Assembly (NCBI RefSeq): GCF_003934165.1
Contig: NZ_RKST01000007.1
Coordinates: forward strand, 62,001-126,000
Length of the DNA stretch: 64,000 bases
DNA from: Borborobacter arsenicus
GTDB lineage: Bacteria > Pseudomonadota > Alphaproteobacteria > Rhizobiales > Rhizobiaceae
Reading direction: 5' to 3'
Shown here: positions 1 through 64,000 of the stretch, in pieces
How positions within the stretch are numbered: the stretch's first letter is position 1
Layout of the letters: each line of letters begins with the position of its first letter
Translations under genes and position numbers: made by a program
The notes under the pieces: model-generated
The model's database searches: none
What the model was told of the DNA's origin: nothing
The model's input: the letters and a program-made list of their open reading frames with translations, nothing else

Positions 1-1391
1 GCCAACACCTTTCGATTGCGGCCAATTCAGGCGAGGCTCTGCTGGGTATCCTCAACGCGATCCTCGACTATTCGAAGATCGAATCCGGCAATGTCATGCT
101 GGAAGAGGTCGATTTCGACATGGCGGCGCTGGTGGAAGGCGTCGTTGCCTTCATGCGGCCGATGGCAACCGAAAAGGGGCTCGATCTCGGCATGAAGATC
201 GACCCGACCCTCGCGCCGGCATTTTCAGCGGACGCAACCAAGATAAGGCAGGTGCTGTTCAACCTGGTGAGCAACGCGATCAAGTTCACCGAACGCGGCG
301 AGATATGCGTGGAGGTGTCGGTGCAGGGAGGCGGCAAGGGCAGGCAGCGTGTGAGCCTCAGCGTTTCCGATACCGGGATCGGCATTTCACCGGAGCATCA
401 TGAGCAGATATTCCAGGCTTTCACGCAGACTGACGCTTCGATCACGCGTCGTTTCGGCGGCACAGGGCTCGGCCTTACCATCAGCCGCGAACTGGCGCGC
501 CTCATGGGCGCCGATCTCAAGGTCGTTTCCGTGCCCGGCGCCGGAAGCACGTTCAGCTTCGAGCTGACGCTGAAAACGGTGCGCCGGCGAAAGCCGGTGG
601 AGGCACGCCGCTCTTATGCCCGTCTGCCTGTTTCGCCCCGCAACGTCCTCCTGGTTGAGGACGACGCCGCAACGCGGCTGGTGGCGGATACCGTCCTGTC
701 TCAGGCCGGCCACAGGGTGAAGGCGGTGAGTAGCGGCTTTGCGGCACTCGAGGCGCTTGGGGAGTTCAAGCCGGACATTCTGGTAATCGACATCAGCCTG
801 CCGGGCATTGACGGGCTCGAAACCATGAGGCGGGTAAGAAACGCACTCGGGACGCCGGGCCTGCCGGTCATTGCGATGTCGGCGCATGTCTTCACCTCGG
901 AGGTGGAGCGCTACCTCAACTCCGGTGTGGATGCATTCGTGGCAAAGCCCATCATCGACGACCACCTGCTCGAAGCGGTCGATGCGCTTTCCCGCCGCGT
1001 GTCCGACGATCGCTCCATCTTGCCCGCATTCGACGAGGCTGCCTGCAAGGCCGACATCGAAGCTCTTGGACCGCAGATGGTCGAGCGTCTTCGGGGGATT
1101 GCGCTGGACAGCCTGCCGCAGCGTTTCGAGGCAATGCACCAGGCGGTGGGGGAAAATGACCGCAAGGCTCTAAGGGATCTTGCGCACGCAACGAAAAGCT
1201 CTGCCGGATCGCTCGGTTTTCCAAGGCTGCTTGCCGCCGCAGCCTCGCTCGAAGCAGCAGCGGCGATGGCTGTGGGCCCGGAGCTGGAGCGTTTGATTGG
1301 CGAATGCGACGCGGCCTTTACCGCCGGCCTTTTCCAATTGGAGACCATGCTGTCGGCCGATCGAAACACTGAGAGGGCAGCGGCGGAATAG
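1..1391 (+). CDS. torS: TorS-type hybrid sensor histidine kinase, 3' part
   Basis: The reading frame is already open at base 3, so the sensor and membrane part lie outside the window. What remains starts just after the phospho-accepting His of the HisKA helix (ILDYSKIESG), then an HATPase with N-box NLVSNAIKF and G-boxes DTGIGIS and GGTGLGL. A receiver domain follows, with acidic pair VEDD and phospho-Asp codon at 789, and then a C-terminal Hpt domain (LAHATKSSAGSLG, His codon at 1185). HisKA-HATPase-REC-Hpt is the TorS/ArcB phosphorelay order. The convergent neighbour is very close to E. coli TorR, which points to TorS; the ligand-sensing part that would prove it is not visible. Confidence 0.85.
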   Translation, partial: QHLSIAANSGEALLGILNAILDYSKIESGNVMLEEVDFDMAALVEGVVAFMRPMATEKGLDLGMKIDPTLAPAFSADATKIRQVLFNLVSNAIKFTERGEICVEVSVQGGGKGRQRVSLSVSDTGIGISPEHHEQIFQAFTQTDASITRRFGGTGLGLTISRELARLMGADLKVVSVPGAGSTFSFELTLKTVRRRKPVEARRSYARLPVSPRNVLLVEDDAATRLVADTVLSQAGHRVKAVSSGFAALEALGEFKPDILVIDISLPGIDGLETMRRVRNALGTPGLPVIAMSAHVFTSEVERYLNSGVDAFVAKPIIDDHLLEAVDALSRRVSDDRSILPAFDEAACKADIEALGPQMVERLRGIALDSLPQRFEAMHQAVGENDRKALRDLAHATKSSAGSLGFPRLLAAAASLEAAAAMAVGPELERLIGECDAAFTAGLFQLETMLSADRNTERAAAE

Positions 1392-1415
1392 CGCTGTCTG
1401 CCTATCGCGATCTGG

Positions 1416-2150
1416 TCACCATTGTGGGTGGCGCTGGGCTGGTGGCGTCGCTTCGGGCGTGAAAAAATAGCCTTCCCCATGTGCAGTGACGATGATGCGC
1501 GGTGCACGCGGATTGTCCTTGAGCTTCTGTCTCAGCCGCCTGACCAGAACATCCACTGTCCGGTCGCTGGCGTCCCACTCGCGCCGCGATATCTCATGCA
1601 GCAGGCGTTCACGCGACAGGACTTGCCCCGGATTGGCCGTCAGCACAGCAAGCAGCTTGAATTCCGCCCCTGTCAGTTCGATGAAGGTTCCATCGGCGGC
1701 TTGAAGCGTGCGACGGGTGGTGTCCAGGGTCCAGCCGTAGAAGCTGCGCGTCGGCATGTCCGTGTTATGCTGCCGGCCCTTGCCGACCCGCCGCAGCAGG
1801 CCTTTGACCCGGGCCAAAAGTTCCCGGTGTTCGAACGGCTTGGTCACATAGTCGTCGGCGCCGATCTCCAGCCCCACGATACGGTCGACCGTATCGGATC
1901 GCCCGGTCACGAGAATGATGCCGGCATCCGACCGCTCGCGCTGTTCTCGCGTGAGCTTGAGCCCGTCTTCGCCCGGCAGGTTTATGTCGATCATCAGAAG
2001 ATCGGCTGGATGGCGCCCCACGATGCTGCGCATCTGCTCGCCATCGCCAGCCTCGCTGACCTTGTAGCCTTCAGCATGGAAGTATCCGGCAAGCTTCGCG
2101 CGCGTTACCGGATCGTCCTCCACGATCACGATGTGATGCTGGAGCCGCAT
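1416..2150 (-). CDS. torR: TorR-like OmpR-family response regulator
   Basis: A 244-aa regulator with an N-terminal receiver (acidic residues D12/D13, phospho-Asp D55 in MIDINLPGEDG, Lys in YVTKP) and a C-terminal winged helix ending near HGEGYFF. Stretches such as HHIVIVEDDPVT and GIILVTGRSD followed by DRIVGLE and GADDYVTKP match what I remember of E. coli TorR almost residue for residue. It converges on the hybrid kinase and diverges from the TmoX-type gene, so it probably receives phosphate from the kinase Hpt domain and acts on the divergent promoter. Inference: TMAO or a related amine oxide is the signal. Confidence 0.88.
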   Translation of the reverse strand: MRLQHHIVIVEDDPVTRAKLAGYFHAEGYKVSEAGDGEQMRSIVGRHPADLLMIDINLPGEDGLKLTREQRERSDAGIILVTGRSDTVDRIVGLEIGADDYVTKPFEHRELLARVKGLLRRVGKGRQHNTDMPTRSFYGWTLDTTRRTLQAADGTFIELTGAEFKLLAVLTANPGQVLSRERLLHEISRREWDASDRTVDVLVRRLRQKLKDNPRAPRIIVTAHGEGYFFTPEATPPAQRHPQW

Positions 2151-2171
2151 TACAGTACTCCTCCCGCAGCC

Positions 2172-2234
2172 CGGTTAACATCTTTTCACATTAGAAGCTA
2201 TGACTTTTACACGGCACACGACACCGGTTCACTT
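2172..2234 (+). promoter_or_regulatory. candidate tor boxes between torR and tmoX
   Basis: Two decamers stand head to tail with no gap: CGGTTAACAT (2172-2181) and CTTTTCACAT (2182-2191). A third, CGGTTCACTT, is at 2225-2234. Against the E. coli TorR box CTGTTCATAT they match at 7, 8 and 7 of 10 positions. TorR boxes in E. coli are direct decamer repeats upstream of torC, and here they sit in the 179-bp gap between the divergent torR-like gene and the importer. Inferred from motif and position only. Confidence 0.45.
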
Positions 2235-2329
2235 CTCACCGCTATTCTTGTTGGCCGGGGCGGTCTGAAAACAATCAGACAAGGACTTTCCGCTCGTCAG
2301 GGAACGACGAAGGCAAAAAGGGAGAAGAG

Positions 2330-3283
2330 ATGAGAAAGCTTACGATATCCGCAAGTGTAGCCGCCATCATGGCGTTTACCGCAGGCACGGCCTTTGCCCA
2401 GGATTCCACGGACGTCATCAAGATACCCACGCATAACTGGTCGAGCCAGATCGTCGGCGCGCATATCGTGGGCAAGCTGCTCGAAAAGGCCGGCGCGAAA
2501 GTCGAATATGTCTCGTCGGATAGCCAGGTCGTCTATACCGCGCTGTGTGAAGGCGACGTCCATCTCGTGCATGAGGTCTGGGAAGGCGCCTTCGGCGTCG
2601 CGTTCGAAAAAGTCGTGAGCGACGGTTGCGTCGTCGATGCGGCCACCCATGACGCGAAGACCCGCGAGGAATGGTGGTATCCGAAATATGTCGAGGAAAT
2701 CTGCCCGGGGCTGCCGTCCTGGGAGGCGCTTAACCAGTGCGCCGACAAGTTCTCGACCGCCGAAACAGCACCCAGGGGCCGCTTCCTCGGCGGACCGGTC
2801 GACTGGCTCAAGCATGACGCGGAGCGCGTCGAAGCACTTGGCATGAATTTCGAGGTGGTCAATGCCGGGTCGGCTGCCGCACTCTGGGCGGAACTTGCCT
2901 CAGCTGAGAAGCGCAAGGAGCCTATCGTCCTGTTCAACTGGACGCCGAACTTCATTGAAGCGCTCTATGAAGGTGCCTTCGTCGAGTTCCCCGAATTCGA
3001 TCCGAAGTGCAAGGACGATGCTTCCTGGGGTGCCAACAAGGACCTCACCTATGACTGCGGCAATCCGAAGGATGGTTACCTGAAGATCGGGGCCTGGAAG
3101 GAGTTCCCGAACAAGTGGCCGAAGGCCTATGCCATCCTACAGAAGATCAACTTCACCAATATGGATGTCGCCGTCCAGGCCAAGCTTGCCGACATCGACA
3201 ATATGGAGCCGGAGCAGGCCGCCGACAAATGGCTTGCCGACAATGAGGCCCGCTGGAAGGAATGGCTGAACTCGGCCAGCTGA
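2330..3283 (+). CDS. tmoX: TmoX-like substrate-binding protein (TMAO/betaine ABC importer)
   Basis: A 317-aa periplasmic binding protein of the OpuAC/ProX type. A Sec signal peptide (ISASVAAIMAFTAGTAFA, then QD) covers about residues 1-24. The mature chain has many aromatic residues suited to a cation-pi cage (NWSSQ, EVWEGAF, REEWWYPKY, NWTPNF) and several Cys. GGAG lies just before the ATG. It opens an operon with an ATPase and a double-length permease. The neighbouring TorS/TorR pair favours trimethylamine N-oxide (TmoX) over choline or betaine, but the ligand cannot be read from sequence alone. Confidence 0.78.
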   Translation: MRKLTISASVAAIMAFTAGTAFAQDSTDVIKIPTHNWSSQIVGAHIVGKLLEKAGAKVEYVSSDSQVVYTALCEGDVHLVHEVWEGAFGVAFEKVVSDGCVVDAATHDAKTREEWWYPKYVEEICPGLPSWEALNQCADKFSTAETAPRGRFLGGPVDWLKHDAERVEALGMNFEVVNAGSAAALWAELASAEKRKEPIVLFNWTPNFIEALYEGAFVEFPEFDPKCKDDASWGANKDLTYDCGNPKDGYLKIGAWKEFPNKWPKAYAILQKINFTNMDVAVQAKLADIDNMEPEQAADKWLADNEARWKEWLNSAS

Positions 3284-3314
3284 TCCGGCAGCTGAAGCAA
3301 TCGCCCGACTGATC

Positions 3315-3343
3315 GGCAGTGCCTGCCCCGCGCAGGCGCTGCC
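3315..3343 (+). promoter_or_regulatory. intercistronic hairpin after tmoX
   Basis: A 12-bp stem (3315-3326 with 3332-3343, one G-U pair) and a 5-nt loop, 31 bases after the tmoX stop and before the ATPase gene. No T-run follows, so it looks more like an mRNA-stabilising or processing hairpin than a full terminator. It would allow more binding protein than ATPase/permease to be made. Confidence 0.55.
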
Positions 3344-3388
3344 CATCGAGCGCACACATATGGCGATCCCAACGGCAAAGGGAACCTT

Positions 3389-4417
3389 ATGAACGAACCC
3401 AAGATCGCATGCCGGAACCTCTGGAAACTCTATGGTGCCGATCCGGAGGGATTTCTGCGGCGTCACGGTGGCAAGCCGGCGATCGAGGCCATTCGTGCCG
3501 AGGGTTACATTCCCGCGGTGCGCGACGTCTCCTTCGACGTCATGCCTGGCGAGATCCTGGTCGTCATGGGATTGTCCGGTTCCGGCAAATCGACCTTGCT
3601 GCGGTGCCTTTCCCGCCTCATCGAACCGACCGCCGGCGAGGTCATGTTCGAGGGCCGCAACATGCTGGCAGCCACCGAAAGCGAACTGATCGAATTGCGT
3701 CGGCACAAGATGGGCATGGTCTTCCAGAATTTCGCCCTGTTGCCGCATCGCACGGTTCTGGACAATGTCGCCTTTCCCCTGCAAGTACGGGGAACCAGCC
3801 GGCAGGAGCGGGAGAGCCGCGCACGCGAGGTGATCGAGCTGGTAGGATTGAAGGGGCGCGAAGCCTACTATCCGCGCGAGCTTTCCGGTGGGCAGCAGCA
3901 ACGCGTCGGCATTGCCCGCTCGCTCGCTGTCGGGCCGGAGCTGTGGTTCCTCGACGAACCCTTTTCGGCGCTTGATCCATTGATCCGAAAGGAAATGCAG
4001 GACGAGTTCCTGCGCCTGCAGAAAGTCCTCAACAAGACGATCGTCTTCATCACGCATGATTTCGACGAGGCCATTCGCGTCGCCGACCGGATCGCCATCA
4101 TGAGGGACGGTGCCGTCGAGCAGCTCGGCACGGCCGAGGAACTGGTCACCCGGCCAGCCACGCCCTACGTCGCCAAATTCACGCAAAACATCCCGAGGGA
4201 TCGGCTCTTGTCGGTGCGCAGCGCGATGGTGCCGGCCGCACCCCGCAAGGCAGCGAAGAACGCTATTTGCGTCGATGACCTGCTGGCCAGCGTGGCGCGC
4301 CAGGTGGTGACCAGCGAAAGCCCCGTCGATGTCGTGGACGGCGAGGGCATGTTGGTGGGCACGCTGGATCGCGCAGCTTATATCGACACCCTTTACGAGC
4401 AGGAGCCGACGCGATGA
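3389..4417 (+). CDS. tmoW: TmoW-like ABC transporter ATPase
   Basis: A 342-aa ProV/OpuAA-type ATPase. It has the N-terminal extension typical of betaine ATPases (LWKLYGADPEGFLRR), Walker A GLSGSGKST (61-69), Q-loop MVFQNFALLPHRT, signature LSGGQQQRVGIARSLA, Walker B LWFLDEPFSALDP and H-loop FITHDFDEA. About residues 270-342 form a short CBS-like tail, which in relatives senses ionic strength or nucleotide. The gene overlaps the permease start by 4 bases (ATGA), so the two are translationally coupled. It energises uptake of the ligand bound by the preceding binding protein. Confidence 0.8.
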   Translation: MNEPKIACRNLWKLYGADPEGFLRRHGGKPAIEAIRAEGYIPAVRDVSFDVMPGEILVVMGLSGSGKSTLLRCLSRLIEPTAGEVMFEGRNMLAATESELIELRRHKMGMVFQNFALLPHRTVLDNVAFPLQVRGTSRQERESRAREVIELVGLKGREAYYPRELSGGQQQRVGIARSLAVGPELWFLDEPFSALDPLIRKEMQDEFLRLQKVLNKTIVFITHDFDEAIRVADRIAIMRDGAVEQLGTAEELVTRPATPYVAKFTQNIPRDRLLSVRSAMVPAAPRKAAKNAICVDDLLASVARQVVTSESPVDVVDGEGMLVGTLDRAAYIDTLYEQEPTR

Positions 4418-6402
4418 GCGCGGTGGCTCTCGACAGGCCTGTGAAGGTTGACGAGGCGACGATATTGGGCAAGGCGACCAGGCCGGCTCTGGTGATATTG
4501 CCCTTCCTAATCCTGTTCTTGGCTGCTCCCTCGCTTCCGGGTTGGATGACAACGGTGCCGAAGGCATGGGCGATCCCGTTCATCGACTGGACGAACACGC
4601 TTATCGACCATCTGCGCGAAGATATGATGTTCGGCCTCTTCTCGTTCCGGGACCTGACCCGATGGGTCGCCGACCTCATCACCTGGCCGCTGGCACTGGT
4701 CGAAGGCCTGCTCGTATCAGGTTTCCCGGATGTGGGCGTGCCCGCGATGCCATGGGTGATGACGGCCGGCTTGTTCGGCGTTTTGGGCTGGTTCCTGCGT
4801 GACTGGCGCCTCGGCGCGCTGGCGGCGGCGGGCGTTGCCTATATGGCGGTCTTCGGCAAATGGGAATTGTCGATGATCACTCTGTCCGTCGTGCTGGTCG
4901 CCGCACCGATCGCCGGCATGATCGGATTTCTGGCCGGCATCCTGGCTGTCAAGAAGCCCTGGTTCGAGGCGGCTATCGTGCCGATCCTCAATGTGTTGCA
5001 ATCGCTGCCGCATTTCTCCTACCTGATCCCGATCGCCGTCTTCATCGGCGTTGGCCACAAAGCGGGTGCCATCGCCACCGTCATCTTCGCCATCCCGCCG
5101 ATGGCACGGTTGACGATCCTTGGCCTCAAGGGCGTGGCGGAAGAAATCCGTGAGGCTGGCCGGATGGCCGGCTGCACCCGCTTCCAGATGCTGTGGATGG
5201 TGGAAGTGCCGGCCGCCCGCCAGGCGCTGCTGGTCGGCGTCAACCAGGTCATCATGCAATGTTTGGCCATGGTCGTCATCGCATCATTCGTGGGCGCGCG
5301 CGGGCTCGGGCACGATCTGCTGTTCAGGCTGCAATCGCTCAAGATCGGCCAGGCCCTGGAAAGCGGTGTCGCCATCGTGCTGATGGCAATCGTACTCGAC
5401 CAGTTGAGCCGCGCTGCCGCCGAAAAGCAGCCCAGCCATGCCAAAACGAGCGGCATCTGGATTGCACGTTTCCCGTTCCTGTCGGCAGGGATCGCCGTCG
5501 TCGGTATCTCGCTGTTCCTGGCCGCAATTACGCCCTATGCAAGCGTGTGGCCGGCCGAGCTCACCTTGAGCACGGCGCCCTTGTGGGACGGGCTGGTCGA
5601 CTGGGTCATGCTCTATTTCTTCGACCCGCTGCAATATTTCCGCGACGCCATGCTGCTCTACGTATTGATCCCGGTGCGCAGCCTGTTCCAGCAGATCCCG
5701 TGGACGGCCATGCTGGCGCTCGTTGCAATGGCGGGCTGGATGCTCGGCGGCCTGCGCCTTGCGGCAATCGTCTCCGGCTTCGTGCTGTTCATCGCCTTTG
5801 CGGGCTTTTGGGAACGGTCGCTGATCACCGCCTATATGGTCGCCGTCGCCGTGGTGCTGTGCATCCTGATCGGGCTGCCGATCGGCATCTGGGCTTCGAA
5901 GACCGAGCGCCGGGCCGAAATGGCGAAGCTGTGGTGCGACACGTTCCAGACCTTCCCTTCCTTCATCTACCTGATCCCGGTGATCATGCTGTTCAAGGTC
6001 GGCGATGTCGCTGCGATTGCCGCAATCATCATCTACGCGATGATCCCGATCATCCGCTATACGGTGTTCGGCCTGCGCAACGTGCCGCAGCACATTGTCG
6101 AGGCCGGCATAACGTCCGGCTGCACAAAGCGGCAATTGCTGTGGAACATCCGCATGCCGCTGGCCTTTCCGGAGATCATGCTCGGCATCAACCAGACCAT
6201 CATGTTCGCCCTGTTCATGGTTATCATCGCAGCCTTCATCGGCACCAAGGACATCGGCCAGGAGATTTTCCGGGCCCTGACCTTCAACGATGCCGGCAAG
6301 GGCCTGGTTCTCGGCCTGTGCGTAGCATTCATGGGGCTCACCGCCGACAAGCTCATCACCGCATGGTCGGCAGAGCGGAAGAGCAGGCTGGGTCTGGCAT
6401 AG
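4414..6402 (+). CDS. tmoV: TmoV-like fused ABC permease (two permease units)
   Basis: A 662-aa inner-membrane protein carrying two BPD_transp_1 units in tandem. The first has its cytoplasmic EAA loop at EAGRMAGCTRFQMLWMVEVP followed by IASFVGARGLGHDL; the second at EAGITSGCTKRQLLW followed by IAAFIGTKDIGQEI. Betaine permeases are usually about 280-350 aa and work as homodimers, so this protein supplies both halves. A roughly 660-aa fused permease is what I know from TmoV-type TMAO transporters, and this supports the TMAO assignment. No TMAO demethylase or TMA monooxygenase gene is nearby. Confidence 0.8.
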   Translation: MSAVALDRPVKVDEATILGKATRPALVILPFLILFLAAPSLPGWMTTVPKAWAIPFIDWTNTLIDHLREDMMFGLFSFRDLTRWVADLITWPLALVEGLLVSGFPDVGVPAMPWVMTAGLFGVLGWFLRDWRLGALAAAGVAYMAVFGKWELSMITLSVVLVAAPIAGMIGFLAGILAVKKPWFEAAIVPILNVLQSLPHFSYLIPIAVFIGVGHKAGAIATVIFAIPPMARLTILGLKGVAEEIREAGRMAGCTRFQMLWMVEVPAARQALLVGVNQVIMQCLAMVVIASFVGARGLGHDLLFRLQSLKIGQALESGVAIVLMAIVLDQLSRAAAEKQPSHAKTSGIWIARFPFLSAGIAVVGISLFLAAITPYASVWPAELTLSTAPLWDGLVDWVMLYFFDPLQYFRDAMLLYVLIPVRSLFQQIPWTAMLALVAMAGWMLGGLRLAAIVSGFVLFIAFAGFWERSLITAYMVAVAVVLCILIGLPIGIWASKTERRAEMAKLWCDTFQTFPSFIYLIPVIMLFKVGDVAAIAAIIIYAMIPIIRYTVFGLRNVPQHIVEAGITSGCTKRQLLWNIRMPLAFPEIMLGINQTIMFALFMVIIAAFIGTKDIGQEIFRALTFNDAGKGLVLGLCVAFMGLTADKLITAWSAERKSRLGLA

Positions 6403-6439
6403 AGCCGCCCGGTATCCTCTGGCGGTGAGGTGGCCGTGC

Positions 6440-7330
6440 CTATGGCTCGGCGTATTGCAGAACCGTCTCGGTGAAATTGTGCAGAATCTTCGATGGGTTG
6501 CGCTTGTGCCAGGCAGCCACCGTGACGATGCATTCCTCGACGCCTTCGATCGGTTTGACGATGACGCCTCTCGGATACATGCTGTGAGGACGCTCAGGAT
6601 AGATGGTGATCCCGAGATTGGCCGCGACGAAGCCGAAAATTGCGTCGCTGTTGAACGGCTCATGAATCGTCTTGGGCAGGAAGCCGTTTCGCAGGCAGAC
6701 TTTCTCGACAATGTCACGGAACGGGCGCCATTTGGACATGGCTCCGAACACGAAAGGTTCGTTGGCGACGCTTCGCAGGTCGATTACGGCACGGTTTGAA
6801 AGCGGGTGTGTTTCCGGCAGGACGGCCATGAGCCTGTTGCGGCTGACCGGTATGGTGGATATCTCCGGATTGTCAAATGGGCCGATCAGGAAACCGACGT
6901 CGATTTCGCGGTCGAGCAGCGCGCCCCGCTGCTGTTCGGACCACATATGGCTGAGCTTGACATCGATGTTTTCGAACTTGGCCTTGAAGGCTCGCAATAT
7001 GCGTGGCAGCGGGCCGCTAATGGCGAAATCCATATAGGCCAGGCTGAGATTGCCGCTGAGGCCGAGTGCGGTTTGACGCGTCAGATGCAAGGCTTGCTCG
7101 GCCTGGCCGATTGTGGCCAGACACTGCTCGAGAAATACCTCGCCTGCAGGGGTCAGGGCGATCTTGCGGGTGGAACGGACCAGCAGCGGATGGCCGACCT
7201 CCTGTTCGATGAACGTCGTCAGCCGACTGAGCTGCGGCTGGGCCATGTTCAGCTTCTCTGCCGCCTGGCCGAAATGCAGCGTGCGCGCCAAGGTTGCGAA
7301 GATACGGAAATGCTTCAGTTCCAGGTTCAT
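6440..7330 (-). CDS. LysR-family transcriptional regulator
   Basis: A 296-aa LTTR: N-terminal winged helix (LKHFRIFATLARTLHFGQAAEKL, quoted in parts: LKHFRIFATLARTLHF and GQAAEKLNMAQPQLSRL) and a periplasmic-binding-like effector domain from about residue 90. It is divergent from the amidohydrolase/hydantoinase operon across a 274-bp AT-rich gap containing a perfect inverted repeat, so it most likely activates that operon in response to a pathway compound. It converges on the tmoV gene and has no obvious link to it. The ATG is preceded only by a weakly placed GAGGGG. Confidence 0.85.
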   Translation of the reverse strand: MNLELKHFRIFATLARTLHFGQAAEKLNMAQPQLSRLTTFIEQEVGHPLLVRSTRKIALTPAGEVFLEQCLATIGQAEQALHLTRQTALGLSGNLSLAYMDFAISGPLPRILRAFKAKFENIDVKLSHMWSEQQRGALLDREIDVGFLIGPFDNPEISTIPVSRNRLMAVLPETHPLSNRAVIDLRSVANEPFVFGAMSKWRPFRDIVEKVCLRNGFLPKTIHEPFNSDAIFGFVAANLGITIYPERPHSMYPRGVIVKPIEGVEECIVTVAAWHKRNPSKILHNFTETVLQYAEP

Positions 7331-7510
7331 GCTGCCGTGGACCCCTCATGGTCTTTCTCGCGATGCCGTCTCCTCCGAGATCAGTCTAGGCCCAACAAAG
7401 CCAATTCATGACGTCAGAGTTATGGACATATGAAATCTGCGTGATTTCCCTGACGGAAGCAAGGTGGTCTAATCAGAATAGATGATGAGTATGTGAATAA
7501 CTTCTCAGGT

Positions 7511-7536
7511 GATATTTCGAAATGACCCGAAATATC
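7511..7536 (+). promoter_or_regulatory. perfect palindrome, probable LysR operator
   Basis: GATATTTCG at 7511-7519 and its exact reverse complement CGAAATATC at 7528-7536, separated by 8 bases. It contains the T-N11-A geometry of LysR sites and lies between the divergent LysR gene and the hydrolase operon. A TATAAA hexamer at 7560-7565 downstream would place the palindrome around -50, where LysR activators usually bind. The gap is clearly AT-rich compared with its neighbours. Confidence 0.55.
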
Positions 7537-7604
7537 AGAAAATATAACTGTGAAGTAACTATAAATTTTAACATATCTACTGAAAGTCATCCAAGGGTTT
7601 CAAC

Positions 7605-8264
7605 GTGAAGGCAGAAATCATGGGAAAAATGGAAGACTTCGAACTCTACTCCGTGGGTGGATACGGATATCGAAAGATCGGGTTCGGCAAGAAGATCGGC
7701 ATCGTCTCGATCGATTTCATGAACGGGGTTACCAACCCGAGCGAACGCATGGGTCGTAGCCCGATGGCACAGGCGGCAGTGGAGCACACCGCGATCCTGC
7801 TCGATGCCGCTCGCAAGAACAATATCCCGATCGTCCATTGCAACACGGCATTCCAGGCGGATCTGAGCGATATGCCGCCATGGAAGATCGAATGCATGCG
7901 CGAATGGATCATCGGTTCTTCGGTGGTCGATATCGACAAGCGGCTCTGGCGCGAGGGTGACGTTTTGGTCTGCAAGAAGACGCCGTCGATCTTCTTCGGG
8001 ACCCATTGCGCCTCAGTCCTCAACATGCATGGGGTGGATACGGTCATCATAACCGGTGCCAATACCAGCGGCTGCATTCGGGCCTCTTCGATCGAAAGCT
8101 TTGCGCTTGGCTATCGGACCATCGTTCCTCACCAATGCGTCTTTGATCAAGGCTCGGCTGCCCATGTCCAGAATCTTAAGGACATAGGCATGCGTTATGT
8201 CGATGTGGAGGAATTCGACTTCGTGCTCGAAAAGGTGAAGAGCGCCGTGCCGGCCGCCGCGTGA
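7605..8264 (+). CDS. Isochorismatase-fold amidohydrolase, N-carbamoylsarcosine amidase-like
   Basis: A 219-aa cysteine hydrolase. The family triad is visible: D37 (SIDFMNG), K125 (CKKTPSIFFGT) and C157 in NTSGCIRAS, with the cis-peptide region before it. This TSGC(I/V)RA form is the N-carbamoylsarcosine amidohydrolase/maleamate amidohydrolase branch, not the pyrazinamidase branch. The start is GTG with AAGGG 9 bases upstream; an ATG at 7620 is a possible alternative. It is the first gene of an operon with HyuA and HyuB, which fits hydrolysis of the N-carbamoyl product of a hydantoinase to amino acid, CO2 and ammonia. The exact substrate is inferred. Confidence 0.75.
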   Translation: MKAEIMGKMEDFELYSVGGYGYRKIGFGKKIGIVSIDFMNGVTNPSERMGRSPMAQAAVEHTAILLDAARKNNIPIVHCNTAFQADLSDMPPWKIECMREWIIGSSVVDIDKRLWREGDVLVCKKTPSIFFGTHCASVLNMHGVDTVIITGANTSGCIRASSIESFALGYRTIVPHQCVFDQGSAAHVQNLKDIGMRYVDVEEFDFVLEKVKSAVPAAA

Positions 8265-8337
8265 TTGGCCACCGCGACACCCGGCTGCATCGCTGGGTGT
8301 CGCACACGCAATTGAATTCATTGGGAGGAATTTCATT

Positions 8338-10407
8338 ATGAGCAGCCGTTTGTCCGCCGATATCGGCGGCACCTTTACCGATCTCGTTCTGCTCGACGAG
8401 GCCGGCCATCTGCACGTCCAGAAGACGCCATCGACCCCTGACGACTTCAAAAACGGCGTATTGAACGGCGTCCAGATCACCCTTGCGGCAGCCAACGAGA
8501 CCCGCGGCAAGGGCACCGAGATCGCGATGAAGGACGTCGAATACTTCGTGCATGGCGCGACCGTGGTGCTGAATGCCCTCATCCAGCGCAAGCTGCCGAC
8601 AACCGCGCTGGTGACAACGGCGGGCTTCCGCGACGTGCTCGAGATCATGCGCACCAACAATCCGTTCATGTACGACATGCGCTATGTGAAGCCGGCACCG
8701 CTGATACCGCGCCGCCTGCGCTTCGAGATCGGCGAGCGTGTCCTCCATACCGGCGAGGTGATGACGGAACTGGACGAAGCCGGTGTGCGCGAAGTCGCCT
8801 TGAAACTGAAGGCATCGGGTGCCACGGCGGTGGCCGTGTGCCTCATCCATGCCTATGCCAACCCGGCCCATGAGCAGCGCGTCCGCGACATCATTTGCGA
8901 AACATGCCCCGACATGGTGGTGTGCCTTTCATCGGAAGTCGCTGGCGAGCAGCGCGAATTCGAGCGCACCTCGACCACCAGCATCAACGCAGCGACCGTG
9001 CCGATCATCACTTCTTATCTCGACCGCCTCAGCGGCGAGTTGCGCGACCTTGGCCTGCAGCGCGATCTTTACGTAATGCAGTCGAATGGCGGCGTCATCA
9101 CCTCGAATGTGGCGCGCGACCTGCCTGTCCGCACCGTTCTGTCGGGTCCGAGCGGCGGCGTGGTGGGCGGTGCCTATCTCGCCAACGAAATCGGCCTCGA
9201 CAATGTGGTCACGCTCGACATGGGTGGCACCAGCACCGACATCGGTCTGGTAGCGCATGGCCGCGCCGTCACCGTCGATGAAAGCCATGTCGACGGCTGG
9301 CCGATCCTGGCGCCGATGATCGAGATCCTGGCGATCGGCGCTGGCGGCGGCAGCATCGGCTGGCTGGACTCGGGCGGCGGCCTTCGTGTCGGCCCGCAGA
9401 GCGCGGGTGCCGTTCCCGGCCCGGTCTGCTATCGCCGCGGCGGCGACGAGCCGACGGTGTCGGATGCCTGCCTGGTGCTCAGCCGGCTTGACCCGGACTA
9501 TTTCCTCGGCGGCCGCATGGATCTCGACGTTGATGGCGCCAATTGGGTCATCTCAGAAAAGGTCGCCGGTCCGCTCAAGATGAGCAAGGAGGAAGCGGCC
9601 CAGGGAATGATTACCGTCGTCACTGCTAACATGGCCAAGGCGATGCGCCAGATCCTTGTCGCACGTGGCCTCGATCCGCGCGATTTCACGCTGATGGCAT
9701 TCGGCGGGGCGGGCGGCATGGTGGTCGGCGACCTGTTGCGGGCGAGCGACGTCAAGCGCGCGCTGGTACCGAACAATCCCGGCGCGCTTTGTGCCATCGG
9801 CATGCTGGTCACCGATTTCCGCTACGACGCCTCGGCAACGCTGGTGCGGGCGCTGAAGTCGGCGGACGCCGACGAGGTTGCCAAAGTGTTTGCACGGCTC
9901 GACACCGAAGCCCGTGGCAAGCTGGTCGAGGAGGGCCTGCGCGCCGAGGACGTGCTGGTCGAGCGCTATGTCGACGTGCGCTATGTCGGGCAGGAATATT
10001 ATCTCAAGATCCCGGTCGACGATGGCCCGCTCGACGTGGCCATGCTGGAAACGGAATTCAACAAGGAGCACGAACGGGTCTACGGCTACTCGACCTCACT
10101 GTTCCCGTGCGAGTTCGTCAATCTGCGCTTGACCGCGCTCGGCAAGGTGATGCGTCCGAAATTCCCGACCTACGCCGCCCGCAGCGCTGCCGATGGGCCG
10201 CTGAAGCCCGACACCCGCCGCCAGGTCTATTTCGGCGGCCGCTTTGCTGACACGCCGATCTACCGGATCGAAAGCCTGCGGCCCGGCGACACCATGATGG
10301 GGCCGCTGGTCATCGAAGACCCGAACTCGACGGTTGTCGTGCTCGCCGATCAGCAGGCGACGGTCGATGGCTACAAGAACATCCTGATTGAGGAAATCGA
10401 CGCCTGA
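8338..10407 (+). CDS. hyuA: Hydantoinase/oxoprolinase subunit A
   Basis: A 689-aa HyuA-type protein with an actin-like ATPase fold. It starts with the phosphate loop ADIGGTFTDLVLLDE, then LSGPSGGVVGG and LDMGGTSTDIG, with GAGGGSIGW and FGGAGGM further on. GGGAGG stands 8-9 bases before the ATG. In the N-methylhydantoinase/5-oxoprolinase family this subunit phosphorylates the cyclic imide or lactam so that subunit B can open the ring. The length matches family members (about 680-700 aa). With the carbamoyl hydrolase upstream and HyuB downstream it forms an ATP-dependent ring-opening system; N-methylhydantoin is the best-known substrate of this combination. Confidence 0.85.
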   Translation: MSSRLSADIGGTFTDLVLLDEAGHLHVQKTPSTPDDFKNGVLNGVQITLAAANETRGKGTEIAMKDVEYFVHGATVVLNALIQRKLPTTALVTTAGFRDVLEIMRTNNPFMYDMRYVKPAPLIPRRLRFEIGERVLHTGEVMTELDEAGVREVALKLKASGATAVAVCLIHAYANPAHEQRVRDIICETCPDMVVCLSSEVAGEQREFERTSTTSINAATVPIITSYLDRLSGELRDLGLQRDLYVMQSNGGVITSNVARDLPVRTVLSGPSGGVVGGAYLANEIGLDNVVTLDMGGTSTDIGLVAHGRAVTVDESHVDGWPILAPMIEILAIGAGGGSIGWLDSGGGLRVGPQSAGAVPGPVCYRRGGDEPTVSDACLVLSRLDPDYFLGGRMDLDVDGANWVISEKVAGPLKMSKEEAAQGMITVVTANMAKAMRQILVARGLDPRDFTLMAFGGAGGMVVGDLLRASDVKRALVPNNPGALCAIGMLVTDFRYDASATLVRALKSADADEVAKVFARLDTEARGKLVEEGLRAEDVLVERYVDVRYVGQEYYLKIPVDDGPLDVAMLETEFNKEHERVYGYSTSLFPCEFVNLRLTALGKVMRPKFPTYAARSAADGPLKPDTRRQVYFGGRFADTPIYRIESLRPGDTMMGPLVIEDPNSTVVVLADQQATVDGYKNILIEEIDA

Positions 10408-10455
10408 GCGCGCTCGACCGTCTCGATGAGAACTAGGATTGAAAAGGGGAAACTC

Positions 10456-12237
10456 ATGTCGAATGTAGCGCCTATGAGAGCGGCAAACACCACAGAACAG
10501 GTCCAGATCGACCCGATCACGCTCGAAGTCGTACGCGCTGGACTGGTGTCCATCGTGCACGAAATGTCGATCACGATGGACCGCACGTCTTACTCGACGA
10601 TTATCCGCGAAGTGCACGATTACAGTTGCGTGCTGTTTGACGGGCAGGGCCGGCTGATCGCCCAGGCCGAGGGCATACCGATCTTCAATGGCAGCATGAA
10701 TTTCGTCATCGATGCCGTGCTTGCCCGCTTCCCGGTCGCGGAAATGCAGCCCGGCGATATCTTCATCTCCAACGATCCCTATACCGGGGGCGGCACGCAC
10801 AAGAACGACATCAACATCGTCATGCCGATCTTCTGGGAAGGCGAGGTGGTAATGCTGAGCGCCAGCAAAGCCCATCACCTCGACATCGGCGGGAAAGACC
10901 CGGGAAGCTGGTCCTCGGATGCGCGCAACACCTTCCAGGAAGGGCTGAGCATTCCGCCGATGAAGCTGGCGACAAGAGGGGTGATCAACGAGGCCATCAC
11001 CGAGATCCTGTTTGCCAATATGCGCGTTCCGCAACTTTCGCGCGGTGACTTTGCCGCGCAGATCGCGGCCGGCAAGACGGCCGAACTGCGCGCGCATGCC
11101 TGGCTCAAGAAGAACGGCATCGCCTTGTTCAAGAGTGCGGTGAACGAACTGATCAACCATGGCGAGCGCATCACCAGGGCGGCCATCGAGAAGATTCCGG
11201 ACGGTGTCTACAAGGCGAGCGGCTTTGCTGACTCCGATGGTGTCACGGACGATCCGATCCGCATTGCGGTCACCGTCACGGTGAAGGGCGGCGACATCCA
11301 TGTCGACTTCACCGGCAGCGACAAGCAGCGCGAAGGTGCCGCCGGCAACTGTCACTGGGTCAATACGGTGTCGATGACGCGCGAGTTCATCATGTTCCTG
11401 ACCGACATCGCCCTGGGCGGCAACGAAGGCTCTTACAAGCCCATCCATGTGATCGCACCAAAAGGCTCGGTGTTCCGCCCCAGTTATCCCGCGCCGGTCA
11501 CCACCGGCATGGGCGACATGGGTACGCGGCTGATCGAGCTTCTCTTCCAGGCACTTGCCGACGTGCTGCCGCAGGAGGTGATCGCCGGGACGTTCGGCAA
11601 CTTCAGTTGCCTCACGCTGGCCGGTTTCGATGAGGAGACCGGCGTTGAGTTCGTGCACTTCTCGCCCTATGCCGGCGGGTGGGGCGGTCGTTCTCATGCG
11701 GACGGCAACAGCGCGATGGTGTCGCTCGGCAGCGGCGACAATTTCAACGTGCCCTGCGAGGTCATGGAAACCAAATTCCCTGGCCTCGTTGCCAAGCAGT
11801 ACCGTTTGATCGAACGCTCCGCGGGTGCCGGCCGGCACCGGGGTGGCTACGGCATCGCCTATGACTATCTGATGACCCTTCCGGGCGAGTTCACCGTTGC
11901 GCTTGACCGCGACAAATATCCGCCTTACGGCCTGTTTGGTGGCCGCAACGGGCGCCCAAGCGGACTTGTCGTCAATCCGGGCAGCGACCAGGAGCGCGTC
12001 TATGCCCGTGCCAGCGGCGTCAAGGTTCCGGCCGGAACCGTGATCAGCCATCGCACCGCCGGCGGTGGCGGCTATGGCAATCCGGCCGAGCGCGATCCGC
12101 AACTGGTGCTCGATGATGTGCTGGACGGGCTGATCACCATTGAAGACGCAGCATCCGATTACGGCGTGTCTATCGATCCGGCAGCGCTCACCATTGATCG
12201 CCCGGCTACGGAGCGGCTTCGCTCGGCCATGACCTGA
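10456..12237 (+). CDS. hyuB: Hydantoinase/oxoprolinase subunit B
   Basis: A 593-aa HyuB-type subunit (MSITMDRTSYSTIIREVHDY, DGQGRLIAQAEGIP, NDPYTGGGTHKND, then SAGAGRHRGGYG near the C-terminus). I place the start at 10456, because AAGGGG lies 8 bases before it; the in-frame ATG at 10426 has no ribosome site. It carries the metal-dependent ring hydrolysis step. The arrangement hydrolase-hyuA-hyuB followed directly by importer genes indicates uptake and opening of a hydantoin-like ring. Confidence 0.85.
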   Translation: MSNVAPMRAANTTEQVQIDPITLEVVRAGLVSIVHEMSITMDRTSYSTIIREVHDYSCVLFDGQGRLIAQAEGIPIFNGSMNFVIDAVLARFPVAEMQPGDIFISNDPYTGGGTHKNDINIVMPIFWEGEVVMLSASKAHHLDIGGKDPGSWSSDARNTFQEGLSIPPMKLATRGVINEAITEILFANMRVPQLSRGDFAAQIAAGKTAELRAHAWLKKNGIALFKSAVNELINHGERITRAAIEKIPDGVYKASGFADSDGVTDDPIRIAVTVTVKGGDIHVDFTGSDKQREGAAGNCHWVNTVSMTREFIMFLTDIALGGNEGSYKPIHVIAPKGSVFRPSYPAPVTTGMGDMGTRLIELLFQALADVLPQEVIAGTFGNFSCLTLAGFDEETGVEFVHFSPYAGGWGGRSHADGNSAMVSLGSGDNFNVPCEVMETKFPGLVAKQYRLIERSAGAGRHRGGYGIAYDYLMTLPGEFTVALDRDKYPPYGLFGGRNGRPSGLVVNPGSDQERVYARASGVKVPAGTVISHRTAGGGGYGNPAERDPQLVLDDVLDGLITIEDAASDYGVSIDPAALTIDRPATERLRSAMT

Positions 12238-12245
12238 GCTTCTGG

Positions 12246-12267
12246 CCTGCCGGCTCCGGCCGGCGGG
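12246..12267 (+). terminator. hairpin with pyrimidine tail after hyuB
   Basis: An 8-bp stem (CCTGCCGG with CCGGCGGG, one G-U pair, 6-nt loop) directly after the hyuB stop, followed by TCTTCTTCTCCTT. It may partly terminate transcription between the enzyme genes and the importer genes. Confidence 0.4.
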
Positions 12268-12353
12268 TCTTCTTCTCCTTAACGATAGAAAAACGGGAAC
12301 TGGTTGACTGGCGACCGGCATGACGCCGCTCGCGGTAATGGGAGACTACCGCA

Positions 12354-13718
12354 ATGGACAAGCCCATCGAAAACACATCACAACAGGCAATCAATACGGG
12401 CCGCCGCTCATTCCTTCGTGGCGCCGGATTGTCCGCCACAGCAGCAGGCGCGGCTTCTCTCGGCCTTCTGGCGGAGCTGAACAAGGAGGCGCAAGCCTCA
12501 TCGAGCAATCCCATTCCGATCGGCTGCATGGCCGGGCTGTCGGGCTGGCCGGCAGCCGAGGCGCTGGAGACGAAGCGTGGCTTCGAGCTTGCCATCGAGG
12601 AGATCAACGCGGCCGGTGGTATTCTTGGTCGTCCGCTCGAAGGCCATGTCGTCGACACGAAGAACCCGAATGCCGAGGAGGTCACCGGGGCGGCGAACCT
12701 GCTGATTGACCGCTATGGCGTGCACGCCATCGTGAACGGCCACAATATCGGTGCGCAGAATGCCGAATATGAACCGATCGCGGATGCCGGCATCGTCTAC
12801 ATTCATACCAATACGCTGCTGTCGCACGAGAAACTCGTCGAGAAGGACCCCGAGCGCTATTTCGGCATCTTCATGGGCGACCCATCGGAATACTGGTACG
12901 GCCCCGGCTGGCTGCGCTTTGCCGCGCATCTGCGCGATTCAGGGCAATGGAAGCCGCGCAACAACAAGGTGGCTCTGATCGCCGGCTCCAGTGATTACAG
13001 CATCAACGTCATCAGGGCCGCCGAAAAGACCGCCGCGCAGTTCGGCTGGGAAATCGTCATGGGCCCCGAGATCGTGAAGACGCCTGCGACCGAATGGGGA
13101 CCGGTTCTTTCCAAGCTGCGCGAAGCCGATCCCGCTCTGCTGCTGCATTCCCACCTTGCGGCGGGCGACATCGCGCAGTTCATGATCCAGTTCCGGCAGC
13201 AGCCTACCGAAACGCTAATCTATTTCCCGTGGGGGCCGCTCCAGGCGGCGTTCCGCGAAATCGGCGGGGAAAGCGCCGAGGGCGTCATCAGTTCCACCGT
13301 CATGGGACTGCTGGAAGACCCGATGGGCAAGGCCTTCATGGAAAAATACAGCAAGCGCTTCGATCTTGTCGCCGGCTCGACCGGCGCGATATCTGGCTGC
13401 GTACCCTATGGCCTGCTGCACCACTACGCCATTGCAGCCGCCATCGCCGGCGGGACGGGCGAGCCCGGTAATGTCGAGCAGAACGGGAAGGTGGCGCGCG
13501 TGCTCAGAAGTACGCCTTTCCGCACCGTATTCGGCACCATCAACTACCATCCGCAATGGCAGTCGGCGATCCCTTATCCGGACCTGGAGGAGCGTGATCC
13601 ATCGCTCGGCATGCCGCATCTGTTCTATCAGGTGCAGGACCATCAGCAGCAGCCGAAGCTCATCGCACCCGTACCCTACGATGCGAATGCCTTCGTCCTG
13701 CCGCCCTGGCTTTCCTAA
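12354..13718 (+). CDS. Branched-chain/amide-type ABC substrate-binding protein, Tat-exported
   Basis: A 454-aa type-I periplasmic binding protein of the UrtA/FmdD/AmiC group (GCMAGLSGWPAAEALETKRG, INAAGGILGRPLEG, NGHNIGAQNAEYEPIAD). The N-terminus holds a twin-arginine signal (GRRSFLRGAGLSATAAG, about residues 14-30), so it is exported folded. GGGAGA precedes the ATG. FmdD/UrtA relatives bind short amides or urea, which fits a carbamoyl or hydantoin compound as ligand. It opens the importer genes that follow. Unlike the other four binding-protein genes here it has no hairpin after its stop. Confidence 0.8.
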   Translation: MDKPIENTSQQAINTGRRSFLRGAGLSATAAGAASLGLLAELNKEAQASSSNPIPIGCMAGLSGWPAAEALETKRGFELAIEEINAAGGILGRPLEGHVVDTKNPNAEEVTGAANLLIDRYGVHAIVNGHNIGAQNAEYEPIADAGIVYIHTNTLLSHEKLVEKDPERYFGIFMGDPSEYWYGPGWLRFAAHLRDSGQWKPRNNKVALIAGSSDYSINVIRAAEKTAAQFGWEIVMGPEIVKTPATEWGPVLSKLREADPALLLHSHLAAGDIAQFMIQFRQQPTETLIYFPWGPLQAAFREIGGESAEGVISSTVMGLLEDPMGKAFMEKYSKRFDLVAGSTGAISGCVPYGLLHHYAIAAAIAGGTGEPGNVEQNGKVARVLRSTPFRTVFGTINYHPQWQSAIPYPDLEERDPSLGMPHLFYQVQDHQQQPKLIAPVPYDANAFVLPPWLS

Positions 13719-13742
13719 GCCGATATTGCCGGGGCATATCCG

Positions 13743-14549
13743 ATGAGGACAGAAACCGACGATACGCTGTTGTCCTGCGAGAACATCGTCAAGCGATACG
13801 GCGCCCTGACTGCGGTCGACCGGCTGAGCCTGCAGGTGAGGGCCGGCGAGGTCCTTGGTATCGGCGGACCCAATGGCGCCGGCAAGACGACCTTGTTCGA
13901 CATGATTTCCGGCGTGACGAAGGCAACGGAAGGCCGGATCGTCTTCAAGAGCCGCGACATAACGCGACTCCCACCCCATAAGGCGAGCCCGCAAGGGCTC
14001 GCCCGGACCTTCCAGCTCAACGCTGCTTTCGATTCGCTCTCGGTCGAGGAAAACGTGCTGTGCTCGGCCTATTTCGGCCGCGCCAATATCCTGTTTCCGC
14101 AGCTTCGCTATCCGCCGGCGACGCGGGAGGCCGCTCGTGCAGCCCTTTCCACCACCGGGCTCGAAGCTGCCCACGACCGGAAGGCCGGCAGCCTGACGGT
14201 ATTGCAGCGCAAGCAGTTGATGATCGCCTGCGCGCTGGCGACCCGTCCTTCCGTGCTGCTTCTTGACGAGCCCGTCGGCGGGCTCAACGTCGCCGAGATC
14301 GACCAGACCATCGAGATGATCGACAAGGTCCGGAACGAATGGCCGGTCACGATCATCCTGATCGAACATGTGATGCGCTTCCTGGTGGCGCTGTGCGACC
14401 GGATCGTGATCATGCATCACGGCCGCAAGATCTACGAAGGTCCGATCTCCGGGCTTGCCGGCGACCGCCAGGTGGTCGAAGTCTATCTTGGCGAGGGGGC
14501 CGCCAGGCGGCTCCGGGATGCGGCCGAAAGGCAGGCCTGCCATGCATAG
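13743..14549 (+). CDS. LivG-type ABC ATPase
   Basis: A 268-aa ATPase with Walker A GPNGAGKTTLFD, signature-region LTVLQRKQLMIACAL and Walker B VLLLDEPVGGLN. The signature is LTVLQRKQL where LSGGQ is usual, as seen in some members of this branch. The last bases overlap the start of the second ATPase gene. It belongs to the importer whose binding protein lies just upstream. Confidence 0.82.
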   Translation: MRTETDDTLLSCENIVKRYGALTAVDRLSLQVRAGEVLGIGGPNGAGKTTLFDMISGVTKATEGRIVFKSRDITRLPPHKASPQGLARTFQLNAAFDSLSVEENVLCSAYFGRANILFPQLRYPPATREAARAALSTTGLEAAHDRKAGSLTVLQRKQLMIACALATRPSVLLLDEPVGGLNVAEIDQTIEMIDKVRNEWPVTIILIEHVMRFLVALCDRIVIMHHGRKIYEGPISGLAGDRQVVEVYLGEGAARRLRDAAERQACHA

Positions 14550-15271
14550 CGGCCTTCCCGCACCACTGCTCGACATTACCCGGGTTTCAGCCGGTTACGG
14601 TTCATTCACGGTGCTGCGCGATGTCTCGATCAGCATCCGGCCGGGTACGGTCTTCGGCATCATCGGCCCCAACGGCCATGGCAAGACGACGCTGATGAAT
14701 GCGATTTCCGGTTTCGTGAGATTGTCAAAGGGCAGTATCCGGTTGGGCGGGCAAAGGATCGATGGCCTGCCGCCGCACAGGATCGCAGCGAGCGGGGTTG
14801 CCCATATTCCGCAAGGTGATCTGGTGTTTCCGGACCTGTCCGTATTCGAGAACCTGTCGATGGGTGCCTATCTGGAGCGATCAGCGGCGCGGCAGCGTGA
14901 GCGGCTGGACTATGTCTATTCGATCTTTCCCAAGCTCGGGCAGCGCAGCAATCAGTGCGCCAGCAGCCTTTCGGGCGGAGAGAGGCGTATGCTTGCTATA
15001 GGCCGTGGCCTTATGGGCGACAGCCGCCTCCTGTTGGTCGATGAACCGTCGCTCGGCCTTGCGCCGATCATCATCGAACAGATTTACGAAGTCCTTCGTG
15101 TGCTCAAAAAAAAGCGGCCTGACGATAGTGGTGGTGGAGGAAAATCCTGCCCGCCTCACCGACCTGGCCGATGAAGTTCATCTGATCGACAACGGCGCAG
15201 TGGTCTGGTGCGGGCATCCATCCGAACTAGAGCAGAACGACGCCTTGCTCCAAACCTATCTGGGAGCGTGA
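14542..15271 (+). pseudogene. LivF-type ABC ATPase gene with a frameshift at an A8 run
   Basis: The frame opens at ATG 14542 (MHSGLPAPLLDITRVSAGYG) and carries Walker A GPNGHGKTTLMN, signature LSGGERRMLAIGRG and Walker B LLLVDEPSLGLAP. At 15106-15113 eight A's replace the seven needed to stay in frame. The literal frame then runs into an unrelated tail and stops at 15174 (210 aa). The expected C-terminus (SGLTIVVVEENPARLTDLAD, ending QTYLGA) continues in the +1 frame to 15271, two bases before the LivH start. The intact product would be about 242 aa. Causes could be a homopolymer sequencing error, a real mutation, or transcriptional slippage on A8 restoring a fraction of full-length protein. 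Confidence 0.75.
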
Positions 15272-15272
15272 G

Positions 15273-16154
15273 ATGGTTGGATCCATACTGCAAATTCTCG
15301 TCAGCACGCTCACGCTCGGCGGCATATATGCCATCAGCGCCATCGGCCTCGCACTGTTATGGGGCGTCATGGGCATGCTCAACATGGCCCAGGGCGCGCT
15401 GATGGCTGTCGGGGCCTACGCTTCTGTCTACGCAGTCGCGCAGTTGGGCATTCCCTGGATGCTCGGCTTGCCTGCGGCCGTCATCATAGGCGGCATCTGC
15501 GGCTGGCTGCTGTTTTTTGCCAGTGTCCGGTGGATGCTTGGCTCTGCGGGCTACGAAACCAACATCATCATCGTGACGGTGGGTTTTGCCATCGCGGTAA
15601 AAAGCCTGCTGATCATTGCCTTTTCCGGCTATCCGAAGCGCCAGCCCTTCACGCTGGAAGGCGGCTTCCAGCTCGCCGGCACCATGGTGCCATATCAGAC
15701 CGTTCTAATCGTCTCGGTCACGCTCACATTGATGCTTGCGCTGACGGCGATACTTTACAAGACGCGCATGGGCCTTGCCATCCGGGCCACTGCGCAGGGC
15801 AGGCGCGCGGCCGCTCTCATGGGCGTGCCCGCCGAGCGGGTATTCCTGCAAGTGATGATGATCTGCGGTGCCCTGGCGGCAATCTCGGGCGTACTGGTCT
15901 CGTCGATTGCCAATGTCTCGCCAGCGCTTGGTGACGACGCCATGCTCAAAGTCTTCATCATCTGCGTGGTGGCGGGCCTTGGAAATATCCCCGGAACGAT
16001 CCTTGTTTCCTTCCTGCTCGCACTGGTCGAGGTGACGATCCAATACGCTGTCGCCTCAAAATGGGGCTTCCCCGTCATGCTGTGCGCCGCGATCCTCATT
16101 CTGATCTGGCGCCCCGCGGGCATCTTCGGAAATGAGCGGATCGCGAGAAATTGA
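15273..16154 (+). CDS. LivH-type ABC permease
   Basis: A 293-aa hydrophobic permease (LGGIYAISAIGLALLWGVMG, MLNMAQGALMAVGAYAS, GLAIRATAQGRRAAALMGVP as the cytoplasmic loop, then IICVVAGLGNIPGT). It starts 1 base after the stop of the restored LivF frame, so translation of LivF through the A8 site would matter for coupling. Its 3' end overlaps or abuts the LivM gene. Forms the channel of the hydantoin-operon importer together with LivM. Confidence 0.82.
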   Translation: MVGSILQILVSTLTLGGIYAISAIGLALLWGVMGMLNMAQGALMAVGAYASVYAVAQLGIPWMLGLPAAVIIGGICGWLLFFASVRWMLGSAGYETNIIIVTVGFAIAVKSLLIIAFSGYPKRQPFTLEGGFQLAGTMVPYQTVLIVSVTLTLMLALTAILYKTRMGLAIRATAQGRRAAALMGVPAERVFLQVMMICGALAAISGVLVSSIANVSPALGDDAMLKVFIICVVAGLGNIPGTILVSFLLALVEVTIQYAVASKWGFPVMLCAAILILIWRPAGIFGNERIARN

Positions 16155-16162
16155 GAGCCTCA

Positions 16163-17152
16163 ATGATGACCACGACCCGACAGCACGTTCTTCTCTATTT
16201 TTCGCTGCTCATTGCCCTGGCGCTTGTGCCTGCAGTGGATTCCTCGCGCTATCTGCTCGGCCAGTTGACCCTCTTCCTCATATGGGTTGGCGTGGTGACG
16301 CAGTGGAACCTGGTGTTCGGCGTCGCCGGCATCTTTTCCCTGGCGCAGATGATGGTGTTTGCCATCGGTGGCTACGTCGCGGCGATGCTTGCCACGCACC
16401 TTGGATGGTCGATGTGGGCAGGCGTCCCGGTTGCCGGCCTGGCGGCGGTTCTGGCCAGCACCGTCATCGGCTTTGCGACACTGCGCCAGCGCGGCGCTTA
16501 TGTTGCATTGCTTACGCTTGCATTGGCATGCGCCATGCAGGCGCTGATCATCGTCGATACGGACTGCTTCTCGCTGGACGACGGCGTTTGCCTGACGCTG
16601 ACAGGTGGCGCCAGCGGGCTGTCGAGATTCGGAGACTTCGGCTTTCGCGAGTGGTTCGGCTATAGCTATGCGACGATCGGAAATTTCTATCTGGCTCTGC
16701 TTCTTACGGCACTGGGTAGCGCTTTCGCTTTCACGGTGATCAACAGTCCGCTCGGCCACGCCTTCCGTGCCTTGCGCGACAATCCGGTCTGCGCGGCTGC
16801 GCGCGGCATCGATCGGGTCAAGTACCAGGTCATGGTCTTCTCAATTTCCGCATTCTTCACCGGATTGTTCGGCGGGTTCTACGCGGGCCACTACAAAGCG
16901 ATCGGCCCGACCGTGCTCGACATCTCCACCCTGCTGTTTCTGTTGTCGGCCATGATTGTCGGCGGTGTCGGTCGCTTCTGGGGGCCGCTCCTTGGTTGTG
17001 CAGTGCTTATGTTTTTTGACGAGCTGGTGAAGGATCTTGTCGAATGGCGCATGGTTGGTATCGGCCTCTTTACCGCCGTCTTCGTAGTCGTTTGCCCGCA
17101 TGGCATTGTCGGACTATGCGAGCGGCTTGCACCACGCACGCCGCTTCGCTGA
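16163..17152 (+). CDS. LivM-type ABC permease
   Basis: A 329-aa permease of the LivM/UrtC branch (WNLVFGVAGIFSLAQMMVFA, GHAFRALRDNPVCAAARGID, MIVGGVGRFWGPLLG). I use ATG 16163; a TTG at 16151 overlapping the LivH stop is possible. Its 3' end faces the aldehyde dehydrogenase gene across a bidirectional hairpin. It completes the SBP-ATPase-ATPase-permease-permease set. Confidence 0.82.
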   Translation: MMTTTRQHVLLYFSLLIALALVPAVDSSRYLLGQLTLFLIWVGVVTQWNLVFGVAGIFSLAQMMVFAIGGYVAAMLATHLGWSMWAGVPVAGLAAVLASTVIGFATLRQRGAYVALLTLALACAMQALIIVDTDCFSLDDGVCLTLTGGASGLSRFGDFGFREWFGYSYATIGNFYLALLLTALGSAFAFTVINSPLGHAFRALRDNPVCAAARGIDRVKYQVMVFSISAFFTGLFGGFYAGHYKAIGPTVLDISTLLFLLSAMIVGGVGRFWGPLLGCAVLMFFDELVKDLVEWRMVGIGLFTAVFVVVCPHGIVGLCERLAPRTPLR

Positions 17153-17174
17153 ACTATAGACATTCGCCGGCGTG

Positions 17175-17206
17175 CTGAAGAGTGCGACCGCCCAGCGCCT
17201 CTTCAG
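17175..17206. terminator. bidirectional hairpin between livM and gabD
   Basis: CTGAAGAG (17175-17182) pairs with CTCTTCAG (17199-17206), and the inner GCG pairs with CGC leaving one bulged T. The genes on the two sides converge here, and the right arm overlaps the stop codon of the leftward gene. It is a natural position for a shared terminator. Confidence 0.5.
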
Positions 17207-18660
17207 AGCCCCAACCCGCCGATGCAGACATATTTGGTGTCGAGATAGTCGTCGATGCCCTGATGGCCGCCCTCGCGGCCGAGGCCGGATTCCTTTACCC
17301 CGCCGAACGGCGCCTCGGGCGTGGTGATGATGCCCTCATTGACGCCGACCATGCCGTATTTCAGCCCTTCCATGACCCGGAAGGCGCGGCCGAGGTCGCC
17401 GGTGTAGAAATAGCAGGCCAGCCCGAATTCGGTGTCATTGGCAAGCGCCACCGCCTCCTCCTCCTTCTCGAACTTGAACACCGGCGCCAGCGGCCCGAAG
17501 ATCTCCTCGGTCATGAACTTCATGCCGGTGGTCGCGCCGGCAATCACCGTCGGCTCGAAGAAGGAACCGCCGAGTGCATGGCGCTTGCCGCCCGACACCA
17601 CCTTGCCGCCCTTGGCAACGGCGTCCGCGATGAACTCCTCGACCTTCTCCACCGCCTTGACGTCGATCAGCGGCCCCTGCTGCACGCCGTCTTCCACGCC
17701 CGGGCCGACCTTGAGCTTTTTGGCCGCCGCCGCCAGCTTGTCGACGAAGGCGTCATGGATGCCAGCCTGCACGAAGAAGCGGTTGGTGCACACGCAGGTC
17801 TGGCCCGAATTGCGGTATTTGGCGGCGATCGCGCCTTCCACCGCCCGGTCGAGATCGGCATCGTCGAACACCAGGAACGGCGCATTGCCGCCCAGCTCCA
17901 TCGACACCTTCTTGACCGTGGAGGCCGACTTCTCGATCAGCAGCTTGCCGACCTCGGTCGAGCCGGTGAAGGTGATCTTCTTGACCAGCGGGTTGGCGCA
18001 GATCTCGTCGCCGATCTCGCCGGCCGACCCGGTGACGATGTTGACCACCCCCTTCGGCATGCCGACCTCCTCGCACAGCGCCCCCCAGGCGAGGCCCGAA
18101 TAGGGCGTCTGCGAGGCCGGCTTGACCACCGCCGTGCAGCCCGCCGCAATTGCCGGGCCGATCTTGCGCGACAGCATCGAGGACGGGAAGTTCCATGGCG
18201 TGATGGCGGCGATCACGCCCACCGGCTCGCGCGTCACCAGGACGCGGCGGTCGGCCCAGGGCGAGGGCACCACATCGCCATAGGCGCGGCGCGCCTCCTC
18301 GGCAAACCACAGCACATAGGCGGCCGACGAGGCAATCTCGCCGCGCGATTCGGTCAGCGACTTGCCCTGCTCCAGCGTCAAAAGCTCGGCCAGCGCGTCC
18401 TGGTTGTCCATGATGGCGTCGTGCAGCTTGCGCAAAAGCTTCGAGCGCTCCAGCGCCGAGGTCTTGCGGAAGCTCTGGAAGGCTGTATGGGCGGCCTCGA
18501 TCGCCCGCCTGGTCTCGGCCGCGCCTGAGCGCGGCACCGTGCCGAGCCTCAAGCCGGTGGCCGGGTTGATCACGTCGATCGTCTTGCCGCTGTCGGCCTG
18601 CACCCACGCACCGTCGATCAGATTGGCCTCGCGCATGAAATGACTGGTCTTCTGGAGCAT
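17203..18660 (-). CDS. gabD: NAD(P)-dependent succinate-semialdehyde-type dehydrogenase
   Basis: A 485-aa aldehyde dehydrogenase with ITPWNFPSSM, cofactor loop FTGSTEVGK, the general-base Glu in MELGGNAPFLVF and the nucleophile Cys in NSGQTCVCTNR, ending with PFGGVKESGLGREGG. The PSSM motif and Cys pair are GabD-like. AAGGAAAGG precedes the ATG. It is last in a leftward set with a GntR regulator and a D-2-hydroxyacid dehydrogenase, so the real substrate may be another semialdehyde. In the HglS-type pathway an aminoadipate-semialdehyde/piperideine-6-carboxylate dehydrogenase is needed, and this is the only aldehyde dehydrogenase in the island. Confidence 0.8.
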   Translation of the reverse strand: MLQKTSHFMREANLIDGAWVQADSGKTIDVINPATGLRLGTVPRSGAAETRRAIEAAHTAFQSFRKTSALERSKLLRKLHDAIMDNQDALAELLTLEQGKSLTESRGEIASSAAYVLWFAEEARRAYGDVVPSPWADRRVLVTREPVGVIAAITPWNFPSSMLSRKIGPAIAAGCTAVVKPASQTPYSGLAWGALCEEVGMPKGVVNIVTGSAGEIGDEICANPLVKKITFTGSTEVGKLLIEKSASTVKKVSMELGGNAPFLVFDDADLDRAVEGAIAAKYRNSGQTCVCTNRFFVQAGIHDAFVDKLAAAAKKLKVGPGVEDGVQQGPLIDVKAVEKVEEFIADAVAKGGKVVSGGKRHALGGSFFEPTVIAGATTGMKFMTEEIFGPLAPVFKFEKEEEAVALANDTEFGLACYFYTGDLGRAFRVMEGLKYGMVGVNEGIITTPEAPFGGVKESGLGREGGHQGIDDYLDTKYVCIGGLGL

Positions 18661-18732
18661 CGTCTTGCCTTTCCTTGAAGGACTGAAAGAGGGACCCGGC
18701 AGCCGGGTCGTTATGATTGCGGTTCGGCCTGT

Positions 18733-19653
18733 TCAGCTTGACAGTGCGCGCAGATCTTCCTGGAGCAGATCAAACCCTCCGGACAGTAGGCGAACCATCG
18801 CCTCCCGGGATTTGAAGGCGGCGTGGGAAGTCAGCGTCACATTATCGAGTGTTGTGAGCGGATGATCACCTGGCAGCGGCTCCTGCTCGAAAACGTCGAG
18901 GGCGGCATGTGCGATCCGTCTCTCCCGCAGCAGATCGACAAGCGCCTTCTCGTCGACGATAGCGCCGCGCGCGACATTCACCAGAACGGCGTCCGGGCGC
19001 AGCTTCTCAAGTTTTTCCCGGTCGATCAGACCGATCGTAGCGTCGTTGAGGGCCAGATGGAGCGAGACGACATGCGATGTTTGTAGCAGGTCGTCTAAAG
19101 TGACCTCTTTGCAGGGCAGGTCGGCCGGGACGCCACTGCGGTTCCAGGCGACTACTTCCATGCCGAAGGCGTCAGCCATCCGGATGAGTTCGCGCCCGAT
19201 GCCGCCGGTGCCGATCACGCCCAGCCGCTTGCCGGCAAGCTCGACACCGACGGGGGCCACCCATTCGCCACGCCGCATTTCGCGATCCATCCTGGTAAGG
19301 CTCCGCGCGCCGGCCAGAATCAGCGCGAAAGCATGTTCGGCTATGGTGCGATCGCCATAGCCGCGCACAGTGCGCACATTGATGCCCAGCTTTTCGGCGG
19401 CGGCGACGTCGATGTAGGTCGAAGCGCCCGTGCCAAGGAAGACGATGGTGCGCAGCGCCGTGCAACGCTTCAACATCGCCTCATCCATGATCGTGTGGCC
19501 GTTGATCACGCCGACGGCGCCATCCAACATCGCCTCCAGCGTTGCCGGGTCCGGATCACCCATATGGATGGCAAGGCCCGGAACCTTGTCGAGAATGGCC
19601 GGCGTAAGAACTGACTGCCCGAAATCGGTGCAGTCGATATAAACACTCTTCAT
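18733..19653 (-). CDS. D-2-hydroxyacid dehydrogenase (NAD-dependent)
   Basis: A 306-aa protein of the D-isomer-specific 2-hydroxyacid dehydrogenase family. Rossmann motif GVIGTGGIGRELIRMA, catalytic Arg in NVARGAIVDE, Glu in DVFEQEPLPGDHP and His in LTSHAAFKS. It would reduce a 2-oxoacid or oxidise a D-2-hydroxyacid. It lies between the GntR gene and the aldehyde dehydrogenase and is transcribed with them. The substrate is unknown; in context 2-oxoadipate, 2-hydroxyglutarate or a related dicarboxylate is an attractive guess. Confidence 0.82.
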   Translation of the reverse strand: MKSVYIDCTDFGQSVLTPAILDKVPGLAIHMGDPDPATLEAMLDGAVGVINGHTIMDEAMLKRCTALRTIVFLGTGASTYIDVAAAEKLGINVRTVRGYGDRTIAEHAFALILAGARSLTRMDREMRRGEWVAPVGVELAGKRLGVIGTGGIGRELIRMADAFGMEVVAWNRSGVPADLPCKEVTLDDLLQTSHVVSLHLALNDATIGLIDREKLEKLRPDAVLVNVARGAIVDEKALVDLLRERRIAHAALDVFEQEPLPGDHPLTTLDNVTLTSHAAFKSREAMVRLLSGGFDLLQEDLRALSS

Positions 19654-19686
19654 ATTGCGTACCTGAACTGGTGGAAAAAGCTGGTT

Positions 19687-20379
19687 TCAGCCCAAGGTGC
19701 TGATCGGCTCCTGGGGCAGGCCGAGATGCAGCCGGGCGAAGCTGTGGATGTGGTAGCGCATCTCGGCGTCGGCGACGGCTGCGTCGCGGCGATGCAGAGC
19801 GCTCAGGATTCGTTTGTGTTCGACAATGGCGCGCTCCACCCAGCCTGGCGTCACCACTTCGCGGCCGCGTACCAGCCGAACCTTGTCATGGGTTGAGACC
19901 AACTGGCGCAGCAGGAAGGCGTTTTGCGCGGCCGCCGCTATTGTCAGGTGGAACATGCTGTCGAGCCCGGCAAACGCCGCGAGATCATGGCGCACCAGTG
20001 CCGCGGACTGGTCTTCGACCTGGGCGGACAGCTTCGCCATAGCCTGATCGTCGGCGCGTTCGATGCAAAGCCGCACCGCTGTGGTCTCGAGTGCTTCACG
20101 GACCTCGTAGATGTCGCGGATATCGGTGGAAGTGAGTTCCGTCACGCGATAGAAACGCCCATCGCGCGTAACAAGGCCTTCGTCCAGAAGGTGGCGCAGC
20201 GCTTCGCGAACGGGTGTGCGGCTGACGCCGTAACGCTGACCGAGCTCGATCTCCTGCAATGTCGTCCCCTGCGTGAACTCAAGCGAGAAGATGTCGGCCT
20301 TCAGGCGCTCATAGACCGTGCTGCCAAGCGCCATTCCAGGCGCCTGCCAGCCGGCCGTCACTGTTTCAATGTCGAGCAT
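19687..20379 (-). CDS. GntR-family (FCD) regulator of the HglS-type island
   Basis: A 230-aa repressor-type protein with an N-terminal winged helix (VYERLKADIFSLEFTQGTTL, LGQRYGVSRTPVREALRHLL) and a helical FCD ligand domain with likely metal-binding His residues (FHLTIAAAAQ, HKRILSALHRRD, RYHIHSFARLH). GGAGG lies 6 bases before the ATG. GTATAC sites start 17 bases upstream of its own start codon and recur at three more positions before the DAO and transporter genes. I infer that it autoregulates and controls both arms of the island. Confidence 0.85.
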   Translation of the reverse strand: MLDIETVTAGWQAPGMALGSTVYERLKADIFSLEFTQGTTLQEIELGQRYGVSRTPVREALRHLLDEGLVTRDGRFYRVTELTSTDIRDIYEVREALETTAVRLCIERADDQAMAKLSAQVEDQSAALVRHDLAAFAGLDSMFHLTIAAAAQNAFLLRQLVSTHDKVRLVRGREVVTPGWVERAIVEHKRILSALHRRDAAVADAEMRYHIHSFARLHLGLPQEPISTLG

Positions 20380-20393
20380 CGCCTTCCTCCATT

Positions 20394-20522
20394 AGGTATA
20401 CTCAATTGCCCTTGTTTGTCTCAGATATCAATACTAAAGCGTTTGCACAGCCAGAAATTCCAACTTATGTATACCGGAATGCAGACCGGCGCTACGCCGC
20501 TTATCTGGGAGGATTGCGAATG
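20394..20522 (+). promoter_or_regulatory. regulatory cassette A: operator pair, promoter, Shine-Dalgarno
   Basis: AGGTATACTCAATTG starts at 20394. The -35 TTGCAC is at 20443-20448 and, 17 bases on, TATGTA at 20466-20471 acts as a probable -10 merged with a second GTATAC (20469-20474, context TTATGTATACCGGAAT). GGGAGGATTGCGAATG follows at 20507-20522. Every element has a counterpart in the same order 1.74 kb downstream (cassette B, before the transporter). Probable GntR-controlled promoter reading toward the DAO gene. The rest of the 350-base gap (20523-20729) shows no further signal apart from the two short frames listed separately. Confidence 0.6.
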
Positions 20523-20667
20523 TGGGCACGTTCACTGGCTTCAGCGTTGCGGGTCGCTTTCCGTGACCGCTTGTGAGGCCTGTCGATTGAGTCGTGCAAT
20601 GAAACGTGTCGGTGATCCGGTCCCCCTTGGTGCGGCGGCGCCATTGCGGTCCTTCGCTGCAGCCTAG
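20479..20667 (+). CDS. possible 62-aa Cys-rich small ORF
   Basis: An open frame directly after the predicted -10 (TATGTA), so the transcript could start almost at this ATG (leaderless). The product has C13-E-C15-G-H17, C24 and C32-E-A-C35, a zinc-ribbon-like spacing, and ends in a low-complexity tail. There is no Shine-Dalgarno. It overlaps the better-initiated 18-codon frame in another phase. I do not recognise a family, and a chance ORF is quite possible. Confidence 0.2.
   Translation: MQTGATPLIWEDCECGHVHWLQRCGSLSVTACEACRLSRAMKRVGDPVPLGAAAPLRSFAAA
20520..20576 (+). CDS. possible 18-aa leader peptide
   Basis: ATG at 20520 with a near-ideal GGGAGGA six bases upstream, followed by only 18 codons (MWARSLASALRVAFRDRL) and TGA. 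The initiation site is 14/16 identical to that of the ABC binding-protein gene at 22257, so ribosomes should use it. It may be a leader peptide, or the start of a gene that has been lost. Confidence 0.3.
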   Translation: MWARSLASALRVAFRDRL

Positions 20668-20729
20668 CCCAAGTTCCGCTTTTCCTCCGTGAAATGAAAT
20701 CGACCCAAAGACCAACAGCGAGGGGCTCC

Positions 20730-22019
20730 ATGCGACCTTATACAGCTTATTACAGCGTAAGCGGATGGAACCAGATCCAAACCGACAGCGGACGTTGCCA
20801 TGACAAAGTTCTGGAAGGCAACCAGCGCGCGAAATTTGCCATCGTCGGCGCCGGTTTTGCTGGGGCCGCGACGGCGCGGCGATTGGCCGAGCTCTACCCC
20901 GGCGAGGAGATCATTCTTCTGGACGCCCTTCCGGCCGGCGAAGGGGCGGCGGGAAGAAGCTCGGGTTTCATGCTGGATCGAGTTGAGACCAAGATCGACG
21001 CCCGAAACACCGGACCGCAGGCCGATTGGCAAACGGCGATCCTGCAGGCGGGGCTGGGATGGCTGAAACAAACGACATCGGGTCACGGCATCGATTGCGA
21101 TTGGCACGATATCGGGCACTACAAGACTTCCACGACGCTGCAGGGGGCTCGTGAACTCGACGGCCTGCTGGCCAGATTGGATTCAAAAGGGATATCCTAC
21201 CGTCGCCTTTCCAGCCAGGATATCGGCGACGAGATGGGCACCGCGCATTGCACCAATGGCGTATGGCTCCCCAACTGCGTGCTCGTTCAGCCGGCCCGGC
21301 TCATACATGGCCTGCTGAGTACCTTGCCCGAACAGGTCAAGGTCTACACGAAATCGCCGGTCGATCGCATCGCCATGGGCAACCCTCACACGCTTCACGT
21401 GGGGCCGCATGAAATCAAGGCTGATGTCGTCATCTTGTGCACCAATGTCACCCTCCCGTTTTTCGGCTATGGCGGCGACCGGCAGCTCACCGTTTACACC
21501 TATGCCGGCATGACACCGGAGCTCGATGACGTGGAAATGGCCAAGCTTGGGATGGGTGCCACCTGGGGCGCCACCCCGGTGGAAAGGCTTGGCGCCACCA
21601 CGCGCAAGCTGACGTCAAGGCGCTTCCTGTTCAGAACCGGTTTCTCTTATAAAAACGAACTGCCTCCCGCCGAGATCGGCACCGTCCTTCGCGAGATGTA
21701 TTCCAAGCATTTTCCGCAGATGAAGAACCACACCTTCGAATACAGCTGGGGCGGTGCGCTGAGCATGACCAGGAACGGTGATCCGATCTTCGGCAAAATG
21801 GCCAGGAATGTTTATGCGCTGTCGGCCTGCAATGCCTCCGGCATTCTGAAGATGACCGCTTTGGGCAAGCTTCTGGCCGAATCGATAAAGGGCGTAGACA
21901 GCGCTTTGCTGCAGGATACCGAACGGTTTTCCAAGCCCAGCTGGATCCCGCCAGAACCGCTGCGCAGCATCGGTGTCAGCTTCAACCTGTCGCGCATGAA
22001 AAAAGCCATGCGTAGCTAG
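20730..22019 (+). CDS. FAD-dependent amino acid/amine oxidoreductase (DAO family) 1
   Basis: A 429-aa DAO-fold flavoprotein: Rossmann motif AIVGAGFAGAATARRLAE at about residues 36-53, FAD loop GEGAAGRSSGFML, and C-terminal NASGILKMTALGKLLAE. ATG 20730 is preceded by GAGGGG; an in-frame ATG 36 bases earlier lacks a ribosome site. The family oxidises the C-N bond of amino acids or amines (PuuB-like gamma-glutamylputrescine oxidases, sarcosine and pipecolate oxidases). It has its own GTATAC promoter and is separated from the transporter genes by 237 bases. Substrate not determinable. Confidence 0.75.
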   Translation: MRPYTAYYSVSGWNQIQTDSGRCHDKVLEGNQRAKFAIVGAGFAGAATARRLAELYPGEEIILLDALPAGEGAAGRSSGFMLDRVETKIDARNTGPQADWQTAILQAGLGWLKQTTSGHGIDCDWHDIGHYKTSTTLQGARELDGLLARLDSKGISYRRLSSQDIGDEMGTAHCTNGVWLPNCVLVQPARLIHGLLSTLPEQVKVYTKSPVDRIAMGNPHTLHVGPHEIKADVVILCTNVTLPFFGYGGDRQLTVYTYAGMTPELDDVEMAKLGMGATWGATPVERLGATTRKLTSRRFLFRTGFSYKNELPPAEIGTVLREMYSKHFPQMKNHTFEYSWGGALSMTRNGDPIFGKMARNVYALSACNASGILKMTALGKLLAESIKGVDSALLQDTERFSKPSWIPPEPLRSIGVSFNLSRMKKAMRS

Positions 22020-22137
22020 GGCGTCGAGCCGAAAAGTTGATGCCGGTTTTTCCGCAGGTTGTGCCTCACGCCGCCTGCGGCTCGAAGCGCTCATCATCGG
22101 CGCTGCCCGGGAGTGCCTGGGTCACTGCATTCGATTC

Positions 22138-22259
22138 AGGTATACCCAAATTGTGTGGTTTGCTCAAATTCCCATTGCATAGTAAAAAAATCTCTGTTTA
22201 TGTATACCGAAATCGGCGAGCATGCGCTGCGCTGCGAGTAACCGGGAGGACTGGGAATG
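22138..22259 (+). promoter_or_regulatory. regulatory cassette B: operator pair, promoter, Shine-Dalgarno
   Basis: AGGTATACCCAAATTG starts at 22138. TTGCAT (22175-22180) and TATGTA (22199-22204, spacer 18) form a promoter whose -10 is merged with the second GTATAC (22202-22207, context TTATGTATACCGAAAT). GGGAGGACTGGGAATG closes the cassette at the start codon of the binding-protein gene. GTATAC-to-GTATAC distance is 62 bases here and 73 in cassette A. Probable control of the whole transporter-oxidase-HglS operon by the GntR protein upstream. Confidence 0.62.
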
Positions 22260-23858
22260 GCTAAATGCGTATCGGATACCCTTGCTGCGGGCATTGCCGC
22301 CGGCCGCAACGATTTCACCCGCCGCCAATTCGGTGGATTGCTGCTCGGAGCCGGCATGGCTGCATTCGGGGCGGGCAGCGGCGTCCTGGCGGGCGTGCGT
22401 CCGGCTCAGGCCGCGCCGGTTCGCGGCGGTTTCCTGAAGGTCGCGCTGTTTTCACAGAGCACGAACGATACTTTCGATCCCGCCAAGCTCGTCCATCCCG
22501 GCGACTATATCCGTTGCACCAGCCTGTTCGGCCATCTGACCCGACTTGACGAGCAGGGCAAGGCTCAGCCGGAACTGGCCGAATCCTTCGAGCCGAATGC
22601 CGACGCCACCGAATGGACGTTCAAGATCCGCAAGGGTATCAGTTTCCATGACGGCGCGCCGCTGACTATGGACGACATCATCTTCTCCATCCTGCGGCAC
22701 AAGGAAGAGAAGGTGGCATCCAATGCCAAGCCGCTTGTCCAGAACGTCAAGGAAGTCGTCGCCGATGGTTCCGACACGATCGTCGTCAAGCTCAGCGAGC
22801 CGGACGCCGACCTGCCGGCGCTGATCGGTACCTTCCAGTTCGCCATCGTCAAGAACGGTACCTATGATTTCTCCTCGCCGGTTGGGACCGGCGCTTTCAA
22901 GGTCAAGGAATTCAGCCCCGGCGTGCGCACCATCTGCGAGCGCAACGAAAATTACTGGAAGGAAGGCCAGCCCTATATTGACGGGTTCGAGATGTTTTCG
23001 ATCGTCGATCACGTGGCCCGCGCCAATGCGCTTCTGTCAGGTGACGTCCACATGGTCGTCGATCTGCGCGGCCCCAGCATCGACGAGGTGGCGAGGTCCT
23101 CGGTGGCGAGCCCGTTCATCACCAATGCGCCGCGCTATACTTCGATCCAGGCCGCCGTCGACATTCCGCCGGGCGATCGGCAGGATCTCGGCCTTGCGCT
23201 GTCCTACCTCATCGACCGCGAAAGGATGATGAAGACGATCCTGCGCGGAAACGGTGTTATCGCCAACGATCATCCGCTCATGAGCGGCTCGGCCTATTAC
23301 GATGCGGCGCTGCCGCAGCGCGTGCTGGACCATGACAAGGCGAAGTTCCATCTGAAAAAGGCCGGAATCGGCAATAGCCGCATTGAACTGCACGTATCCG
23401 ACGCTTCCGCCTTCAGCGTGGAGATCGGCCAGCTGCTGCAGCGCGAGGCCTCCACGGTCGGCCTGAACCTCGATTTACGGCGCGAGCCTGCGGACAGCTA
23501 CTGGAGTGCGGTTGCAGGCAAGCGCGCTTTGTTTGCCGCAACGTTCAATCCGCGGCCGACCTACAACATGCTGCTCAATCTGGCCTGGAAGTCGGGCGCT
23601 GCCTGGAATTTCTCCCATTACAGCAATCCGGAACTCGACACGCTGATCGACAAGGCGCGCGTTACGCTGGACGAAGCGCTGCGGGCGGAAATCTACAGCG
23701 ACATCCAGACGACGATCCACAATTCCGGCGCCCTGATCCTGCCGGCCTTCATCAGCTTCGTCGACGGCGTGTCCAACAAGGTGCAGGGGCTGACGCCGAT
23801 CCCCGTCGGCGCGCTCGGCGGCTTCAACTTCACAGATCGCGTCTGGCTGACCGCCTGA
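22257..23858 (+). CDS. Dipeptide/nickel-type ABC substrate-binding protein, Tat-exported
   Basis: A 533-aa SBP_bac_5 protein. The N-terminus has a twin-arginine signal (TRRQFGGLLLGAGMAAFGAG) and a cleavage-like AQAAPV near residue 50. Family features include FDPAKLVHPGDYIRC, LAESFEPNADATEWTFKIRK and GISFHDGAPLTMDDI. It starts the importer operon with permeases DppB/DppC type and a fused double ATPase. The neighbouring amino-acid-type FAD oxidases suggest an amino acid, opine or small peptide as ligand. Confidence 0.82.
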   Translation: MAKCVSDTLAAGIAAGRNDFTRRQFGGLLLGAGMAAFGAGSGVLAGVRPAQAAPVRGGFLKVALFSQSTNDTFDPAKLVHPGDYIRCTSLFGHLTRLDEQGKAQPELAESFEPNADATEWTFKIRKGISFHDGAPLTMDDIIFSILRHKEEKVASNAKPLVQNVKEVVADGSDTIVVKLSEPDADLPALIGTFQFAIVKNGTYDFSSPVGTGAFKVKEFSPGVRTICERNENYWKEGQPYIDGFEMFSIVDHVARANALLSGDVHMVVDLRGPSIDEVARSSVASPFITNAPRYTSIQAAVDIPPGDRQDLGLALSYLIDRERMMKTILRGNGVIANDHPLMSGSAYYDAALPQRVLDHDKAKFHLKKAGIGNSRIELHVSDASAFSVEIGQLLQREASTVGLNLDLRREPADSYWSAVAGKRALFAATFNPRPTYNMLLNLAWKSGAAWNFSHYSNPELDTLIDKARVTLDEALRAEIYSDIQTTIHNSGALILPAFISFVDGVSNKVQGLTPIPVGALGGFNFTDRVWLTA

Positions 23859-23885
23859 CGTCGATCTACACCGCATCCTCCCAGC

Positions 23886-23916
23886 GCGGCCGGGGTCGCT
23901 TCATAGCCCCGGCCGC
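23886..23916 (+). promoter_or_regulatory. perfect hairpin after the SBP gene
   Basis: GCGGCCGGGG (23886-23895) pairs perfectly with CCCCGGCCGC (23907-23916) around an 11-nt loop, 27 bases after the binding-protein stop. CACTTTTCACG follows. Probably stabilises the upstream mRNA segment or attenuates the rest of the operon. Confidence 0.55.
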
Positions 23917-23956
23917 CACTTTTCACGACAGTGGGCAAAGACAGGAAAGCCGGACG

Positions 23957-24571
23957 ATGAAACTTGTAGGTCGGTATATGTCTCCCTTTGTCAGGCGCGT
24001 GGCTGTGACCGCCCGGCACTATGGCCTTGCCTATGAGAACGTTCCGCTCTCGACCATTGACGGCCGCGACGGTATCAAGGCCTTCAACCCGATCACCCGT
24101 GTGCCCGTCATCGAGCTTGCCGATGGCACCAGGATTGTCGATTCCAGCGTCATCATCGACTATTTCGATACGCAGGTGGCGCCTGAGAAACGGCTGGTTC
24201 CGCCAGCCGGCGCCGGCCGTGTCCGCATCCTGTCGCTCACCGCGATTGCGCTTGGCTCGGCCGAGAAAATGATACTGTCCTATTACGAGCAGCACCGCAG
24301 ACCTGCAGAGTTCATCTATCGTCCCTGGGTCGAGGCGTGTGATGAACAGGCCTTTGACGGCTATGCCTATCTTGAGTCCGAACTCGACGGCGCATGGCTG
24401 GCGGGAGAGGATTTTTCGCATGCCGACATTGCGGCTGCAGTGGCAATTTCCACCCTGCGCCGGCTCGACGCGGAAGCGGGCGAGAGGGCGGCGGTGCGCT
24501 TTCCACGGCTTTGCGCGCTGACGGACCGCTGCGAGGACATGCCCGCATTTCGGGGCGTGCCGCTGCCGTGA
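23957..24571 (+). CDS. Glutathione S-transferase-like protein
   Basis: A 204-aa protein with a thioredoxin-fold N-domain (MKLVGRYMSPFVRRVAVTAR, cis-Pro in RVPVIELADG, then DSSVIIDYFD) and an all-helical C-domain containing DFSHADIAAAV. The N-terminal Ser in SPF is the usual catalytic position. It sits between the binding protein and the permease genes, where a GST is unexpected. Possible roles are detoxifying a reactive intermediate such as an imine or aldehyde, or isomerising one; nothing in the sequence decides. Confidence 0.75.
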   Translation: MKLVGRYMSPFVRRVAVTARHYGLAYENVPLSTIDGRDGIKAFNPITRVPVIELADGTRIVDSSVIIDYFDTQVAPEKRLVPPAGAGRVRILSLTAIALGSAEKMILSYYEQHRRPAEFIYRPWVEACDEQAFDGYAYLESELDGAWLAGEDFSHADIAAAVAISTLRRLDAEAGERAAVRFPRLCALTDRCEDMPAFRGVPLP

Positions 24572-24597
24572 TGCCGGGCTGATCGAGAAGGTTTTCG

Positions 24598-25563
24598 ATG
24601 ATACGTTTTCTGGTGCAACGCTTGCTGCTCGCGGTGCTGGTGTTATGGCTGGTGTCACTGCTGGTTTTCATCGGCTGCGAGATCTTGCCGGGCGACGTCG
24701 CCCAGCTTGCGCTCGGACAGTTCGCGACGCCGGAAAACGTCGCCGCTCTGCGCATTGAAATGGGCCTCGGCCAGCCGGCACCGCAGCGCTACTTGAATTG
24801 GCTGCTGGGCATGCTGCAGGGCGACTGGGGCCAGTCCATCACGACCAGGACGCCCGTCGTTACGATGCTTGCCGAGCGCGCCGCAAACACCGCGCTGCTT
24901 GCGGGCATCACCACCCTGATCGCCGTGCCGCTTTCCATCGGGCTGGGCCTGGTGATGAGCCTTGGCACCGGGGGGCGTCTCGACCGTGCGGGCTCGGTGG
25001 TCATCCTCGGCCTGTCGGCGACGCCGGAATTTCTCATCGCCACGCTGGCTGTCCTGCTGCTGGCGGTCAAGCTGCACTGGTTCCCGGCCGTGGCCTATCT
25101 GACGCCGGGAGCAGGCGCGTGGGAAACCGCCCAGGCACTGTTCCTGCCGGTGGCCACACTCGTCATCGTCGTCACTGCGCAGATCGCGCGCATGACGCGC
25201 GCGATCATCGGCAATCTGCTCGACCAGCCTTTCGCCGAAATGGCGATGCTGAAAGGCGTGCCGCGCTACCGCATCGTCGGCCAGCATGCGCTGATCATGG
25301 CGGTCGGCCCGCTCGCCAACATTGTTGCGCTCAACGTCGCCTATCTGGTCAGCGGTGTCGTGGTCGTTGAAACGATATTTGCCTATCCCGGCCTCGCGCG
25401 GCTGATGACCGACGCCGTGCAGGCGCGCGACATGCCCGTGGTCCAGGCCTGCGCCATGTTGTTCAGCACCGTCTACGTCGTCCTGATCCTGCTTGCCGAC
25501 GCGCTGGCCAATGCCTTCGATCCACGCCTGTCGTCGGCCCGGGCCGAAGGGAAATCGTCATGA
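24598..25563 (+). CDS. DppB-type ABC permease
   Basis: A 321-aa inner-membrane permease starting MIRFLVQRLLLAVLVLWLVS with the typical DppB first helix, GEILPG-like CEILPGDVAQ, and the EAA loop LLDQPFAEMAMLKGVPRYRI. Ends with 4-base ATGA overlap to the DppC gene. Forms the pore with DppC. Confidence 0.85.
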   Translation: MIRFLVQRLLLAVLVLWLVSLLVFIGCEILPGDVAQLALGQFATPENVAALRIEMGLGQPAPQRYLNWLLGMLQGDWGQSITTRTPVVTMLAERAANTALLAGITTLIAVPLSIGLGLVMSLGTGGRLDRAGSVVILGLSATPEFLIATLAVLLLAVKLHWFPAVAYLTPGAGAWETAQALFLPVATLVIVVTAQIARMTRAIIGNLLDQPFAEMAMLKGVPRYRIVGQHALIMAVGPLANIVALNVAYLVSGVVVVETIFAYPGLARLMTDAVQARDMPVVQACAMLFSTVYVVLILLADALANAFDPRLSSARAEGKSS

Positions 25564-26408
25564 ACGCCAATCAGGATATTGCCCCATTGCCGCAGCGCAA
25601 GCTGCCGCTGGCTCTCTGGATCAGTTCGTCGATCGTCGTGCTTTGCATTGTGATAGGGCTTCTCGCCCCTTATCTGGCGCCGCACGATCCGACCGAATTC
25701 GTGTCCGACATGGCCTTCGAGGGGCCAAGCAGCAGCGCTTGGCTCGGCACCGACTATCTCGGCCGCGATCTGTTTTCCCGTCTCATCGACGGAACCCGCC
25801 TCACTCTGCTGATGGCGCTCGCAGCCACCATGCTTGCCCATGTTGTAGGCGACGTGCTGGGTTTGCTGGCTGCCGCGCGCGGTGGAGTTCTGGACACGGT
25901 GCTGTGCCGCATCGTCGACGTATCCCTGTCATTGCCCAAGATCATCGTCGGGCTTGTCGTGGTGGCGGCACTCGGCTCGTCCATCACCGTCATCGTGGTG
26001 GTCGCGGGCCTGGTCTATTCCGCCAGCGTCTTTCGCATCGCCCGCGCACTGGGGCGCGATCTCGTGGCGCAGGACTTCGTCCAGGTTTCCAGGGCTCGGG
26101 GTGAGGGCCTCGGCTGGATATTGTTCGGCGAGATCCTGCCGCATGTGGTGCGGCCGCTGGCTGCCGATTTTGCGATCCGGATGAGCTTTGCCATCCTGTT
26201 CATGAGCAGCCTGAGCTTCCTTGGGCTTGGCGTGCAGCCACCGCTAGCCGATTGGGGCGGCCTGGTGCGGGAAAACCTTCCAGGGCTTGCCGGTAGCTCG
26301 CTGGCACCGCTCTATCCTGCGGCTGCGATCGCCCTGGTGTCGATTGCGCTGAACCTACTGGTCGACGCGCTCGGCGAACGCAGCGAAGCGGCGGTGGCAC
26401 AGAAATGA
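25560..26408 (+). CDS. DppC-type ABC permease
   Basis: A 282-aa permease with the family N-terminal landmarks LLAPYLAPHDPTEFV and WLGTDYLGRDLFSRLIDGTR, the cytoplasmic loop QDFVQVSRARGEGLGWILF and SLSFLGLGVQPPLADWG. It overlaps both neighbours by 4 bases, which suggests tight translational coupling and equal amounts of both permeases and the ATPase. Confidence 0.85.
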   Translation: MNANQDIAPLPQRKLPLALWISSSIVVLCIVIGLLAPYLAPHDPTEFVSDMAFEGPSSSAWLGTDYLGRDLFSRLIDGTRLTLLMALAATMLAHVVGDVLGLLAAARGGVLDTVLCRIVDVSLSLPKIIVGLVVVAALGSSITVIVVVAGLVYSASVFRIARALGRDLVAQDFVQVSRARGEGLGWILFGEILPHVVRPLAADFAIRMSFAILFMSSLSFLGLGVQPPLADWGGLVRENLPGLAGSSLAPLYPAAAIALVSIALNLLVDALGERSEAAVAQK

Positions 26409-28084
26409 ACGGCTCTCCCTTGCTTCACATCGACAATCTTCTGGTCACGCCCAGTGTGGGCGGCCGGCCGGTCGTCAACGGCATATCTCTCAGCGTCGCC
26501 AAGGGCGAGGTGCTGTCGTTGATCGGCGAATCCGGTTCGGGCAAGACCACGCTGGCACTGAGCGCGCTCGGCCGGGTGCGGCCCGGCCTCATGGTGCGTC
26601 GCGGCAGCGTGCGGCTGGACGGCCGCGACATGATTTCGGCGTCCCAAAGCGATCTGCGCCGATTGCGCGGACGCGCGGTATCCTATATCGCCCAAAGTGC
26701 GGCCATGTCGTTCAACCAGCGCATGCGGCTCGACCGGCAGGTCACCGAGCCGGCGCGCATGCATGACGCGATGCCGACGGCGGAAGCGATCCGCCGGGCG
26801 CATGAACTGTACCGGAAGCTCGACCTGCCCAATGCCGATGTCATCGGTTCGCGCTATCCGCACCAGGTCTCGGGCGGCCAGTTACAGCGCTTCATGATCG
26901 CCATGGGCCTGCTGCTCCATCCCAATCTCGTCGTCTGCGACGAGCCGACCAGTGCGCTGGACGTGACCACGCAGGTCGAAGTTTTGCGCGCGCTCAAGGC
27001 CGGCATCCGTGACAACGAGACGGCTGCCCTCTTCGTCAGCCATGACCTTGCCGTGGTGGCGCAGGTGGCTGACCGCATCGCGGTCCTGAAGAAGGGCGAC
27101 CTGATCGAATGCGGCACCACGGCTGAAATCCTGACCAACCCGCAACAGGCCTATACGCGCGAACTCATCGCCGCCTGCAAGCGCTGGCCGGTTTCGATTT
27201 CCACGCCGCCTGCGGCCGAAGAGCGTCCGGCGGGCAGGGTCCATCTTGAGGCCGACCGCATCGTTGCCGGCTTCGGCCCGGTGAGCGACGGCAAACCGGC
27301 GGTAACGATCCTCAAGGATGTCTCGCTCAAGGTGAAGCGCGGCCAGGTGGTTGCGGTGATCGGGGAATCCGGCTCCGGCAAGAGCACGCTGGCGCGGGTC
27401 ATCGCCGGCCTGCATGCGCAGGTAGGCGGTGAGGTCAGCCTGGCAGGAGGTGTCTTGCCTCGCACCATCGGCAAGCGGTCGCGTGAGGAATTGCGGCGGG
27501 TCCAGATGGTGTTCCAGTCCGCCGACACGGCGCTGAATTCCAAGCACACGGTCGGCAATATACTTGACCGCGTGCTGCGGTTCTTCGGTCACGTGCCGCG
27601 CGCCCAGCGGCCGGCCCGCATTGCCGAGCTGCTGACGATGGTCCGGCTTCCGGCTGAATATGCCAACCGCCGGCCAAGCCAGCTTTCCGGCGGCGAGAAG
27701 CAGCGCGTCAACCTCGCCCGCGCGCTGGCGGCCGAGCCCGAAGTCCTGCTGTGCGACGAGATCACGTCGGCGCTCGATACGGTCGTGGCGGCGTCGATCG
27801 TCAGCCTGGTCGAAGACCTGCGCGACCGGCTCAATCTGGCGATCGTGTTCATCAGCCACGACATGGCGACCGTCGCAGCACTCGCCGATGAAGTCGTCGT
27901 GCTGCAGAAAGGCGCGGTGGTGGAGACTGGTCCGGCGCGCGCGGTGCTGTCGCAGCCGCAAAGTGCCTACACGCAACTGCTGCTCAGTTCCGTGCCGGAG
28001 CTACGTACAAGGTGGCTGGAAGATTCCGCGCCGGGTGCGGCCCGCTGGAAGGAAACGGCTTTACCTGCAGAAGCCAGGGTGTGA
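26405..28084 (+). CDS. Fused DppD-DppF double ABC ATPase
   Basis: A 559-aa protein with two complete ATPase domains. Domain 1 has Walker A GESGSGKTTLAL, signature VSGGQLQRFMIAMGL and Walker B VVCDEPTSALDV. Domain 2 has GESGSGKSTLARV, LSGGEKQRVNLARAL and VLLCDEITSALDT, with an H-loop in both (FVSHD, FISHD). Domain 2 lacks the usual Pro of the Walker B DEP (it reads DEI). Oligopeptide-type importers normally use two separate ATPases; fused forms are common in proteobacteria. 73 bases separate it from the FAD gene that follows. Confidence 0.85.
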   Translation: MNGSPLLHIDNLLVTPSVGGRPVVNGISLSVAKGEVLSLIGESGSGKTTLALSALGRVRPGLMVRRGSVRLDGRDMISASQSDLRRLRGRAVSYIAQSAAMSFNQRMRLDRQVTEPARMHDAMPTAEAIRRAHELYRKLDLPNADVIGSRYPHQVSGGQLQRFMIAMGLLLHPNLVVCDEPTSALDVTTQVEVLRALKAGIRDNETAALFVSHDLAVVAQVADRIAVLKKGDLIECGTTAEILTNPQQAYTRELIAACKRWPVSISTPPAAEERPAGRVHLEADRIVAGFGPVSDGKPAVTILKDVSLKVKRGQVVAVIGESGSGKSTLARVIAGLHAQVGGEVSLAGGVLPRTIGKRSREELRRVQMVFQSADTALNSKHTVGNILDRVLRFFGHVPRAQRPARIAELLTMVRLPAEYANRRPSQLSGGEKQRVNLARALAAEPEVLLCDEITSALDTVVAASIVSLVEDLRDRLNLAIVFISHDMATVAALADEVVVLQKGAVVETGPARAVLSQPQSAYTQLLLSSVPELRTRWLEDSAPGAARWKETALPAEARV

Positions 28085-28157
28085 CGGCGGCGCAACCCTC
28101 CCTGCATGGCCGCTCTGTCTGAGCGGCAACCATGATGCAAATTTCTGGAGCATTTTA

Positions 28158-29723
28158 GTGACCAAGCAACTATCGGAGATCGACAATCAGGCTTACGACG
28201 TGGTCGTGATTGGCGGTGGCGCGGCTGGCGCGAGTGCGGCGCAGAACCTTGCCGCAACCGGCTACAAGGTCCTGCTGCTCGACAAGGGCGATTTCGGCAG
28301 CGGCACCAGCAGCAGGTCCAGCCGGCTTCTCTATTGCGGCCTTGCACATCTGTCGCCCGACTATCCGATCTGGAAATTCATCATTCACCCGCGTGATCTC
28401 GTCCGCCGGCTGTGGATGGCGGGGCTGGCGATGAAGTGCCGCGCGCAATTGGTGAAAACCATGCCGGAGCGGTTGAAGCCGCTGACCTTCTTCTTCCCCG
28501 TCTACAAGGGCGGGCAATATCCCGGCTGGAAGGTCGATCTGGGGTTCCGCGCCCTGGAGTGGCTCGGCCTGCGCCGCGTCAGCCTTCAATATAGGCGCAT
28601 GGCGGTCAAGAAGGCGGCCCGCAAATACGGCATGGTCGGCCTGATGGCCGAGCACAAGGATCTGTCGAGCATCGCCGTCTATACCGAATACCAGTATAAC
28701 TGGGCCGAGCGTATCTGCGTCGATACGGTTCTTGATGCCGAGCGCCTCGGCGCCGACATCCGCAACTATGCCCGCGTGACCAGGCTGGAGCAGCGCGGGG
28801 AAGAGAGCTGGGCCGTTACCGTCGAGGATGCGCTTTCGCCGGGCGATACCGTAACCGTCACCGGAAAGATGATCGTCAACACCGCGGGGCCCTGGGTCGA
28901 CCGGGTCAACGCCACGGTCGGCAAGCCTTCGCGCAAGCACCTCGTCGGCATCAAGGGTGTCAATGTGGTCGTCAAGCTGCCGCCCGAATGCGAAGGGCAG
29001 GGGCTGGAGACGATCAGCAGCATTGACCAGCCCTTCTATTGCATGCCTTGGGGCAAATACCACTTCTTCGGGCCGACGGAGACGGTGTTCGAGGGCGACC
29101 CGGACGATGCCCGCGTGTTGCCGGAGGAGATCGATTTCATCCTCGACCAAGCCAATCGGTTGTTCCCGACCCTCAAGCTGAAGCCCAGCGACGTGATCTA
29201 CTCGTGGTGCGGCATCCGTCCGCGTACGTCGAGCATGGCAAAGGAAGGCATCAAGGCGCTGACCATTCATGAACTTGCCGACGAGGGCATGCCGAATGTG
29301 GTCGCGCTGACCGGCACGCCGATCATGAACCATCGCTACGCGGGATCGAAGATCACCGAACGCGTTGGCCGCACCTTGAAGCCGACACGCACCGCACAGC
29401 CCCTGTCTCATGCAGCCAAGCTCTTTCCGGAGAACCAGAACTCGTTGCCGGTCGATCCGGAATACCCGCAGTTCAAGCTGGCCGACCTGCAGCATGCCGC
29501 CCGTCACGAGCATGTAAAAACGCTTGTCGACCTCTTGTTCCGGCGCACCGATCTTGGTTGGACGCACGCAATGGGGCTGAAAGCCGCGCGCCTCGCCGCC
29601 GAGGCGGTTGCCGATACCCTGGGCTGGGACGCAGCGCGGGTCGATCGTGAGGTCAAGCAATATGAGCGCTTCGTGCGCGAGAACTTCAACCCCGCGCATG
29701 CCCGCGAGAAGGTGGCGCAATGA
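28158..29723 (+). CDS. GlpD-like FAD-dependent oxidoreductase of unknown substrate
   Basis: A 521-aa flavoprotein beginning at GTG 28158 (GGAG 7 bases upstream). It has the dinucleotide motif YDVVVIGGGAAGASAAQNLA and the glycerol-3-phosphate-dehydrogenase layout (DFGSGTSSRSSRLLY, NTAGPWVDRVNATVG, YSWCGIRPRT, MNHRYAGSKITERVG). In GlpD the second motif reads SGTSSGSTKLIHGGLRYLE, and the true GlpD of this window (47688-49217) keeps it. Here it reads LLYCGLAHLSPDYP, so glycerol 3-phosphate is an unlikely substrate. The next gene overlaps by 4 bases. I read it as an oxidase or dehydrogenase for the compound imported by this operon. Confidence 0.7.
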   Translation: MTKQLSEIDNQAYDVVVIGGGAAGASAAQNLAATGYKVLLLDKGDFGSGTSSRSSRLLYCGLAHLSPDYPIWKFIIHPRDLVRRLWMAGLAMKCRAQLVKTMPERLKPLTFFFPVYKGGQYPGWKVDLGFRALEWLGLRRVSLQYRRMAVKKAARKYGMVGLMAEHKDLSSIAVYTEYQYNWAERICVDTVLDAERLGADIRNYARVTRLEQRGEESWAVTVEDALSPGDTVTVTGKMIVNTAGPWVDRVNATVGKPSRKHLVGIKGVNVVVKLPPECEGQGLETISSIDQPFYCMPWGKYHFFGPTETVFEGDPDDARVLPEEIDFILDQANRLFPTLKLKPSDVIYSWCGIRPRTSSMAKEGIKALTIHELADEGMPNVVALTGTPIMNHRYAGSKITERVGRTLKPTRTAQPLSHAAKLFPENQNSLPVDPEYPQFKLADLQHAARHEHVKTLVDLLFRRTDLGWTHAMGLKAARLAAEAVADTLGWDAARVDREVKQYERFVRENFNPAHAREKVAQ

Positions 29724-31084
29724 CAACGCTCACGGAGACCCGTTCATCGCGCGTCGCACCAGGATCGACAGTATCCGACCGCAGCGATGGCATCTTTCAT
29801 CCTGACTTCGCGGTCAGGCCGTTCTGGTGGGACGAGGCGCCACCGATGGAAGAGCGCAATCCGCTTCCGTCCAAGGTGGACGTCGCGATCGTCGGTAGTG
29901 GCTATTGCGGTCTTGCAGCCGGGCTGGAGCTTGCCCGGTCGGGCCTGCGTGTCGCGGTGCTCGATTCCGGACGGATAGGCGAGGGGGCCAGCACCCGCAA
30001 TGGCGGCATGGTGAGCGGCGGGCTCAAGCTGCCGGCAGCGATGCGTGCAAAGCTTGGCGAGGAGCGCTTCAAGCGCGTCATCGATGAGGCGGTGGACTCC
30101 TTCCATCACCTTGAAGCCTTCATTGCCGCGGAAAATCTCGACGCCGATTATTCGCGCTGCGGGCGCTTTACCGGCGCGCATTCGCCAGGTGCCTATCGCC
30201 GGCTGGAAAAACAGGCGGTGACGCTGGCGAAGGAGACGGGATTCTCCACCAGCATGGTGCCCAGGGAACGCCAGCGGGAGGAAATAGGCAGCGACTACTA
30301 TCACGGCGGCATGCTTGTCACTGATGGCGGCGGCCTTAACCCGGCGCGATATCACCGCTCGCTGCGTCAGGCGTTCCAGGCTGCCGGCGGCAGCCTGCAC
30401 GGCCTCAGCGCGGTGACTTCGATCGAACGGAGCCAGGGCGGCTTCCGGTTGAAGACCGCCAGCGGCGACCTTTGGGCCGAAAAGGTTTTCGTTGCCACCA
30501 ACGGCTATAGCGGCCGTGTCCTGCCCTATCTGCAGCGTCGCCTGATCCCGATTGCGAGCTTCATCATCGCGACGGAAGAGCTCCCCGAGGACCTTATCCG
30601 TGAACTCAATCCGAATGGCCGCATGCTCGTGGATACAAAGCGGATTCTCTACTATTTCCGCCTTTCGCCAGACCGCAGGCGCATCATTTTCGGCGGACGG
30701 GCGAGCTTTCGCGATTCAGCCGAGCGTCAAACGGCGCAGACCCTGCATCGCTTCATGTGCAACGTGTGGCCGCAATTGAAGAACACCAGGATCACCCATG
30801 CCTGGAAGGGCAATGTCGCCTTTTCCTTCGACATGCTGCCGCATATGGGTGAGCAAGGCGGCATTCACTTTGCCGGCGGCTGCCAGGGCACCGGCGTGAC
30901 GATGGCAACCCATCTCGGCCACCAGACGGCGCGCAAACTGCTTGGCCGTAACAGCGGTCCGTCCGTCTTCGAGGAATTGGCGTTTCCTTCCAATCCGCTC
31001 TACCGGGGCAACCCCTGGTTCCTGCCCATCATCGGCAATTACTACCGGACCCGCGACCGGCTCGAGCAATGGCTGGGGCTGTAG
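29720..31084 (+). CDS. FAD-dependent amino acid/amine oxidoreductase (DAO family) 2, pipecolate-oxidase-like context
   Basis: A 454-aa DAO protein with the PuuB-like N-terminal arm (FAVRPFWWDEAPPMEERNPL), Rossmann motif DVAIVGSGYCGLAAGLELAR, FAD loop GEGASTRNGGMVSGG and C-terminal GGCQGTGVTMATHLGHQTAR. Translationally coupled to the GlpD-like gene. In Pseudomonas putida the HglS gene lies near a DAO-type L-pipecolate oxidase (AmaA), so an analogous cyclic-amine oxidation producing an imine is plausible. The RidA gene at the end of the operon, which deals with imines and enamines, agrees with that. Confidence 0.72.
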   Translation: MTTLTETRSSRVAPGSTVSDRSDGIFHPDFAVRPFWWDEAPPMEERNPLPSKVDVAIVGSGYCGLAAGLELARSGLRVAVLDSGRIGEGASTRNGGMVSGGLKLPAAMRAKLGEERFKRVIDEAVDSFHHLEAFIAAENLDADYSRCGRFTGAHSPGAYRRLEKQAVTLAKETGFSTSMVPRERQREEIGSDYYHGGMLVTDGGGLNPARYHRSLRQAFQAAGGSLHGLSAVTSIERSQGGFRLKTASGDLWAEKVFVATNGYSGRVLPYLQRRLIPIASFIIATEELPEDLIRELNPNGRMLVDTKRILYYFRLSPDRRRIIFGGRASFRDSAERQTAQTLHRFMCNVWPQLKNTRITHAWKGNVAFSFDMLPHMGEQGGIHFAGGCQGTGVTMATHLGHQTARKLLGRNSGPSVFEELAFPSNPLYRGNPWFLPIIGNYYRTRDRLEQWLGL

Positions 31085-31130
31085 GCCAAATGCGTGCAGC
31101 ATGGATGAAAGCCGACCGGAGATCTTGAAC

Positions 31131-32561
31131 ATGGACGCCACCACTGCCATCGCAAGTGACGATCTGGCCGCCCGGCTGAGGCAGGCGCTCGGCGACGATC
31201 GCGTCATTACCGATTCCGACGGCCTTGAGCCCTTCCTGCATGAGGAGCGCGGCCTTTACCGCGGTGCTGCGAAAATCGCCGTCCTGCCGCGATCGACAGA
31301 GGAAGTGGCGACGGCGGTGCGCATCTGTGCCGAGGCGGGTGTTCCGGTCGTGCCGCAGGGTGGCAATACCGGTCTGGTCGGTGGCGCAGTCACCGGTGCC
31401 GGGGAGGTGGTGATATCGCTGAAGCGCATGAACCGCATACTCGGCGTCGATGCGATCGATTACACCATGACGGTCGAGGCCGGGGCCATTCTGGAGACGA
31501 TCCAGAATGCCGCCGAAGAAAAGGATTGCCTGTTTCCGTTAAGCCTCGGGGCCGAGGGAAGCTGCCAGATTGGCGGCAACATCGCCAGCAATGCTGGCGG
31601 TATCAATGTGCTGCGCTATGGCAATACGCGCGACCTTGTGCTCGGTCTCGAAGTGGTGTTGCCGGACGGCCGCATCTGGAACGGCCTGCGCGCGCTTCAC
31701 AAGGACAATACCGGCTATGCGCTGAAGCATCTCTTCATCGGGTCGGAAGGGACGCTCGGCATCATAACCAAGGCGGTGCTGAAACTATTTGCGCTGCCGC
31801 GAGAGCGGCATACCGCGCTGTGCGTGCTTGCCGATGTCGACCATGCCCTGGCCCTGCTGGCAAGGCTGAAGGCACGGGCCAGCGAAGCCATCACCGCCTT
31901 CGAGCTGATGTCGGGCTTTGCGCTCGATCTGGCGAGCGCCCATAGTGGCGATGCAAAGCCCATTGCGGATGCCTATCCATGGTTTGTCCTGCTGGAGCTT
32001 TCCGGATCACAGGGCGGCAATGCGCTGCGCGAAACCATGGAAGAGGTGCTCGGCGAGGCGCTCGAACAGGAACTCATCCAGGACGCGGTGATTGCCGAGA
32101 GCCTTGACCAGGCGGCTGTCTTCTGGCGCCTGCGCGAGCGTATTCCGGAGGCACAGAAGCCGGCGGGCGCCAGCATCAAGCATGATGTGGCGGTCCCTGT
32201 TTCGCGCATTCCCGAGTTCCTGCGCGCGGCCGATGCTGCGGTCATCGCGGCAAGGCCCGGCACGCGCCTGTGTGCCTTCGGTCATCTCGGCGACGGCAAT
32301 CTTCACTACAATCTGACCCAGCCGGAAGGCATGGATCCCCAGGCCTTTCTCGATTGCTGGCGGGAGATGAACGATATCGTTCATGGCATCGCCGTCCGGC
32401 TTGGCGGCTCGTTCTCGGCCGAGCATGGCATCGGGCTGCTGAAGGCCGGCGAATTGAGCCACTACAAGGAGCCGATCGAGCTGGAATTGATGCAGCGCGT
32501 CAAGGCCGCCCTCGACCCTTCGGGCACGATGAACCCCGGCAAGGTGATCGGCACCGCCTGA
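31131..32561 (+). CDS. FAD-linked D-2-hydroxyglutarate dehydrogenase-like oxidase
   Basis: A 476-aa FAD_binding_4/GlcD-type protein: PCMH domain with VPVVPQGGNTGLVGGAV and SLGAEGSCQIGGNIASNAGG, then C-terminal FGHLGDGNLHYN (metal-site His) and SAEHGIGLLK. ATG 31131 has GGAG 9 bases upstream; an in-frame ATG lies at 31101. D-2-hydroxyglutarate and D-lactate dehydrogenases share this fold. Lying immediately before the 2-oxoadipate-to-2-hydroxyglutarate enzyme, it is best read as the next step, D-2-hydroxyglutarate to 2-oxoglutarate. The substrate is inferred from the neighbour. Confidence 0.68.
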   Translation: MDATTAIASDDLAARLRQALGDDRVITDSDGLEPFLHEERGLYRGAAKIAVLPRSTEEVATAVRICAEAGVPVVPQGGNTGLVGGAVTGAGEVVISLKRMNRILGVDAIDYTMTVEAGAILETIQNAAEEKDCLFPLSLGAEGSCQIGGNIASNAGGINVLRYGNTRDLVLGLEVVLPDGRIWNGLRALHKDNTGYALKHLFIGSEGTLGIITKAVLKLFALPRERHTALCVLADVDHALALLARLKARASEAITAFELMSGFALDLASAHSGDAKPIADAYPWFVLLELSGSQGGNALRETMEEVLGEALEQELIQDAVIAESLDQAAVFWRLRERIPEAQKPAGASIKHDVAVPVSRIPEFLRAADAAVIAARPGTRLCAFGHLGDGNLHYNLTQPEGMDPQAFLDCWREMNDIVHGIAVRLGGSFSAEHGIGLLKAGELSHYKEPIELELMQRVKAALDPSGTMNPGKVIGTA

Positions 32562-32639
32562 GACTTCGTAAGTTTGGCAAAGAAATTGGTGCAACCTCGT
32601 ATAGCGCCGGGTTTTTTCTAGATGGGTAAAGGAATGGCC

Positions 32640-34043
32640 ATGCAGCAAAAAATGTTCGTTTCGGCCGATGACATCAGGTCCGCCTTCTCGGCGGCGATGT
32701 CGGAGATGTATCGCAAGGAGGTCCCCGCCTATGGTGAACTCCTGTCGCTGGTGGCAGAGGTGAACCGCGCCATGCTGGAGCATGACCCGCAATTGCGCAG
32801 CCGGCTCGAGCGCTCGGATTCTCTCGACCGCATCTCGGAAGAGCGGCACGGGGCGATCCGCCTCGGTACGGCAGAGGAGCTGGCCATGATGCGCCGGGTC
32901 TTTGCCGTCATGGGCATGTACCCGGTCGGCTATTACGACCTTAGCACGGCGGGCGTGCCGGTCCATTCGACCGCCTTCCGGCCGATCGACGAAGCAGCGC
33001 TCAATCGCAATCCTTTCCGGGTCTTCACTTCGCTGCTTAGGCTCGACCTTCTGGCCGACGAGGCGTTACGCGAGGAAGCCCGTCAAACCCTGGCTGCGCG
33101 CGACATCTTCACGCCGACGACGCGCCGCCTGGTCGAAACGGCCGAGCGTGACGGCGGGCTTGACGAAAGCGACGCCGCTCTGTTCGTTGCCGAGGTGCTG
33201 GAAACCTTCCGCTGGCATGATAGGGCCAGGGTGGATGCCGATCTCTACCGCCGGTTGCACGATGCGCACCGGCTGGTCGCCGACGTGGTGTCGTTCAACG
33301 GTCCCCACATCAATCATCTGACGCCGCGCACGCTCGACATCGACGCCGTGCAACGTGGCATGCCAGCCCGCGGCATCGCGCCGAAGGCTTTCGTTGAGGG
33401 CCCGCCCACGCGCCAGTGCCCGATCCTGCTGCGCCAGACCTCGTTCAAGGCGCTGGAGGAAGACATCTCCTTCCGTGGCAGCGACGGCACCTGGACGACA
33501 GGTTCCCACACCGCCCGCTTCGGCGAGGTCGAACAGCGCGGCATCGCCCTGACGCCGAAAGGCCGCTCGCTTTATGACCGGCTGCTGGAAGAGACGCGCA
33601 AGCATATTCGCCCCACTGCCGACGGCAGCAATGCGGCCGCCTATGTCGATGCGCTGGCGGGCGCTTTTGCGGCCTTCCCCGACGAGTGGGCGGCGATCCG
33701 CAAGGAACGGCTCGGTTATTTCTCCTATTCGCTCGCCGGTGATGGCAAGAATGCCTCGCAGCAGGCGGTTGCTGCGGGCGACATCAATCAGCTCGTCGAG
33801 GCGGGTGTCCTCCAGTTCGATCCGATCGTCTATGAAGATTTCCTACCGGTCAGCGCGGCTGGCATCTTCCGCTCCAATCTGGGCGATGACGAGGCGCAGC
33901 ATTTTGCCGAGAGCCCGAACCAGAAGCTGTTCGAACAGCAGCTTGGCGCAAGGGTGATCGACAGTTTCGAGCAATATGCCGGGATCGAGCAGGCCTCGAT
34001 CGATGCGTGTCTGGCGGCACTCGCCAAATGCGTCACGGCATAG
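32640..34043 (+). CDS. hglS: HglS-type 2-oxoadipate dioxygenase/decarboxylase (DUF1338)
   Basis: A 467-aa DUF1338 protein. I choose ATG 32640, because AAAGGA sits 6 bases upstream. With this start the motif HGAIR places His and Arg at 70 and 74, the NHLTPR His at 226 and the Glu of FGEVEQRG at 296. To my memory the P. putida HglS iron ligands are His70, His226 and Glu294 with Arg74 binding substrate, so numbering and residues agree almost exactly. HglS converts 2-oxoadipate with O2 to D-2-hydroxyglutarate and CO2 in D-lysine/pipecolate catabolism. The gene lies between a D2HGDH-like gene and ridA. Confidence 0.85.
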   Translation: MQQKMFVSADDIRSAFSAAMSEMYRKEVPAYGELLSLVAEVNRAMLEHDPQLRSRLERSDSLDRISEERHGAIRLGTAEELAMMRRVFAVMGMYPVGYYDLSTAGVPVHSTAFRPIDEAALNRNPFRVFTSLLRLDLLADEALREEARQTLAARDIFTPTTRRLVETAERDGGLDESDAALFVAEVLETFRWHDRARVDADLYRRLHDAHRLVADVVSFNGPHINHLTPRTLDIDAVQRGMPARGIAPKAFVEGPPTRQCPILLRQTSFKALEEDISFRGSDGTWTTGSHTARFGEVEQRGIALTPKGRSLYDRLLEETRKHIRPTADGSNAAAYVDALAGAFAAFPDEWAAIRKERLGYFSYSLAGDGKNASQQAVAAGDINQLVEAGVLQFDPIVYEDFLPVSAAGIFRSNLGDDEAQHFAESPNQKLFEQQLGARVIDSFEQYAGIEQASIDACLAALAKCVTA

Positions 34044-34057
34044 ACAGGAGAAGCGCC

Positions 34058-34402
34058 TTGACCATCAAGCGCATCGGCACCCGCCCTCGGTCCAGCGCGA
34101 TCGTCATCCACAACCAGACGGTCTATCTAGCTGGCCAGGTCGGCAAGCCCGGGGACAATGCCGGCGAGCAGACAAGGACCATCCTTGCGTCGATCGACCG
34201 GCTGCTCGAGGAAGCCGGAACCAACAAGTCACGGCTTCTCCAGGCCACGATCTGGCTGGCCGACATGGCCGACTTCGACGAGATGAACAAGGTATGGGAC
34301 GCATGGGTGGCTCCCGGAAACGCGCCGGCGCGGGCCACCGGCGAAGTCCGTCTCGCGCTTCCTGAATACAAGGTAGAGATCGTCGTAACTGCGGCCGTTT
34401 AG
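34058..34402 (+). CDS. RidA-family enamine/imine deaminase
   Basis: A 114-aa YjgF/RidA protein starting at TTG 34058 (AGGAGA 7 bases upstream, 14 bases after hglS). Family features are VYLAGQVGKPGDNAGEQTRT, DRLLEEAGTNKSRLLQATIW and the substrate-binding Arg in APARATGEVRL. RidA proteins hydrolyse reactive imines and enamines released by FAD amino acid oxidases or PLP enzymes. As last gene of an operon with two such oxidases its role is probably to clear their products. Confidence 0.85.
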   Translation: MTIKRIGTRPRSSAIVIHNQTVYLAGQVGKPGDNAGEQTRTILASIDRLLEEAGTNKSRLLQATIWLADMADFDEMNKVWDAWVAPGNAPARATGEVRLALPEYKVEIVVTAAV

Positions 34403-34443
34403 CTCTGGATCGCCTCGATTGAAATGGGGGCATCTTCTTGACA

Positions 34444-34464
34444 GGCGTGCCCGGACGGCACGCC
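34444..34464 (+). terminator. hairpin after ridA
   Basis: GGCGTGCC (34444-34451) pairs perfectly with GGCACGCC (34457-34464) around CGGAC, 41 bases after the ridA stop. There is no T-run directly after it, so termination efficiency is uncertain; it marks the likely 3' end of the island operon. Confidence 0.45.
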
Positions 34465-34633
34465 ATCCGATGGCCGTTTCCCTGCATCATCCCTATTTCT
34501 AATCGTTAAAGGCACGATGAAGTGCAACAAGACAGAGCCGTCAGGGCTCCAGTGACAAACCCGGCATGACTGATGGGTATGCCAACCGCCGCAGGCGTCA
34601 GCACCGATACCGTAATCCACAATCTGGGCCTAC

Positions 34634-34675
34634 GCTTGCTCAATGTCCGACATATTGTCGGGCATTTGAGCAAGC
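34634..34675. repeat. 42-base near-perfect palindrome containing an operator-like core
   Basis: The left arm at 34634-34652 (GCTTGCTCAATGTCCGACA) and right arm at 34656-34675 (TGTCGGGCATTTGAGCAAGC) are reverse complements except for one mismatch and one extra base, with a 3-base centre. The left half contains ATGTCCGACAT, which recurs at 34729-34739 inside the promoter spacer. It could be a dimer-of-dimers GntR operator, a factor-independent terminator (TATTTCTG follows) or the trace of a lost mobile element. Confidence 0.5.
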
Positions 34676-34714
34676 TATTTCTGTCAATGTAAGGGAAGTA
34701 GCGCTCCTTTCTTG

Positions 34715-34742
34715 TTGCAAATCTCAAAATGTCCGACATTAT
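34715..34742 (+). promoter_or_regulatory. promoter with overlapping operator for the SDR-CaiB cluster
   Basis: TTGCAA (34715-34720), 16-base spacer, CATTAT (34737-34742). The perfect palindrome ATGTCCGACAT at 34729-34739 sits in the spacer and -10, a repressor position. The same word occurs 86 bases upstream. The GntR protein encoded inside the cluster is the obvious candidate regulator. Confidence 0.5.
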
Positions 34743-34790
34743 GCGGGATATGCCTGATATTTAAGAGGCTCGGGCTCTTGGAGGAGAGAG

Positions 34791-35546
34791 ATGACCGATC
34801 TTCATGGACAAATTGCCATTGTGACAGGTGCCTCGGGTGGACTCGGCACACGCTTTGCCGAAGTGCTCGGTCGTCATGGGGCCGCGGTCGCCCTTGCGGC
34901 GCGTCGGCTGGACCGGCTGGAGGCGCTGGAGGGCCGGCTGCGGGCCGAAGGCATTTCCTGTGCCTCCTTCGCCTTCGACGCCGTCGATCCGAGTGCCCCG
35001 GATGCGCTGGTAGCCGGGGTCCGCTCAAAGCTCGGGGCGCCGACGATCCTCGTGAACAATGCGGGGATCAGCCTGCCGGGCCGGGCGCATGAGAATACGC
35101 TTGCGGAATTTGAGCAGACCATGGCGGTGAACCTGCGCGCGCCCTGGCGCTTGTCGCAGCTTTGTGCCTCCGGCTGGATTGCCGACAAGACAGGTGGTGC
35201 CATCGTCAATATTGCGTCGATGTTGTCCGAGCGCGTCGGGGCGGGTGTTTCGCTCTATTGCATGTCCAAGGCCGCTTTGCGGCACATGACCGCGAGCCAT
35301 GCGCTGGAGTGGGCGCGGCACGGAATCAGGGTGAACGCGATCTGTCCCGGCTATATCCGGACCGAGATCAACGACAGTTTCTGGGAAACCGAGCGCGGCA
35401 AGGCTGAACTGGCCCGCCTGCCGCGCCGCCGGGTCGGCGCACCGCAGGATCTGGACAGTGCGCTCCTGTTTCTCTGCGATCCGGCTAGCAGCTTTGTGAA
35501 TGGCGCGGCAATTGCCGTCGATGATGCGCAAAGCTGGGCTGTCTGA
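34791..35546 (+). CDS. Short-chain dehydrogenase/reductase
   Basis: A 251-aa classical SDR: TGASGGLGTRF cofactor loop, NNAGIS, catalytic Ser in NIASML and YCMSK for Tyr/Lys, with PGYIRTEIN after it. GGAGGAGAG precedes the ATG. First gene of a cluster with an APH-like kinase and an acyl-CoA-dehydrogenase-like protein. In the levulinate operon the SDR LvaD reduces a 4-oxoacyl-CoA to the 4-hydroxyacyl-CoA, which is the role I would test first. The specific substrate cannot be read. Confidence 0.82.
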   Translation: MTDLHGQIAIVTGASGGLGTRFAEVLGRHGAAVALAARRLDRLEALEGRLRAEGISCASFAFDAVDPSAPDALVAGVRSKLGAPTILVNNAGISLPGRAHENTLAEFEQTMAVNLRAPWRLSQLCASGWIADKTGGAIVNIASMLSERVGAGVSLYCMSKAALRHMTASHALEWARHGIRVNAICPGYIRTEINDSFWETERGKAELARLPRRRVGAPQDLDSALLFLCDPASSFVNGAAIAVDDAQSWAV

Positions 35547-35547
35547 G

Positions 35548-36642
35548 ATGGATCAGGGGCCCGAACTCCCCGTTGCCGCCGTGCTATTGCGAAGTCCAGC
35601 CGCGACGGTGGCCTTCGATCGCCAGGCGCTGGCGCGCTATCTCGCGGGAAGGGGACAGGATTTCGACGCCTCCGCCCGGCCGCTGCAATTTTCGGGCGGT
35701 TATGGCAATCTCAACTATCTGATCCGGGTCGGCGAAGAATGGGCCGTCCTGCGCCGCCCGCCGCTGGGCGAGATTCCCAAGGGCGGCAACGATATGGGGC
35801 GCGAGTTCCGGGCGCTGTCGGTGCTGGCGCCGGTCTGGCCGCTTGCGCCGCGTCCAATGGCGTTTTGCGATGACCCTGCGGTGCTTGGCGCGCCTTTCCT
35901 GATTTCGGAGTTCCGCGCCGGCCTGCCGCTACATGGCCAGCAGCCACTGGGGACGGCGATGACGCCGGCGCAGGCGCGAGATCTGTCGGCGTTGCAGGTC
36001 GACATCCTGACGCAGCTTCATGGATTTGACATCGCGGCCATCGGCGCGGGAGTTCTTGGCCGGGCCGAGGGTTTTGCCGCACGCACCTTGCGCGGCTGGA
36101 CGGCGCGGCTGGATGGCGCGCGAACCGCATCGCCGCCTGAGGCGGAGTTATTGTGCCGCAAGCTGGCCGAAAGCCTGCCCGGGGAAGGCCGGGTTTCGGT
36201 CATCCACAATGATTTCAAACTCGACAATATCGTGGTCGATCCTGCGACACTTGTGCCGCAAGCCGTGCTGGATTGGGATATGGCGACGCTGGGTTCGCCG
36301 TTCTTCGATCTGGCGACGCTTTTGACCTATTGGGCCGCGCCCGACGATCCGCCTCAGTTGCGAGCGATAAACCTGACCCATTCCGAGGCGCCGGGTGCCC
36401 TGACGCGCCGCGAACTGGTCGAGGCCTATATGCGTGCCTGCGGCCGGGATCGTGGGCGCGATGAGGCCGAGCTGCGCTTTTTCATCGGCCTTGCTTTTGC
36501 AAAGCTCGGGGTAATCTACCTGCAGCTTTATGATCGCTTCCAGGCCGATCCGGCCGGATATGCACGCAACGAGAAATTCGGCGCAGCCGCCCCTGGCGCT
36601 TTTGCGCTCGGGCTTGATGCGCTTGACGGCAAATTGATTTGA
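35548..36642 (+). CDS. APH-fold kinase, LvaA/ACAD11-N-terminal-like
   Basis: A 364-aa phosphotransferase starting at ATG 35548, one base after the SDR stop. Brenner motif HNDFKLDN (catalytic Asp and Asn) and metal site LDWDMATLGSPFFDL are intact, as is the N-lobe PLQFSGGYGNLNYLIRVG. This subtype corresponds to the N-terminal kinase domain of ACAD10/ACAD11 and to LvaA, which phosphorylate the 4-hydroxyl of 4-hydroxyacyl-CoA. It is paired with a dehydrogenase-like gene just downstream, as in those systems. No LvaB partner gene is visible. Confidence 0.78.
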   Translation: MDQGPELPVAAVLLRSPAATVAFDRQALARYLAGRGQDFDASARPLQFSGGYGNLNYLIRVGEEWAVLRRPPLGEIPKGGNDMGREFRALSVLAPVWPLAPRPMAFCDDPAVLGAPFLISEFRAGLPLHGQQPLGTAMTPAQARDLSALQVDILTQLHGFDIAAIGAGVLGRAEGFAARTLRGWTARLDGARTASPPEAELLCRKLAESLPGEGRVSVIHNDFKLDNIVVDPATLVPQAVLDWDMATLGSPFFDLATLLTYWAAPDDPPQLRAINLTHSEAPGALTRRELVEAYMRACGRDRGRDEAELRFFIGLAFAKLGVIYLQLYDRFQADPAGYARNEKFGAAAPGAFALGLDALDGKLI

Positions 36643-36651
36643 GGTGTTGCG

Positions 36652-37869
36652 ATGACAAATCGATACAGCCATGTGACGGTCAAGGACGAGGCGGACGAAA
36701 TCGACCATCTGGCCGCGCGCGTCCGCGAGTTTGTGATCCGCGAGTGCATTCCGGAGGAGGCGGCCTGGCGTGCCACCGGCCATGAGGTGAGCGAGGATCT
36801 GCGTCGCGAACTGATGGCGCGTGCCCGCGCTGCCGGTCTCTATGGGCTGCATCTTCCCTCGGCTTACGGCGGACGCGATCTGGACCACCGCGGCAAAGCC
36901 AAGATACTCGAGGCGGCGGGTTATTCGCTGCTTGGACCGCCGGCACTGCATTGTGCCGCGCCAGACGAGGGCAACCAGCATCTCCTGCACGTCGTGGCGC
37001 AGGGCAGCCAGCGCGAGGAATATCTGCGCCCGCTATGCGAGGGCGAAAGGTCGTGCTTTCTGATGACCGAGCCTGGTGGTGCCGGTGCCGATCCGGCCAT
37101 GATGAAGAGCGTCGCGGTGCGCGATGGCGACGACTACGTCATAACCGGGCGCAAATGGTTCATTACCGGCGCGATCGGCGCGGCCTTTGCCATCATCATG
37201 GCGCGCGACGGTATGGCGGCAGATGCGCCGCCGACCATGTTCCTGGCGCCGATCGATACGCCCGGCATCAACATCATCCGCCCGATGGAGGTCATGGCCC
37301 ATGACAGCACCGGCGGCCATTGCATCGTCGATCTCGACAATGTGCGGGTTCACAAGGATCAGATCCTGGGCGAGCCGGGGGAGGCCTTCCGCTATGCGCA
37401 GGTGCGGCTCGCTCCGGCCCGGCTGACCCATTGCATGCGCTGGCTGGGCGCGGCCGTGCGCTGCCACGACGTCGCGCGGTCGCATGCGGCGCAACGGCAT
37501 CTTTTCGGCAATGTGCTGGGCCGCCACCAGGGTGCAAGCTTCATGCTCGCCGACAACGAAATCGATCTTTATGCGGCGCGCCAGGTGACGGCACATGCCT
37601 GCGCGGTGCTCGACAGCGGGGCGACCGGTCGTCACGAAAGCAGCATGGCTAAGGTTTTCGTCTCCGAGGCAACTTCGAGGGTCGCGGACCGGGCAGTGCA
37701 GATCCTCGGCGGGCTGGGGGTGACGAGCATGACGCCGGTCGAACACATATACCGGTCGATCCGCGCCTTCCGCATCTATGACGGCCCTTCCGAGGCGCAT
37801 CGCATGGCCATCGGCCGCCGCGCGCTGCCGAATGAGAGCGAAATGCTGCCGGACCTGACGGATTTCTGA
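36652..37869 (+). CDS. Acyl-CoA dehydrogenase-like protein, LvaC/ACAD11-type
   Basis: A 405-aa ACAD fold: N-terminal helices, CFLMTEPGGAGADPAMM FAD/CoA loop, WFITGAIGA, Arg-rich MAHDSTGGHCIVDLDNVRV, and C-terminal QILGGLGVTSMTPVEHIYR followed by FRIYDGPSEAHRMAI. Where medium-chain ACADs have YEGT with the catalytic Glu this protein has YDGPSEAH, close to the ADGPDEVH form I recall for ACAD11. That fits elimination of phosphate from a 4-phosphoacyl-CoA rather than plain dehydrogenation. Nine bases separate it from the kinase gene. Confidence 0.78.
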   Translation: MTNRYSHVTVKDEADEIDHLAARVREFVIRECIPEEAAWRATGHEVSEDLRRELMARARAAGLYGLHLPSAYGGRDLDHRGKAKILEAAGYSLLGPPALHCAAPDEGNQHLLHVVAQGSQREEYLRPLCEGERSCFLMTEPGGAGADPAMMKSVAVRDGDDYVITGRKWFITGAIGAAFAIIMARDGMAADAPPTMFLAPIDTPGINIIRPMEVMAHDSTGGHCIVDLDNVRVHKDQILGEPGEAFRYAQVRLAPARLTHCMRWLGAAVRCHDVARSHAAQRHLFGNVLGRHQGASFMLADNEIDLYAARQVTAHACAVLDSGATGRHESSMAKVFVSEATSRVADRAVQILGGLGVTSMTPVEHIYRSIRAFRIYDGPSEAHRMAIGRRALPNESEMLPDLTDF

Positions 37870-38019
37870 GCCGGGCGAGAAGGAGAGTGCATGCTGTTGC
37901 CGCCATTTAGGACTGTAGGAGCCACAGCGCAGCCTGCCGCCATCCGCCCGCGCCCACGTTCGACTCTCGCCGCATCGCTACGCAGATCAGCGGCTGACCC
38001 GCAAAAGTGAAGGACAGAA

Positions 38020-38760
38020 ATGACGGATGGCGTGACTGCCCAAAACCAACCGGCCTATCGGGTGCTCGCTGACAGGATCTCCGAACAGATACTTGCCGGG
38101 GAAATCCGGCCGGGCGAACAATTGCCGCCCGAGATTACCCTGGCCGAACGCTTTGGGGTGCATCGATCGACCGTGCGCGAGGGCATCCGTCTGCTGGAAG
38201 AAACCGGGATGCTGCGGCGCAAGTCGCAGAAACGGCTGGTGGTCAGCGTACCTGACGGGACCCATCTGGCCGACCGTACCGCGCAGGCGCTGATCATGCG
38301 CCAGATCACCGTGCGCGAACTCTACGAGGCCAACCTCGCCTTCGACCCGGTTCTGGCGCGGCTGGCTGCGGCCAGCGCGAGCAGCACCCAGATCGCGCGG
38401 CTGCACCGCAACCTGCGGGAAAGCCGGGCTGCGGTGGACAATCAGGTAAAGCTCTCGGCTCTCGATGCCGAGTTCCACCTTCTGGTCTGCGAGGCGACCA
38501 ACAACGAGATCTTCCAGACTATGCGCCAGCCGCTGCACGACCTGTTCCTGCCGATGGTCTCGGATCTGGTCGATACGATCGACACGTCGGAGCGCATGAT
38601 TACCGCGCATGAACGGATCGTCGCTGCCATCGAACACCGCGACGGGGTGGAGGCGGAGGCCTGGGCGCGCCGCCACATCGAAGATTTCAAGCGCTTCTAT
38701 CTGAAGGCGGCGCTCGATTTCGACCGGCCGGTAGCCTACGGAAAGCCGGTGCAGGCATGA
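38020..38760 (+). CDS. GntR-family (FCD) regulator of the SDR-CaiB cluster
   Basis: A 246-aa regulator with winged helix (LADRISEQILAGEIRPGEQL, LAERFGVHRSTVREGIRLLE) and FCD domain (LDAEFHLLVCEATNNEIF, AHERIVAAIEHRD). It lies inside the cluster after a 150-base gap (37870-38019) in which I see no gene or clear promoter. Its 3' end overlaps the CoA-transferase start by 4 bases. Likely repressor acting at the ATGTCCGACAT sites upstream of the SDR gene. Confidence 0.82.
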   Translation: MTDGVTAQNQPAYRVLADRISEQILAGEIRPGEQLPPEITLAERFGVHRSTVREGIRLLEETGMLRRKSQKRLVVSVPDGTHLADRTAQALIMRQITVRELYEANLAFDPVLARLAAASASSTQIARLHRNLRESRAAVDNQVKLSALDAEFHLLVCEATNNEIFQTMRQPLHDLFLPMVSDLVDTIDTSERMITAHERIVAAIEHRDGVEAEAWARRHIEDFKRFYLKAALDFDRPVAYGKPVQA

Positions 38761-39878
38761 CCGACAGCCCCAAACTGCCGCTTGCCGGTCTGCGCATCCT
38801 GTCGATGGCCGAACAGTATCCCGGCCCGCTGGCGACAATGGTTCTCGGCGATCTGGGCGCCGATGTGATCCAGGTGGAGCGGCCGGGGAGCGGCGACCCC
38901 TCACGTTTTCTCACCGGGTTCTACGAGGCGCTGAACCGGGGCAAGCGCAGCGTGGCGCTGGACATACGAGATCCGGCGCAAAAAAAGGAACTCCTGGACC
39001 TGGTCGCTACGGCAGATGTGTTCATCGAGGGGTTCCGGCCCGGCAAGCTTGAGAAGCAGGGGCTGGGCTATGCTGCCCTATCGGCGTTGAACCCGCGACT
39101 CATCTATTGTTCGATCTCCGGTTATGGCCAGACCGGTCCATATCGCGACCGCCCTGCGCATGACCTGTCCTTGCAAGGCGTCGGCGGGGCGCTGGAGGAG
39201 CGGCTCGACGGTGCCGTAACCGGGCAGCCGCCTGCGCTTCTTTTGGGCGATAACGCTTCGGGCCTCTTTGCCGTCATCGGCATTCTTTCGGCGTTGCAGG
39301 CGCGCGAGCGGACGGGACGCGGCAGCTATGTCGACGTCGCCATGTCGGATTCGGTAACGGCGCTCCTCACGCCTTTTGTGGGCATGGTTGGCCAGCAGGA
39401 CGTTCCGCCGCCGCAGGCGGAGCCTGCCTATGACATTTTCTGCTGCGCTGACGGAAAATGGATCACCCTGTCGATCGCGCATGAGGATGCCTATTGGGAC
39501 CGGCTGTGCCTCGATCTGGGTCTCGCCGATCTGGCGGGAATGAAACGGTCGGCGCGCGTCGCGGAGCGGACCGTCCTGCGTGACCGGATTGCTGCAACGA
39601 TCGCAACGCGCAGCCGGGAGGAATGGGAAAGGATCATGGATGCCTCGGGTCAGATGTGGGGGCCGGTGAACCGGCTCGCCGATCTGCAGCACGACAGGCA
39701 GCTTCAGGCGCGCGGTATGCTGCAGGAACTCACCCGCGCCGATGGCGTCAAGCAGTGGGTTGTCCGCCAACCGATCCGCTTCTCGGAATACGGCATCGCT
39801 GAACTGGTCCGGGCGCCGAGGCTCGACGAGCATCGGGGTGCCCGCTTTGCCGGCACGAAAAAAGCGGACAATGACTGA
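38757..39878 (+). CDS. CaiB/BaiF family III CoA-transferase
   Basis: A 373-aa family III CoA-transferase (LRILSMAEQYPGPLATMVLG, DLGADVIQVERPGSGDPSR, FIEGFRPGKLEKQGLGY, SISGYGQTGPYRDRPAHDL with the nucleophile Asp before LSLQG). It is a little short for the family (about 390-430). In this cluster it would move CoA onto the incoming acid, in place of the acyl-CoA synthetase LvaE of the levulinate pathway. Confidence 0.82.
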   Translation: MTDSPKLPLAGLRILSMAEQYPGPLATMVLGDLGADVIQVERPGSGDPSRFLTGFYEALNRGKRSVALDIRDPAQKKELLDLVATADVFIEGFRPGKLEKQGLGYAALSALNPRLIYCSISGYGQTGPYRDRPAHDLSLQGVGGALEERLDGAVTGQPPALLLGDNASGLFAVIGILSALQARERTGRGSYVDVAMSDSVTALLTPFVGMVGQQDVPPPQAEPAYDIFCCADGKWITLSIAHEDAYWDRLCLDLGLADLAGMKRSARVAERTVLRDRIAATIATRSREEWERIMDASGQMWGPVNRLADLQHDRQLQARGMLQELTRADGVKQWVVRQPIRFSEYGIAELVRAPRLDEHRGARFAGTKKADND

Positions 39879-39900
39879 TGTGTCGATGCCGTCCACACCT

Positions 39901-39922
39901 CGCGTGGGGGCGGCCCCGCGCG
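39901..39922. terminator. hairpin between convergent caiB-like and glpK genes
   Basis: CGCGTGGGG (39901-39909) pairs with CCCCGCGCG (39914-39922), one G-U pair, loop GCGG. It sits in the 67-base gap between convergent genes. No T-run follows on either strand, so activity is uncertain. Confidence 0.45.
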
Positions 39923-39945
39923 GCGAACTCCTGATCGTGCCTGCC

Positions 39946-41436
39946 CTATGCGCTCAGGGTGCGCCGCACGGCGTCGCGCCAGCCTTTCAGCTTGGTGTTG
40001 CGCGTGGCGGCATCCATTTGCGGTGTGAAGCGGCGGTCGAGCGCCCAGGCTTCCGCAAATTCCTCTGCCGTCGGCCAGACGCCGGCCTTGGAACCGGCCA
40101 GCCAGGCTGCGCCCAGCGCCGTCGTTTCCAGGATCGTCGGACGGTCGACCGGCGCGTCAAGAATGTCTGCCAGGCGCTGCATGGTCCAGTCGGAGGCGAC
40201 CATGCCGCCATCGACGCGCAAGACGGTCCTGGCATTGCCGCTCTTCCAATCCTTGCGCATGGCATCAAGCAGGTCGCGCGTCTGGAAGGCAACCGATTCC
40301 AGCGTGGCGCGGGCGAATTCGGCCGGACCGGAATTGCGGGTCAGGCCGTAGATAGCGCCGCGCGCATCGGCATCCCAATGCGGCGCTCCGAGGCCGACAA
40401 AGGCCGGCACCAGATAGACGGATTGGGTAGGGTCCGCTTCGGCGGCAAGCTTGCCGGTTTCGTCGGCTTTGCCGATGATCTTCAACCCGTCGCGAAGCCA
40501 CTGGACGGCTGCGCCGGCGATGAAGATCGAACCTTCAAGCGCATAGGTGGTCTTGCCGTCCAGCCGGTAGGCAATGGTGGTGAGCAGCCGGTTCTTCGAA
40601 CGCACCATGTCGGCGCCGGTGTTGAGCAGCGCAAAGCAACCGGTGCCGTAGGTCGATTTCATCATGCCTGGCTGGAAACAGGCCTGACCGATGGTCGCAG
40701 CCTGCTGGTCGCCGGCGACCCCGAGAATCCTGATCTCTGCGCCGAACAGGCTTTTGTCCGTGCTCCCATAATCGGCGGCGCAATCCTTCACCTGCGGCAG
40801 CATCGCGGCCGGAATGCCGAGGATACGCAGAAGCTCGGTATCCCACTCGTTCTTCTCGATGTTGTAGACGAGCGTGCGTGAGGCGTTGGTGGCGTCGGTG
40901 GCGTGGACGTTGCCAGCTGTCAACCGCCAGGTCAGGAAACTGTCGATGGTGCCGGCCAACAGCTCGCCGTTCTCGGCCCGCTTGCGCGCGCCCTTCACCT
41001 TGTCCAGCATCCAGGCGATCTTGGTGCCGGAGAAATATGGGTCGAGCAGCAGACCGGTTTTCCGGCTGAACTTCGGCTCCAGGCCCTGTTTGCGCAGCCT
41101 TGCGCAGAGCGGCGCGGTGCGGCGATCCTGCCAGACGATGGCGTTGTGGATCGGCTTGCCGGTAGCCTTGTCCCAGATGACGACCGTTTCGCGCTGGTTT
41201 GTGATGCCGATCGCCGCGATATCGGCAGCACCGCATTTGGCTTTGGTCATGGCCGACTTGACGGTTGTGACCACGCTTGCCCAGATTTCTTCCGGATCAT
41301 GCTCGACCCAGCCGGAGGCCGGATAATGCTGTGTGAATTCCTTCTGGCCAACGCCGACCACCTTCATGTCGCCATCGAACAGAACCGCGCGGCTCGACGT
41401 CGTTCCCTGGTCGATCGCCAGCACAAGACCGCTCAT
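39946..41436 (-). CDS. glpK: Glycerol kinase
   Basis: A 496-aa FGGY kinase: [17 protein letters not shown] at the N-terminus, [20 protein letters not shown], and C-terminal [25 protein letters not shown] stands 7 bases before the ATG at 41436. Phosphorylates glycerol to glycerol 3-phosphate in the cytoplasm. It is the last gene of the leftward glycerol operon, separated from the binding-protein gene glpV by 88 bases that contain a strong hairpin. Confidence 0.95.
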
Positions 41437-41462
41437 CAAATCCCCCTCAACCGACAAGAACA

Positions 41463-41487
41463 GGGGAGACGGCAACGCCGTCTCCCC
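41463..41487 (-). promoter_or_regulatory. perfect 11-bp hairpin between glpV and glpK
   Basis: GGGGAGACGGC (41463-41473), loop AAC, GCCGTCTCCCC (41477-41487), with no mismatch. On the leftward transcript it follows the glpV stop and precedes glpK. TGTTCTTG after it is only weakly U-rich. Likely partial terminator or 3' stabiliser that sets glpV above glpK. Confidence 0.6.
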
Positions 41488-41524
41488 CTTCTTTCATGAC
41501 TTGGGCAAAGCCACCCGCGCTAGC

Positions 41525-43249
41525 CTATTTCTGCCAACTCTTGACCAGTTCGTCATAGTTGACGGTGATCGGCTTCTCCTTCTCGTTTTCGATCTTGAGC
41601 TGCGGAGCCAGGTTGCCCTTGGAAACGGCATCCTTGTTCCAGTATTCAAGATCGTGTTCCTCGGCGAGCTTCGGACCGATATCGCCCTGGATGCCGGCAC
41701 GCTCGAGGCGTTCCATCACCTTTTCCTGCTCGGCGCAGAGCGAGTCCATTGCTTCCTGTGCGGTCTTGGCACCTGAGGAAGCGTCACCGATCGCCTGCCA
41801 CCACAGCTGTGCCAGCTTCGGATAGTCCGGAACGTTGGTGCCCGTCGGCGACCACTGCACGCGGGCCGGGGACCGATAGAACTCGATCAGGCCGCCGAGC
41901 TTCGGCGCGCGGTCGGTGAAGCTCTGGTGATGGATCGTGCTCTCGCGGATGAAGGTGAGGCCGACATGGGCCTTCTTCACGTCCACCGTCTTGGAGGTCA
42001 CGAACTGCGCATAGAGCCAGGCGGCCTTGGCGCGGTCGTCAGGCGTGGACTTCATCAGCGTCCACGACCCCACGTCCTGGTAGCCGAGCTTCATGCCGTC
42101 CTTCCAGTAGACGCCATGCGGCGAGGGAGCCATGCGCCACTTGGGCGAACCATCCTCGTTCACCACCGGCAGGCCGTCCTTGACCATGTCGGCGGTGAAG
42201 GCGGTGTACCAGAAGATCTGCTGGGCGATCTCGCCCTGGGCCGGAACCGGACCCGATTCGGAGAAGGTCATGCCCTGCGCGGAGGCCGGTGCATAGGCCT
42301 TCAGCCAGTCGAGATATTTCTGGATCGAGTAGACAGCAGCCGGGCCGTTGGTATCGCCGCCGCGCGCCACGCAGGAGCCAACGGGGCGCGAATTCTCGTC
42401 GACCTTGATGCCCCATTCATCGACGGGCAGGCCGTTCGGGATGCCCTTGTCGCCATTGCCGGCCATGGAAAGCCAGGCGTCGGTGAAGCGCCAGCCGAGC
42501 GAGGGGTCCTTCTTGCCGTAGTCCATGTGGCCATAGACCTTCTTGCCGTCGATCTCGCGGCCGGTGAAGAACTCGGCGATATCCTCATAGGCTGACCAGT
42601 TGACCGGGACACCGAGGTCGTAGCCGTATTTTTCCTTGAAATCGGCCTTGTTCTTTTCGTCGTTGAACCAGTCGTAGCGGAACCAATAGAGGTTTGCGAA
42701 TTGCTGGTCGGGAAGCTGGTAGAGCTTCTTGTCCGGCGCGGTGGTGAAGGACGTGCCGATGAAGTCGGCCAGGTCGAGGTTCGGGTTGGTGACGTCCTTG
42801 CCTTCATTGGCCATGAAGTCGGTGAGGTTACGCACCTGCTGGTAACGCCAATGCGTGCCGATCAGATCGGAATCGTTCACCCAGGCGTCATAGAGGTTCT
42901 GACCCGTCTGCATCTGGGTCTGGATCTTCTCCACCACGTCGCCTTCCTGGATCAGGTCATGAGTGACCTTGATGCCGGTGATGGCCGAGAAGGCGGGAGC
43001 CAGCACTTCCGATTCATAGGAGTGGGTGGTGATGGTTTCCGAGACGACCTTGATTTCCATGCCCTGGAAAGGCTTGGCCGCATCGATGAACCATTGCATT
43101 TCGGCTTCCTGGCCTGCTCTGTCCAGGCTCGAAACGTCGCCTATCTCCTTGTCCAGAAAGGCTTTCGCCTCGTCCATGCCGGCATAGGCATTGCCTGCGC
43201 CAAGCAGGAGGACAAGGGCAGTCGTGGATGTTAAAAGCTGCCGTCGCAT
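41525..43249 (-). CDS. glpV: Glycerol ABC importer, substrate-binding protein
   Basis: A 574-aa periplasmic protein with a Sec signal (LLTSTTALVLLLGAGNAYAG). GGAGGAAACC precedes the ATG at 43249; the in-frame upstream ATG lacks a ribosome site. It is long for a sugar-type binding protein (usually 420-450 aa) and matches the large GlpV of the Rhizobium leguminosarum glycerol transporter. Position glpU-glpV-glpK agrees. It binds glycerol for the GlpSTPQ complex. Confidence 0.88.
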   Translation of the reverse strand: MRRQLLTSTTALVLLLGAGNAYAGMDEAKAFLDKEIGDVSSLDRAGQEAEMQWFIDAAKPFQGMEIKVVSETITTHSYESEVLAPAFSAITGIKVTHDLIQEGDVVEKIQTQMQTGQNLYDAWVNDSDLIGTHWRYQQVRNLTDFMANEGKDVTNPNLDLADFIGTSFTTAPDKKLYQLPDQQFANLYWFRYDWFNDEKNKADFKEKYGYDLGVPVNWSAYEDIAEFFTGREIDGKKVYGHMDYGKKDPSLGWRFTDAWLSMAGNGDKGIPNGLPVDEWGIKVDENSRPVGSCVARGGDTNGPAAVYSIQKYLDWLKAYAPASAQGMTFSESGPVPAQGEIAQQIFWYTAFTADMVKDGLPVVNEDGSPKWRMAPSPHGVYWKDGMKLGYQDVGSWTLMKSTPDDRAKAAWLYAQFVTSKTVDVKKAHVGLTFIRESTIHHQSFTDRAPKLGGLIEFYRSPARVQWSPTGTNVPDYPKLAQLWWQAIGDASSGAKTAQEAMDSLCAEQEKVMERLERAGIQGDIGPKLAEEHDLEYWNKDAVSKGNLAPQLKIENEKEKPITVNYDELVKSWQK

Positions 43250-43323
43250 TGGTTTCCTCCAGTAAGGTTGCATGTGCGATCGGAGCGGTCACCGGCACGC
43301 GGCCGCTCCAACGATTTCCCCCT

Positions 43324-43728
43324 CTATACGTAGCGAAACACTCCTATCGCGTAGACTACGGAGAGAGCGAGAGCCCACCACAGGCTGGCGCCGACCAGGC
43401 CCAGCCAAGCGAGATGGATAAAGGCGCTGCCAAGCAGCGAAATGAAAAGGCGGTCGCCGCGCGTCGTCTCGAAGCGCAACAGCCCGATACGCGGATTGCC
43501 GCCCGGCGAGGCGTATTCCCAGACGGCCATCAGCGACAGCAGCGCAAAGATCGTCAGGAAGAAGGCGGCCGTGGGGAAGGTCCAGGCCATCCAGCCGCCT
43601 GCAACCAGTGGCGCGAACCAGTCGCGTGCGCCGTCCTTTATCGGGACGATGGATACCAGCAGTCCCGCGGCCAGCAGGAAGACGAGCACCACAAGTGCGA
43701 GTGCGGTTTGCCAGTGGCGACCCCTCAT
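43324..43728 (-). CDS. glpU: GlpU, small membrane protein (DUF2160)
   Basis: A 134-aa protein with about four membrane helices (ALALVVLVFLLAAGLLVSIV, AWTFPTAAFFLTIFALLSL, LFISLLGSAFIHLAWLGLVG, WWALALSVVYAIGVF). ATGA overlap with glpQ. Its function is not known; it always travels with the rhizobial glycerol transporter and may be an accessory membrane subunit. Confidence 0.85.
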   Translation of the reverse strand: MRGRHWQTALALVVLVFLLAAGLLVSIVPIKDGARDWFAPLVAGGWMAWTFPTAAFFLTIFALLSLMAVWEYASPGGNPRIGLLRFETTRGDRLFISLLGSAFIHLAWLGLVGASLWWALALSVVYAIGVFRYV

Positions 43729-44645
43729 CACACTCTCCCCAGGGCAAAGCCCTTGGCAATGTAGTTGCGCACGAACCAGATGACGAGCGCGCCGGGGATC
43801 AGTGTGAGCACGCCGGCAGCGGCCAAAAGTCCCCAATCCATGCCGGAGGCCGACACGGTGCGTGTCATCACGGCGGCGATCGGCTTGGCGTCGGTCGTCG
43901 TCAAGGTACGGGCAATCAGCAGTTCGACCCAGGAGAACATGAAGCAGAAGAAGGCTGCCACGCCGATCCCGCTTGCGATCATCGGCATGAATATCTTCAC
44001 GAAGAACCGTGGGAACGAATAGCCGTCGATATAGGCGGTCTCGTCAATCTCCTTAGGCACGCCCGACATGAAGCCCTCCAATATCCATACGGCGAGCGGC
44101 ACGTTGAACAGACAATGAGCAAGCGCGACCGCAATATGGGTGTCGATGAGCCCGAAGGCCGAGTAGAGCTGGAAAAACGGCAGCGCGAAGACGGCCGGCG
44201 GCGCCATGCGGTTGGTGAGCAGCCAGAAGAACAGGTGCTTGTCGCCAAGGAAACGATAGCGCGAGAAGGCATAGGCCGCCGGCAGAGCTACCGCGATTGA
44301 AATCACTGTGTTGATAAGCACATAGGTAATCGAGTTGATGTAACCCGAATACCAGGCGGCATCGGTGAAGATGATGCGGTAGTTCCTGAGCGTCGGCTCG
44401 TGCGGGTAGAGCGTGAGCGTAGAGACGATCTCGGTGTTGGTCTTGAAGCTCATATTGATGAGCCAGTAGATCGGCAGCATCAGGAAGACGATGTAGAGGG
44501 CCGGTACGACCCACCACCATTTCGATTCCTCGCCGCGTCTGTGCATCAGGCGGGCAATGGCGTCTTGGGACGCACCGGCCTGTTTGCCTGCAGCGACCGG
44601 CGCTTCCACCTGGCTCTCTCCAATTCTCTCATTGGCGCCACTCAT
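43728..44645 (-). CDS. glpQ: Glycerol ABC permease
   Basis: A 305-aa MalG-type permease (VPALYIVFLMLPIYWLINMS, EAA loop IDETAYIDGYSFPRFFVKIF, C-terminal LVIWFVRNYIAKGFALGRV). I use ATG 44645, which directly follows the glpP stop; an in-frame ATG at 44663 overlaps glpP. Pairs with GlpP. Confidence 0.88.
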   Translation of the reverse strand: MSGANERIGESQVEAPVAAGKQAGASQDAIARLMHRRGEESKWWWVVPALYIVFLMLPIYWLINMSFKTNTEIVSTLTLYPHEPTLRNYRIIFTDAAWYSGYINSITYVLINTVISIAVALPAAYAFSRYRFLGDKHLFFWLLTNRMAPPAVFALPFFQLYSAFGLIDTHIAVALAHCLFNVPLAVWILEGFMSGVPKEIDETAYIDGYSFPRFFVKIFMPMIASGIGVAAFFCFMFSWVELLIARTLTTTDAKPIAAVMTRTVSASGMDWGLLAAAGVLTLIPGALVIWFVRNYIAKGFALGRV

Positions 44646-44646
44646 G

Positions 44647-45513
44647 TCAGCGCTCCGCGTCATAATTGGTCATCACGGTGTAGAACACCCATGACAACAG
44701 GAGGATGATGAGGAAATAGACCAGCGACATCGCCGCTGCCGGGCCGAGATCGAACTGGCCGAGCGCCATCTTGACGAGATCGATGGACAGGAAGGTGGTG
44801 GAATTGCCAGGTCCGCCGCCGGTGACGACGAAGGGCTCGGTATAGATCATGAACGAGTCCATGAAGCGCAGCAGCACGGCGATCAGCAGGACGCGCTGCA
44901 TCTTCGGCAACTGGATATAGCGGAACACCGACCAGCGCGACGCGCCGTCGATCTTGGCGGCCTGGTAGAAGGCGTCGGGGATCGAGACCAGCCCGGCATA
45001 GCAGAGCAGCACGACCAGGCTCGTCCAGTGCCAGACATCCATGACGATGACCGTGACCCAGGCATCAAACGGGTCCTGGACATAATTATAGTCGAAGCCC
45101 AGCGCGTTGACGGTGTAGCCGAGAAGGCCGATGTCGTTGCGCCCGAACACCTGCCAGATGGTGCCGACGACATTCCACGGAATGAGCAGAGGCAAGGCCA
45201 TCAGCACCAGGCAGACCGGCACGCCCCAGCCCTTCTTGGGCATGTTGAGCGCAATGAAGATGCCGAGCGGCACTTCGATCGCCAGGATGATGAAGGAAAA
45301 GGCCATGTTGCGGCCCATCGCCTGCCAGAAGCGATCGGAGGCGAGCAGTTCCTCGAACCATTCGGTGCCGGCCCAGAAGAACTGGTTGTTGCCGAAGGTG
45401 TCCTGCACCGAATAGTTCACCACCGTCATCAGCGGGATGACCGCCGAGAAGGCTACCAGGACGAGCACTGGAAGCACGAGAAACCAGGCTTTGTTGTTCC
45501 AGGTTCTTTCCAC
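44647..45513 (-). CDS. glpP: Glycerol ABC permease
   Basis: A 288-aa MalF-type permease (FLVLPVLVLVAFSAVIPLMT, YYQ-like FYQAAKIDGASRWSVFRYIQ as EAA loop, YFLIILLLSWVFYTVMTNYD). Start is GTG 45513, one base after the glpT stop. Membrane partner of GlpQ. Confidence 0.88.
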   Translation of the reverse strand: MERTWNNKAWFLVLPVLVLVAFSAVIPLMTVVNYSVQDTFGNNQFFWAGTEWFEELLASDRFWQAMGRNMAFSFIILAIEVPLGIFIALNMPKKGWGVPVCLVLMALPLLIPWNVVGTIWQVFGRNDIGLLGYTVNALGFDYNYVQDPFDAWVTVIVMDVWHWTSLVVLLCYAGLVSIPDAFYQAAKIDGASRWSVFRYIQLPKMQRVLLIAVLLRFMDSFMIYTEPFVVTGGGPGNSTTFLSIDLVKMALGQFDLGPAAAMSLVYFLIILLLSWVFYTVMTNYDAER

Positions 45514-45514
45514 G

Positions 45515-46582
45515 TCAGCCTCCCATCTCGATGCGCCAGGAGTCGGCGTAGATATTGATGCCGGCTGGCTCGAACCGGACTTTCGGCTCGGCCGGCACCT
45601 GATCGTCCTCGCTCATCACGGCTGCGATATCGCGGCCTTCCAGCGTTGCCCGGACGATCTTGTGGCGCCCTACATCCTCGACCTTGGTCACCGTGACAGG
45701 CATGCCTTGGGAACCAACGTGGACATATTCGGGGCGAATGCCAAGCTGGATATTGTCGCCTGCCGCCTTGGGCGCGCCCGGCAGTTCGATGGACTGCGAG
45801 CCGAGGCGGGCGGTTTTGCCTTCGATCGACACCGGCACGACATTCATGCCAGGCGAGCCGATGAAATAGCCGACGAAAGTGTGGCGCGGCCTTTCGAACA
45901 GTTCGGCCGGCGAGCCGATCTGGACGATCTCGCCGTCATACATGACCACCACATGCTCGGCGAAGGTCAGCGCTTCGGTCTGATCGTGAGTCACATAGAC
46001 CATGGTGTAGCCATAGCGGCGATGGAGTTGCTTGAGCTGCGAGCGCAGCATCCACTTCATATGCGGATCGATAACGGTGAGCGGCTCGTCGAAAAGGATG
46101 GCATTGACGTCAGAACGCACCAGGCCGCGCCCGAGCGAAATCTTCTGCTTCTGGTCGGCCGTGAGCCTCCTGGCCTTGCGCTTCGCCCAATCGGAAAGGT
46201 CGATCATGTCGAGTGTTTCGCGCACCTTGCGCTCGACCTCCGCCTCCGGCACGCCGCGATTGCGCAACGGGAAGGCGAGATTGTCGTAGACCGTCATCGT
46301 GTCGTAGATGACCGGAAATTGGAACACCTGCGCAATGTTGCGTTCCTGCGTCGAGAGACCGGTCACGTCGCGGCCGTTGAACAGCAACTGCCCATGCGAG
46401 GGCTTGAGCAGGCCGGAGATGATGTTGAGCAAGGTGGTCTTGCCGCAACCGGAAGGCCCCAGCAGCGCGTAGGCGCCGCCATCCTCGAAAGTGTGGTGCA
46501 CTTCCTTCAGGGCAAAGTCGCTGTCCTTGCGCGGTTCGGCCAGATAGGAATGGCGGATGTGGTTGACGTCGATACGTGCCAT
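45515..46582 (-). CDS. glpT: Glycerol ABC ATPase with degenerate signature motif
   Basis: A 355-aa MalK-type ATPase: Walker A LLGPSGCGKTTLLN, Q-loop VFQFPVIYDTMTV, Walker B ILFDEPLTVID, H-loop VYVTHDQTEAL, and a TOBE-like C-domain. The ABC signature reads LTADQKQKISLGRG instead of LSGGQ. Because GlpS keeps a good signature, the pair should have one standard and one degenerate nucleotide site. Nine bases separate it from glpS. Confidence 0.88.
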   Translation of the reverse strand: MARIDVNHIRHSYLAEPRKDSDFALKEVHHTFEDGGAYALLGPSGCGKTTLLNIISGLLKPSHGQLLFNGRDVTGLSTQERNIAQVFQFPVIYDTMTVYDNLAFPLRNRGVPEAEVERKVRETLDMIDLSDWAKRKARRLTADQKQKISLGRGLVRSDVNAILFDEPLTVIDPHMKWMLRSQLKQLHRRYGYTMVYVTHDQTEALTFAEHVVVMYDGEIVQIGSPAELFERPRHTFVGYFIGSPGMNVVPVSIEGKTARLGSQSIELPGAPKAAGDNIQLGIRPEYVHVGSQGMPVTVTKVEDVGRHKIVRATLEGRDIAAVMSEDDQVPAEPKVRFEPAGINIYADSWRIEMGG

Positions 46583-46591
46583 CGCTCGCCC

Positions 46592-47671
46592 CTATGCTGC
46601 CAACTGCGGCACGGCCACCGCACGTCCACTGTCGTCGAACACCATGATGTGACGCGGGTCGATGAAGACCTCGACCTCGTCGTCGGGTGCGAACTGCCGT
46701 ATGCCGTGGGCAAGCATGACCCAGCGGACATCGGCGAAATCGAGATGGACGAAGCTTTCCGATCCGGTGATCTCGGTGACCGACACCTTGGCGCGCACCG
46801 GGACGGCGGCCGCACCAAGCCGTTCGAGAGAAAGATGGTGGGGTTGAAAGCCGATGGTGTAATTGCCATCGGCAATGCCGGCGAGGCCAACCGGCACCGG
46901 GAGGTTGACCCCACCATCTAGCAGGAAGTGGTTGCCGTTCTTGGCAAGCACGATCGTGTTTAGCGGCGGATCGGCGAAGGTCCTGGCCGTCACCAGGTCC
47001 ACCGGCTTCCGGAAAACCTCGATGGTTGGCCCGAACTGCGTGACCCGCCCTTGCGACAGGGTTGCCGTGTTGCCGCCGAGAAGAAGCGCCTCATGCGGCT
47101 CGGTCGTGGCATAGACGAAGATGGTGCCGGCCTTGGCGAATATCTTCGGCAGCTCTTCGCGAAGCTCCTCGCGCAGCTTGTAGTCGAGATTGGCAAGCGG
47201 TTCGTCGAGCAGCACCAGGCTGGCGTTCTTGACGATGGCGCGGGCAAGCGCGGTGCGCTGCTGCTGGCCGCCCGAAAGGTTGAGTGGCATGCGGTCGAGA
47301 TAGGGCGTGAGCTTTAGCAGTTCGGCTGCCTTGCGCACCTCGCTGTCGATCCTGGCCTTGTCGATACCGGCAACCCGCAGCGGCGATGCAATATTCTCAT
47401 AAACGGTCATGGCCGGATAATTGATGAATTGCTGGTAGACCATGGCGACGTTGCGCTTCTGGACGGGCAGGCCGGTGACGTCCTTGCCGTCGAACCAGAC
47501 GGAGCCGCTGGTGGGCGCGTCGAGACCGGCCATCAGGCGCATGAGGCTGGTCTTGCCCGACAGCGTCGGCCCGAGCAGCACATTGAGCGAACCGTGGTGA
47601 AGGGTCAGTGAGACATCCGCGATGTGGGTATCTGCCCCCACGACCTTCGACACATTTCTCAGTTCCAGCAT
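46592..47671 (-). CDS. glpS: Glycerol ABC ATPase
   Basis: A 359-aa ATPase starting at ATG 47671 (GGGAGAGG upstream). Walker A LLGPTLSGKTSLMR has TLS where most have SGS/SGC, signature LSGGQQQRTALARAI and Walker B LVLLDEPLANLD are standard, and the position of the switch His is occupied differently (YATTEPHEALLLGG). Thus each of the two ATPases lacks a different canonical element. C-terminal MOBE/TOBE domain from about residue 240. Confidence 0.88.
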   Translation of the reverse strand: MLELRNVSKVVGADTHIADVSLTLHHGSLNVLLGPTLSGKTSLMRLMAGLDAPTSGSVWFDGKDVTGLPVQKRNVAMVYQQFINYPAMTVYENIASPLRVAGIDKARIDSEVRKAAELLKLTPYLDRMPLNLSGGQQQRTALARAIVKNASLVLLDEPLANLDYKLREELREELPKIFAKAGTIFVYATTEPHEALLLGGNTATLSQGRVTQFGPTIEVFRKPVDLVTARTFADPPLNTIVLAKNGNHFLLDGGVNLPVPVGLAGIADGNYTIGFQPHHLSLERLGAAAVPVRAKVSVTEITGSESFVHLDFADVRWVMLAHGIRQFAPDDEVEVFIDPRHIMVFDDSGRAVAVPQLAA

Positions 47672-47687
47672 CCGAGCCTCTCCCGCG

Positions 47688-49217
47688 CTATTCCGCTGCC
47701 GCCGAATGCCGGCTGCCCAGGCCTCGCATGAATTCATCAAGCGCCGAAATCTGTTCCGGCGAAAGGCGCAGGCCGCGCTTTGTCCTGCGCCACAGGATGT
47801 CCTGCGCCGTCAGCGCCCATTCATTGGCGGCAAGATAGCGCACTTCCGCCTCGTAGAGGTCCACGCCGAAATTCCGGCCGAGATCGGCATTGGATTTGGC
47901 AAGACCGAGCAGGGAATGCGCCCGTGTGCCGTAAAGGCGCGTAAGGCGCCTGGCATGTCGGGCATCGAGAAACGGATAGGCCTTCTTCAGCTTCGCCACT
48001 TCGGCCTCGAACCCGGTTGCCGCAAAATCGCCGCCCGGCAACGGCGCAGTCGTCGTCCACGGCTTGCCACGCTTGCCCAGAAAGCCCTCGATCTTTTCCA
48101 GCATCGCCTCGGAAAGGCGGCGATAGGTCGTGATCTTGCCGCCGAAGGCGTTGAGGAGCGGCGCATCGCCGTTGTGCCCGCCATCCGCTTTCAGCACATA
48201 GTCGCGAGTCGCCTCCTGGGCCTTCGAAGCGCCATCGTCGTAAAGCGGCCGCACCGCCGAATAGGTCCATACGATGTCGGCACGTATGACCGGTTCGGCG
48301 AAATACTCGCTTGCTGCTGCGCACAGATAGTCGATCTCCGCCTCGCTGATCTTCACCTCATGCGGATCGCCCGGATAATCCTGGTCCGTCGTGCCGATCA
48401 GCGTGAACTCCTCCTCGTAAGGAATGGCGAAGATGATGCGCCCATCCTTGTTCTGGAAGAAATAGGCGCGCGGATCGTCGAATTTCTTCGGCACGACGAT
48501 ATGGCTGCCTTGCACCAGCCGCACATTGTGCACGGCGTTCTGGCCGACCACTTCGGAAAGAACGTGGTCGACCCATGGCCCGGCAGCGTTGACCAGAAGC
48601 CTTGCCTTGACCTCTTCGCGGCGGTCGGCATTCAGGTCATGCAGAACCACCGTCCAGAGCCCATCGGCGCGCCGGGCAGAAACCACCTTGGTCCGCGTGC
48701 GGATGATGGCGCCGCGGTCGGCGGCGTCGCGGGCATTCAAAACGACGAGGCGAGCATCGTTGACCCAGCCGTCTGAATATTCGAAGGCCTTTGAAAATAA
48801 TGGCTTCAGCGGCTTTCCTGCAGAATCGCTGCGCATATCCAGTGTTTTTGTCGGCGGCAGAAGCTTGCGGCCGCCGATATGGTCGTAAAGAAACAGGCCG
48901 AGCCGCAGCAGCCAAGCCGGACGCAGCCCCTCGGCATGCGGCAACACGAAGCGCATCGGCCAGATGATGTGCGGCGCGTTGCGCCACAAGACCTCGCGCT
49001 CCATCAGCGCTTCGCGCACCAGCCTGAATTCGTAGAATTCGAGATAGCGCAGGCCGCCATGGATCAGCTTGGTCGAGCCGGAGGACGTGCCGCTGGCAAG
49101 ATCGTCCATCTCTGCAAGCAATACGGAAAAGCCGCGCCCTGCCGCATCGCGCGCGATGCCGCAGCCATTGATACCGCCGCCTATGACGATGATGTCATGG
49201 ATCGGGGATGCGTCCAA
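47688..49217 (-). CDS. glpD: Glycerol-3-phosphate dehydrogenase, FAD-dependent
   Basis: A 509-aa flavoprotein that starts at TTG 49217 (AGGGAGG 7 bases upstream; no ATG or GTG is in reach). Motifs: DIIVIGGGINGCGIARDAAG, SGTSSGSTKLIHGGLRYLE, NAAGPWVDHVLSEVVG and AFGGKITTYRRLSEAML. Length agrees with E. coli GlpD (501 aa). Oxidises glycerol 3-phosphate to dihydroxyacetone phosphate at the inner membrane. First gene of the operon, read from a promoter with five CGAA half-sites. Confidence 0.95.
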   Translation of the reverse strand: MDASPIHDIIVIGGGINGCGIARDAAGRGFSVLLAEMDDLASGTSSGSTKLIHGGLRYLEFYEFRLVREALMEREVLWRNAPHIIWPMRFVLPHAEGLRPAWLLRLGLFLYDHIGGRKLLPPTKTLDMRSDSAGKPLKPLFSKAFEYSDGWVNDARLVVLNARDAADRGAIIRTRTKVVSARRADGLWTVVLHDLNADRREEVKARLLVNAAGPWVDHVLSEVVGQNAVHNVRLVQGSHIVVPKKFDDPRAYFFQNKDGRIIFAIPYEEEFTLIGTTDQDYPGDPHEVKISEAEIDYLCAAASEYFAEPVIRADIVWTYSAVRPLYDDGASKAQEATRDYVLKADGGHNGDAPLLNAFGGKITTYRRLSEAMLEKIEGFLGKRGKPWTTTAPLPGGDFAATGFEAEVAKLKKAYPFLDARHARRLTRLYGTRAHSLLGLAKSNADLGRNFGVDLYEAEVRYLAANEWALTAQDILWRRTKRGLRLSPEQISALDEFMRGLGSRHSAAAE

Positions 49218-49258
49218 GAAAGGCCTCCCTCGATTTCGCAACGCAGCAATTATTGCTA

Positions 49259-49313
49259 TTCGAAACCTTTTCGGAATTATTTCGAAAACAGAACGAATGT
49301 CAAACGAAATGTC
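49259..49313 (-). promoter_or_regulatory. glpD promoter covered by five 11-bp-phased CGAA repeats
   Basis: On the minus strand a perfect -35 TTGACA (plus-strand 49298-49303) is followed after 16 bases by AATAAT (49276-49281, 5/6 to consensus), with the start expected near 49269. Five 11-base units start at 49259, 49270, 49281, 49292 and 49303, each with CGAA or CGGA at the same place (CG at 49261, 49272, 49283, 49294, 49305). They cover the promoter from -35 to beyond +1. E. coli GlpR half-sites also contain TTCG/CGAA. No glpR (DeoR family) gene lies in the window. The rest of the gap up to dps (49314-49486) is AT-rich without a gene. Confidence 0.65.
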
Positions 49314-49486
49314 GGCTTGTAGGGGAGAGCGACGGCGGCTCAAGGCGCGGGGTTGAATTTCCTGGTTATGAATGAGGTTGGATTGCTTGCAGGGAAGATG
49401 AATCTGGTAGCGTCTCAAATGATGTTGACCTACAAATCGAAATTACAGAAATAAAATATTGAAAAATAAAATAAAATGTCCACATC

Positions 49487-49517
49487 TATAATGTATTCTA
49501 AACTTACGCATAAGGAG
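49487..49517 (+). promoter_or_regulatory. dps promoter -10 and ribosome site
   Basis: A perfect TATAAT at 49487-49492 in very AT-rich DNA, with no -35 at 16-18 bases (TTGAAA lies 22 bases upstream), which suggests an activator-dependent promoter. AAGGAG at 49512-49517 is 6 bases before TTG 49524. This excludes ATG 49476 as start, since it lies upstream of the -10. Confidence 0.5.
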
Positions 49518-49523
49518 TGGCTG

Positions 49524-50012
49524 TTGATAGTTCATAGCACGCGAAATGATCTCAACCAAAACGCAAGAAACATGTCCATCGAACTGCTGAATACCCGTCT
49601 GGCCGATGCCATCGACCTTTCCCTGGTCGCCAAGCAGGCCCACTGGAACGTCAAGGGTCCGCAATTCATCGCTGTCCATGAAATGCTCGATAGATTCCGG
49701 GCCGATCTCGACATGCATGTCGACACCATTGCCGAACGTGCGGTGCAACTGGGTGGCACCGCTCTTGGCACCACTCAAATTGTCGCCGAAAGGACGCCGC
49801 TGAAGCCATATCCGACGGATATCTTCAAGACCAAGGATCATCTGGCGGCGCTGATCGATTGCTATGCGCTTGCCGCTACGAAGGCGCGCGAGGCCATTGC
49901 CGAGGCCGAAGAGGCGGGCGACATGGGAACCGCGGATATATTCACGGCCTATTCGCAGGCGCTCGATAAATCCCTGTGGTTTCTCGAGGCGCATACGCAG
50001 GAATCGGAATAG
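49524..50012 (+). CDS. dps: Dps, DNA-binding protein from starved cells
   Basis: A 162-aa ferritin-like protein from TTG 49524. The ferroxidase ligands stand in KQAHWNVKGPQFIAVHEMLD (His) and in DRFRADLDMHVDTIAER (Asp and Glu). The dodecamer oxidises iron with peroxide and protects DNA. The N-terminus (IVHSTRNDL) has only a few basic residues, so DNA binding may be weak. Divergent from glpD and not functionally tied to it. 211 bases follow before ureD with nothing recognisable in them. Confidence 0.9.
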   Translation: MIVHSTRNDLNQNARNMSIELLNTRLADAIDLSLVAKQAHWNVKGPQFIAVHEMLDRFRADLDMHVDTIAERAVQLGGTALGTTQIVAERTPLKPYPTDIFKTKDHLAALIDCYALAATKAREAIAEAEEAGDMGTADIFTAYSQALDKSLWFLEAHTQESE

Positions 50013-50223
50013 GCGCGGCGCATTGAAAAGATGGGCTCCTTATCCACGGAGCAAGCTCGGCAGCGCCTTGAATGTGGCGCCGAGATGAGGCACCGTGGCG
50101 CCGTTATTTGATGCGCTAAAAATCTTTGAACCCGCTTGCTGACGATGAGAACTCACCATCGGATAGCGGGCGTGGTTGGGGCGCGTTATTGTCTGGTTTG
50201 CGTTCGAGTCAGGGTTCAGAAGA

Positions 50224-51072
50224 TTGGGTGCGGTTCTCCGAAAAAGCGATGCGGTCGCAAAGCTGCAACGGTCGCATGGGCAGGCCAGAATTTGTCTTGA
50301 CCGGCAGGGCAATGGTGCGACGGGGGTACGGACCCTTTTCCAGGATGGGTGCCTGAAACTGCGCCTGCCGCGCTCGCCTTGCGGCGAAGGCGCGGAAGTC
50401 GTTGTCATCAACACTGCGGGCGGGCTGACCGGTGGCGACAAGGTGTCGATCGACGTCACGGTTGGCGCGAATGCCAGCGCGACGGTGACCACGCCCGGCT
50501 CCGAGCGCATCTATCGGTCGCTTCAAGACGATGTAGTAATGGAGCAGCGCCTGACCGTCCTCGAAGGCGGTCGGCTCGACTGGCTGCCTCAGGAAACCAT
50601 CCTGTTTGACAAGAGCCGCCTGCGGCGGCGCTTCGAAGTGGAACTGCACGGCAGTGCCGAGGCGACGATTGCCGAATCCATCCTGTTTGGCCGTGCCGCC
50701 ATGGGCGAAGCCGTGGAAAGCGGGTTCTTTGCCGATTTCTGGACGATTCGGCGCGACGGGGGATTGATCTTTGCCGACGCAACGCGCATCGCCGAGGCCT
50801 TCGCTGCGACAGTGGGCAATGCCGCCACGCTGGGCGGCCGTGCCGCCATGGCCACCCTGGTCCATGTCGGCAAGGATCTGGAAGCAAAGCGCGACGCGAT
50901 GCGTACAGGCTTCGCCGCTGTCGAGGCGGCGGCGGCGGGCGCCAGCATCGTTGGCGATGTGCTGGTGGCCCGGATTACAGCACCAAGCGGAATGTTGCTC
51001 AGAAGCGCGATGATTCCGGCTCTTGCAATCTTGCGATATCCGCGTTTGCTTCCGCGACTATGGACCTGTTGA
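50224..51072 (+). CDS. ureD: Urease accessory protein UreD
   Basis: A 282-aa UreD/UreH ([69 protein letters not shown]). The start is uncertain: TTG 50224 gives the usual length, TTG 50176 is in frame too, and neither has a strong ribosome site. UreD binds apo-urease with UreF and UreG for nickel insertion. First gene of the urease operon, 10 bases before ureA. Confidence 0.9.
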
Positions 51073-51082
51073 GGAAAAAAAT

Positions 51083-51385
51083 ATGCAACTGACACCACGC
51101 GAGAAGGACAAGCTCTTGATTGCCATGGCGGCGATGGTTGCCCGCCGGCGCCTCGAACGCGGCGTCAAGCTCAACCATCCCGAGGCCGTGGCCCTCATCA
51201 GCGATTTCGTCGTCGAAGGCGCGCGCGACGGGCGCACGGTTGTCGAACTCATGGAAGCCGGCGCGCATGTGCTTTCGCGCGCCCAGGTCATGGACGGCGT
51301 GGGCGAGATGATCCCCAACGTCCAGGTCGAGGCAACCTTTCCCGACGGCGTCAAGCTCGTCACCATTCATCATCCAATCCGCTGA
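51083..51385 (+). CDS. ureA: Urease gamma subunit
   Basis: A 100-aa subunit, the standard length, with [40 protein letters not shown] and [24 protein letters not shown] lies 7-8 bases before the ATG. Structural subunit of the (alpha beta gamma)3 urease. Confidence 0.96.
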
Positions 51386-51400
51386 TAGACCGGAGGTCCC

Positions 51401-51970
51401 ATGAAACAGCGTCCTTTCCTGACTGCCGCCGCTCTTGTCGCCATGACTGTGCCGGCCCTTGCGCACCCCGGGCATGGCGAGGCGGGTGTGCTTTTCGGCT
51501 TCCTGCACCCGCTCTCGGGCGCAGATCATATCCTTGCCATGGTAGCGGTCGGCCTGTGGGCCGCCCTCCTCGGCGGGCGTGCCTTCTGGCTGGTTCCCGC
51601 CGCATTCGTGTCGGCCATGATCGCCGGCTTTGTTTTCGGTATGAACGGTATGGTGCTGCCAGCAATCGAGCCCGGCATCGCGGCTTCTGTCGTCGTATTG
51701 GGTATGATGATCGCCACGGCCGCGCGGCTGCCGCTTGCGCCGTCGATGGCTGTCGTAGCCCTGTTCGGACTGTTCCACGGGCAGGCGCATGGCGCTGAAC
51801 TCACCGGTTCTGCGCTCCTGTTCGGCCTCGGCTTCACCGCTGCCACCGTGCTTTTGCATGCAGGCGGCCTGGCGGTGGGTGGCGTGCTCGGCCAGCAGCG
51901 CCTGCTCGCCCGTGCCCTGGGCGTGCTGATCGCCGGCAGCGGCCTGTTCATCTTTGGAGGGATGGCATGA
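51401..51970 (+). CDS. ureJ: HupE/UreJ-type nickel transporter
   Basis: A 189-aa membrane protein with signal peptide ([14 protein letters not shown]) and about six helices. Family motifs [12 protein letters not shown] and [11 protein letters not shown] carry the His and Asp residues for metal transport. Located between ureA and ureB and overlapping ureB by 4 bases. It probably imports nickel for the urease. Confidence 0.88.
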
Positions 51971-52275
51971 TCCCCGGAGAGGTCCTGACCGGACCTGGCG
52001 ACATCCAGCTCAACGAAGGCTCACCGACGGTGACGCTCATCGTCGCCAACCGCGGCGACCGCCCGGTCCAGGTCGGTTCGCACTACCATTTCGCCGAGGC
52101 GAATGCGGCGCTGGACTTCGATCGCAGCCGGGCGCACGGTCTGCGGCTCGACATTCCGGCCGGCTCCGCCGTCCGCTTCGAGCCCGGACAGGAGCGCGAA
52201 GTGACGCTCGTTCCCTTCAGGGGTGCGCGCAAGGCCTATGGCTTCGGCGCAAAGGTTATGGGCGCGCTGGACTGA
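51967..52275 (+). CDS. ureB: Urease beta subunit
   Basis: A 102-aa beta subunit ([69 protein letters not shown]). Typical length. ATGA overlap with ureJ. Confidence 0.96.
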
Positions 52276-52293
52276 TCATCGAAGGAGATACGC

Positions 52294-54006
52294 ATGGCTT
52301 TTCGCATTTCCCGCGCCGCCTATGCCGACATGTTCGGGCCGACGACCGGCGATCGGGTGCGCCTTGCCGACACTGAACTGCTCGTTGAGGTCGAGCGCGA
52401 CTTCACCACCTATGGCGAGGAGGTGAAGTTCGGCGGCGGCAAGGTGACACGCGACGGCATGGGGCAGGGGCAGGCGACCCGCGCCGAAGGCGCGGTCGAT
52501 ACCGTCATCACAAACGCCTTGATCATCGACCACTGGGGCATCGTGAAGGCCGATATAGGCATTAAAGACGGGCGCATCGCCGGCATCGGAAAGGCAGGAA
52601 ATCCAGATGTGCAGCCGGGCGTCGACATCATCATCGGCGCGGGCACGGAGATCGTGGCCGGCGAAGGCAAGATCGTCACTGCCGGCGCGATTGACACCCA
52701 TGTCCACTATATCAGCCCGCAGCAAATCGATGAGGCGCTTGCCGCCGGCACCACCACCATGGTCGGCGGCGGCACGGGACCCGCTGCCGGCTCGATGGCC
52801 ACCAACTGCACGCCGGGGCCGTGGCATATCGGGCGCATCATGCAGGCGCTCGACGCCTTCCCGATGAATTTCGTCATCTCCGGCAAGGGCAGTTCGTCCA
52901 GCCCGCGCGCGCTGGCCGAGCAGATCGAGGCGGGCGCCGGCTGCCTCAAGGTGCACGAGGACTGGGGCGCGACGCCGGCGGCAATCGACTGCTGCCTTTC
53001 GGTCGCCGAAGACTATGACGTGCAGGTGATGCTGCACAGCGATTCGCTCAACGAATCCGGTTTCGTTGAATCGACGATTGCCGCGATGAAGGGGCGCACG
53101 ATCCACGCCTTCCACACCGAAGGTGCAGGCGGCGGCCACGCGCCCGACATCATCAAGCTGGCCGGCTTGTCGCATGTGCTGCCGTCATCGACCAACCCGA
53201 CCATGCCATTCACCCGCAACACGGTGGATGAGCATCTCGATATGGTGATGACCGCGCATCACCTCGACCCCAACATTCCCGAAGACCTGGCCTTTGCTGA
53301 AAGCCGCATCCGGCTGGAAACGATCGCCGCCGAGGACATCCTCCACGACATCGGCGCCATCTCGGTCATGTCGTCGGACAGCCAGGCCATGGGCCGCGTC
53401 GGCGAGGTGATCCTGCGCAGCTTCCAGACCGCGCACAAGATGCGGGTCCAGCGCGGCCGGCTGAAGGAGGAAACCGGCGACAACGACAATTTCCGAGTCA
53501 AGCGCTACATCGCCAAATTCACCATTAACCCGGCAATCGCGCATGGGTTGTCGCAGCATATCGGCTCGGTGGAGGTGGGCAAGCTTGCCGATCTCGTCCT
53601 GTGGTCGCCGGCCTTCTTCGGCATCAAGCCGGACCTGACGATGAAGATGGGAACGGTGGTGATGGCGCTGATGGGCGATCCCAACGCTTCGATTTCCACC
53701 CCGCAGCCGGTGCATTACCGGCCGATGTTCGGCGCGTTCGGGCGGGCGGTGAGCCATTCGGCGATAACATTCCTGAGCGGCGCGGCACATTCGTCAGGAG
53801 TCGGCAAGAAGCTCGGCCTCGCCAAGCAGACGCTGCCCGTCACCAACACGCGCGGCGGCATCAGCAAGGCAAGCCTGGTTCATAATTCGGCGACGCCGCA
53901 TATCGAGGTCGATCCCGAAACCTATGAGGTGCGCGCGGACGGCGAATTGCTGACCTGCGAACCGCTCGACGTGGTGCCGATGGCGCAGCGCTATTTCCTG
54001 TTTTAA
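52294..54006 (+). CDS. ureC: Urease alpha subunit
   Basis: A 570-aa catalytic subunit. Nickel ligands and the carbamylated lysine are in place: [23 protein letters not shown] (K219), [15 protein letters not shown] and [13 protein letters not shown]. The mobile flap reads MTAHHLDPN, so the flap Cys of Klebsiella urease (Cys319) is Ala321 here; the following His pair is kept. Activity should persist, with reduced sensitivity to thiol reagents. Hydrolyses urea to ammonia and carbamate. Confidence 0.96.
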
Positions 54007-54021
54007 CTGTCAGGGTTTGTA

Positions 54022-54528
54022 ATGCTTACCTGTAATGAAGTCCGGCAATCCGGGACCTGGGATGTTGCAAATGCGGCCGATGAAGTGCTGCTCGATTTCG
54101 ACGGACGCCATCGCCGCCGCCACATGATGACGGGTGAGGGGGGCTTGTCCTTCCTGCTCGACCTGCCGCGCGCGGTCGCGCTGCGCGACGGCGACGGGCT
54201 GGCGCTGGGCGACGGCAGGGTGGTGCGCGTCAAGGCCGCGCCCGAACGCCTGATCGAGATCACCGCTGTCGGCATGGCCGGGCTGGTTCGCATCACCTGG
54301 CATCTCGGCAACCGACATCTGCCGACCCAATTGATGGGCGACCGGCTGCGCATCCGCTACGATCACGTCATCAAGGACATGGTCGAGGGCCTGAACGGCA
54401 CAACGGCAGAGATCGACGCGCCCTTCGATCCCGAAGGCGGCGCCTTCTCACACGGCGGGGGGCATCACCACCACCACCACGATCATGATCATGATCACGA
54501 TCACGATCACGATCACGACCACCACTGA
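54022..54528 (+). CDS. ureE: Urease nickel chaperone UreE with His/Asp tail
   Basis: A 168-aa UreE: peptide-binding N-domain to about residue 75, metal-binding domain with [12 protein letters not shown], and a C-terminal tail of 6 His followed by a (His-Asp) repeat from about residue 147. The tail binds several nickel ions as a store. The repeat at DNA level (GATCAC/GATCAT) is a coding microsatellite and could vary in length between strains. Overlaps ureF by one base. Confidence 0.94.
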
Positions 54529-55256
54529 TGAATGTCCACGCTGATACCAACGCCTCTCCATGCGGAATGCTTGAAGTTTCGACCGCGGATCTGACGAAGC
54601 TGCAGACCTGGTTCTCGCCGTCTTTTCCGGTCGGGGCCTTCAGCTACAGCCACGGGCTGGAATGGCTGGTCGAAACGGGAGAGGTGCGGGACGTATCCTC
54701 GCTGAGGGGCTGGATCGAAGGGGTGCTGCTGCATGGCTCGGGCCGTTCCGATGCAATCCTCCTGTGCGCTGCATGGCGTGCGGCAGCGGCGCAGCAATGG
54801 AGCGAATTGCAGGAGATAGCAGCCCTGGCCGCCGCGCTGCAGCCGACGGCGGAACGCCGGATCGAAAGCCTCGGCCAGGGCACGGCCTTTTGCGCGGCCG
54901 TGACCGCCGCATGGCCGCATCCGCTCCTCGACCATTTCCGGCAAACCAGCCCCCGCGAGATCGCCGCTCCGGTGGCGGTCGGTGTGGCGGGGGCCGCCCA
55001 CCAGTTGCCGCTCGATGCCCTTCTGGTGGCTTTCCTCCAGGCATTTGCCGCCAATCTCGTTTCGGCTGGCGTGCGGCTGATCCCGCTTGGACAGAGCGAC
55101 GGGCTGAAGGTAACGAGCATGCTGGAACCGGTGGTCGACGAGGTTTCCAGGCAGGCACTCGCCGACGGGCTGGATGACGTCGGCTCGGCCGCTATTCTTA
55201 CCGATATCGCATCCATGCGTCACGAACTGCAATATACGAGGCTCTTTCGCTCATGA
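54528..55256 (+). CDS. ureF: Urease accessory protein UreF
   Basis: A 242-aa helical protein ([55 protein letters not shown]). Starts inside the ureE stop (TGATG) and overlaps ureG by 4 bases. It gates the GTPase activity of UreG in the UreDFG complex. Confidence 0.94.
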
Positions 55257-55876
55257 ACACACAACACGGACCTCTGCGCGTCGGCATCGGTGGCCCTGTC
55301 GGCTCCGGCAAGACAGCTTTGATGGAAGCGCTCTGCAAATCGATGCGCGACCGCTACGACATCGCGGCCATCACCAATGACATCTACACCAAGGAGGATG
55401 CCGAAATCCTCAATCGCGTCGGCGCGCTGCCGACCGAGCGGATCATGGGGGTGGAGACCGGTGGCTGCCCGCATACCGCAATCCGCGAGGATGCCTCGAT
55501 CAACCTTGCCGCGGTGGCGCAGATGCGCGAGCGCTTTCCCAAGCTCGACATGGTGCTGATTGAATCCGGCGGTGACAATCTTGCCGCCACCTTCAGCCCG
55601 GAACTGGCCGACATCACCATCTATGTGATCGACGTCGCCGCCGGCGAGAAAATCCCGCGCAAGGGCGGGCCGGGGATCACGCGCTCGGACCTGCTGGTCA
55701 TCAACAAGACCGATCTTGCCCCGCTGGTGGGCGCCAATCTGGACGTGATGGACCGCGACGCCAAGCGCATGCGCGGCGAGCGCCCCTTCGTCTTCACCAA
55801 TCTGAAGACCCGTGACGGGCTCGATGTCATCATCGAATTCCTGGAAAGGAATGGCGGGCTCGTCGCTTCCGCCTGA
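55253..55876 (+). CDS. ureG: Urease accessory GTPase UreG
   Basis: A 207-aa SIMIBI GTPase: P-loop [30 protein letters not shown], metal site [17 protein letters not shown] (Cys-Pro-His) and [11 protein letters not shown]. Delivers nickel to urease on GTP hydrolysis. Last gene of the operon. Confidence 0.96.
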
Positions 55877-55885
55877 CCGGGATTT

Positions 55886-55907
55886 GGCGGCTTGATGACC
55901 GCCTTTT
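55886..55907. terminator. hairpin after ureG
   Basis: GGCGG (55886-55890) pairs with CCGCC (55899-55903), 8-nt loop, then TTTT. Short, but correctly placed between convergent ureG and kdgK. Confidence 0.4.
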
Positions 55908-55908
55908 C

Positions 55909-56820
55909 CTAGCCGTTCAAAAGCGCTTCGCGCGGGGCAAGCGCGCCGTGGTGGCCGATGCAGATGGCCGCCACGCGGTGGGCGAGAGCTGCAGCTTCGC
56001 TCCCGGCGGCTCCATTGAGCCGCGCCGCCAGATAGGCACCGTTGAAACTGTCGCCGGCCCCGGTCGCATCTACGACAGTCTCGACGCGGATCGCCGGCAC
56101 CTCCACGGCGTTTCCGTCGGCAGGGACAAGCGCCGGTTCATGGCCGTTCTTCACGACCACCTCATGTGCGCCAAGCCGGGCATAACGCGCGGCCGTCGTG
56201 TGCACGTCTTCGTCACCGAACAGCGCCTGCTCGTCGCCGAAGGTCGGCAGCACGATGTCGCAGACCCTGCCGGCTCGGGTGAGCCAGTCGCGGATTTCGT
56301 CGTTTCCACTCCAGAGGCGAGGGCGGATATTGGGATCGAAGCTGATCCTTGCGCCTTGCCTGCGGCGGCGGCCAATGGCGGTGAGGAAGCGCTCGCGGTC
56401 CGACTGGTCGAGGATCGCCAGCGTAATGCCTGAAAAATAGATTTCATCGGCGCCATCAAGCGCCGCTTGGAGGGCTGCTTCGTCACGTGCAAGCAGCTTT
56501 GCCGCCGACATGTCGCGCCAATAGGTGAACTGCCGGTCGCCGTTCTCCTGGTGGATGAAATAGAGGCCCGGCCGCCGATCCGCCACCGTGGCGATGCTGC
56601 CGGTGTCGATGCCGGCATCGGCGATAAAACGCTTCAGGCCCTGCGAATAGCGGTCGATGCCGAGCGCGGTGAAATAGGAAACGGACCAGGACGCATCGAG
56701 GAACGCGCGCGCATACCATGCCGTATTCATGGTGTCGCCGGCATAGCCCATCCGCCAGTTGTCGCTTGCCGCCGACATCTCGATCATGGCCTCGCCGATC
56801 GACAAAAACCTCTTTGTCAC
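55909..56820 (-). CDS. kdgK: 2-dehydro-3-deoxygluconate kinase
   Basis: A 303-aa PfkB/ribokinase-family kinase from GTG 56820 (GGGGAGA upstream, 13 bases after uxuB). Motifs: FLSIGEAMIEMS, GYAGDTMNTAWYA, SFDPNIRPRLW and the catalytic VVDATGAGDSFNGAYLAARL. Phosphorylates KDG to KDPG after UxuB and UxuA. Last gene of the leftward uronate set. Confidence 0.88.
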   Translation of the reverse strand: MTKRFLSIGEAMIEMSAASDNWRMGYAGDTMNTAWYARAFLDASWSVSYFTALGIDRYSQGLKRFIADAGIDTGSIATVADRRPGLYFIHQENGDRQFTYWRDMSAAKLLARDEAALQAALDGADEIYFSGITLAILDQSDRERFLTAIGRRRRQGARISFDPNIRPRLWSGNDEIRDWLTRAGRVCDIVLPTFGDEQALFGDEDVHTTAARYARLGAHEVVVKNGHEPALVPADGNAVEVPAIRVETVVDATGAGDSFNGAYLAARLNGAAGSEAAALAHRVAAICIGHHGALAPREALLNG

Positions 56821-56833
56821 GACCGTCTCCCCG

Positions 56834-58297
56834 TCAGTTCTGCTGCGCGATCGCGCCGGCCATTCCGTTTTCAAGCAACGAAGCCAGAAGAGAGACAACG
56901 CAGGCGCGGACGGTCTCGTTGCCTGCAAGTGCCGGCGGGAACAAGCCGGGCAGGGAGGACAGCGCGTCGTAGAGCAAAGCGGGGTCGCGGCCTGCCGCTT
57001 CGACGCGCGGCGCGATCAGATGTTCCCGCGGATCACGCAGCGCGTAGGTTTCGCCCTTGTCGGAAACGCCCATGCAGTAACGCATCCACGCGGCAATCGC
57101 GAAACAGAACGGCGTGCCGTCCCCGCCAAGCTTGACCGTTTCAGCAAGCGGCGCGAGAATGCGCTGCGGCAATTTTTCGGTGCCGTCCATCGCGATCTGA
57201 TAGGTCAGGTGACGGATGGCGCGGTTCGAGAAACGCGCCAGCAACTGGGCGCGGTAGGCGTCGAGGTCGATACCCGGCACCGGCGGCAGCGTTGTTGCGG
57301 CCGCGATCATCTGGCGTTCGGCAAGGGCGTGCAGGCCGGTGTCGCGCACGGCCTCGCTGATCGTCTCGTGGCCGGCCAGGTAACCGGCATAGGCCAGCAT
57401 CGAATGCGTGCCGTTGAGCAGGCGCAGCTTCATCTGTTCATAGGGCGCCACGTCATCGACAAAGAGCGCGCCGGCGCTTTCCCAGGCAGGCCGCTCTGCG
57501 CGGAAATTATCCTCGATCACCCATTGGGTGAAGGGTTCCGTTTCCACCGCCGCCTCATCGGCATAGCCCGACAGACGCTGTGCATCCTCGAAGGTGCGGG
57601 CGGTGCTGGCGGGCGTGATGCGATCGACCATCGAACTTGGAAAGCGCACTTCGTCAGAAATCCAGGTGGCGAGCTTCTCGTCAATCTGCGCAGCAAACTC
57701 GGTAACCAGGCGCGCCGTGATATGCCCGTTTTCCGGGAGATTGTCGCAGCACAGGATCGTCAGGCCACCGATGCCCCGTTCCATGCGTGCGGAGAGGCCC
57801 GCGACGAGAAATCCGATGACGCCGACGGGCTTTTCGGGATTGGCGAGATCATGTGCGACGGCAGCGTGGCTGCGGTCCAGGCCGCCGCTTGCGCGGTCGA
57901 TGCCATAACCCTTTTCCGTCACCGTCAGCGTCACGATTTTCGTGGCGGGGTCGGCTATCGCTTCGATAACGGCCTGCGGATCGTCCGGGGCGACAAGGAC
58001 GCGATCGATGCTGCTGATCAGCTGCGCGCTGTCGCCGGCCTCGTCGCGTGTGATGAGGATATAGCGCCCCTCCTGGGGGTTGAGGGCGGCTGCGACATCC
58101 GCACTGCGCAGGCTGACACCAATGATGCGCCAATCGCCGCCGGCAGCGGCCAGCGCGCTATCGGTGTAGACGGCCTGATGCGCCTTGTGGAACGCCCCGA
58201 CGCCGATATGGACGATGCCCGTCGCATGAGACCGGGGCTCATAGCCCGGCGCGGTCACCGCCGGGCCGATCCGTGAAGTCGCCGACAGCCGAGTCAT
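56834..58297 (-). CDS. uxuB: Fructuronate reductase (mannonate 5-oxidoreductase)
   Basis: A 487-aa polyol dehydrogenase of the long-chain mannitol dehydrogenase family: GIVHIGVGAFHKAHQAVYTD, GVSLRSADVAAALNPQ, LTVTEKGYGI, LNGTHSMLAYAGYLAGHETI with the conserved Asn/His site. ATGA overlap with uxuA. Interconverts D-fructuronate and D-mannonate with NADH. Confidence 0.88.
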   Translation of the reverse strand: MTRLSATSRIGPAVTAPGYEPRSHATGIVHIGVGAFHKAHQAVYTDSALAAAGGDWRIIGVSLRSADVAAALNPQEGRYILITRDEAGDSAQLISSIDRVLVAPDDPQAVIEAIADPATKIVTLTVTEKGYGIDRASGGLDRSHAAVAHDLANPEKPVGVIGFLVAGLSARMERGIGGLTILCCDNLPENGHITARLVTEFAAQIDEKLATWISDEVRFPSSMVDRITPASTARTFEDAQRLSGYADEAAVETEPFTQWVIEDNFRAERPAWESAGALFVDDVAPYEQMKLRLLNGTHSMLAYAGYLAGHETISEAVRDTGLHALAERQMIAAATTLPPVPGIDLDAYRAQLLARFSNRAIRHLTYQIAMDGTEKLPQRILAPLAETVKLGGDGTPFCFAIAAWMRYCMGVSDKGETYALRDPREHLIAPRVEAAGRDPALLYDALSSLPGLFPPALAGNETVRACVVSLLASLLENGMAGAIAQQN

Positions 58298-59511
58298 GAG
58301 TTGAAGCTTACAGCCGGGTGGGAGAGCGCCGCCATGATGCCGCGCAGTTCGGCAAGACCTTTAAGCCGTCCGATCGTCGGATAGCCGGGCTGCCCCTTGC
58401 GCCCGAGGTCGTCGATGATGTCCTGGCCATGGTCCGGCCGCATCGGGATCTGGTGGTCGGCCCGGCCCGCGGCCTTGCGGCGGGCCTCTTCCTTGAGGAT
58501 TTCGCCGATCAAGGCGACCATGTCGGTGCCGCCGCCCAGATGCTCTGCCTCATGGAAAGAGGCGGGCGTGCCCGGCGTTTCGATGGTCACATTGCGCAGA
58601 TGCAGGAAGTGCACGCGCGGCGCGAACGCGCGCATGATGGCCGGCAGGTCATTGTCGGCGCGCGCGCCGAGCGAGCCGGAACACAGCGTCATGCCGCTTG
58701 CCGGGCTGTCGACGGCATCGAGAATGCGTCGATAGTCGTCAGCGGTGGACATGATGCGGGGCAGGCCCAGCAGCGGGAATGGCGGATCGTCGGGATGGCA
58801 GCACAGCCGCATGCCGAGCTTTTCGGCAACCGGAGTCACTTCCTCAAGGAAGGCTATGAAATTCGCCCGCAATCTTTCCGGGTCGATGCTGTCATATTCG
58901 GCAAGATGCCGGCGCACATCGCTGATGGACATGCTTTCGGTCGAGCCCGGCAGGCCGGCAGTCACATTGGCGGCGAGCTGGGATTTGCGCGCATCGCTCA
59001 TCTCGGCAAACCGTGCTGCGGCCCGTTCTGCGATCTCGGCGCCAAACTCCTCCGCCGCGCCCTTGCGTTCCAGAATGTGGATGTCGAAGGCGGCAAAGTC
59101 GATGAGATCGAAACGCATGCAGGTGCCGCCATGCGGCACGCGAAAGGCGAGGTCGGTTCTTGTCCAGTCCAGGACCGGCATGAAGTTGTAGCAGATGGTT
59201 TCAAGGCCTTGCGCGGCCAGGTTCTGGAGGCTCGTCTTGTAGTTGGCGATATGCTCGCGCCACTCGCCCTTCTGCTTCTTGATGTCTTCGGAAACCGGCA
59301 GGCTCTCGACGACCTCCCAGGTTAGATGCGATTGCGAGCCATCCTTCATCCGGCCGATTTCGTCACGCCGCTTGGCGATTTCTTCCGGCATCCACACCGC
59401 GCCGGTCGCCACGTGATGCAGCGCGCTGACCACACCCTCCACGCCCGCCTGCCGCATGTCGTCGACCGATGTAAGGTCGTGCGGCCCGAACCAACGCCAA
59501 GTCTGTCTCAT
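58294..59511 (-). CDS. uxuA: D-mannonate dehydratase
   Basis: A 405-aa TIM-barrel dehydratase starting at ATG 59511 (AAGGCAG upstream). MRQTWRWFGPHDLTSVDDMR, CYNFMPVLDWTRTDL, RLCCHPDDPPFPLLGLPRIM (metal Cys/His), SGSLGARADND, FLHLRNVTIE and DHGQDIIDDL are family signatures. Dehydrates D-mannonate to KDG. First gene of the leftward set, divergent from a GntR gene. Confidence 0.93.
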   Translation of the reverse strand: MRQTWRWFGPHDLTSVDDMRQAGVEGVVSALHHVATGAVWMPEEIAKRRDEIGRMKDGSQSHLTWEVVESLPVSEDIKKQKGEWREHIANYKTSLQNLAAQGLETICYNFMPVLDWTRTDLAFRVPHGGTCMRFDLIDFAAFDIHILERKGAAEEFGAEIAERAAARFAEMSDARKSQLAANVTAGLPGSTESMSISDVRRHLAEYDSIDPERLRANFIAFLEEVTPVAEKLGMRLCCHPDDPPFPLLGLPRIMSTADDYRRILDAVDSPASGMTLCSGSLGARADNDLPAIMRAFAPRVHFLHLRNVTIETPGTPASFHEAEHLGGGTDMVALIGEILKEEARRKAAGRADHQIPMRPDHGQDIIDDLGRKGQPGYPTIGRLKGLAELRGIMAALSHPAVSFNS

Positions 59512-59600
59512 TTGTCTGCCTTGCTCCCGTGATGCGCGGCGTTTCGACATGAGCTTGCACGCTCTGTCGCCACCGTGAAGTCCGAATTCATACACAAGTG

Positions 59601-59629
59601 TTGACTAGTATGGAAGTATGGAGGATAAG
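59601..59629 (+). promoter_or_regulatory. promoter with tandem AGTATGGA repeat between uxuA and gntR
   Basis: TTGACT (59601-59606), 17-base spacer, GATAAG (59624-59629). The spacer holds AGTATGGA twice head to tail (59607-59614 and 59615-59622). It reads toward the GntR gene and argues for its start at 59658 rather than at an in-frame codon at 59598. The repeat may be the operator for the divergent pair. Confidence 0.42.
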
Positions 59630-59657
59630 TTTCTCCCAACGGAGGACCCGCCCGACG

Positions 59658-60350
59658 ATGGACACGGCGCTGACTGCCAACAAGATTGATGCCTCGGCGG
59701 CGATTGCGCCGCAGCTGTGCCGATTGTTGCGCGACCGGATCGTGAGAACGGAATTGCTGCCCGGCGAGGTAATCTCCGAAACCGAGATCGCGCGCAGTTA
59801 CGACGTCTCGCGCCAGCCTGTTCGCGAGGCGTTCATCAAGCTGGCCGAAGCCGGACTTGTGCAGATCAGGCCGCAGCGCGGCACCATGATCACGCCCATT
59901 TCGACGGAAGCGGTCATGGATGCCCGGTTCGTTCGCGAGGCGATCGAGGCCGACGTCGTCAAGCTCGTCGCCGAGCGCAGCGATCAGGCGGTAAGGACTG
60001 AACTGCTTCGGCAGATCGAGCAGCAGAAGCGCGTCGCCGACGATGATTCCGACGGGTTCGTCAAGCTGGACGAGCTCTTTCACCGCACGCTCGCGGAGAT
60101 GGCGGGCAAGGCTTATGCCTGGCGCGTGGTGGAAGACGTGAAGGCTCAGATGGACCGGGTGCGTTACCTGAGCGTTGAAAAGCCGCATGTGCGGCTGCTC
60201 ATCAGCCAGCATGAGGCGATCGCGACGGCCATCACCCGCAACGATGTGGCTGCCGCCGAAAGCGCCATGCGCGCGCATCTGCGCGAAATCCTGAAATCGC
60301 TGCCGGCAGTGGCCAAGGCCCGTCCGGAACTCTTCAACGCCGCAAGATAG
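59658..60350 (+). CDS. GntR-family (FCD) regulator of the uronate module
   Basis: A 230-aa regulator with winged helix (LCRLLRDRIVRTELLPGEVI, ARSYDVSRQPVREAFIKLAE) and FCD domain (LDELFHRTLAEMAGKAYAW, LLISQHEAIATAITRND). GGAGGA lies 11 bases before the ATG, slightly far. Located between divergent uxuA and the TRAP importer genes, so it probably controls both in response to a uronate or aldonate. Confidence 0.85.
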   Translation: MDTALTANKIDASAAIAPQLCRLLRDRIVRTELLPGEVISETEIARSYDVSRQPVREAFIKLAEAGLVQIRPQRGTMITPISTEAVMDARFVREAIEADVVKLVAERSDQAVRTELLRQIEQQKRVADDDSDGFVKLDELFHRTLAEMAGKAYAWRVVEDVKAQMDRVRYLSVEKPHVRLLISQHEAIATAITRNDVAAAESAMRAHLREILKSLPAVAKARPELFNAAR

Positions 60351-60396
60351 CGGCTCCATTTCGACAATCACCACCAATAAGTCAGGGAGACATCAC

Positions 60397-61374
60397 ATGA
60401 TTTCTAAATTGGGTATCAAGTCGATCTTGGCAGGCATCGCGCTTGCAACCGCACTGTCTACTAGCGTCTTCGCACAGGAATTGACGCTGAAGCTTGGCCA
60501 TCTCGCCAATGAGCAGAATTCCTGGCACAAGGCCTCGCTCAAATTCGGCGAAGAACTGTCCGCTCTGACCGATGGCCGCATCGCCGTCGAAGTGTTCCCG
60601 AACGATTCGCTCGGACGCGAAATGGACCTCATCAACGGCATGCAGCTCGGCACGGTGGAGATGACCATCACCGGCGAGAGCCTGCAGAACTGGGCGCCGA
60701 TGGCCGCCCTGCTGGCTATCCCGTATGGCTATTCCTCGCTTGAGGACATGGACGCCTTCGCCAGCGGTGAGGTCGGCAAGCAAATCGAGGCGCAGATCGT
60801 CGAGCGCGCGCAGGTGCGCCCGATCGCATATTTCGCCCGTGGCCCGCGTAATCTGACTGCAAACAAGGCAATCAAGACGCCGGCAGACCTGGAGCGTATG
60901 CGCATGCGCGTGCCGAACGTTCCGCTGTTCGTCGATGTGTGGACCGCACTTGGCGCGCAGCCGACGCCGATGGCGTTTTCGGAAGTCTTCACCTCGCTGC
61001 AGAACGGTACCATTTCGGGCCAGGAAAACCCGCTTGCGCTGATCCAGTCGGCCTCGTTCAACGAAGTGCAGACGCATGTGAATGTCACCCAGCATGTCCG
61101 CTCCTGGATCTACCTGACCATTGCCGAGCAGGTCTGGAACCGGCTTTCGGAAGAAGATCAGGGCCATGTGATGGAGGCTGCCCGCCGCGCGCAGGCTTTT
61201 GAGCGCGAGCAGTTCCTCAAGGATGAGGATGCAATCCGCGCCGACCTGGAGGCAAAGGGCATGACCTTCGTCGAGGTCGACCAGAAGGCCTTCGCCGATA
61301 AGGCCCGCGACGCCGTCATCAACAGCGTCGATGAGAGCATTCGGCCGATCGTCGAAGGTCTCTTCAACAATTAG
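60397..61374 (+). CDS. TRAP transporter substrate-binding protein, DctP type
   Basis: A 325-aa periplasmic protein with Sec signal (ILAGIALATALSTSVFAQ). It has the TRAP landmarks KLGHLANEQNSWHKASLKF, PNDSLGREMDLINGMQLGTV and RMRVPNVPLF with the carboxylate-binding Arg, then GTISGQENPLALIQ. The context of uxuA, uxuB and kdgK suggests hexuronate or a related sugar acid as ligand. Confidence 0.88.
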   Translation: MISKLGIKSILAGIALATALSTSVFAQELTLKLGHLANEQNSWHKASLKFGEELSALTDGRIAVEVFPNDSLGREMDLINGMQLGTVEMTITGESLQNWAPMAALLAIPYGYSSLEDMDAFASGEVGKQIEAQIVERAQVRPIAYFARGPRNLTANKAIKTPADLERMRMRVPNVPLFVDVWTALGAQPTPMAFSEVFTSLQNGTISGQENPLALIQSASFNEVQTHVNVTQHVRSWIYLTIAEQVWNRLSEEDQGHVMEAARRAQAFEREQFLKDEDAIRADLEAKGMTFVEVDQKAFADKARDAVINSVDESIRPIVEGLFNN

Positions 61375-61393
61375 TCGCAACGACAGGCGGTCT

Positions 61394-61419
61394 GACGGCG
61401 CGGCCATGCCCGCGCCGTC
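61394..61419 (+). promoter_or_regulatory. perfect 10-bp hairpin after dctP
   Basis: GACGGCGCGG (61394-61403), loop CCATGC, CCGCGCCGTC (61410-61419), 19 bases after the dctP stop and directly before the dctQ ribosome site. Same arrangement as after three other binding-protein genes. Confidence 0.58.
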
Positions 61420-61434
61420 GCCACAGGAGAAGGT

Positions 61435-61950
61435 TTGGATGTGATGCAATCTTTGGCTGTGTTGAACCGGTTGCTGACACTGGTGTGCCGCACGACGGTG
61501 GGTATCACATTTCTTGCGCTGATCGCGGTGGTGACGATCCAGATTGTCACGCGCACCTTCGGGCTGCCTTCGCCGGTCTGGACCGAGGAACTGTCGCGCT
61601 ACCTGCTTCTCTACATGACGGCTTTCGGGATCGGCCTGTCGCTGGTCACGGGAGAACTCGTCAATGTCGACCTTCTCCAGGAGGCGGTCTCGGAGCGCGT
61701 GTCATGGTGGATGCGCCTGCTCGCCGCCGCCTTCACCGCCGTGCTCAGCGCGGTCATGATCCTACCCGCCTGGAAATTCACCGCAATCGGTGCGTTCCAG
61801 CGCTCGCCCAGCCTGCGCTGGACGATGGACTATATCCACGCCAGCGTCCTCTTCCTTTCGGTTCTCCTTTGTTTCTTTGCTGTCATCCGCGTAATCGGCA
61901 TGCTTGCCGGCACGGATGACGGGCGTCCCCAATTCGTCGAGGAGCTGTAA
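61435..61950 (+). CDS. TRAP transporter small permease, DctQ type
   Basis: A 171-aa protein with four membrane helices and the family motif QIVTRTFGLPSPVWTEELSR. Start is ambiguous between TTG 61435, GTG 61441 and ATG 61444, all after AGGAGAAGG. Partner of the large permease. Confidence 0.85.
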   Translation: MDVMQSLAVLNRLLTLVCRTTVGITFLALIAVVTIQIVTRTFGLPSPVWTEELSRYLLLYMTAFGIGLSLVTGELVNVDLLQEAVSERVSWWMRLLAAAFTAVLSAVMILPAWKFTAIGAFQRSPSLRWTMDYIHASVLFLSVLLCFFAVIRVIGMLAGTDDGRPQFVEEL

Positions 61951-61954
61951 CGCC

Positions 61955-63235
61955 ATGGAACTGTTTCTGCTTCTCGCCACCTTCGCCGGCACGCTCGCGC
62001 TCGGCGTGCCGGTTGCGGTCTGCCTTGGTGTCGCGTCACTGGCCTACATCGTGGCCGCGGGCATGCCGGTGGTCATCATCCCGCAGCGCATGTATGCCGG
62101 CATGGACGTCTTCGTCCTGCTGTGCATTCCCGGCTTCATCCTCGCCGGCAATTTGATGAATTTCGGCGGTATCACCGAACGCATCATCCGGCTGGCCAAT
62201 GCGCTGGTCGGCTGGATGCGCGGCGGGCTGGCGATGGCCAACGTCGCCGACTCCATGATGTTCGGCGGTATCTCCGGCACAGCCGTGGCCGACGTGGCGG
62301 CAACCGGCGGCGTGATGATCCCCGGCATGGTCAAGTCTGGCTATCCGCCTGCCTTTTCAGCCGCCATTACGGCCGCTTCCTCGACCGTGGGACCGATGAT
62401 CCCGCCCAGCGTCCCGATGATCATCGTCGGCGCGCTGTCGGGGATTTCCGTCGGCAAGCTGTTCCTCGCAGGCGCGGTGCCGGGCATTGTGATGGGCGTC
62501 GGCATGGCGATCACCTGCTACATCCTTGCCGTGCGCAATAACTATCCGCGCCACGAGTGGAAGGGGTTCCGTGAACTCTTCGTTGCCTTCTTCAGCGCCT
62601 TCTGGGCGCTCGCCATGACCGCACTGATCATCGGCGGGCTGCTGACGGGCATCGCCACGCCGACGGAAACCGCCATTGTGGCAAGCATCTACGCTTTCGT
62701 CGTCGGCGCCTTCGTCTATCGTGAACTGCCGCTGTCGGCCATTCCGAAGATACTGATCGACAGCGCGATCTCGTCTGCCGGCATCCTCGCACTGGTCGGT
62801 TTTGCCAATGTCTTCGGCTCGATCCTCGCCGCCGAGCGCATCCCGCAGATGATCGCAAGTGCCGTGCTGTCGATCACCGACAACAAATATGTCGTCATCA
62901 TCCTGATCAATATCCTACTGCTGATCGTCGGCATGTTCATGGAGACGATAGCGGCCCTGATCATCCTGTTCGTGCCGCTGCTCACGCTGGCTACCAGCGT
63001 CGGTATCGATCCGTTGCATTTTGCGACATTCGCCGTGCTGAACCTGATGATCGGCCTGACGACGCCGCCGGTGGGCGTGTGCCTGTTCGTCGCCTGCAAC
63101 ATCGCGCGCATCCCGCTGATGCCCGTGGTCAAGGCGATCGTTCCGTTCCTGATCTCCAACATCGTCGTTTTGCTGCTGGTGTCGTATGTCCCGTTCTTCG
63201 CGACCTGGCTGCCGAACACGCTGATGGGAGAATAG
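61955..63235 (+). CDS. TRAP transporter large permease, DctM type
   Basis: A 426-aa permease with 11-12 helices (FAGTLALGVPVAVCLG, IPGFILAGNLMNFGGITERI, FGGISGTAVADVAATGGVMI, TAASSTVGPMIPPSVPMIIV, GLTTPPVGVCLFVACNIARI). Start ATG 61955 is preceded by GAGGAG. Sodium-driven importer with the two preceding subunits. Confidence 0.9.
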   Translation: MELFLLLATFAGTLALGVPVAVCLGVASLAYIVAAGMPVVIIPQRMYAGMDVFVLLCIPGFILAGNLMNFGGITERIIRLANALVGWMRGGLAMANVADSMMFGGISGTAVADVAATGGVMIPGMVKSGYPPAFSAAITAASSTVGPMIPPSVPMIIVGALSGISVGKLFLAGAVPGIVMGVGMAITCYILAVRNNYPRHEWKGFRELFVAFFSAFWALAMTALIIGGLLTGIATPTETAIVASIYAFVVGAFVYRELPLSAIPKILIDSAISSAGILALVGFANVFGSILAAERIPQMIASAVLSITDNKYVVIILINILLLIVGMFMETIAALIILFVPLLTLATSVGIDPLHFATFAVLNLMIGLTTPPVGVCLFVACNIARIPLMPVVKAIVPFLISNIVVLLLVSYVPFFATWLPNTLMGE

Positions 63236-63238
63236 GCT

Positions 63239-64000
63239 ATGAAAACGCGCGTCTGCAGACTCTACGCCCAAGGCGATATTCGGATCGAGGAAGCCGAAGT
63301 CGCGGAACCGGGCCCAGGCCAGGTGCTCGTCGCCATGGGTGCCGGCGGCATCTGTGGGTCCGACCTGCATTATTACCAGGACGGAGGCTTCGGCCCCATC
63401 CGGGTCAGGGAACCGATCATCCTTGGTCATGAGGTTGCCGGAACGGTGAAGGCGATCGGGCCCGGCGTCGAGGGGATTGCGGTTGGTGATCGCATGGCGG
63501 TCAATCCCAGCCGGCCCTGCAACAGCTGCCGCTACTGCCTTGAAGGGCTGCAGCAGCATTGCCTGTCGATGCGGTTTTTCGGTTCGGCACTGCGTTTCCC
63601 GCACGAGCAGGGCGGGTTCCGCGACCTGATGGTGGTGGATGCCTATCAATGCGTGCGCATCGACAATCCCGATGTCACGCTAGCAGAAGTTGCCTGCGCC
63701 GAGCCGCTCGCAGTCTGCCTTCATGCACTGAACCGCGCAGGCGCGAGCGCCGGCAACATAGCCGGCAAGTCGGTGCTGGTGACCGGCGCCGGCCCCATCG
63801 GTGCGCTTACCGTTGCGGCGCTGCGCCATGCCGGAGCAGCCTCTATCGTGGTCACCGACCTTCAGGATCTGCCGCTGGAAGTGGCGCGCATGATGGGGGC
63901 CACCGAAACCATCAATGTGCGCACGCGGCCGGAGCGGCTTGAGGCATATAACGAAGGCAAGGGCCATTTCGACATCGCCTTTGAATGTTCCGCGGCCTCA
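63239..64000 (+). CDS. idnD: Zinc alcohol dehydrogenase, L-idonate 5-dehydrogenase-like (5' part)
   Basis: Starts at ATG 63239, 3 bases after dctM, and runs open through the window end (254 codons seen, about 340-350 expected). GroES-like N-domain with catalytic zinc ligands in GAGGICGSDLHYY and ILGHEVAG, the structural zinc Cys set in PCNSCRYCLEGLQQHC, and Rossmann motif VLVTGAGPIGALTVAALRHA. The DLHYYQDGGFGPIR segment is IdnD-like. It would oxidise L-idonate or a related aldonate imported by the TRAP system. Confidence 0.8.
   Translation, partial: MKTRVCRLYAQGDIRIEEAEVAEPGPGQVLVAMGAGGICGSDLHYYQDGGFGPIRVREPIILGHEVAGTVKAIGPGVEGIAVGDRMAVNPSRPCNSCRYCLEGLQQHCLSMRFFGSALRFPHEQGGFRDLMVVDAYQCVRIDNPDVTLAEVACAEPLAVCLHALNRAGASAGNIAGKSVLVTGAGPIGALTVAALRHAGAASIVVTDLQDLPLEVARMMGATETINVRTRPERLEAYNEGKGHFDIAFECSAAS

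Follow-up and report, generated by a model that had tools for sequence, protein, structure and literature searches.

The end of D-lysine and pipecolate catabolism of the Pseudomonas putida type is encoded by the ordinary HglS operon, which comprises a LysR regulator, HglS, AmaB, an aminotransferase and often a D-2-hydroxyglutarate (D2HG) dehydrogenase. In the passages of PMC7286885 used here, HglS was active on 2-oxoadipate only, out of seven 2-oxoacids tested, and its Arg74 binds the substrate. Another described system is EDTA and aminopolycarboxylate catabolism in Chelativorans BNC1, with the Epp importer, EmoA and IdaA, where an oxidase strips N-carboxymethyl groups as glyoxylate according to the passages used of PMC7312458. 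The stretch of Borborobacter arsenicus DNA analysed here, called the window (64,000 nucleotides in full), carries HglS in different company. A preliminary description had named a catabolic island that has an importer and several flavoproteins and whose last steps, HglS and D2HG dehydrogenase, lead toward 2-oxoglutarate; this picture was supported. Among the titles and abstract openings of the literature matches listed, none dealt with this gene set.

Gene content and layout of the island

The previously named genes were all recovered as open reading frames with matching families in their places. The features are listed below, with percentages referring to the counterparts in Oceaniglobus and Paralcaligenes.

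17203..18660, minus strand: aldehyde dehydrogenase, succinate-semialdehyde-dehydrogenase type (TIGR01780, 677.4 bits, cut-off 646)
18733..19653, minus strand: NAD-type D-2-hydroxyacid dehydrogenase, 2HADH (PF02826; 72% Oceaniglobus, 62% Paralcaligenes; in all three islands)
19687..20379, minus strand: GntR/FCD regulator (PF07729, PF00392; 62% Oceaniglobus, 57% Paralcaligenes; common to all three islands)
20396..20401, no strand: GTATAC palindrome, putative GntR operator 1 (TAGGTATACTCAA)
20469..20474, no strand: GTATAC palindrome, putative GntR operator 2
20694..22019, plus strand: DAO1, DAO-family FAD oxidoreductase (PF01266; 70% Paralcaligenes)
22140..22145, no strand: GTATAC palindrome, putative GntR operator 3
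22202..22207, no strand: GTATAC palindrome, putative GntR operator 4
22257..23858, plus strand: solute-binding protein, family 5 (NikA/DppA/OppA class)
23957..24571, plus strand: glutathione S-transferase (PF13417; among the three islands, in the window's only)
24598..25563, plus strand: ABC permease 1 (81% Oceaniglobus, 77% Paralcaligenes)
25560..26408, plus strand: ABC permease 2 (72% Oceaniglobus, 67% Paralcaligenes)
26405..28084, plus strand: fused double ABC ATPase (71% Oceaniglobus, 72% Paralcaligenes)
28158..29723, plus strand: GlpD-like FAD dehydrogenase, hallmark of the module (PF01266 and PF16901; 76% Oceaniglobus, 70% Paralcaligenes)
29720..31084, plus strand: DAO2, DAO-family FAD oxidoreductase (PF01266)
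31131..32561, plus strand: D2HG dehydrogenase-type flavoprotein (PF02913/PF01565)
32622..34043, plus strand: HglS, 2-oxoadipate dioxygenase/decarboxylase (NF049974; alignment to 6w1g)
34007..34402, plus strand: RidA-family imine hydrolase (PF01042; 69% over 113 of 131 residues in Paralcaligenes)

Start codons together with family matches put the beginning of the GlpD-like gene at about 28158 and that of the D2HG dehydrogenase-type gene at about 31131, the longest open reading frame beginning earlier in both. All genes from 22257 to 34402 are co-directional and no gap between them exceeds 98 bp, the binding protein being the first of the run. DAO1 is split from this run by 237 bp with a second putative operator pair inside, so two promoters are likely in place of the single unit proposed earlier. 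The GTATAC palindrome occurs four times in the 64 kb, always in one of the two likely promoter regions of the divergent GntR system. From these palindrome pairs we infer that the GntR regulator controls both promoters, and to that extent, as a reading of sequence, the placing of the island under one GntR regulator can be kept. No GTATAC was found in the Oceaniglobus locus (21.5 kb). Neither promoter-like sites (1 vs 3.6 in shuffles) nor terminator-like sites (11 vs 13.2) were in excess, and the base composition did not mark the island (GC 0.628 vs 0.622 in the window).

The HglS protein scored 744.8 bits with NF049974, above the equivalog cut-off of 550, and over residues 10-467 of 473 it aligned to the solved hydroxyglutarate synthase 6w1g. 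Counted from the start at 32622, its H76, R80, H232 and E302 correspond to H70, R74, H226 and E294 of 6w1g, among which H70, H226 and E294 are, as we take it, the His-His-Glu metal triad of the family. The previously given residues H70, R74, H226 and E296 agree with these, being counted from an earlier proposed start at 32640. Judged by the function of its family, this protein, the only HglS in the genome, would turn 2-oxoadipate into D-2-hydroxyglutarate. The flavoprotein before it matched human D2HG dehydrogenase 6lpn with 325 bits, compared with 226 for glycolate oxidase, 216 for LctD and 203 for D-lactate dehydrogenase; its best match was an uncharacterised protein, 3pm9 (497 bits). The GHLGDGNLH, SAEHG and RERI motifs and the K-D pair, presumably the substrate and metal residues of the human enzyme, are kept, while the Thr after RERI is replaced by Pro.

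Among the matches listed, the solved chains nearest to the binding protein were AapF (7kz8, 116.6 bits) and AgaA (6hlx, 109.1 bits). As to opine features, the island has DAO oxidases and no three-part opine oxidase. Considered for glycerol 3-phosphate, the GlpD-like protein was rejected as a GlpD member, since it reached 149-153 bits against GlpD model cut-offs of 352-360; it matched GlpD and GlpO in the PDB with 76-120 bits, and its structure model was weak (pLDDT 62), with Foldseek matches that went no further than the GlpD/DAO superfamily (TM about 0.4). Neither DAO2 nor DAO1 reached the model of L-pipecolate oxidase AmaA (156.7 and 77.3 bits against the NF050086 cut-off of 600). The sole close relative seen of DAO1 is in the Paralcaligenes island; among 385 class genomes no further match reached E<=1e-80, and the best plasmid match was 36.5%. 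Its structure model, built on two sequences, was useless (mean pLDDT 35).

Recurrence and descent of the parts

Three islands were found, two with HglS (the window and Paralcaligenes ureilyticus) and one without (Oceaniglobus). Paralcaligenes has the greater part of the set, including HglS and a D2HG dehydrogenase of YdiJ type, and because this is another bacterial class the gene set is more than chance. The preliminary description had proposed a search for recurrence in other Rhizobiales; the set does recur, outside that group. The Oceaniglobus locus has the GntR regulator, 2HADH, importer, GlpD-like protein and DAO2 and lacks HglS, while DAO1 (70%) and RidA (69%) are present in both HglS-bearing islands and had no match at this locus. 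The glutathione S-transferase had no match in the Oceaniglobus or Paralcaligenes locus, and the aldehyde dehydrogenase had no orthologue in either island (no aldehyde dehydrogenase match in Oceaniglobus; an AldA-type enzyme close to the Paralcaligenes island), so both genes may be incidental.

The three GlpD-like proteins form one clade (100/100), and so do the three DAO2 proteins (100/100), which in the tree stand apart from five DAOs of ordinary HglS loci. The two HglS copies do not: a constraint uniting them was rejected in a 28-row alignment (delta lnL 48.7, AU p=0.0013), a test made after an earlier 24-row tree had been viewed. The window's copy is placed beside HglS of its own family in the 28-row tree; the exact place of the Paralcaligenes copy is unsure because its branch is long. 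The D2HG dehydrogenases also differ in type, with 476 aa in the window and a 984-aa YdiJ-like protein in Paralcaligenes, where HglS starts directly after the YdiJ-like gene (16869/16870 in that locus). Thus HglS and D2HG dehydrogenase of the two islands are not of one descent, in contrast to GlpD-like and DAO2; either two additions of HglS or a single exchange would account for this. Gaining or regaining this two-step end from separate sources speaks for 2-oxoadipate as the compound that the upper module supplies. The separate HglS descents, although resting on three islands, are the best evidence that the island would make this compound.

Possible substrates and routes

We consider, with a probability of roughly 0.55, that this is a horizontally mobile catabolic island taking an imported compound through 2-oxoadipate and D-2-hydroxyglutarate to 2-oxoglutarate. 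The compound brought in by the family-5 importer would be an acid containing an amine, most probably an N-substituted amino acid of the opine-like kind and not plain lysine; the GlpD-like protein and DAO2 may then oxidise it. DAO1 and RidA could convert 2-aminoadipate or its imine to 2-oxoadipate without an aminotransferase; HglS would yield D-2-hydroxyglutarate and the D2HG dehydrogenase 2-oxoglutarate. The 2HADH probably handles the 2-oxoacid split off the nitrogen. A possible role as glyoxylate reductase is suggested by a 49% relative in Neorhizobium, whose neighbours are an importer and a monooxygenase of NtaA/DmoA type. A more specific version, which we put forward tentatively, is a new 2-oxoadipate route in which FAD oxidases and RidA alone take apart an imported N-substituted 2-aminoadipate, a natural product of the opine-like kind, and HglS finishes, with no lysine, piperideine-6-carboxylate or transaminase, assembled at least twice around a mobile importer-GlpD-DAO2 core.

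The preliminary description had favoured a lysine-derived or cyclic amino acid (pipecolate, aminoadipate or an opine of lysine) as the imported compound. Among these a lysine opine stays a candidate, whereas we regard import of pipecolate or of a different cyclic derivative of lysine as rather unlikely. In that case DAO2 or the GlpD-like protein would form piperideine-6-carboxylate, an unlinked AmaB would give 2-aminoadipate, and the rest would proceed as in Pseudomonas putida. Nine ordinary HglS operons from the window's family were opened, and AmaB and LysR were always present and an aminotransferase was present in eight; none of the three is among the window's island genes, and AmaB and aminotransferase were not found in the Paralcaligenes island by canonical queries. 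The identity of the island as an ordinary lysine/pipecolate operon was rejected on this absence and on the DAO scores (DAO2 157 and DAO1 77 bits vs 600), which also speak against such a substrate. Nor is AmaB represented by the island's aldehyde dehydrogenase, which belongs to the succinate-semialdehyde type. The earlier remark that a dedicated aminotransferase is missing was right, and is the informative point. The lysine/pipecolate route nevertheless keeps some probability because a lone AmaB, the only one in the genome over the cut-off (823 bits), stands on another contig. Paralcaligenes has AmaB outside its island (835 bits), and the Oceaniglobus genome, with no HglS in its island, has none over the cut-off, a distribution that fits a piperideine-6-carboxylate route with AmaB in trans. 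AmaA is moreover the best NCBIfam model for DAO2, though far under its cut-off and with DAO2 outside the clade of ordinary-locus DAOs. Five importer/GlpD-like relatives adjoin a gene of piperideine/pyrroline-2-carboxylate-reductase type, a call made by score at L030 (331 bits, cut-off 322) and through homology at L032-L035.

It is improbable that HglS and D2HG dehydrogenase are accidental neighbours serving general lysine catabolism, with the importer and oxidases unrelated. The sole HglS of the genome, standing beside family HglS in the tree, could be an ordinary gene that moved, and the solitary AmaB would agree with this, but the accident must then have happened a second time in Paralcaligenes, where HglS has a separate descent and directly follows a YdiJ-like gene, and both islands also carry D2HG dehydrogenase, DAO1 and RidA. 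Even less probable is the import of an N-methylated cyclic amino acid of the homostachydrine type that is demethylated and enters the pipecolate route. GlpD-like relatives do recur together with betaine systems and demethylase-like genes of OYE type, as with hpbA/hpbD in Paracoccus pantotrophus, and also at L030, L032-L035, L075, L079 and L121; however, OYE-type or Rieske demethylases are absent from the island genes and from the Oceaniglobus and Paralcaligenes loci, and the GlpD-like proteins of the three islands form a separate clade.

In the literature passages used, HglS serves lysine catabolism; feeding it from an imported compound without transamination, as the preferred reading has it, would if true be a second use of 2-oxoadipate chemistry, and what the binding protein captures would then name a natural compound contested among bacteria. 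Upper-module islands with and without HglS, and HglS of differing descent, constitute a natural experiment.

Comparison with known systems

The island's binding protein is of the class found in Chelativorans BNC1; the EppA entries 6wm6 and 6wm7 were not among the best 60 of its 91 PDB matches, and the island is without an EmoA-type monooxygenase. A cluster in Microvirga, Bosea and Neorhizobium (importer, GlpD-like, ornithine-cyclodeaminase-family, OYE and enolase-superfamily genes) is related in importer and GlpD-like protein (55-71%), but had no match to DAO1, RidA, D2HG dehydrogenase or HglS, and only distant ones, outside the unit, to DAO2 (32%, L032) and 2HADH (29%, L034). The pRiA4 region (NZ_CP073113.1) resembles the island in having an ABC importer, an FAD oxidase and RidA beside HglS, so that the claim of a new layout for an importer with HglS was too strong. 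On pRiA4, however, the importer is of another type, the oxidase is a (2Fe-2S)/FAD/DAO three-part opine-oxidase-like enzyme, these genes form a separate unit, and HglS comes with a LysR, an AmaB and an aminotransferase of its own, which the island is without. With the ordinary HglS operon the island shares the pairing of HglS and D2HG dehydrogenase, which leads from 2-oxoadipate to 2-oxoglutarate; it differs from that operon in possessing the GntR regulator, the importer, the GlpD-like protein, two DAOs, RidA and 2HADH.

Layout and recurrence of the island

The HglS (2-oxoadipate dioxygenase/decarboxylase) of the window is the only one in its genome (5.45 Mb, 107 contigs, completeness 98.5%). 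It lies near the end of a run of ten genes, in which, by their coordinates, four of the nine junctions are overlaps and five are gaps of 26-98 bp.

Genes of the island (window positions)
17203-18660, leftward: SSADH-type aldehyde dehydrogenase
18733-19653, leftward: NAD-type D-2-hydroxyacid dehydrogenase (2HADH)
19687-20379, leftward: GntR
20694-22019, rightward: DAO-family FAD oxidoreductase (DAO1)
22257-34402, rightward: ten genes, for binding protein, GST, two permeases, fused ATPase, GlpD-like protein, second DAO-family oxidoreductase (DAO2), D-2-hydroxyglutarate (D2HG) dehydrogenase-type protein, HglS and RidA

To the right of the island, SDR, APH-family and acyl-CoA dehydrogenase genes stand in a row (34791-37869), resembling an ACAD10/11 module, followed by a second GntR and then a class III CoA-transferase.

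When the GlpD-like protein was searched in a single scan against 84,980 species genomes, eight loci were obtained. The island is real and recurrent across classes.

Loci from the scan (protein identities to the window)
L037, Paralcaligenes ureilyticus (Alcaligenaceae): DAO1 70%, 2HADH 62%, GntR 57%, binding protein 64%, permeases 77 and 67%, ATPase 72%, GlpD-like 69-70%, DAO2 69%, RidA 69%, HglS 55%; also a 984-aa YdiJ-like protein
L036, Oceaniglobus ichthyenteri (Paracoccaceae): 2HADH 72%, GntR 62%, importer proteins 71-81%, GlpD-like 76%, DAO2 69%
L030, L032-L035 (Microvirga, Bosea): importer and GlpD-like, 56-71%
L031: 3-kb contig with ATPase and GlpD-like

No further members of the set were found in 21.5 kb of the Oceaniglobus locus, and a search of that genome found no HglS. 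The Microvirga and Bosea loci carry instead an ornithine-cyclodeaminase-family reductase, an OYE-type flavoprotein and an enolase-superfamily enzyme. Among the genomes that hold L030 and L032-L037, seven in all, one has HglS; the TAA flagged inside its match is read as the stop codon that immediately precedes the start of HglS. Family-5 importer, GlpD-like, piperideine/pyrroline-2-carboxylate-reductase-type, OYE-type and DgoD-like enolase-superfamily genes form a recurrent cluster in L030, L032-L035 and two further loci (L075, L121), while L079 carries every one of these genes except this importer.

Judged from sequence searches, the island looks rare. Besides the window's own, the best GlpD-like protein reached 52% in 394 genomes of its family (16 with E≤1e-100) and 53% in 385 of its class (15 with E≤1e-60); none matched at E≤1e-100 in the three congeners. 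After Paralcaligenes itself, the best in 200 genomes of that family was 43% (6 with E≤1e-100), and the best in 72,556 plasmid records 55.8% (35 with E≤1e-60). At E≤1e-80, the window's own genome was the only one of the 385 class genomes to match DAO1.

Identity and descent of HglS

The window HglS scored 744.8 bits against NF049974 (cut-off 550), aligned over nearly its full length with the solved enzyme 6w1g, and retains both histidines and the glutamate as well as the substrate-binding Arg and the Val-Ser loop. For P. putida HglS, PMC7286885 reports that 2-oxoadipate was the only one of seven 2-oxoacids tested to be acted on, and that activity was lost in R74A.

The GlpD-like proteins (tree of 19 rows) and DAO2 (13 rows) of the window, L036 and L037 each formed one clade (100/100). 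In a 28-row tree of HglS, the window copy grouped with those of its own family (fork 89/87), across a 99/99 branch from that of Paralcaligenes; constraining the two together was 48.7 log units worse (AU p=0.0013; 28 rows, a 24-row tree having been seen beforehand). The D2HG dehydrogenases of the two islands are different protein types, and the L037 HglS starts at the first base past the end of the YdiJ-like gene. Since the HglS copies stand apart and the dehydrogenases differ in type, an upper module of one descent (GlpD-like, DAO2) bears the same two reactions from two sources, by what may have been either two additions or exchange of the end of one island. DAO1 and RidA track HglS, being present in the two islands with it and absent from the one locus without it, and are themselves alike between the window and L037. 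With three islands the pattern is suggestive, not statistical. Protein family and the two separate origins of HglS both lend good support to the predicted pathway end of the island.

Candidate source of 2-oxoadipate and putative operators

HglS would require 2-oxoadipate. As neither HglS island encodes an aminotransferase or AmaB (piperideine-6-carboxylate dehydrogenase), the economical source would be a reaction in which an FAD enzyme oxidises a C-N bond and RidA then hydrolyses the imine. The preliminary description had proposed that a lysine- or pipecolate-type compound is imported and taken to 2-oxoglutarate. A route through piperideine-6-carboxylate, with AmaB encoded off the island, is possible, chiefly because the genome retains AmaB on another contig (G000:C4:148654-150075; L147:9474-11084; 823 bits) and because the presence of AmaB matches that of HglS across the window's, Paralcaligenes and Oceaniglobus genomes. 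The absence of AmaB and aminotransferase from both islands speaks against this route, and we favour oxidation with RidA. The AmaB gene stands alone, with no matches to HglS, LysR or aminotransferase in the surrounding 20 kb; in two congeners it lies within the HglS operon, which in the window's genome may have been split up. At 2-3 kb from it (L147:13225-17760) are a Cas1-like gene and a 1129-aa Cas9-like protein, named by sequence appearance.

In Neorhizobium sp. NCHU2750 pNCHU2750a (L137), a 49% relative of 2HADH adjoins a family-5 importer, GntR and a monooxygenase of NtaA/DmoA type, in what looks like an aminopolycarboxylate-type catabolic cluster; this suggests that 2HADH would take a 2-oxoacid released from the substrate. 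The nearest solved relatives of the binding protein, among the matches listed, were AapF and AgaA, the ligand of the latter being agropinic acid. According to PMC7312458, this binding-protein class together with a carboxymethyl-removing, glyoxylate-releasing oxidase is a working design in EDTA catabolism.

All four GTATAC palindromes of the window lie within two intergenic regions.

GTATAC palindromes (window positions)
20396, 20469: upstream of DAO1/GntR
22140, 22202: upstream of the binding protein

What is unusual is their placement and not their number, as at least four in 64 kb were reached by 8 of 100 shuffles. The extended pattern TNNGTATACNNNA, written only once the sites had been seen, gave six matches in the window (both strands counted) against 0.1 expected, and 14 in the whole genome, six of them at the island. 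In Markov simulations (20,000 per region, the window regions being picked after the fact), at least two sites arose in 0.03% for the DAO1/GntR region and in none for the binding-protein region. The 188-bp GntR/binding-protein gap of Paralcaligenes has three sites (chance 0.015% by Markov simulation). Strict conservation of GTATAC is disfavoured by its absence from the 21.5-kb Oceaniglobus locus, whose corresponding gap has only a GGTATATC.

Comparison with ordinary HglS operons and plasmids

HglS was found at E≤0.001 in 27 of 397 genomes of the order, three by weak matches only. Nine 20-kb loci, drawn from 12 same-family genomes with HglS, were compared. LysR and AmaB stood beside HglS in all nine, an aminotransferase in eight, and seven held a D2HG dehydrogenase, of one type or the other; HglS, AmaB and, where present, the aminotransferase were 64-93% identical to those of an Agrobacterium plasmid. 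Matches to GlpD-like, DAO1 and RidA were lacking from all nine loci; those to the importer were at most 38%, and four loci had a DAO 25-27% like DAO2. In one congener with an intact HglS operon (L040/L041, G399:C6), a further HglS match, split into residues 7-244 and 426-468, appears to be a shortened copy.

There were 77 plasmid records with HglS, and three were examined. The preliminary description held that a dedicated ABC importer in one unit with HglS would be a new layout. An importer beside HglS has precedents in pTiCFBP4996 and pRiA4, where an ABC importer adjoins the ordinary HglS operon; the incomplete gene table of Azospirillum lipoferum AZO_p2 held no importer. On the root-inducing plasmid pRiA4 (L131), the HglS-AmaB-aminotransferase-YdiJ operon adjoins an opine-oxidase-like importer unit that includes RidA and parts of (2Fe-2S), FAD and DAO type, the whole serving perhaps a lysine-type opine. 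This precedent of importer, amine oxidase and RidA near HglS tempers the novelty of the island; the new variant is a unit of co-directional genes (importer-GlpD-DAO2-D2HGDH-HglS-RidA) that lacks AmaB and aminotransferase.
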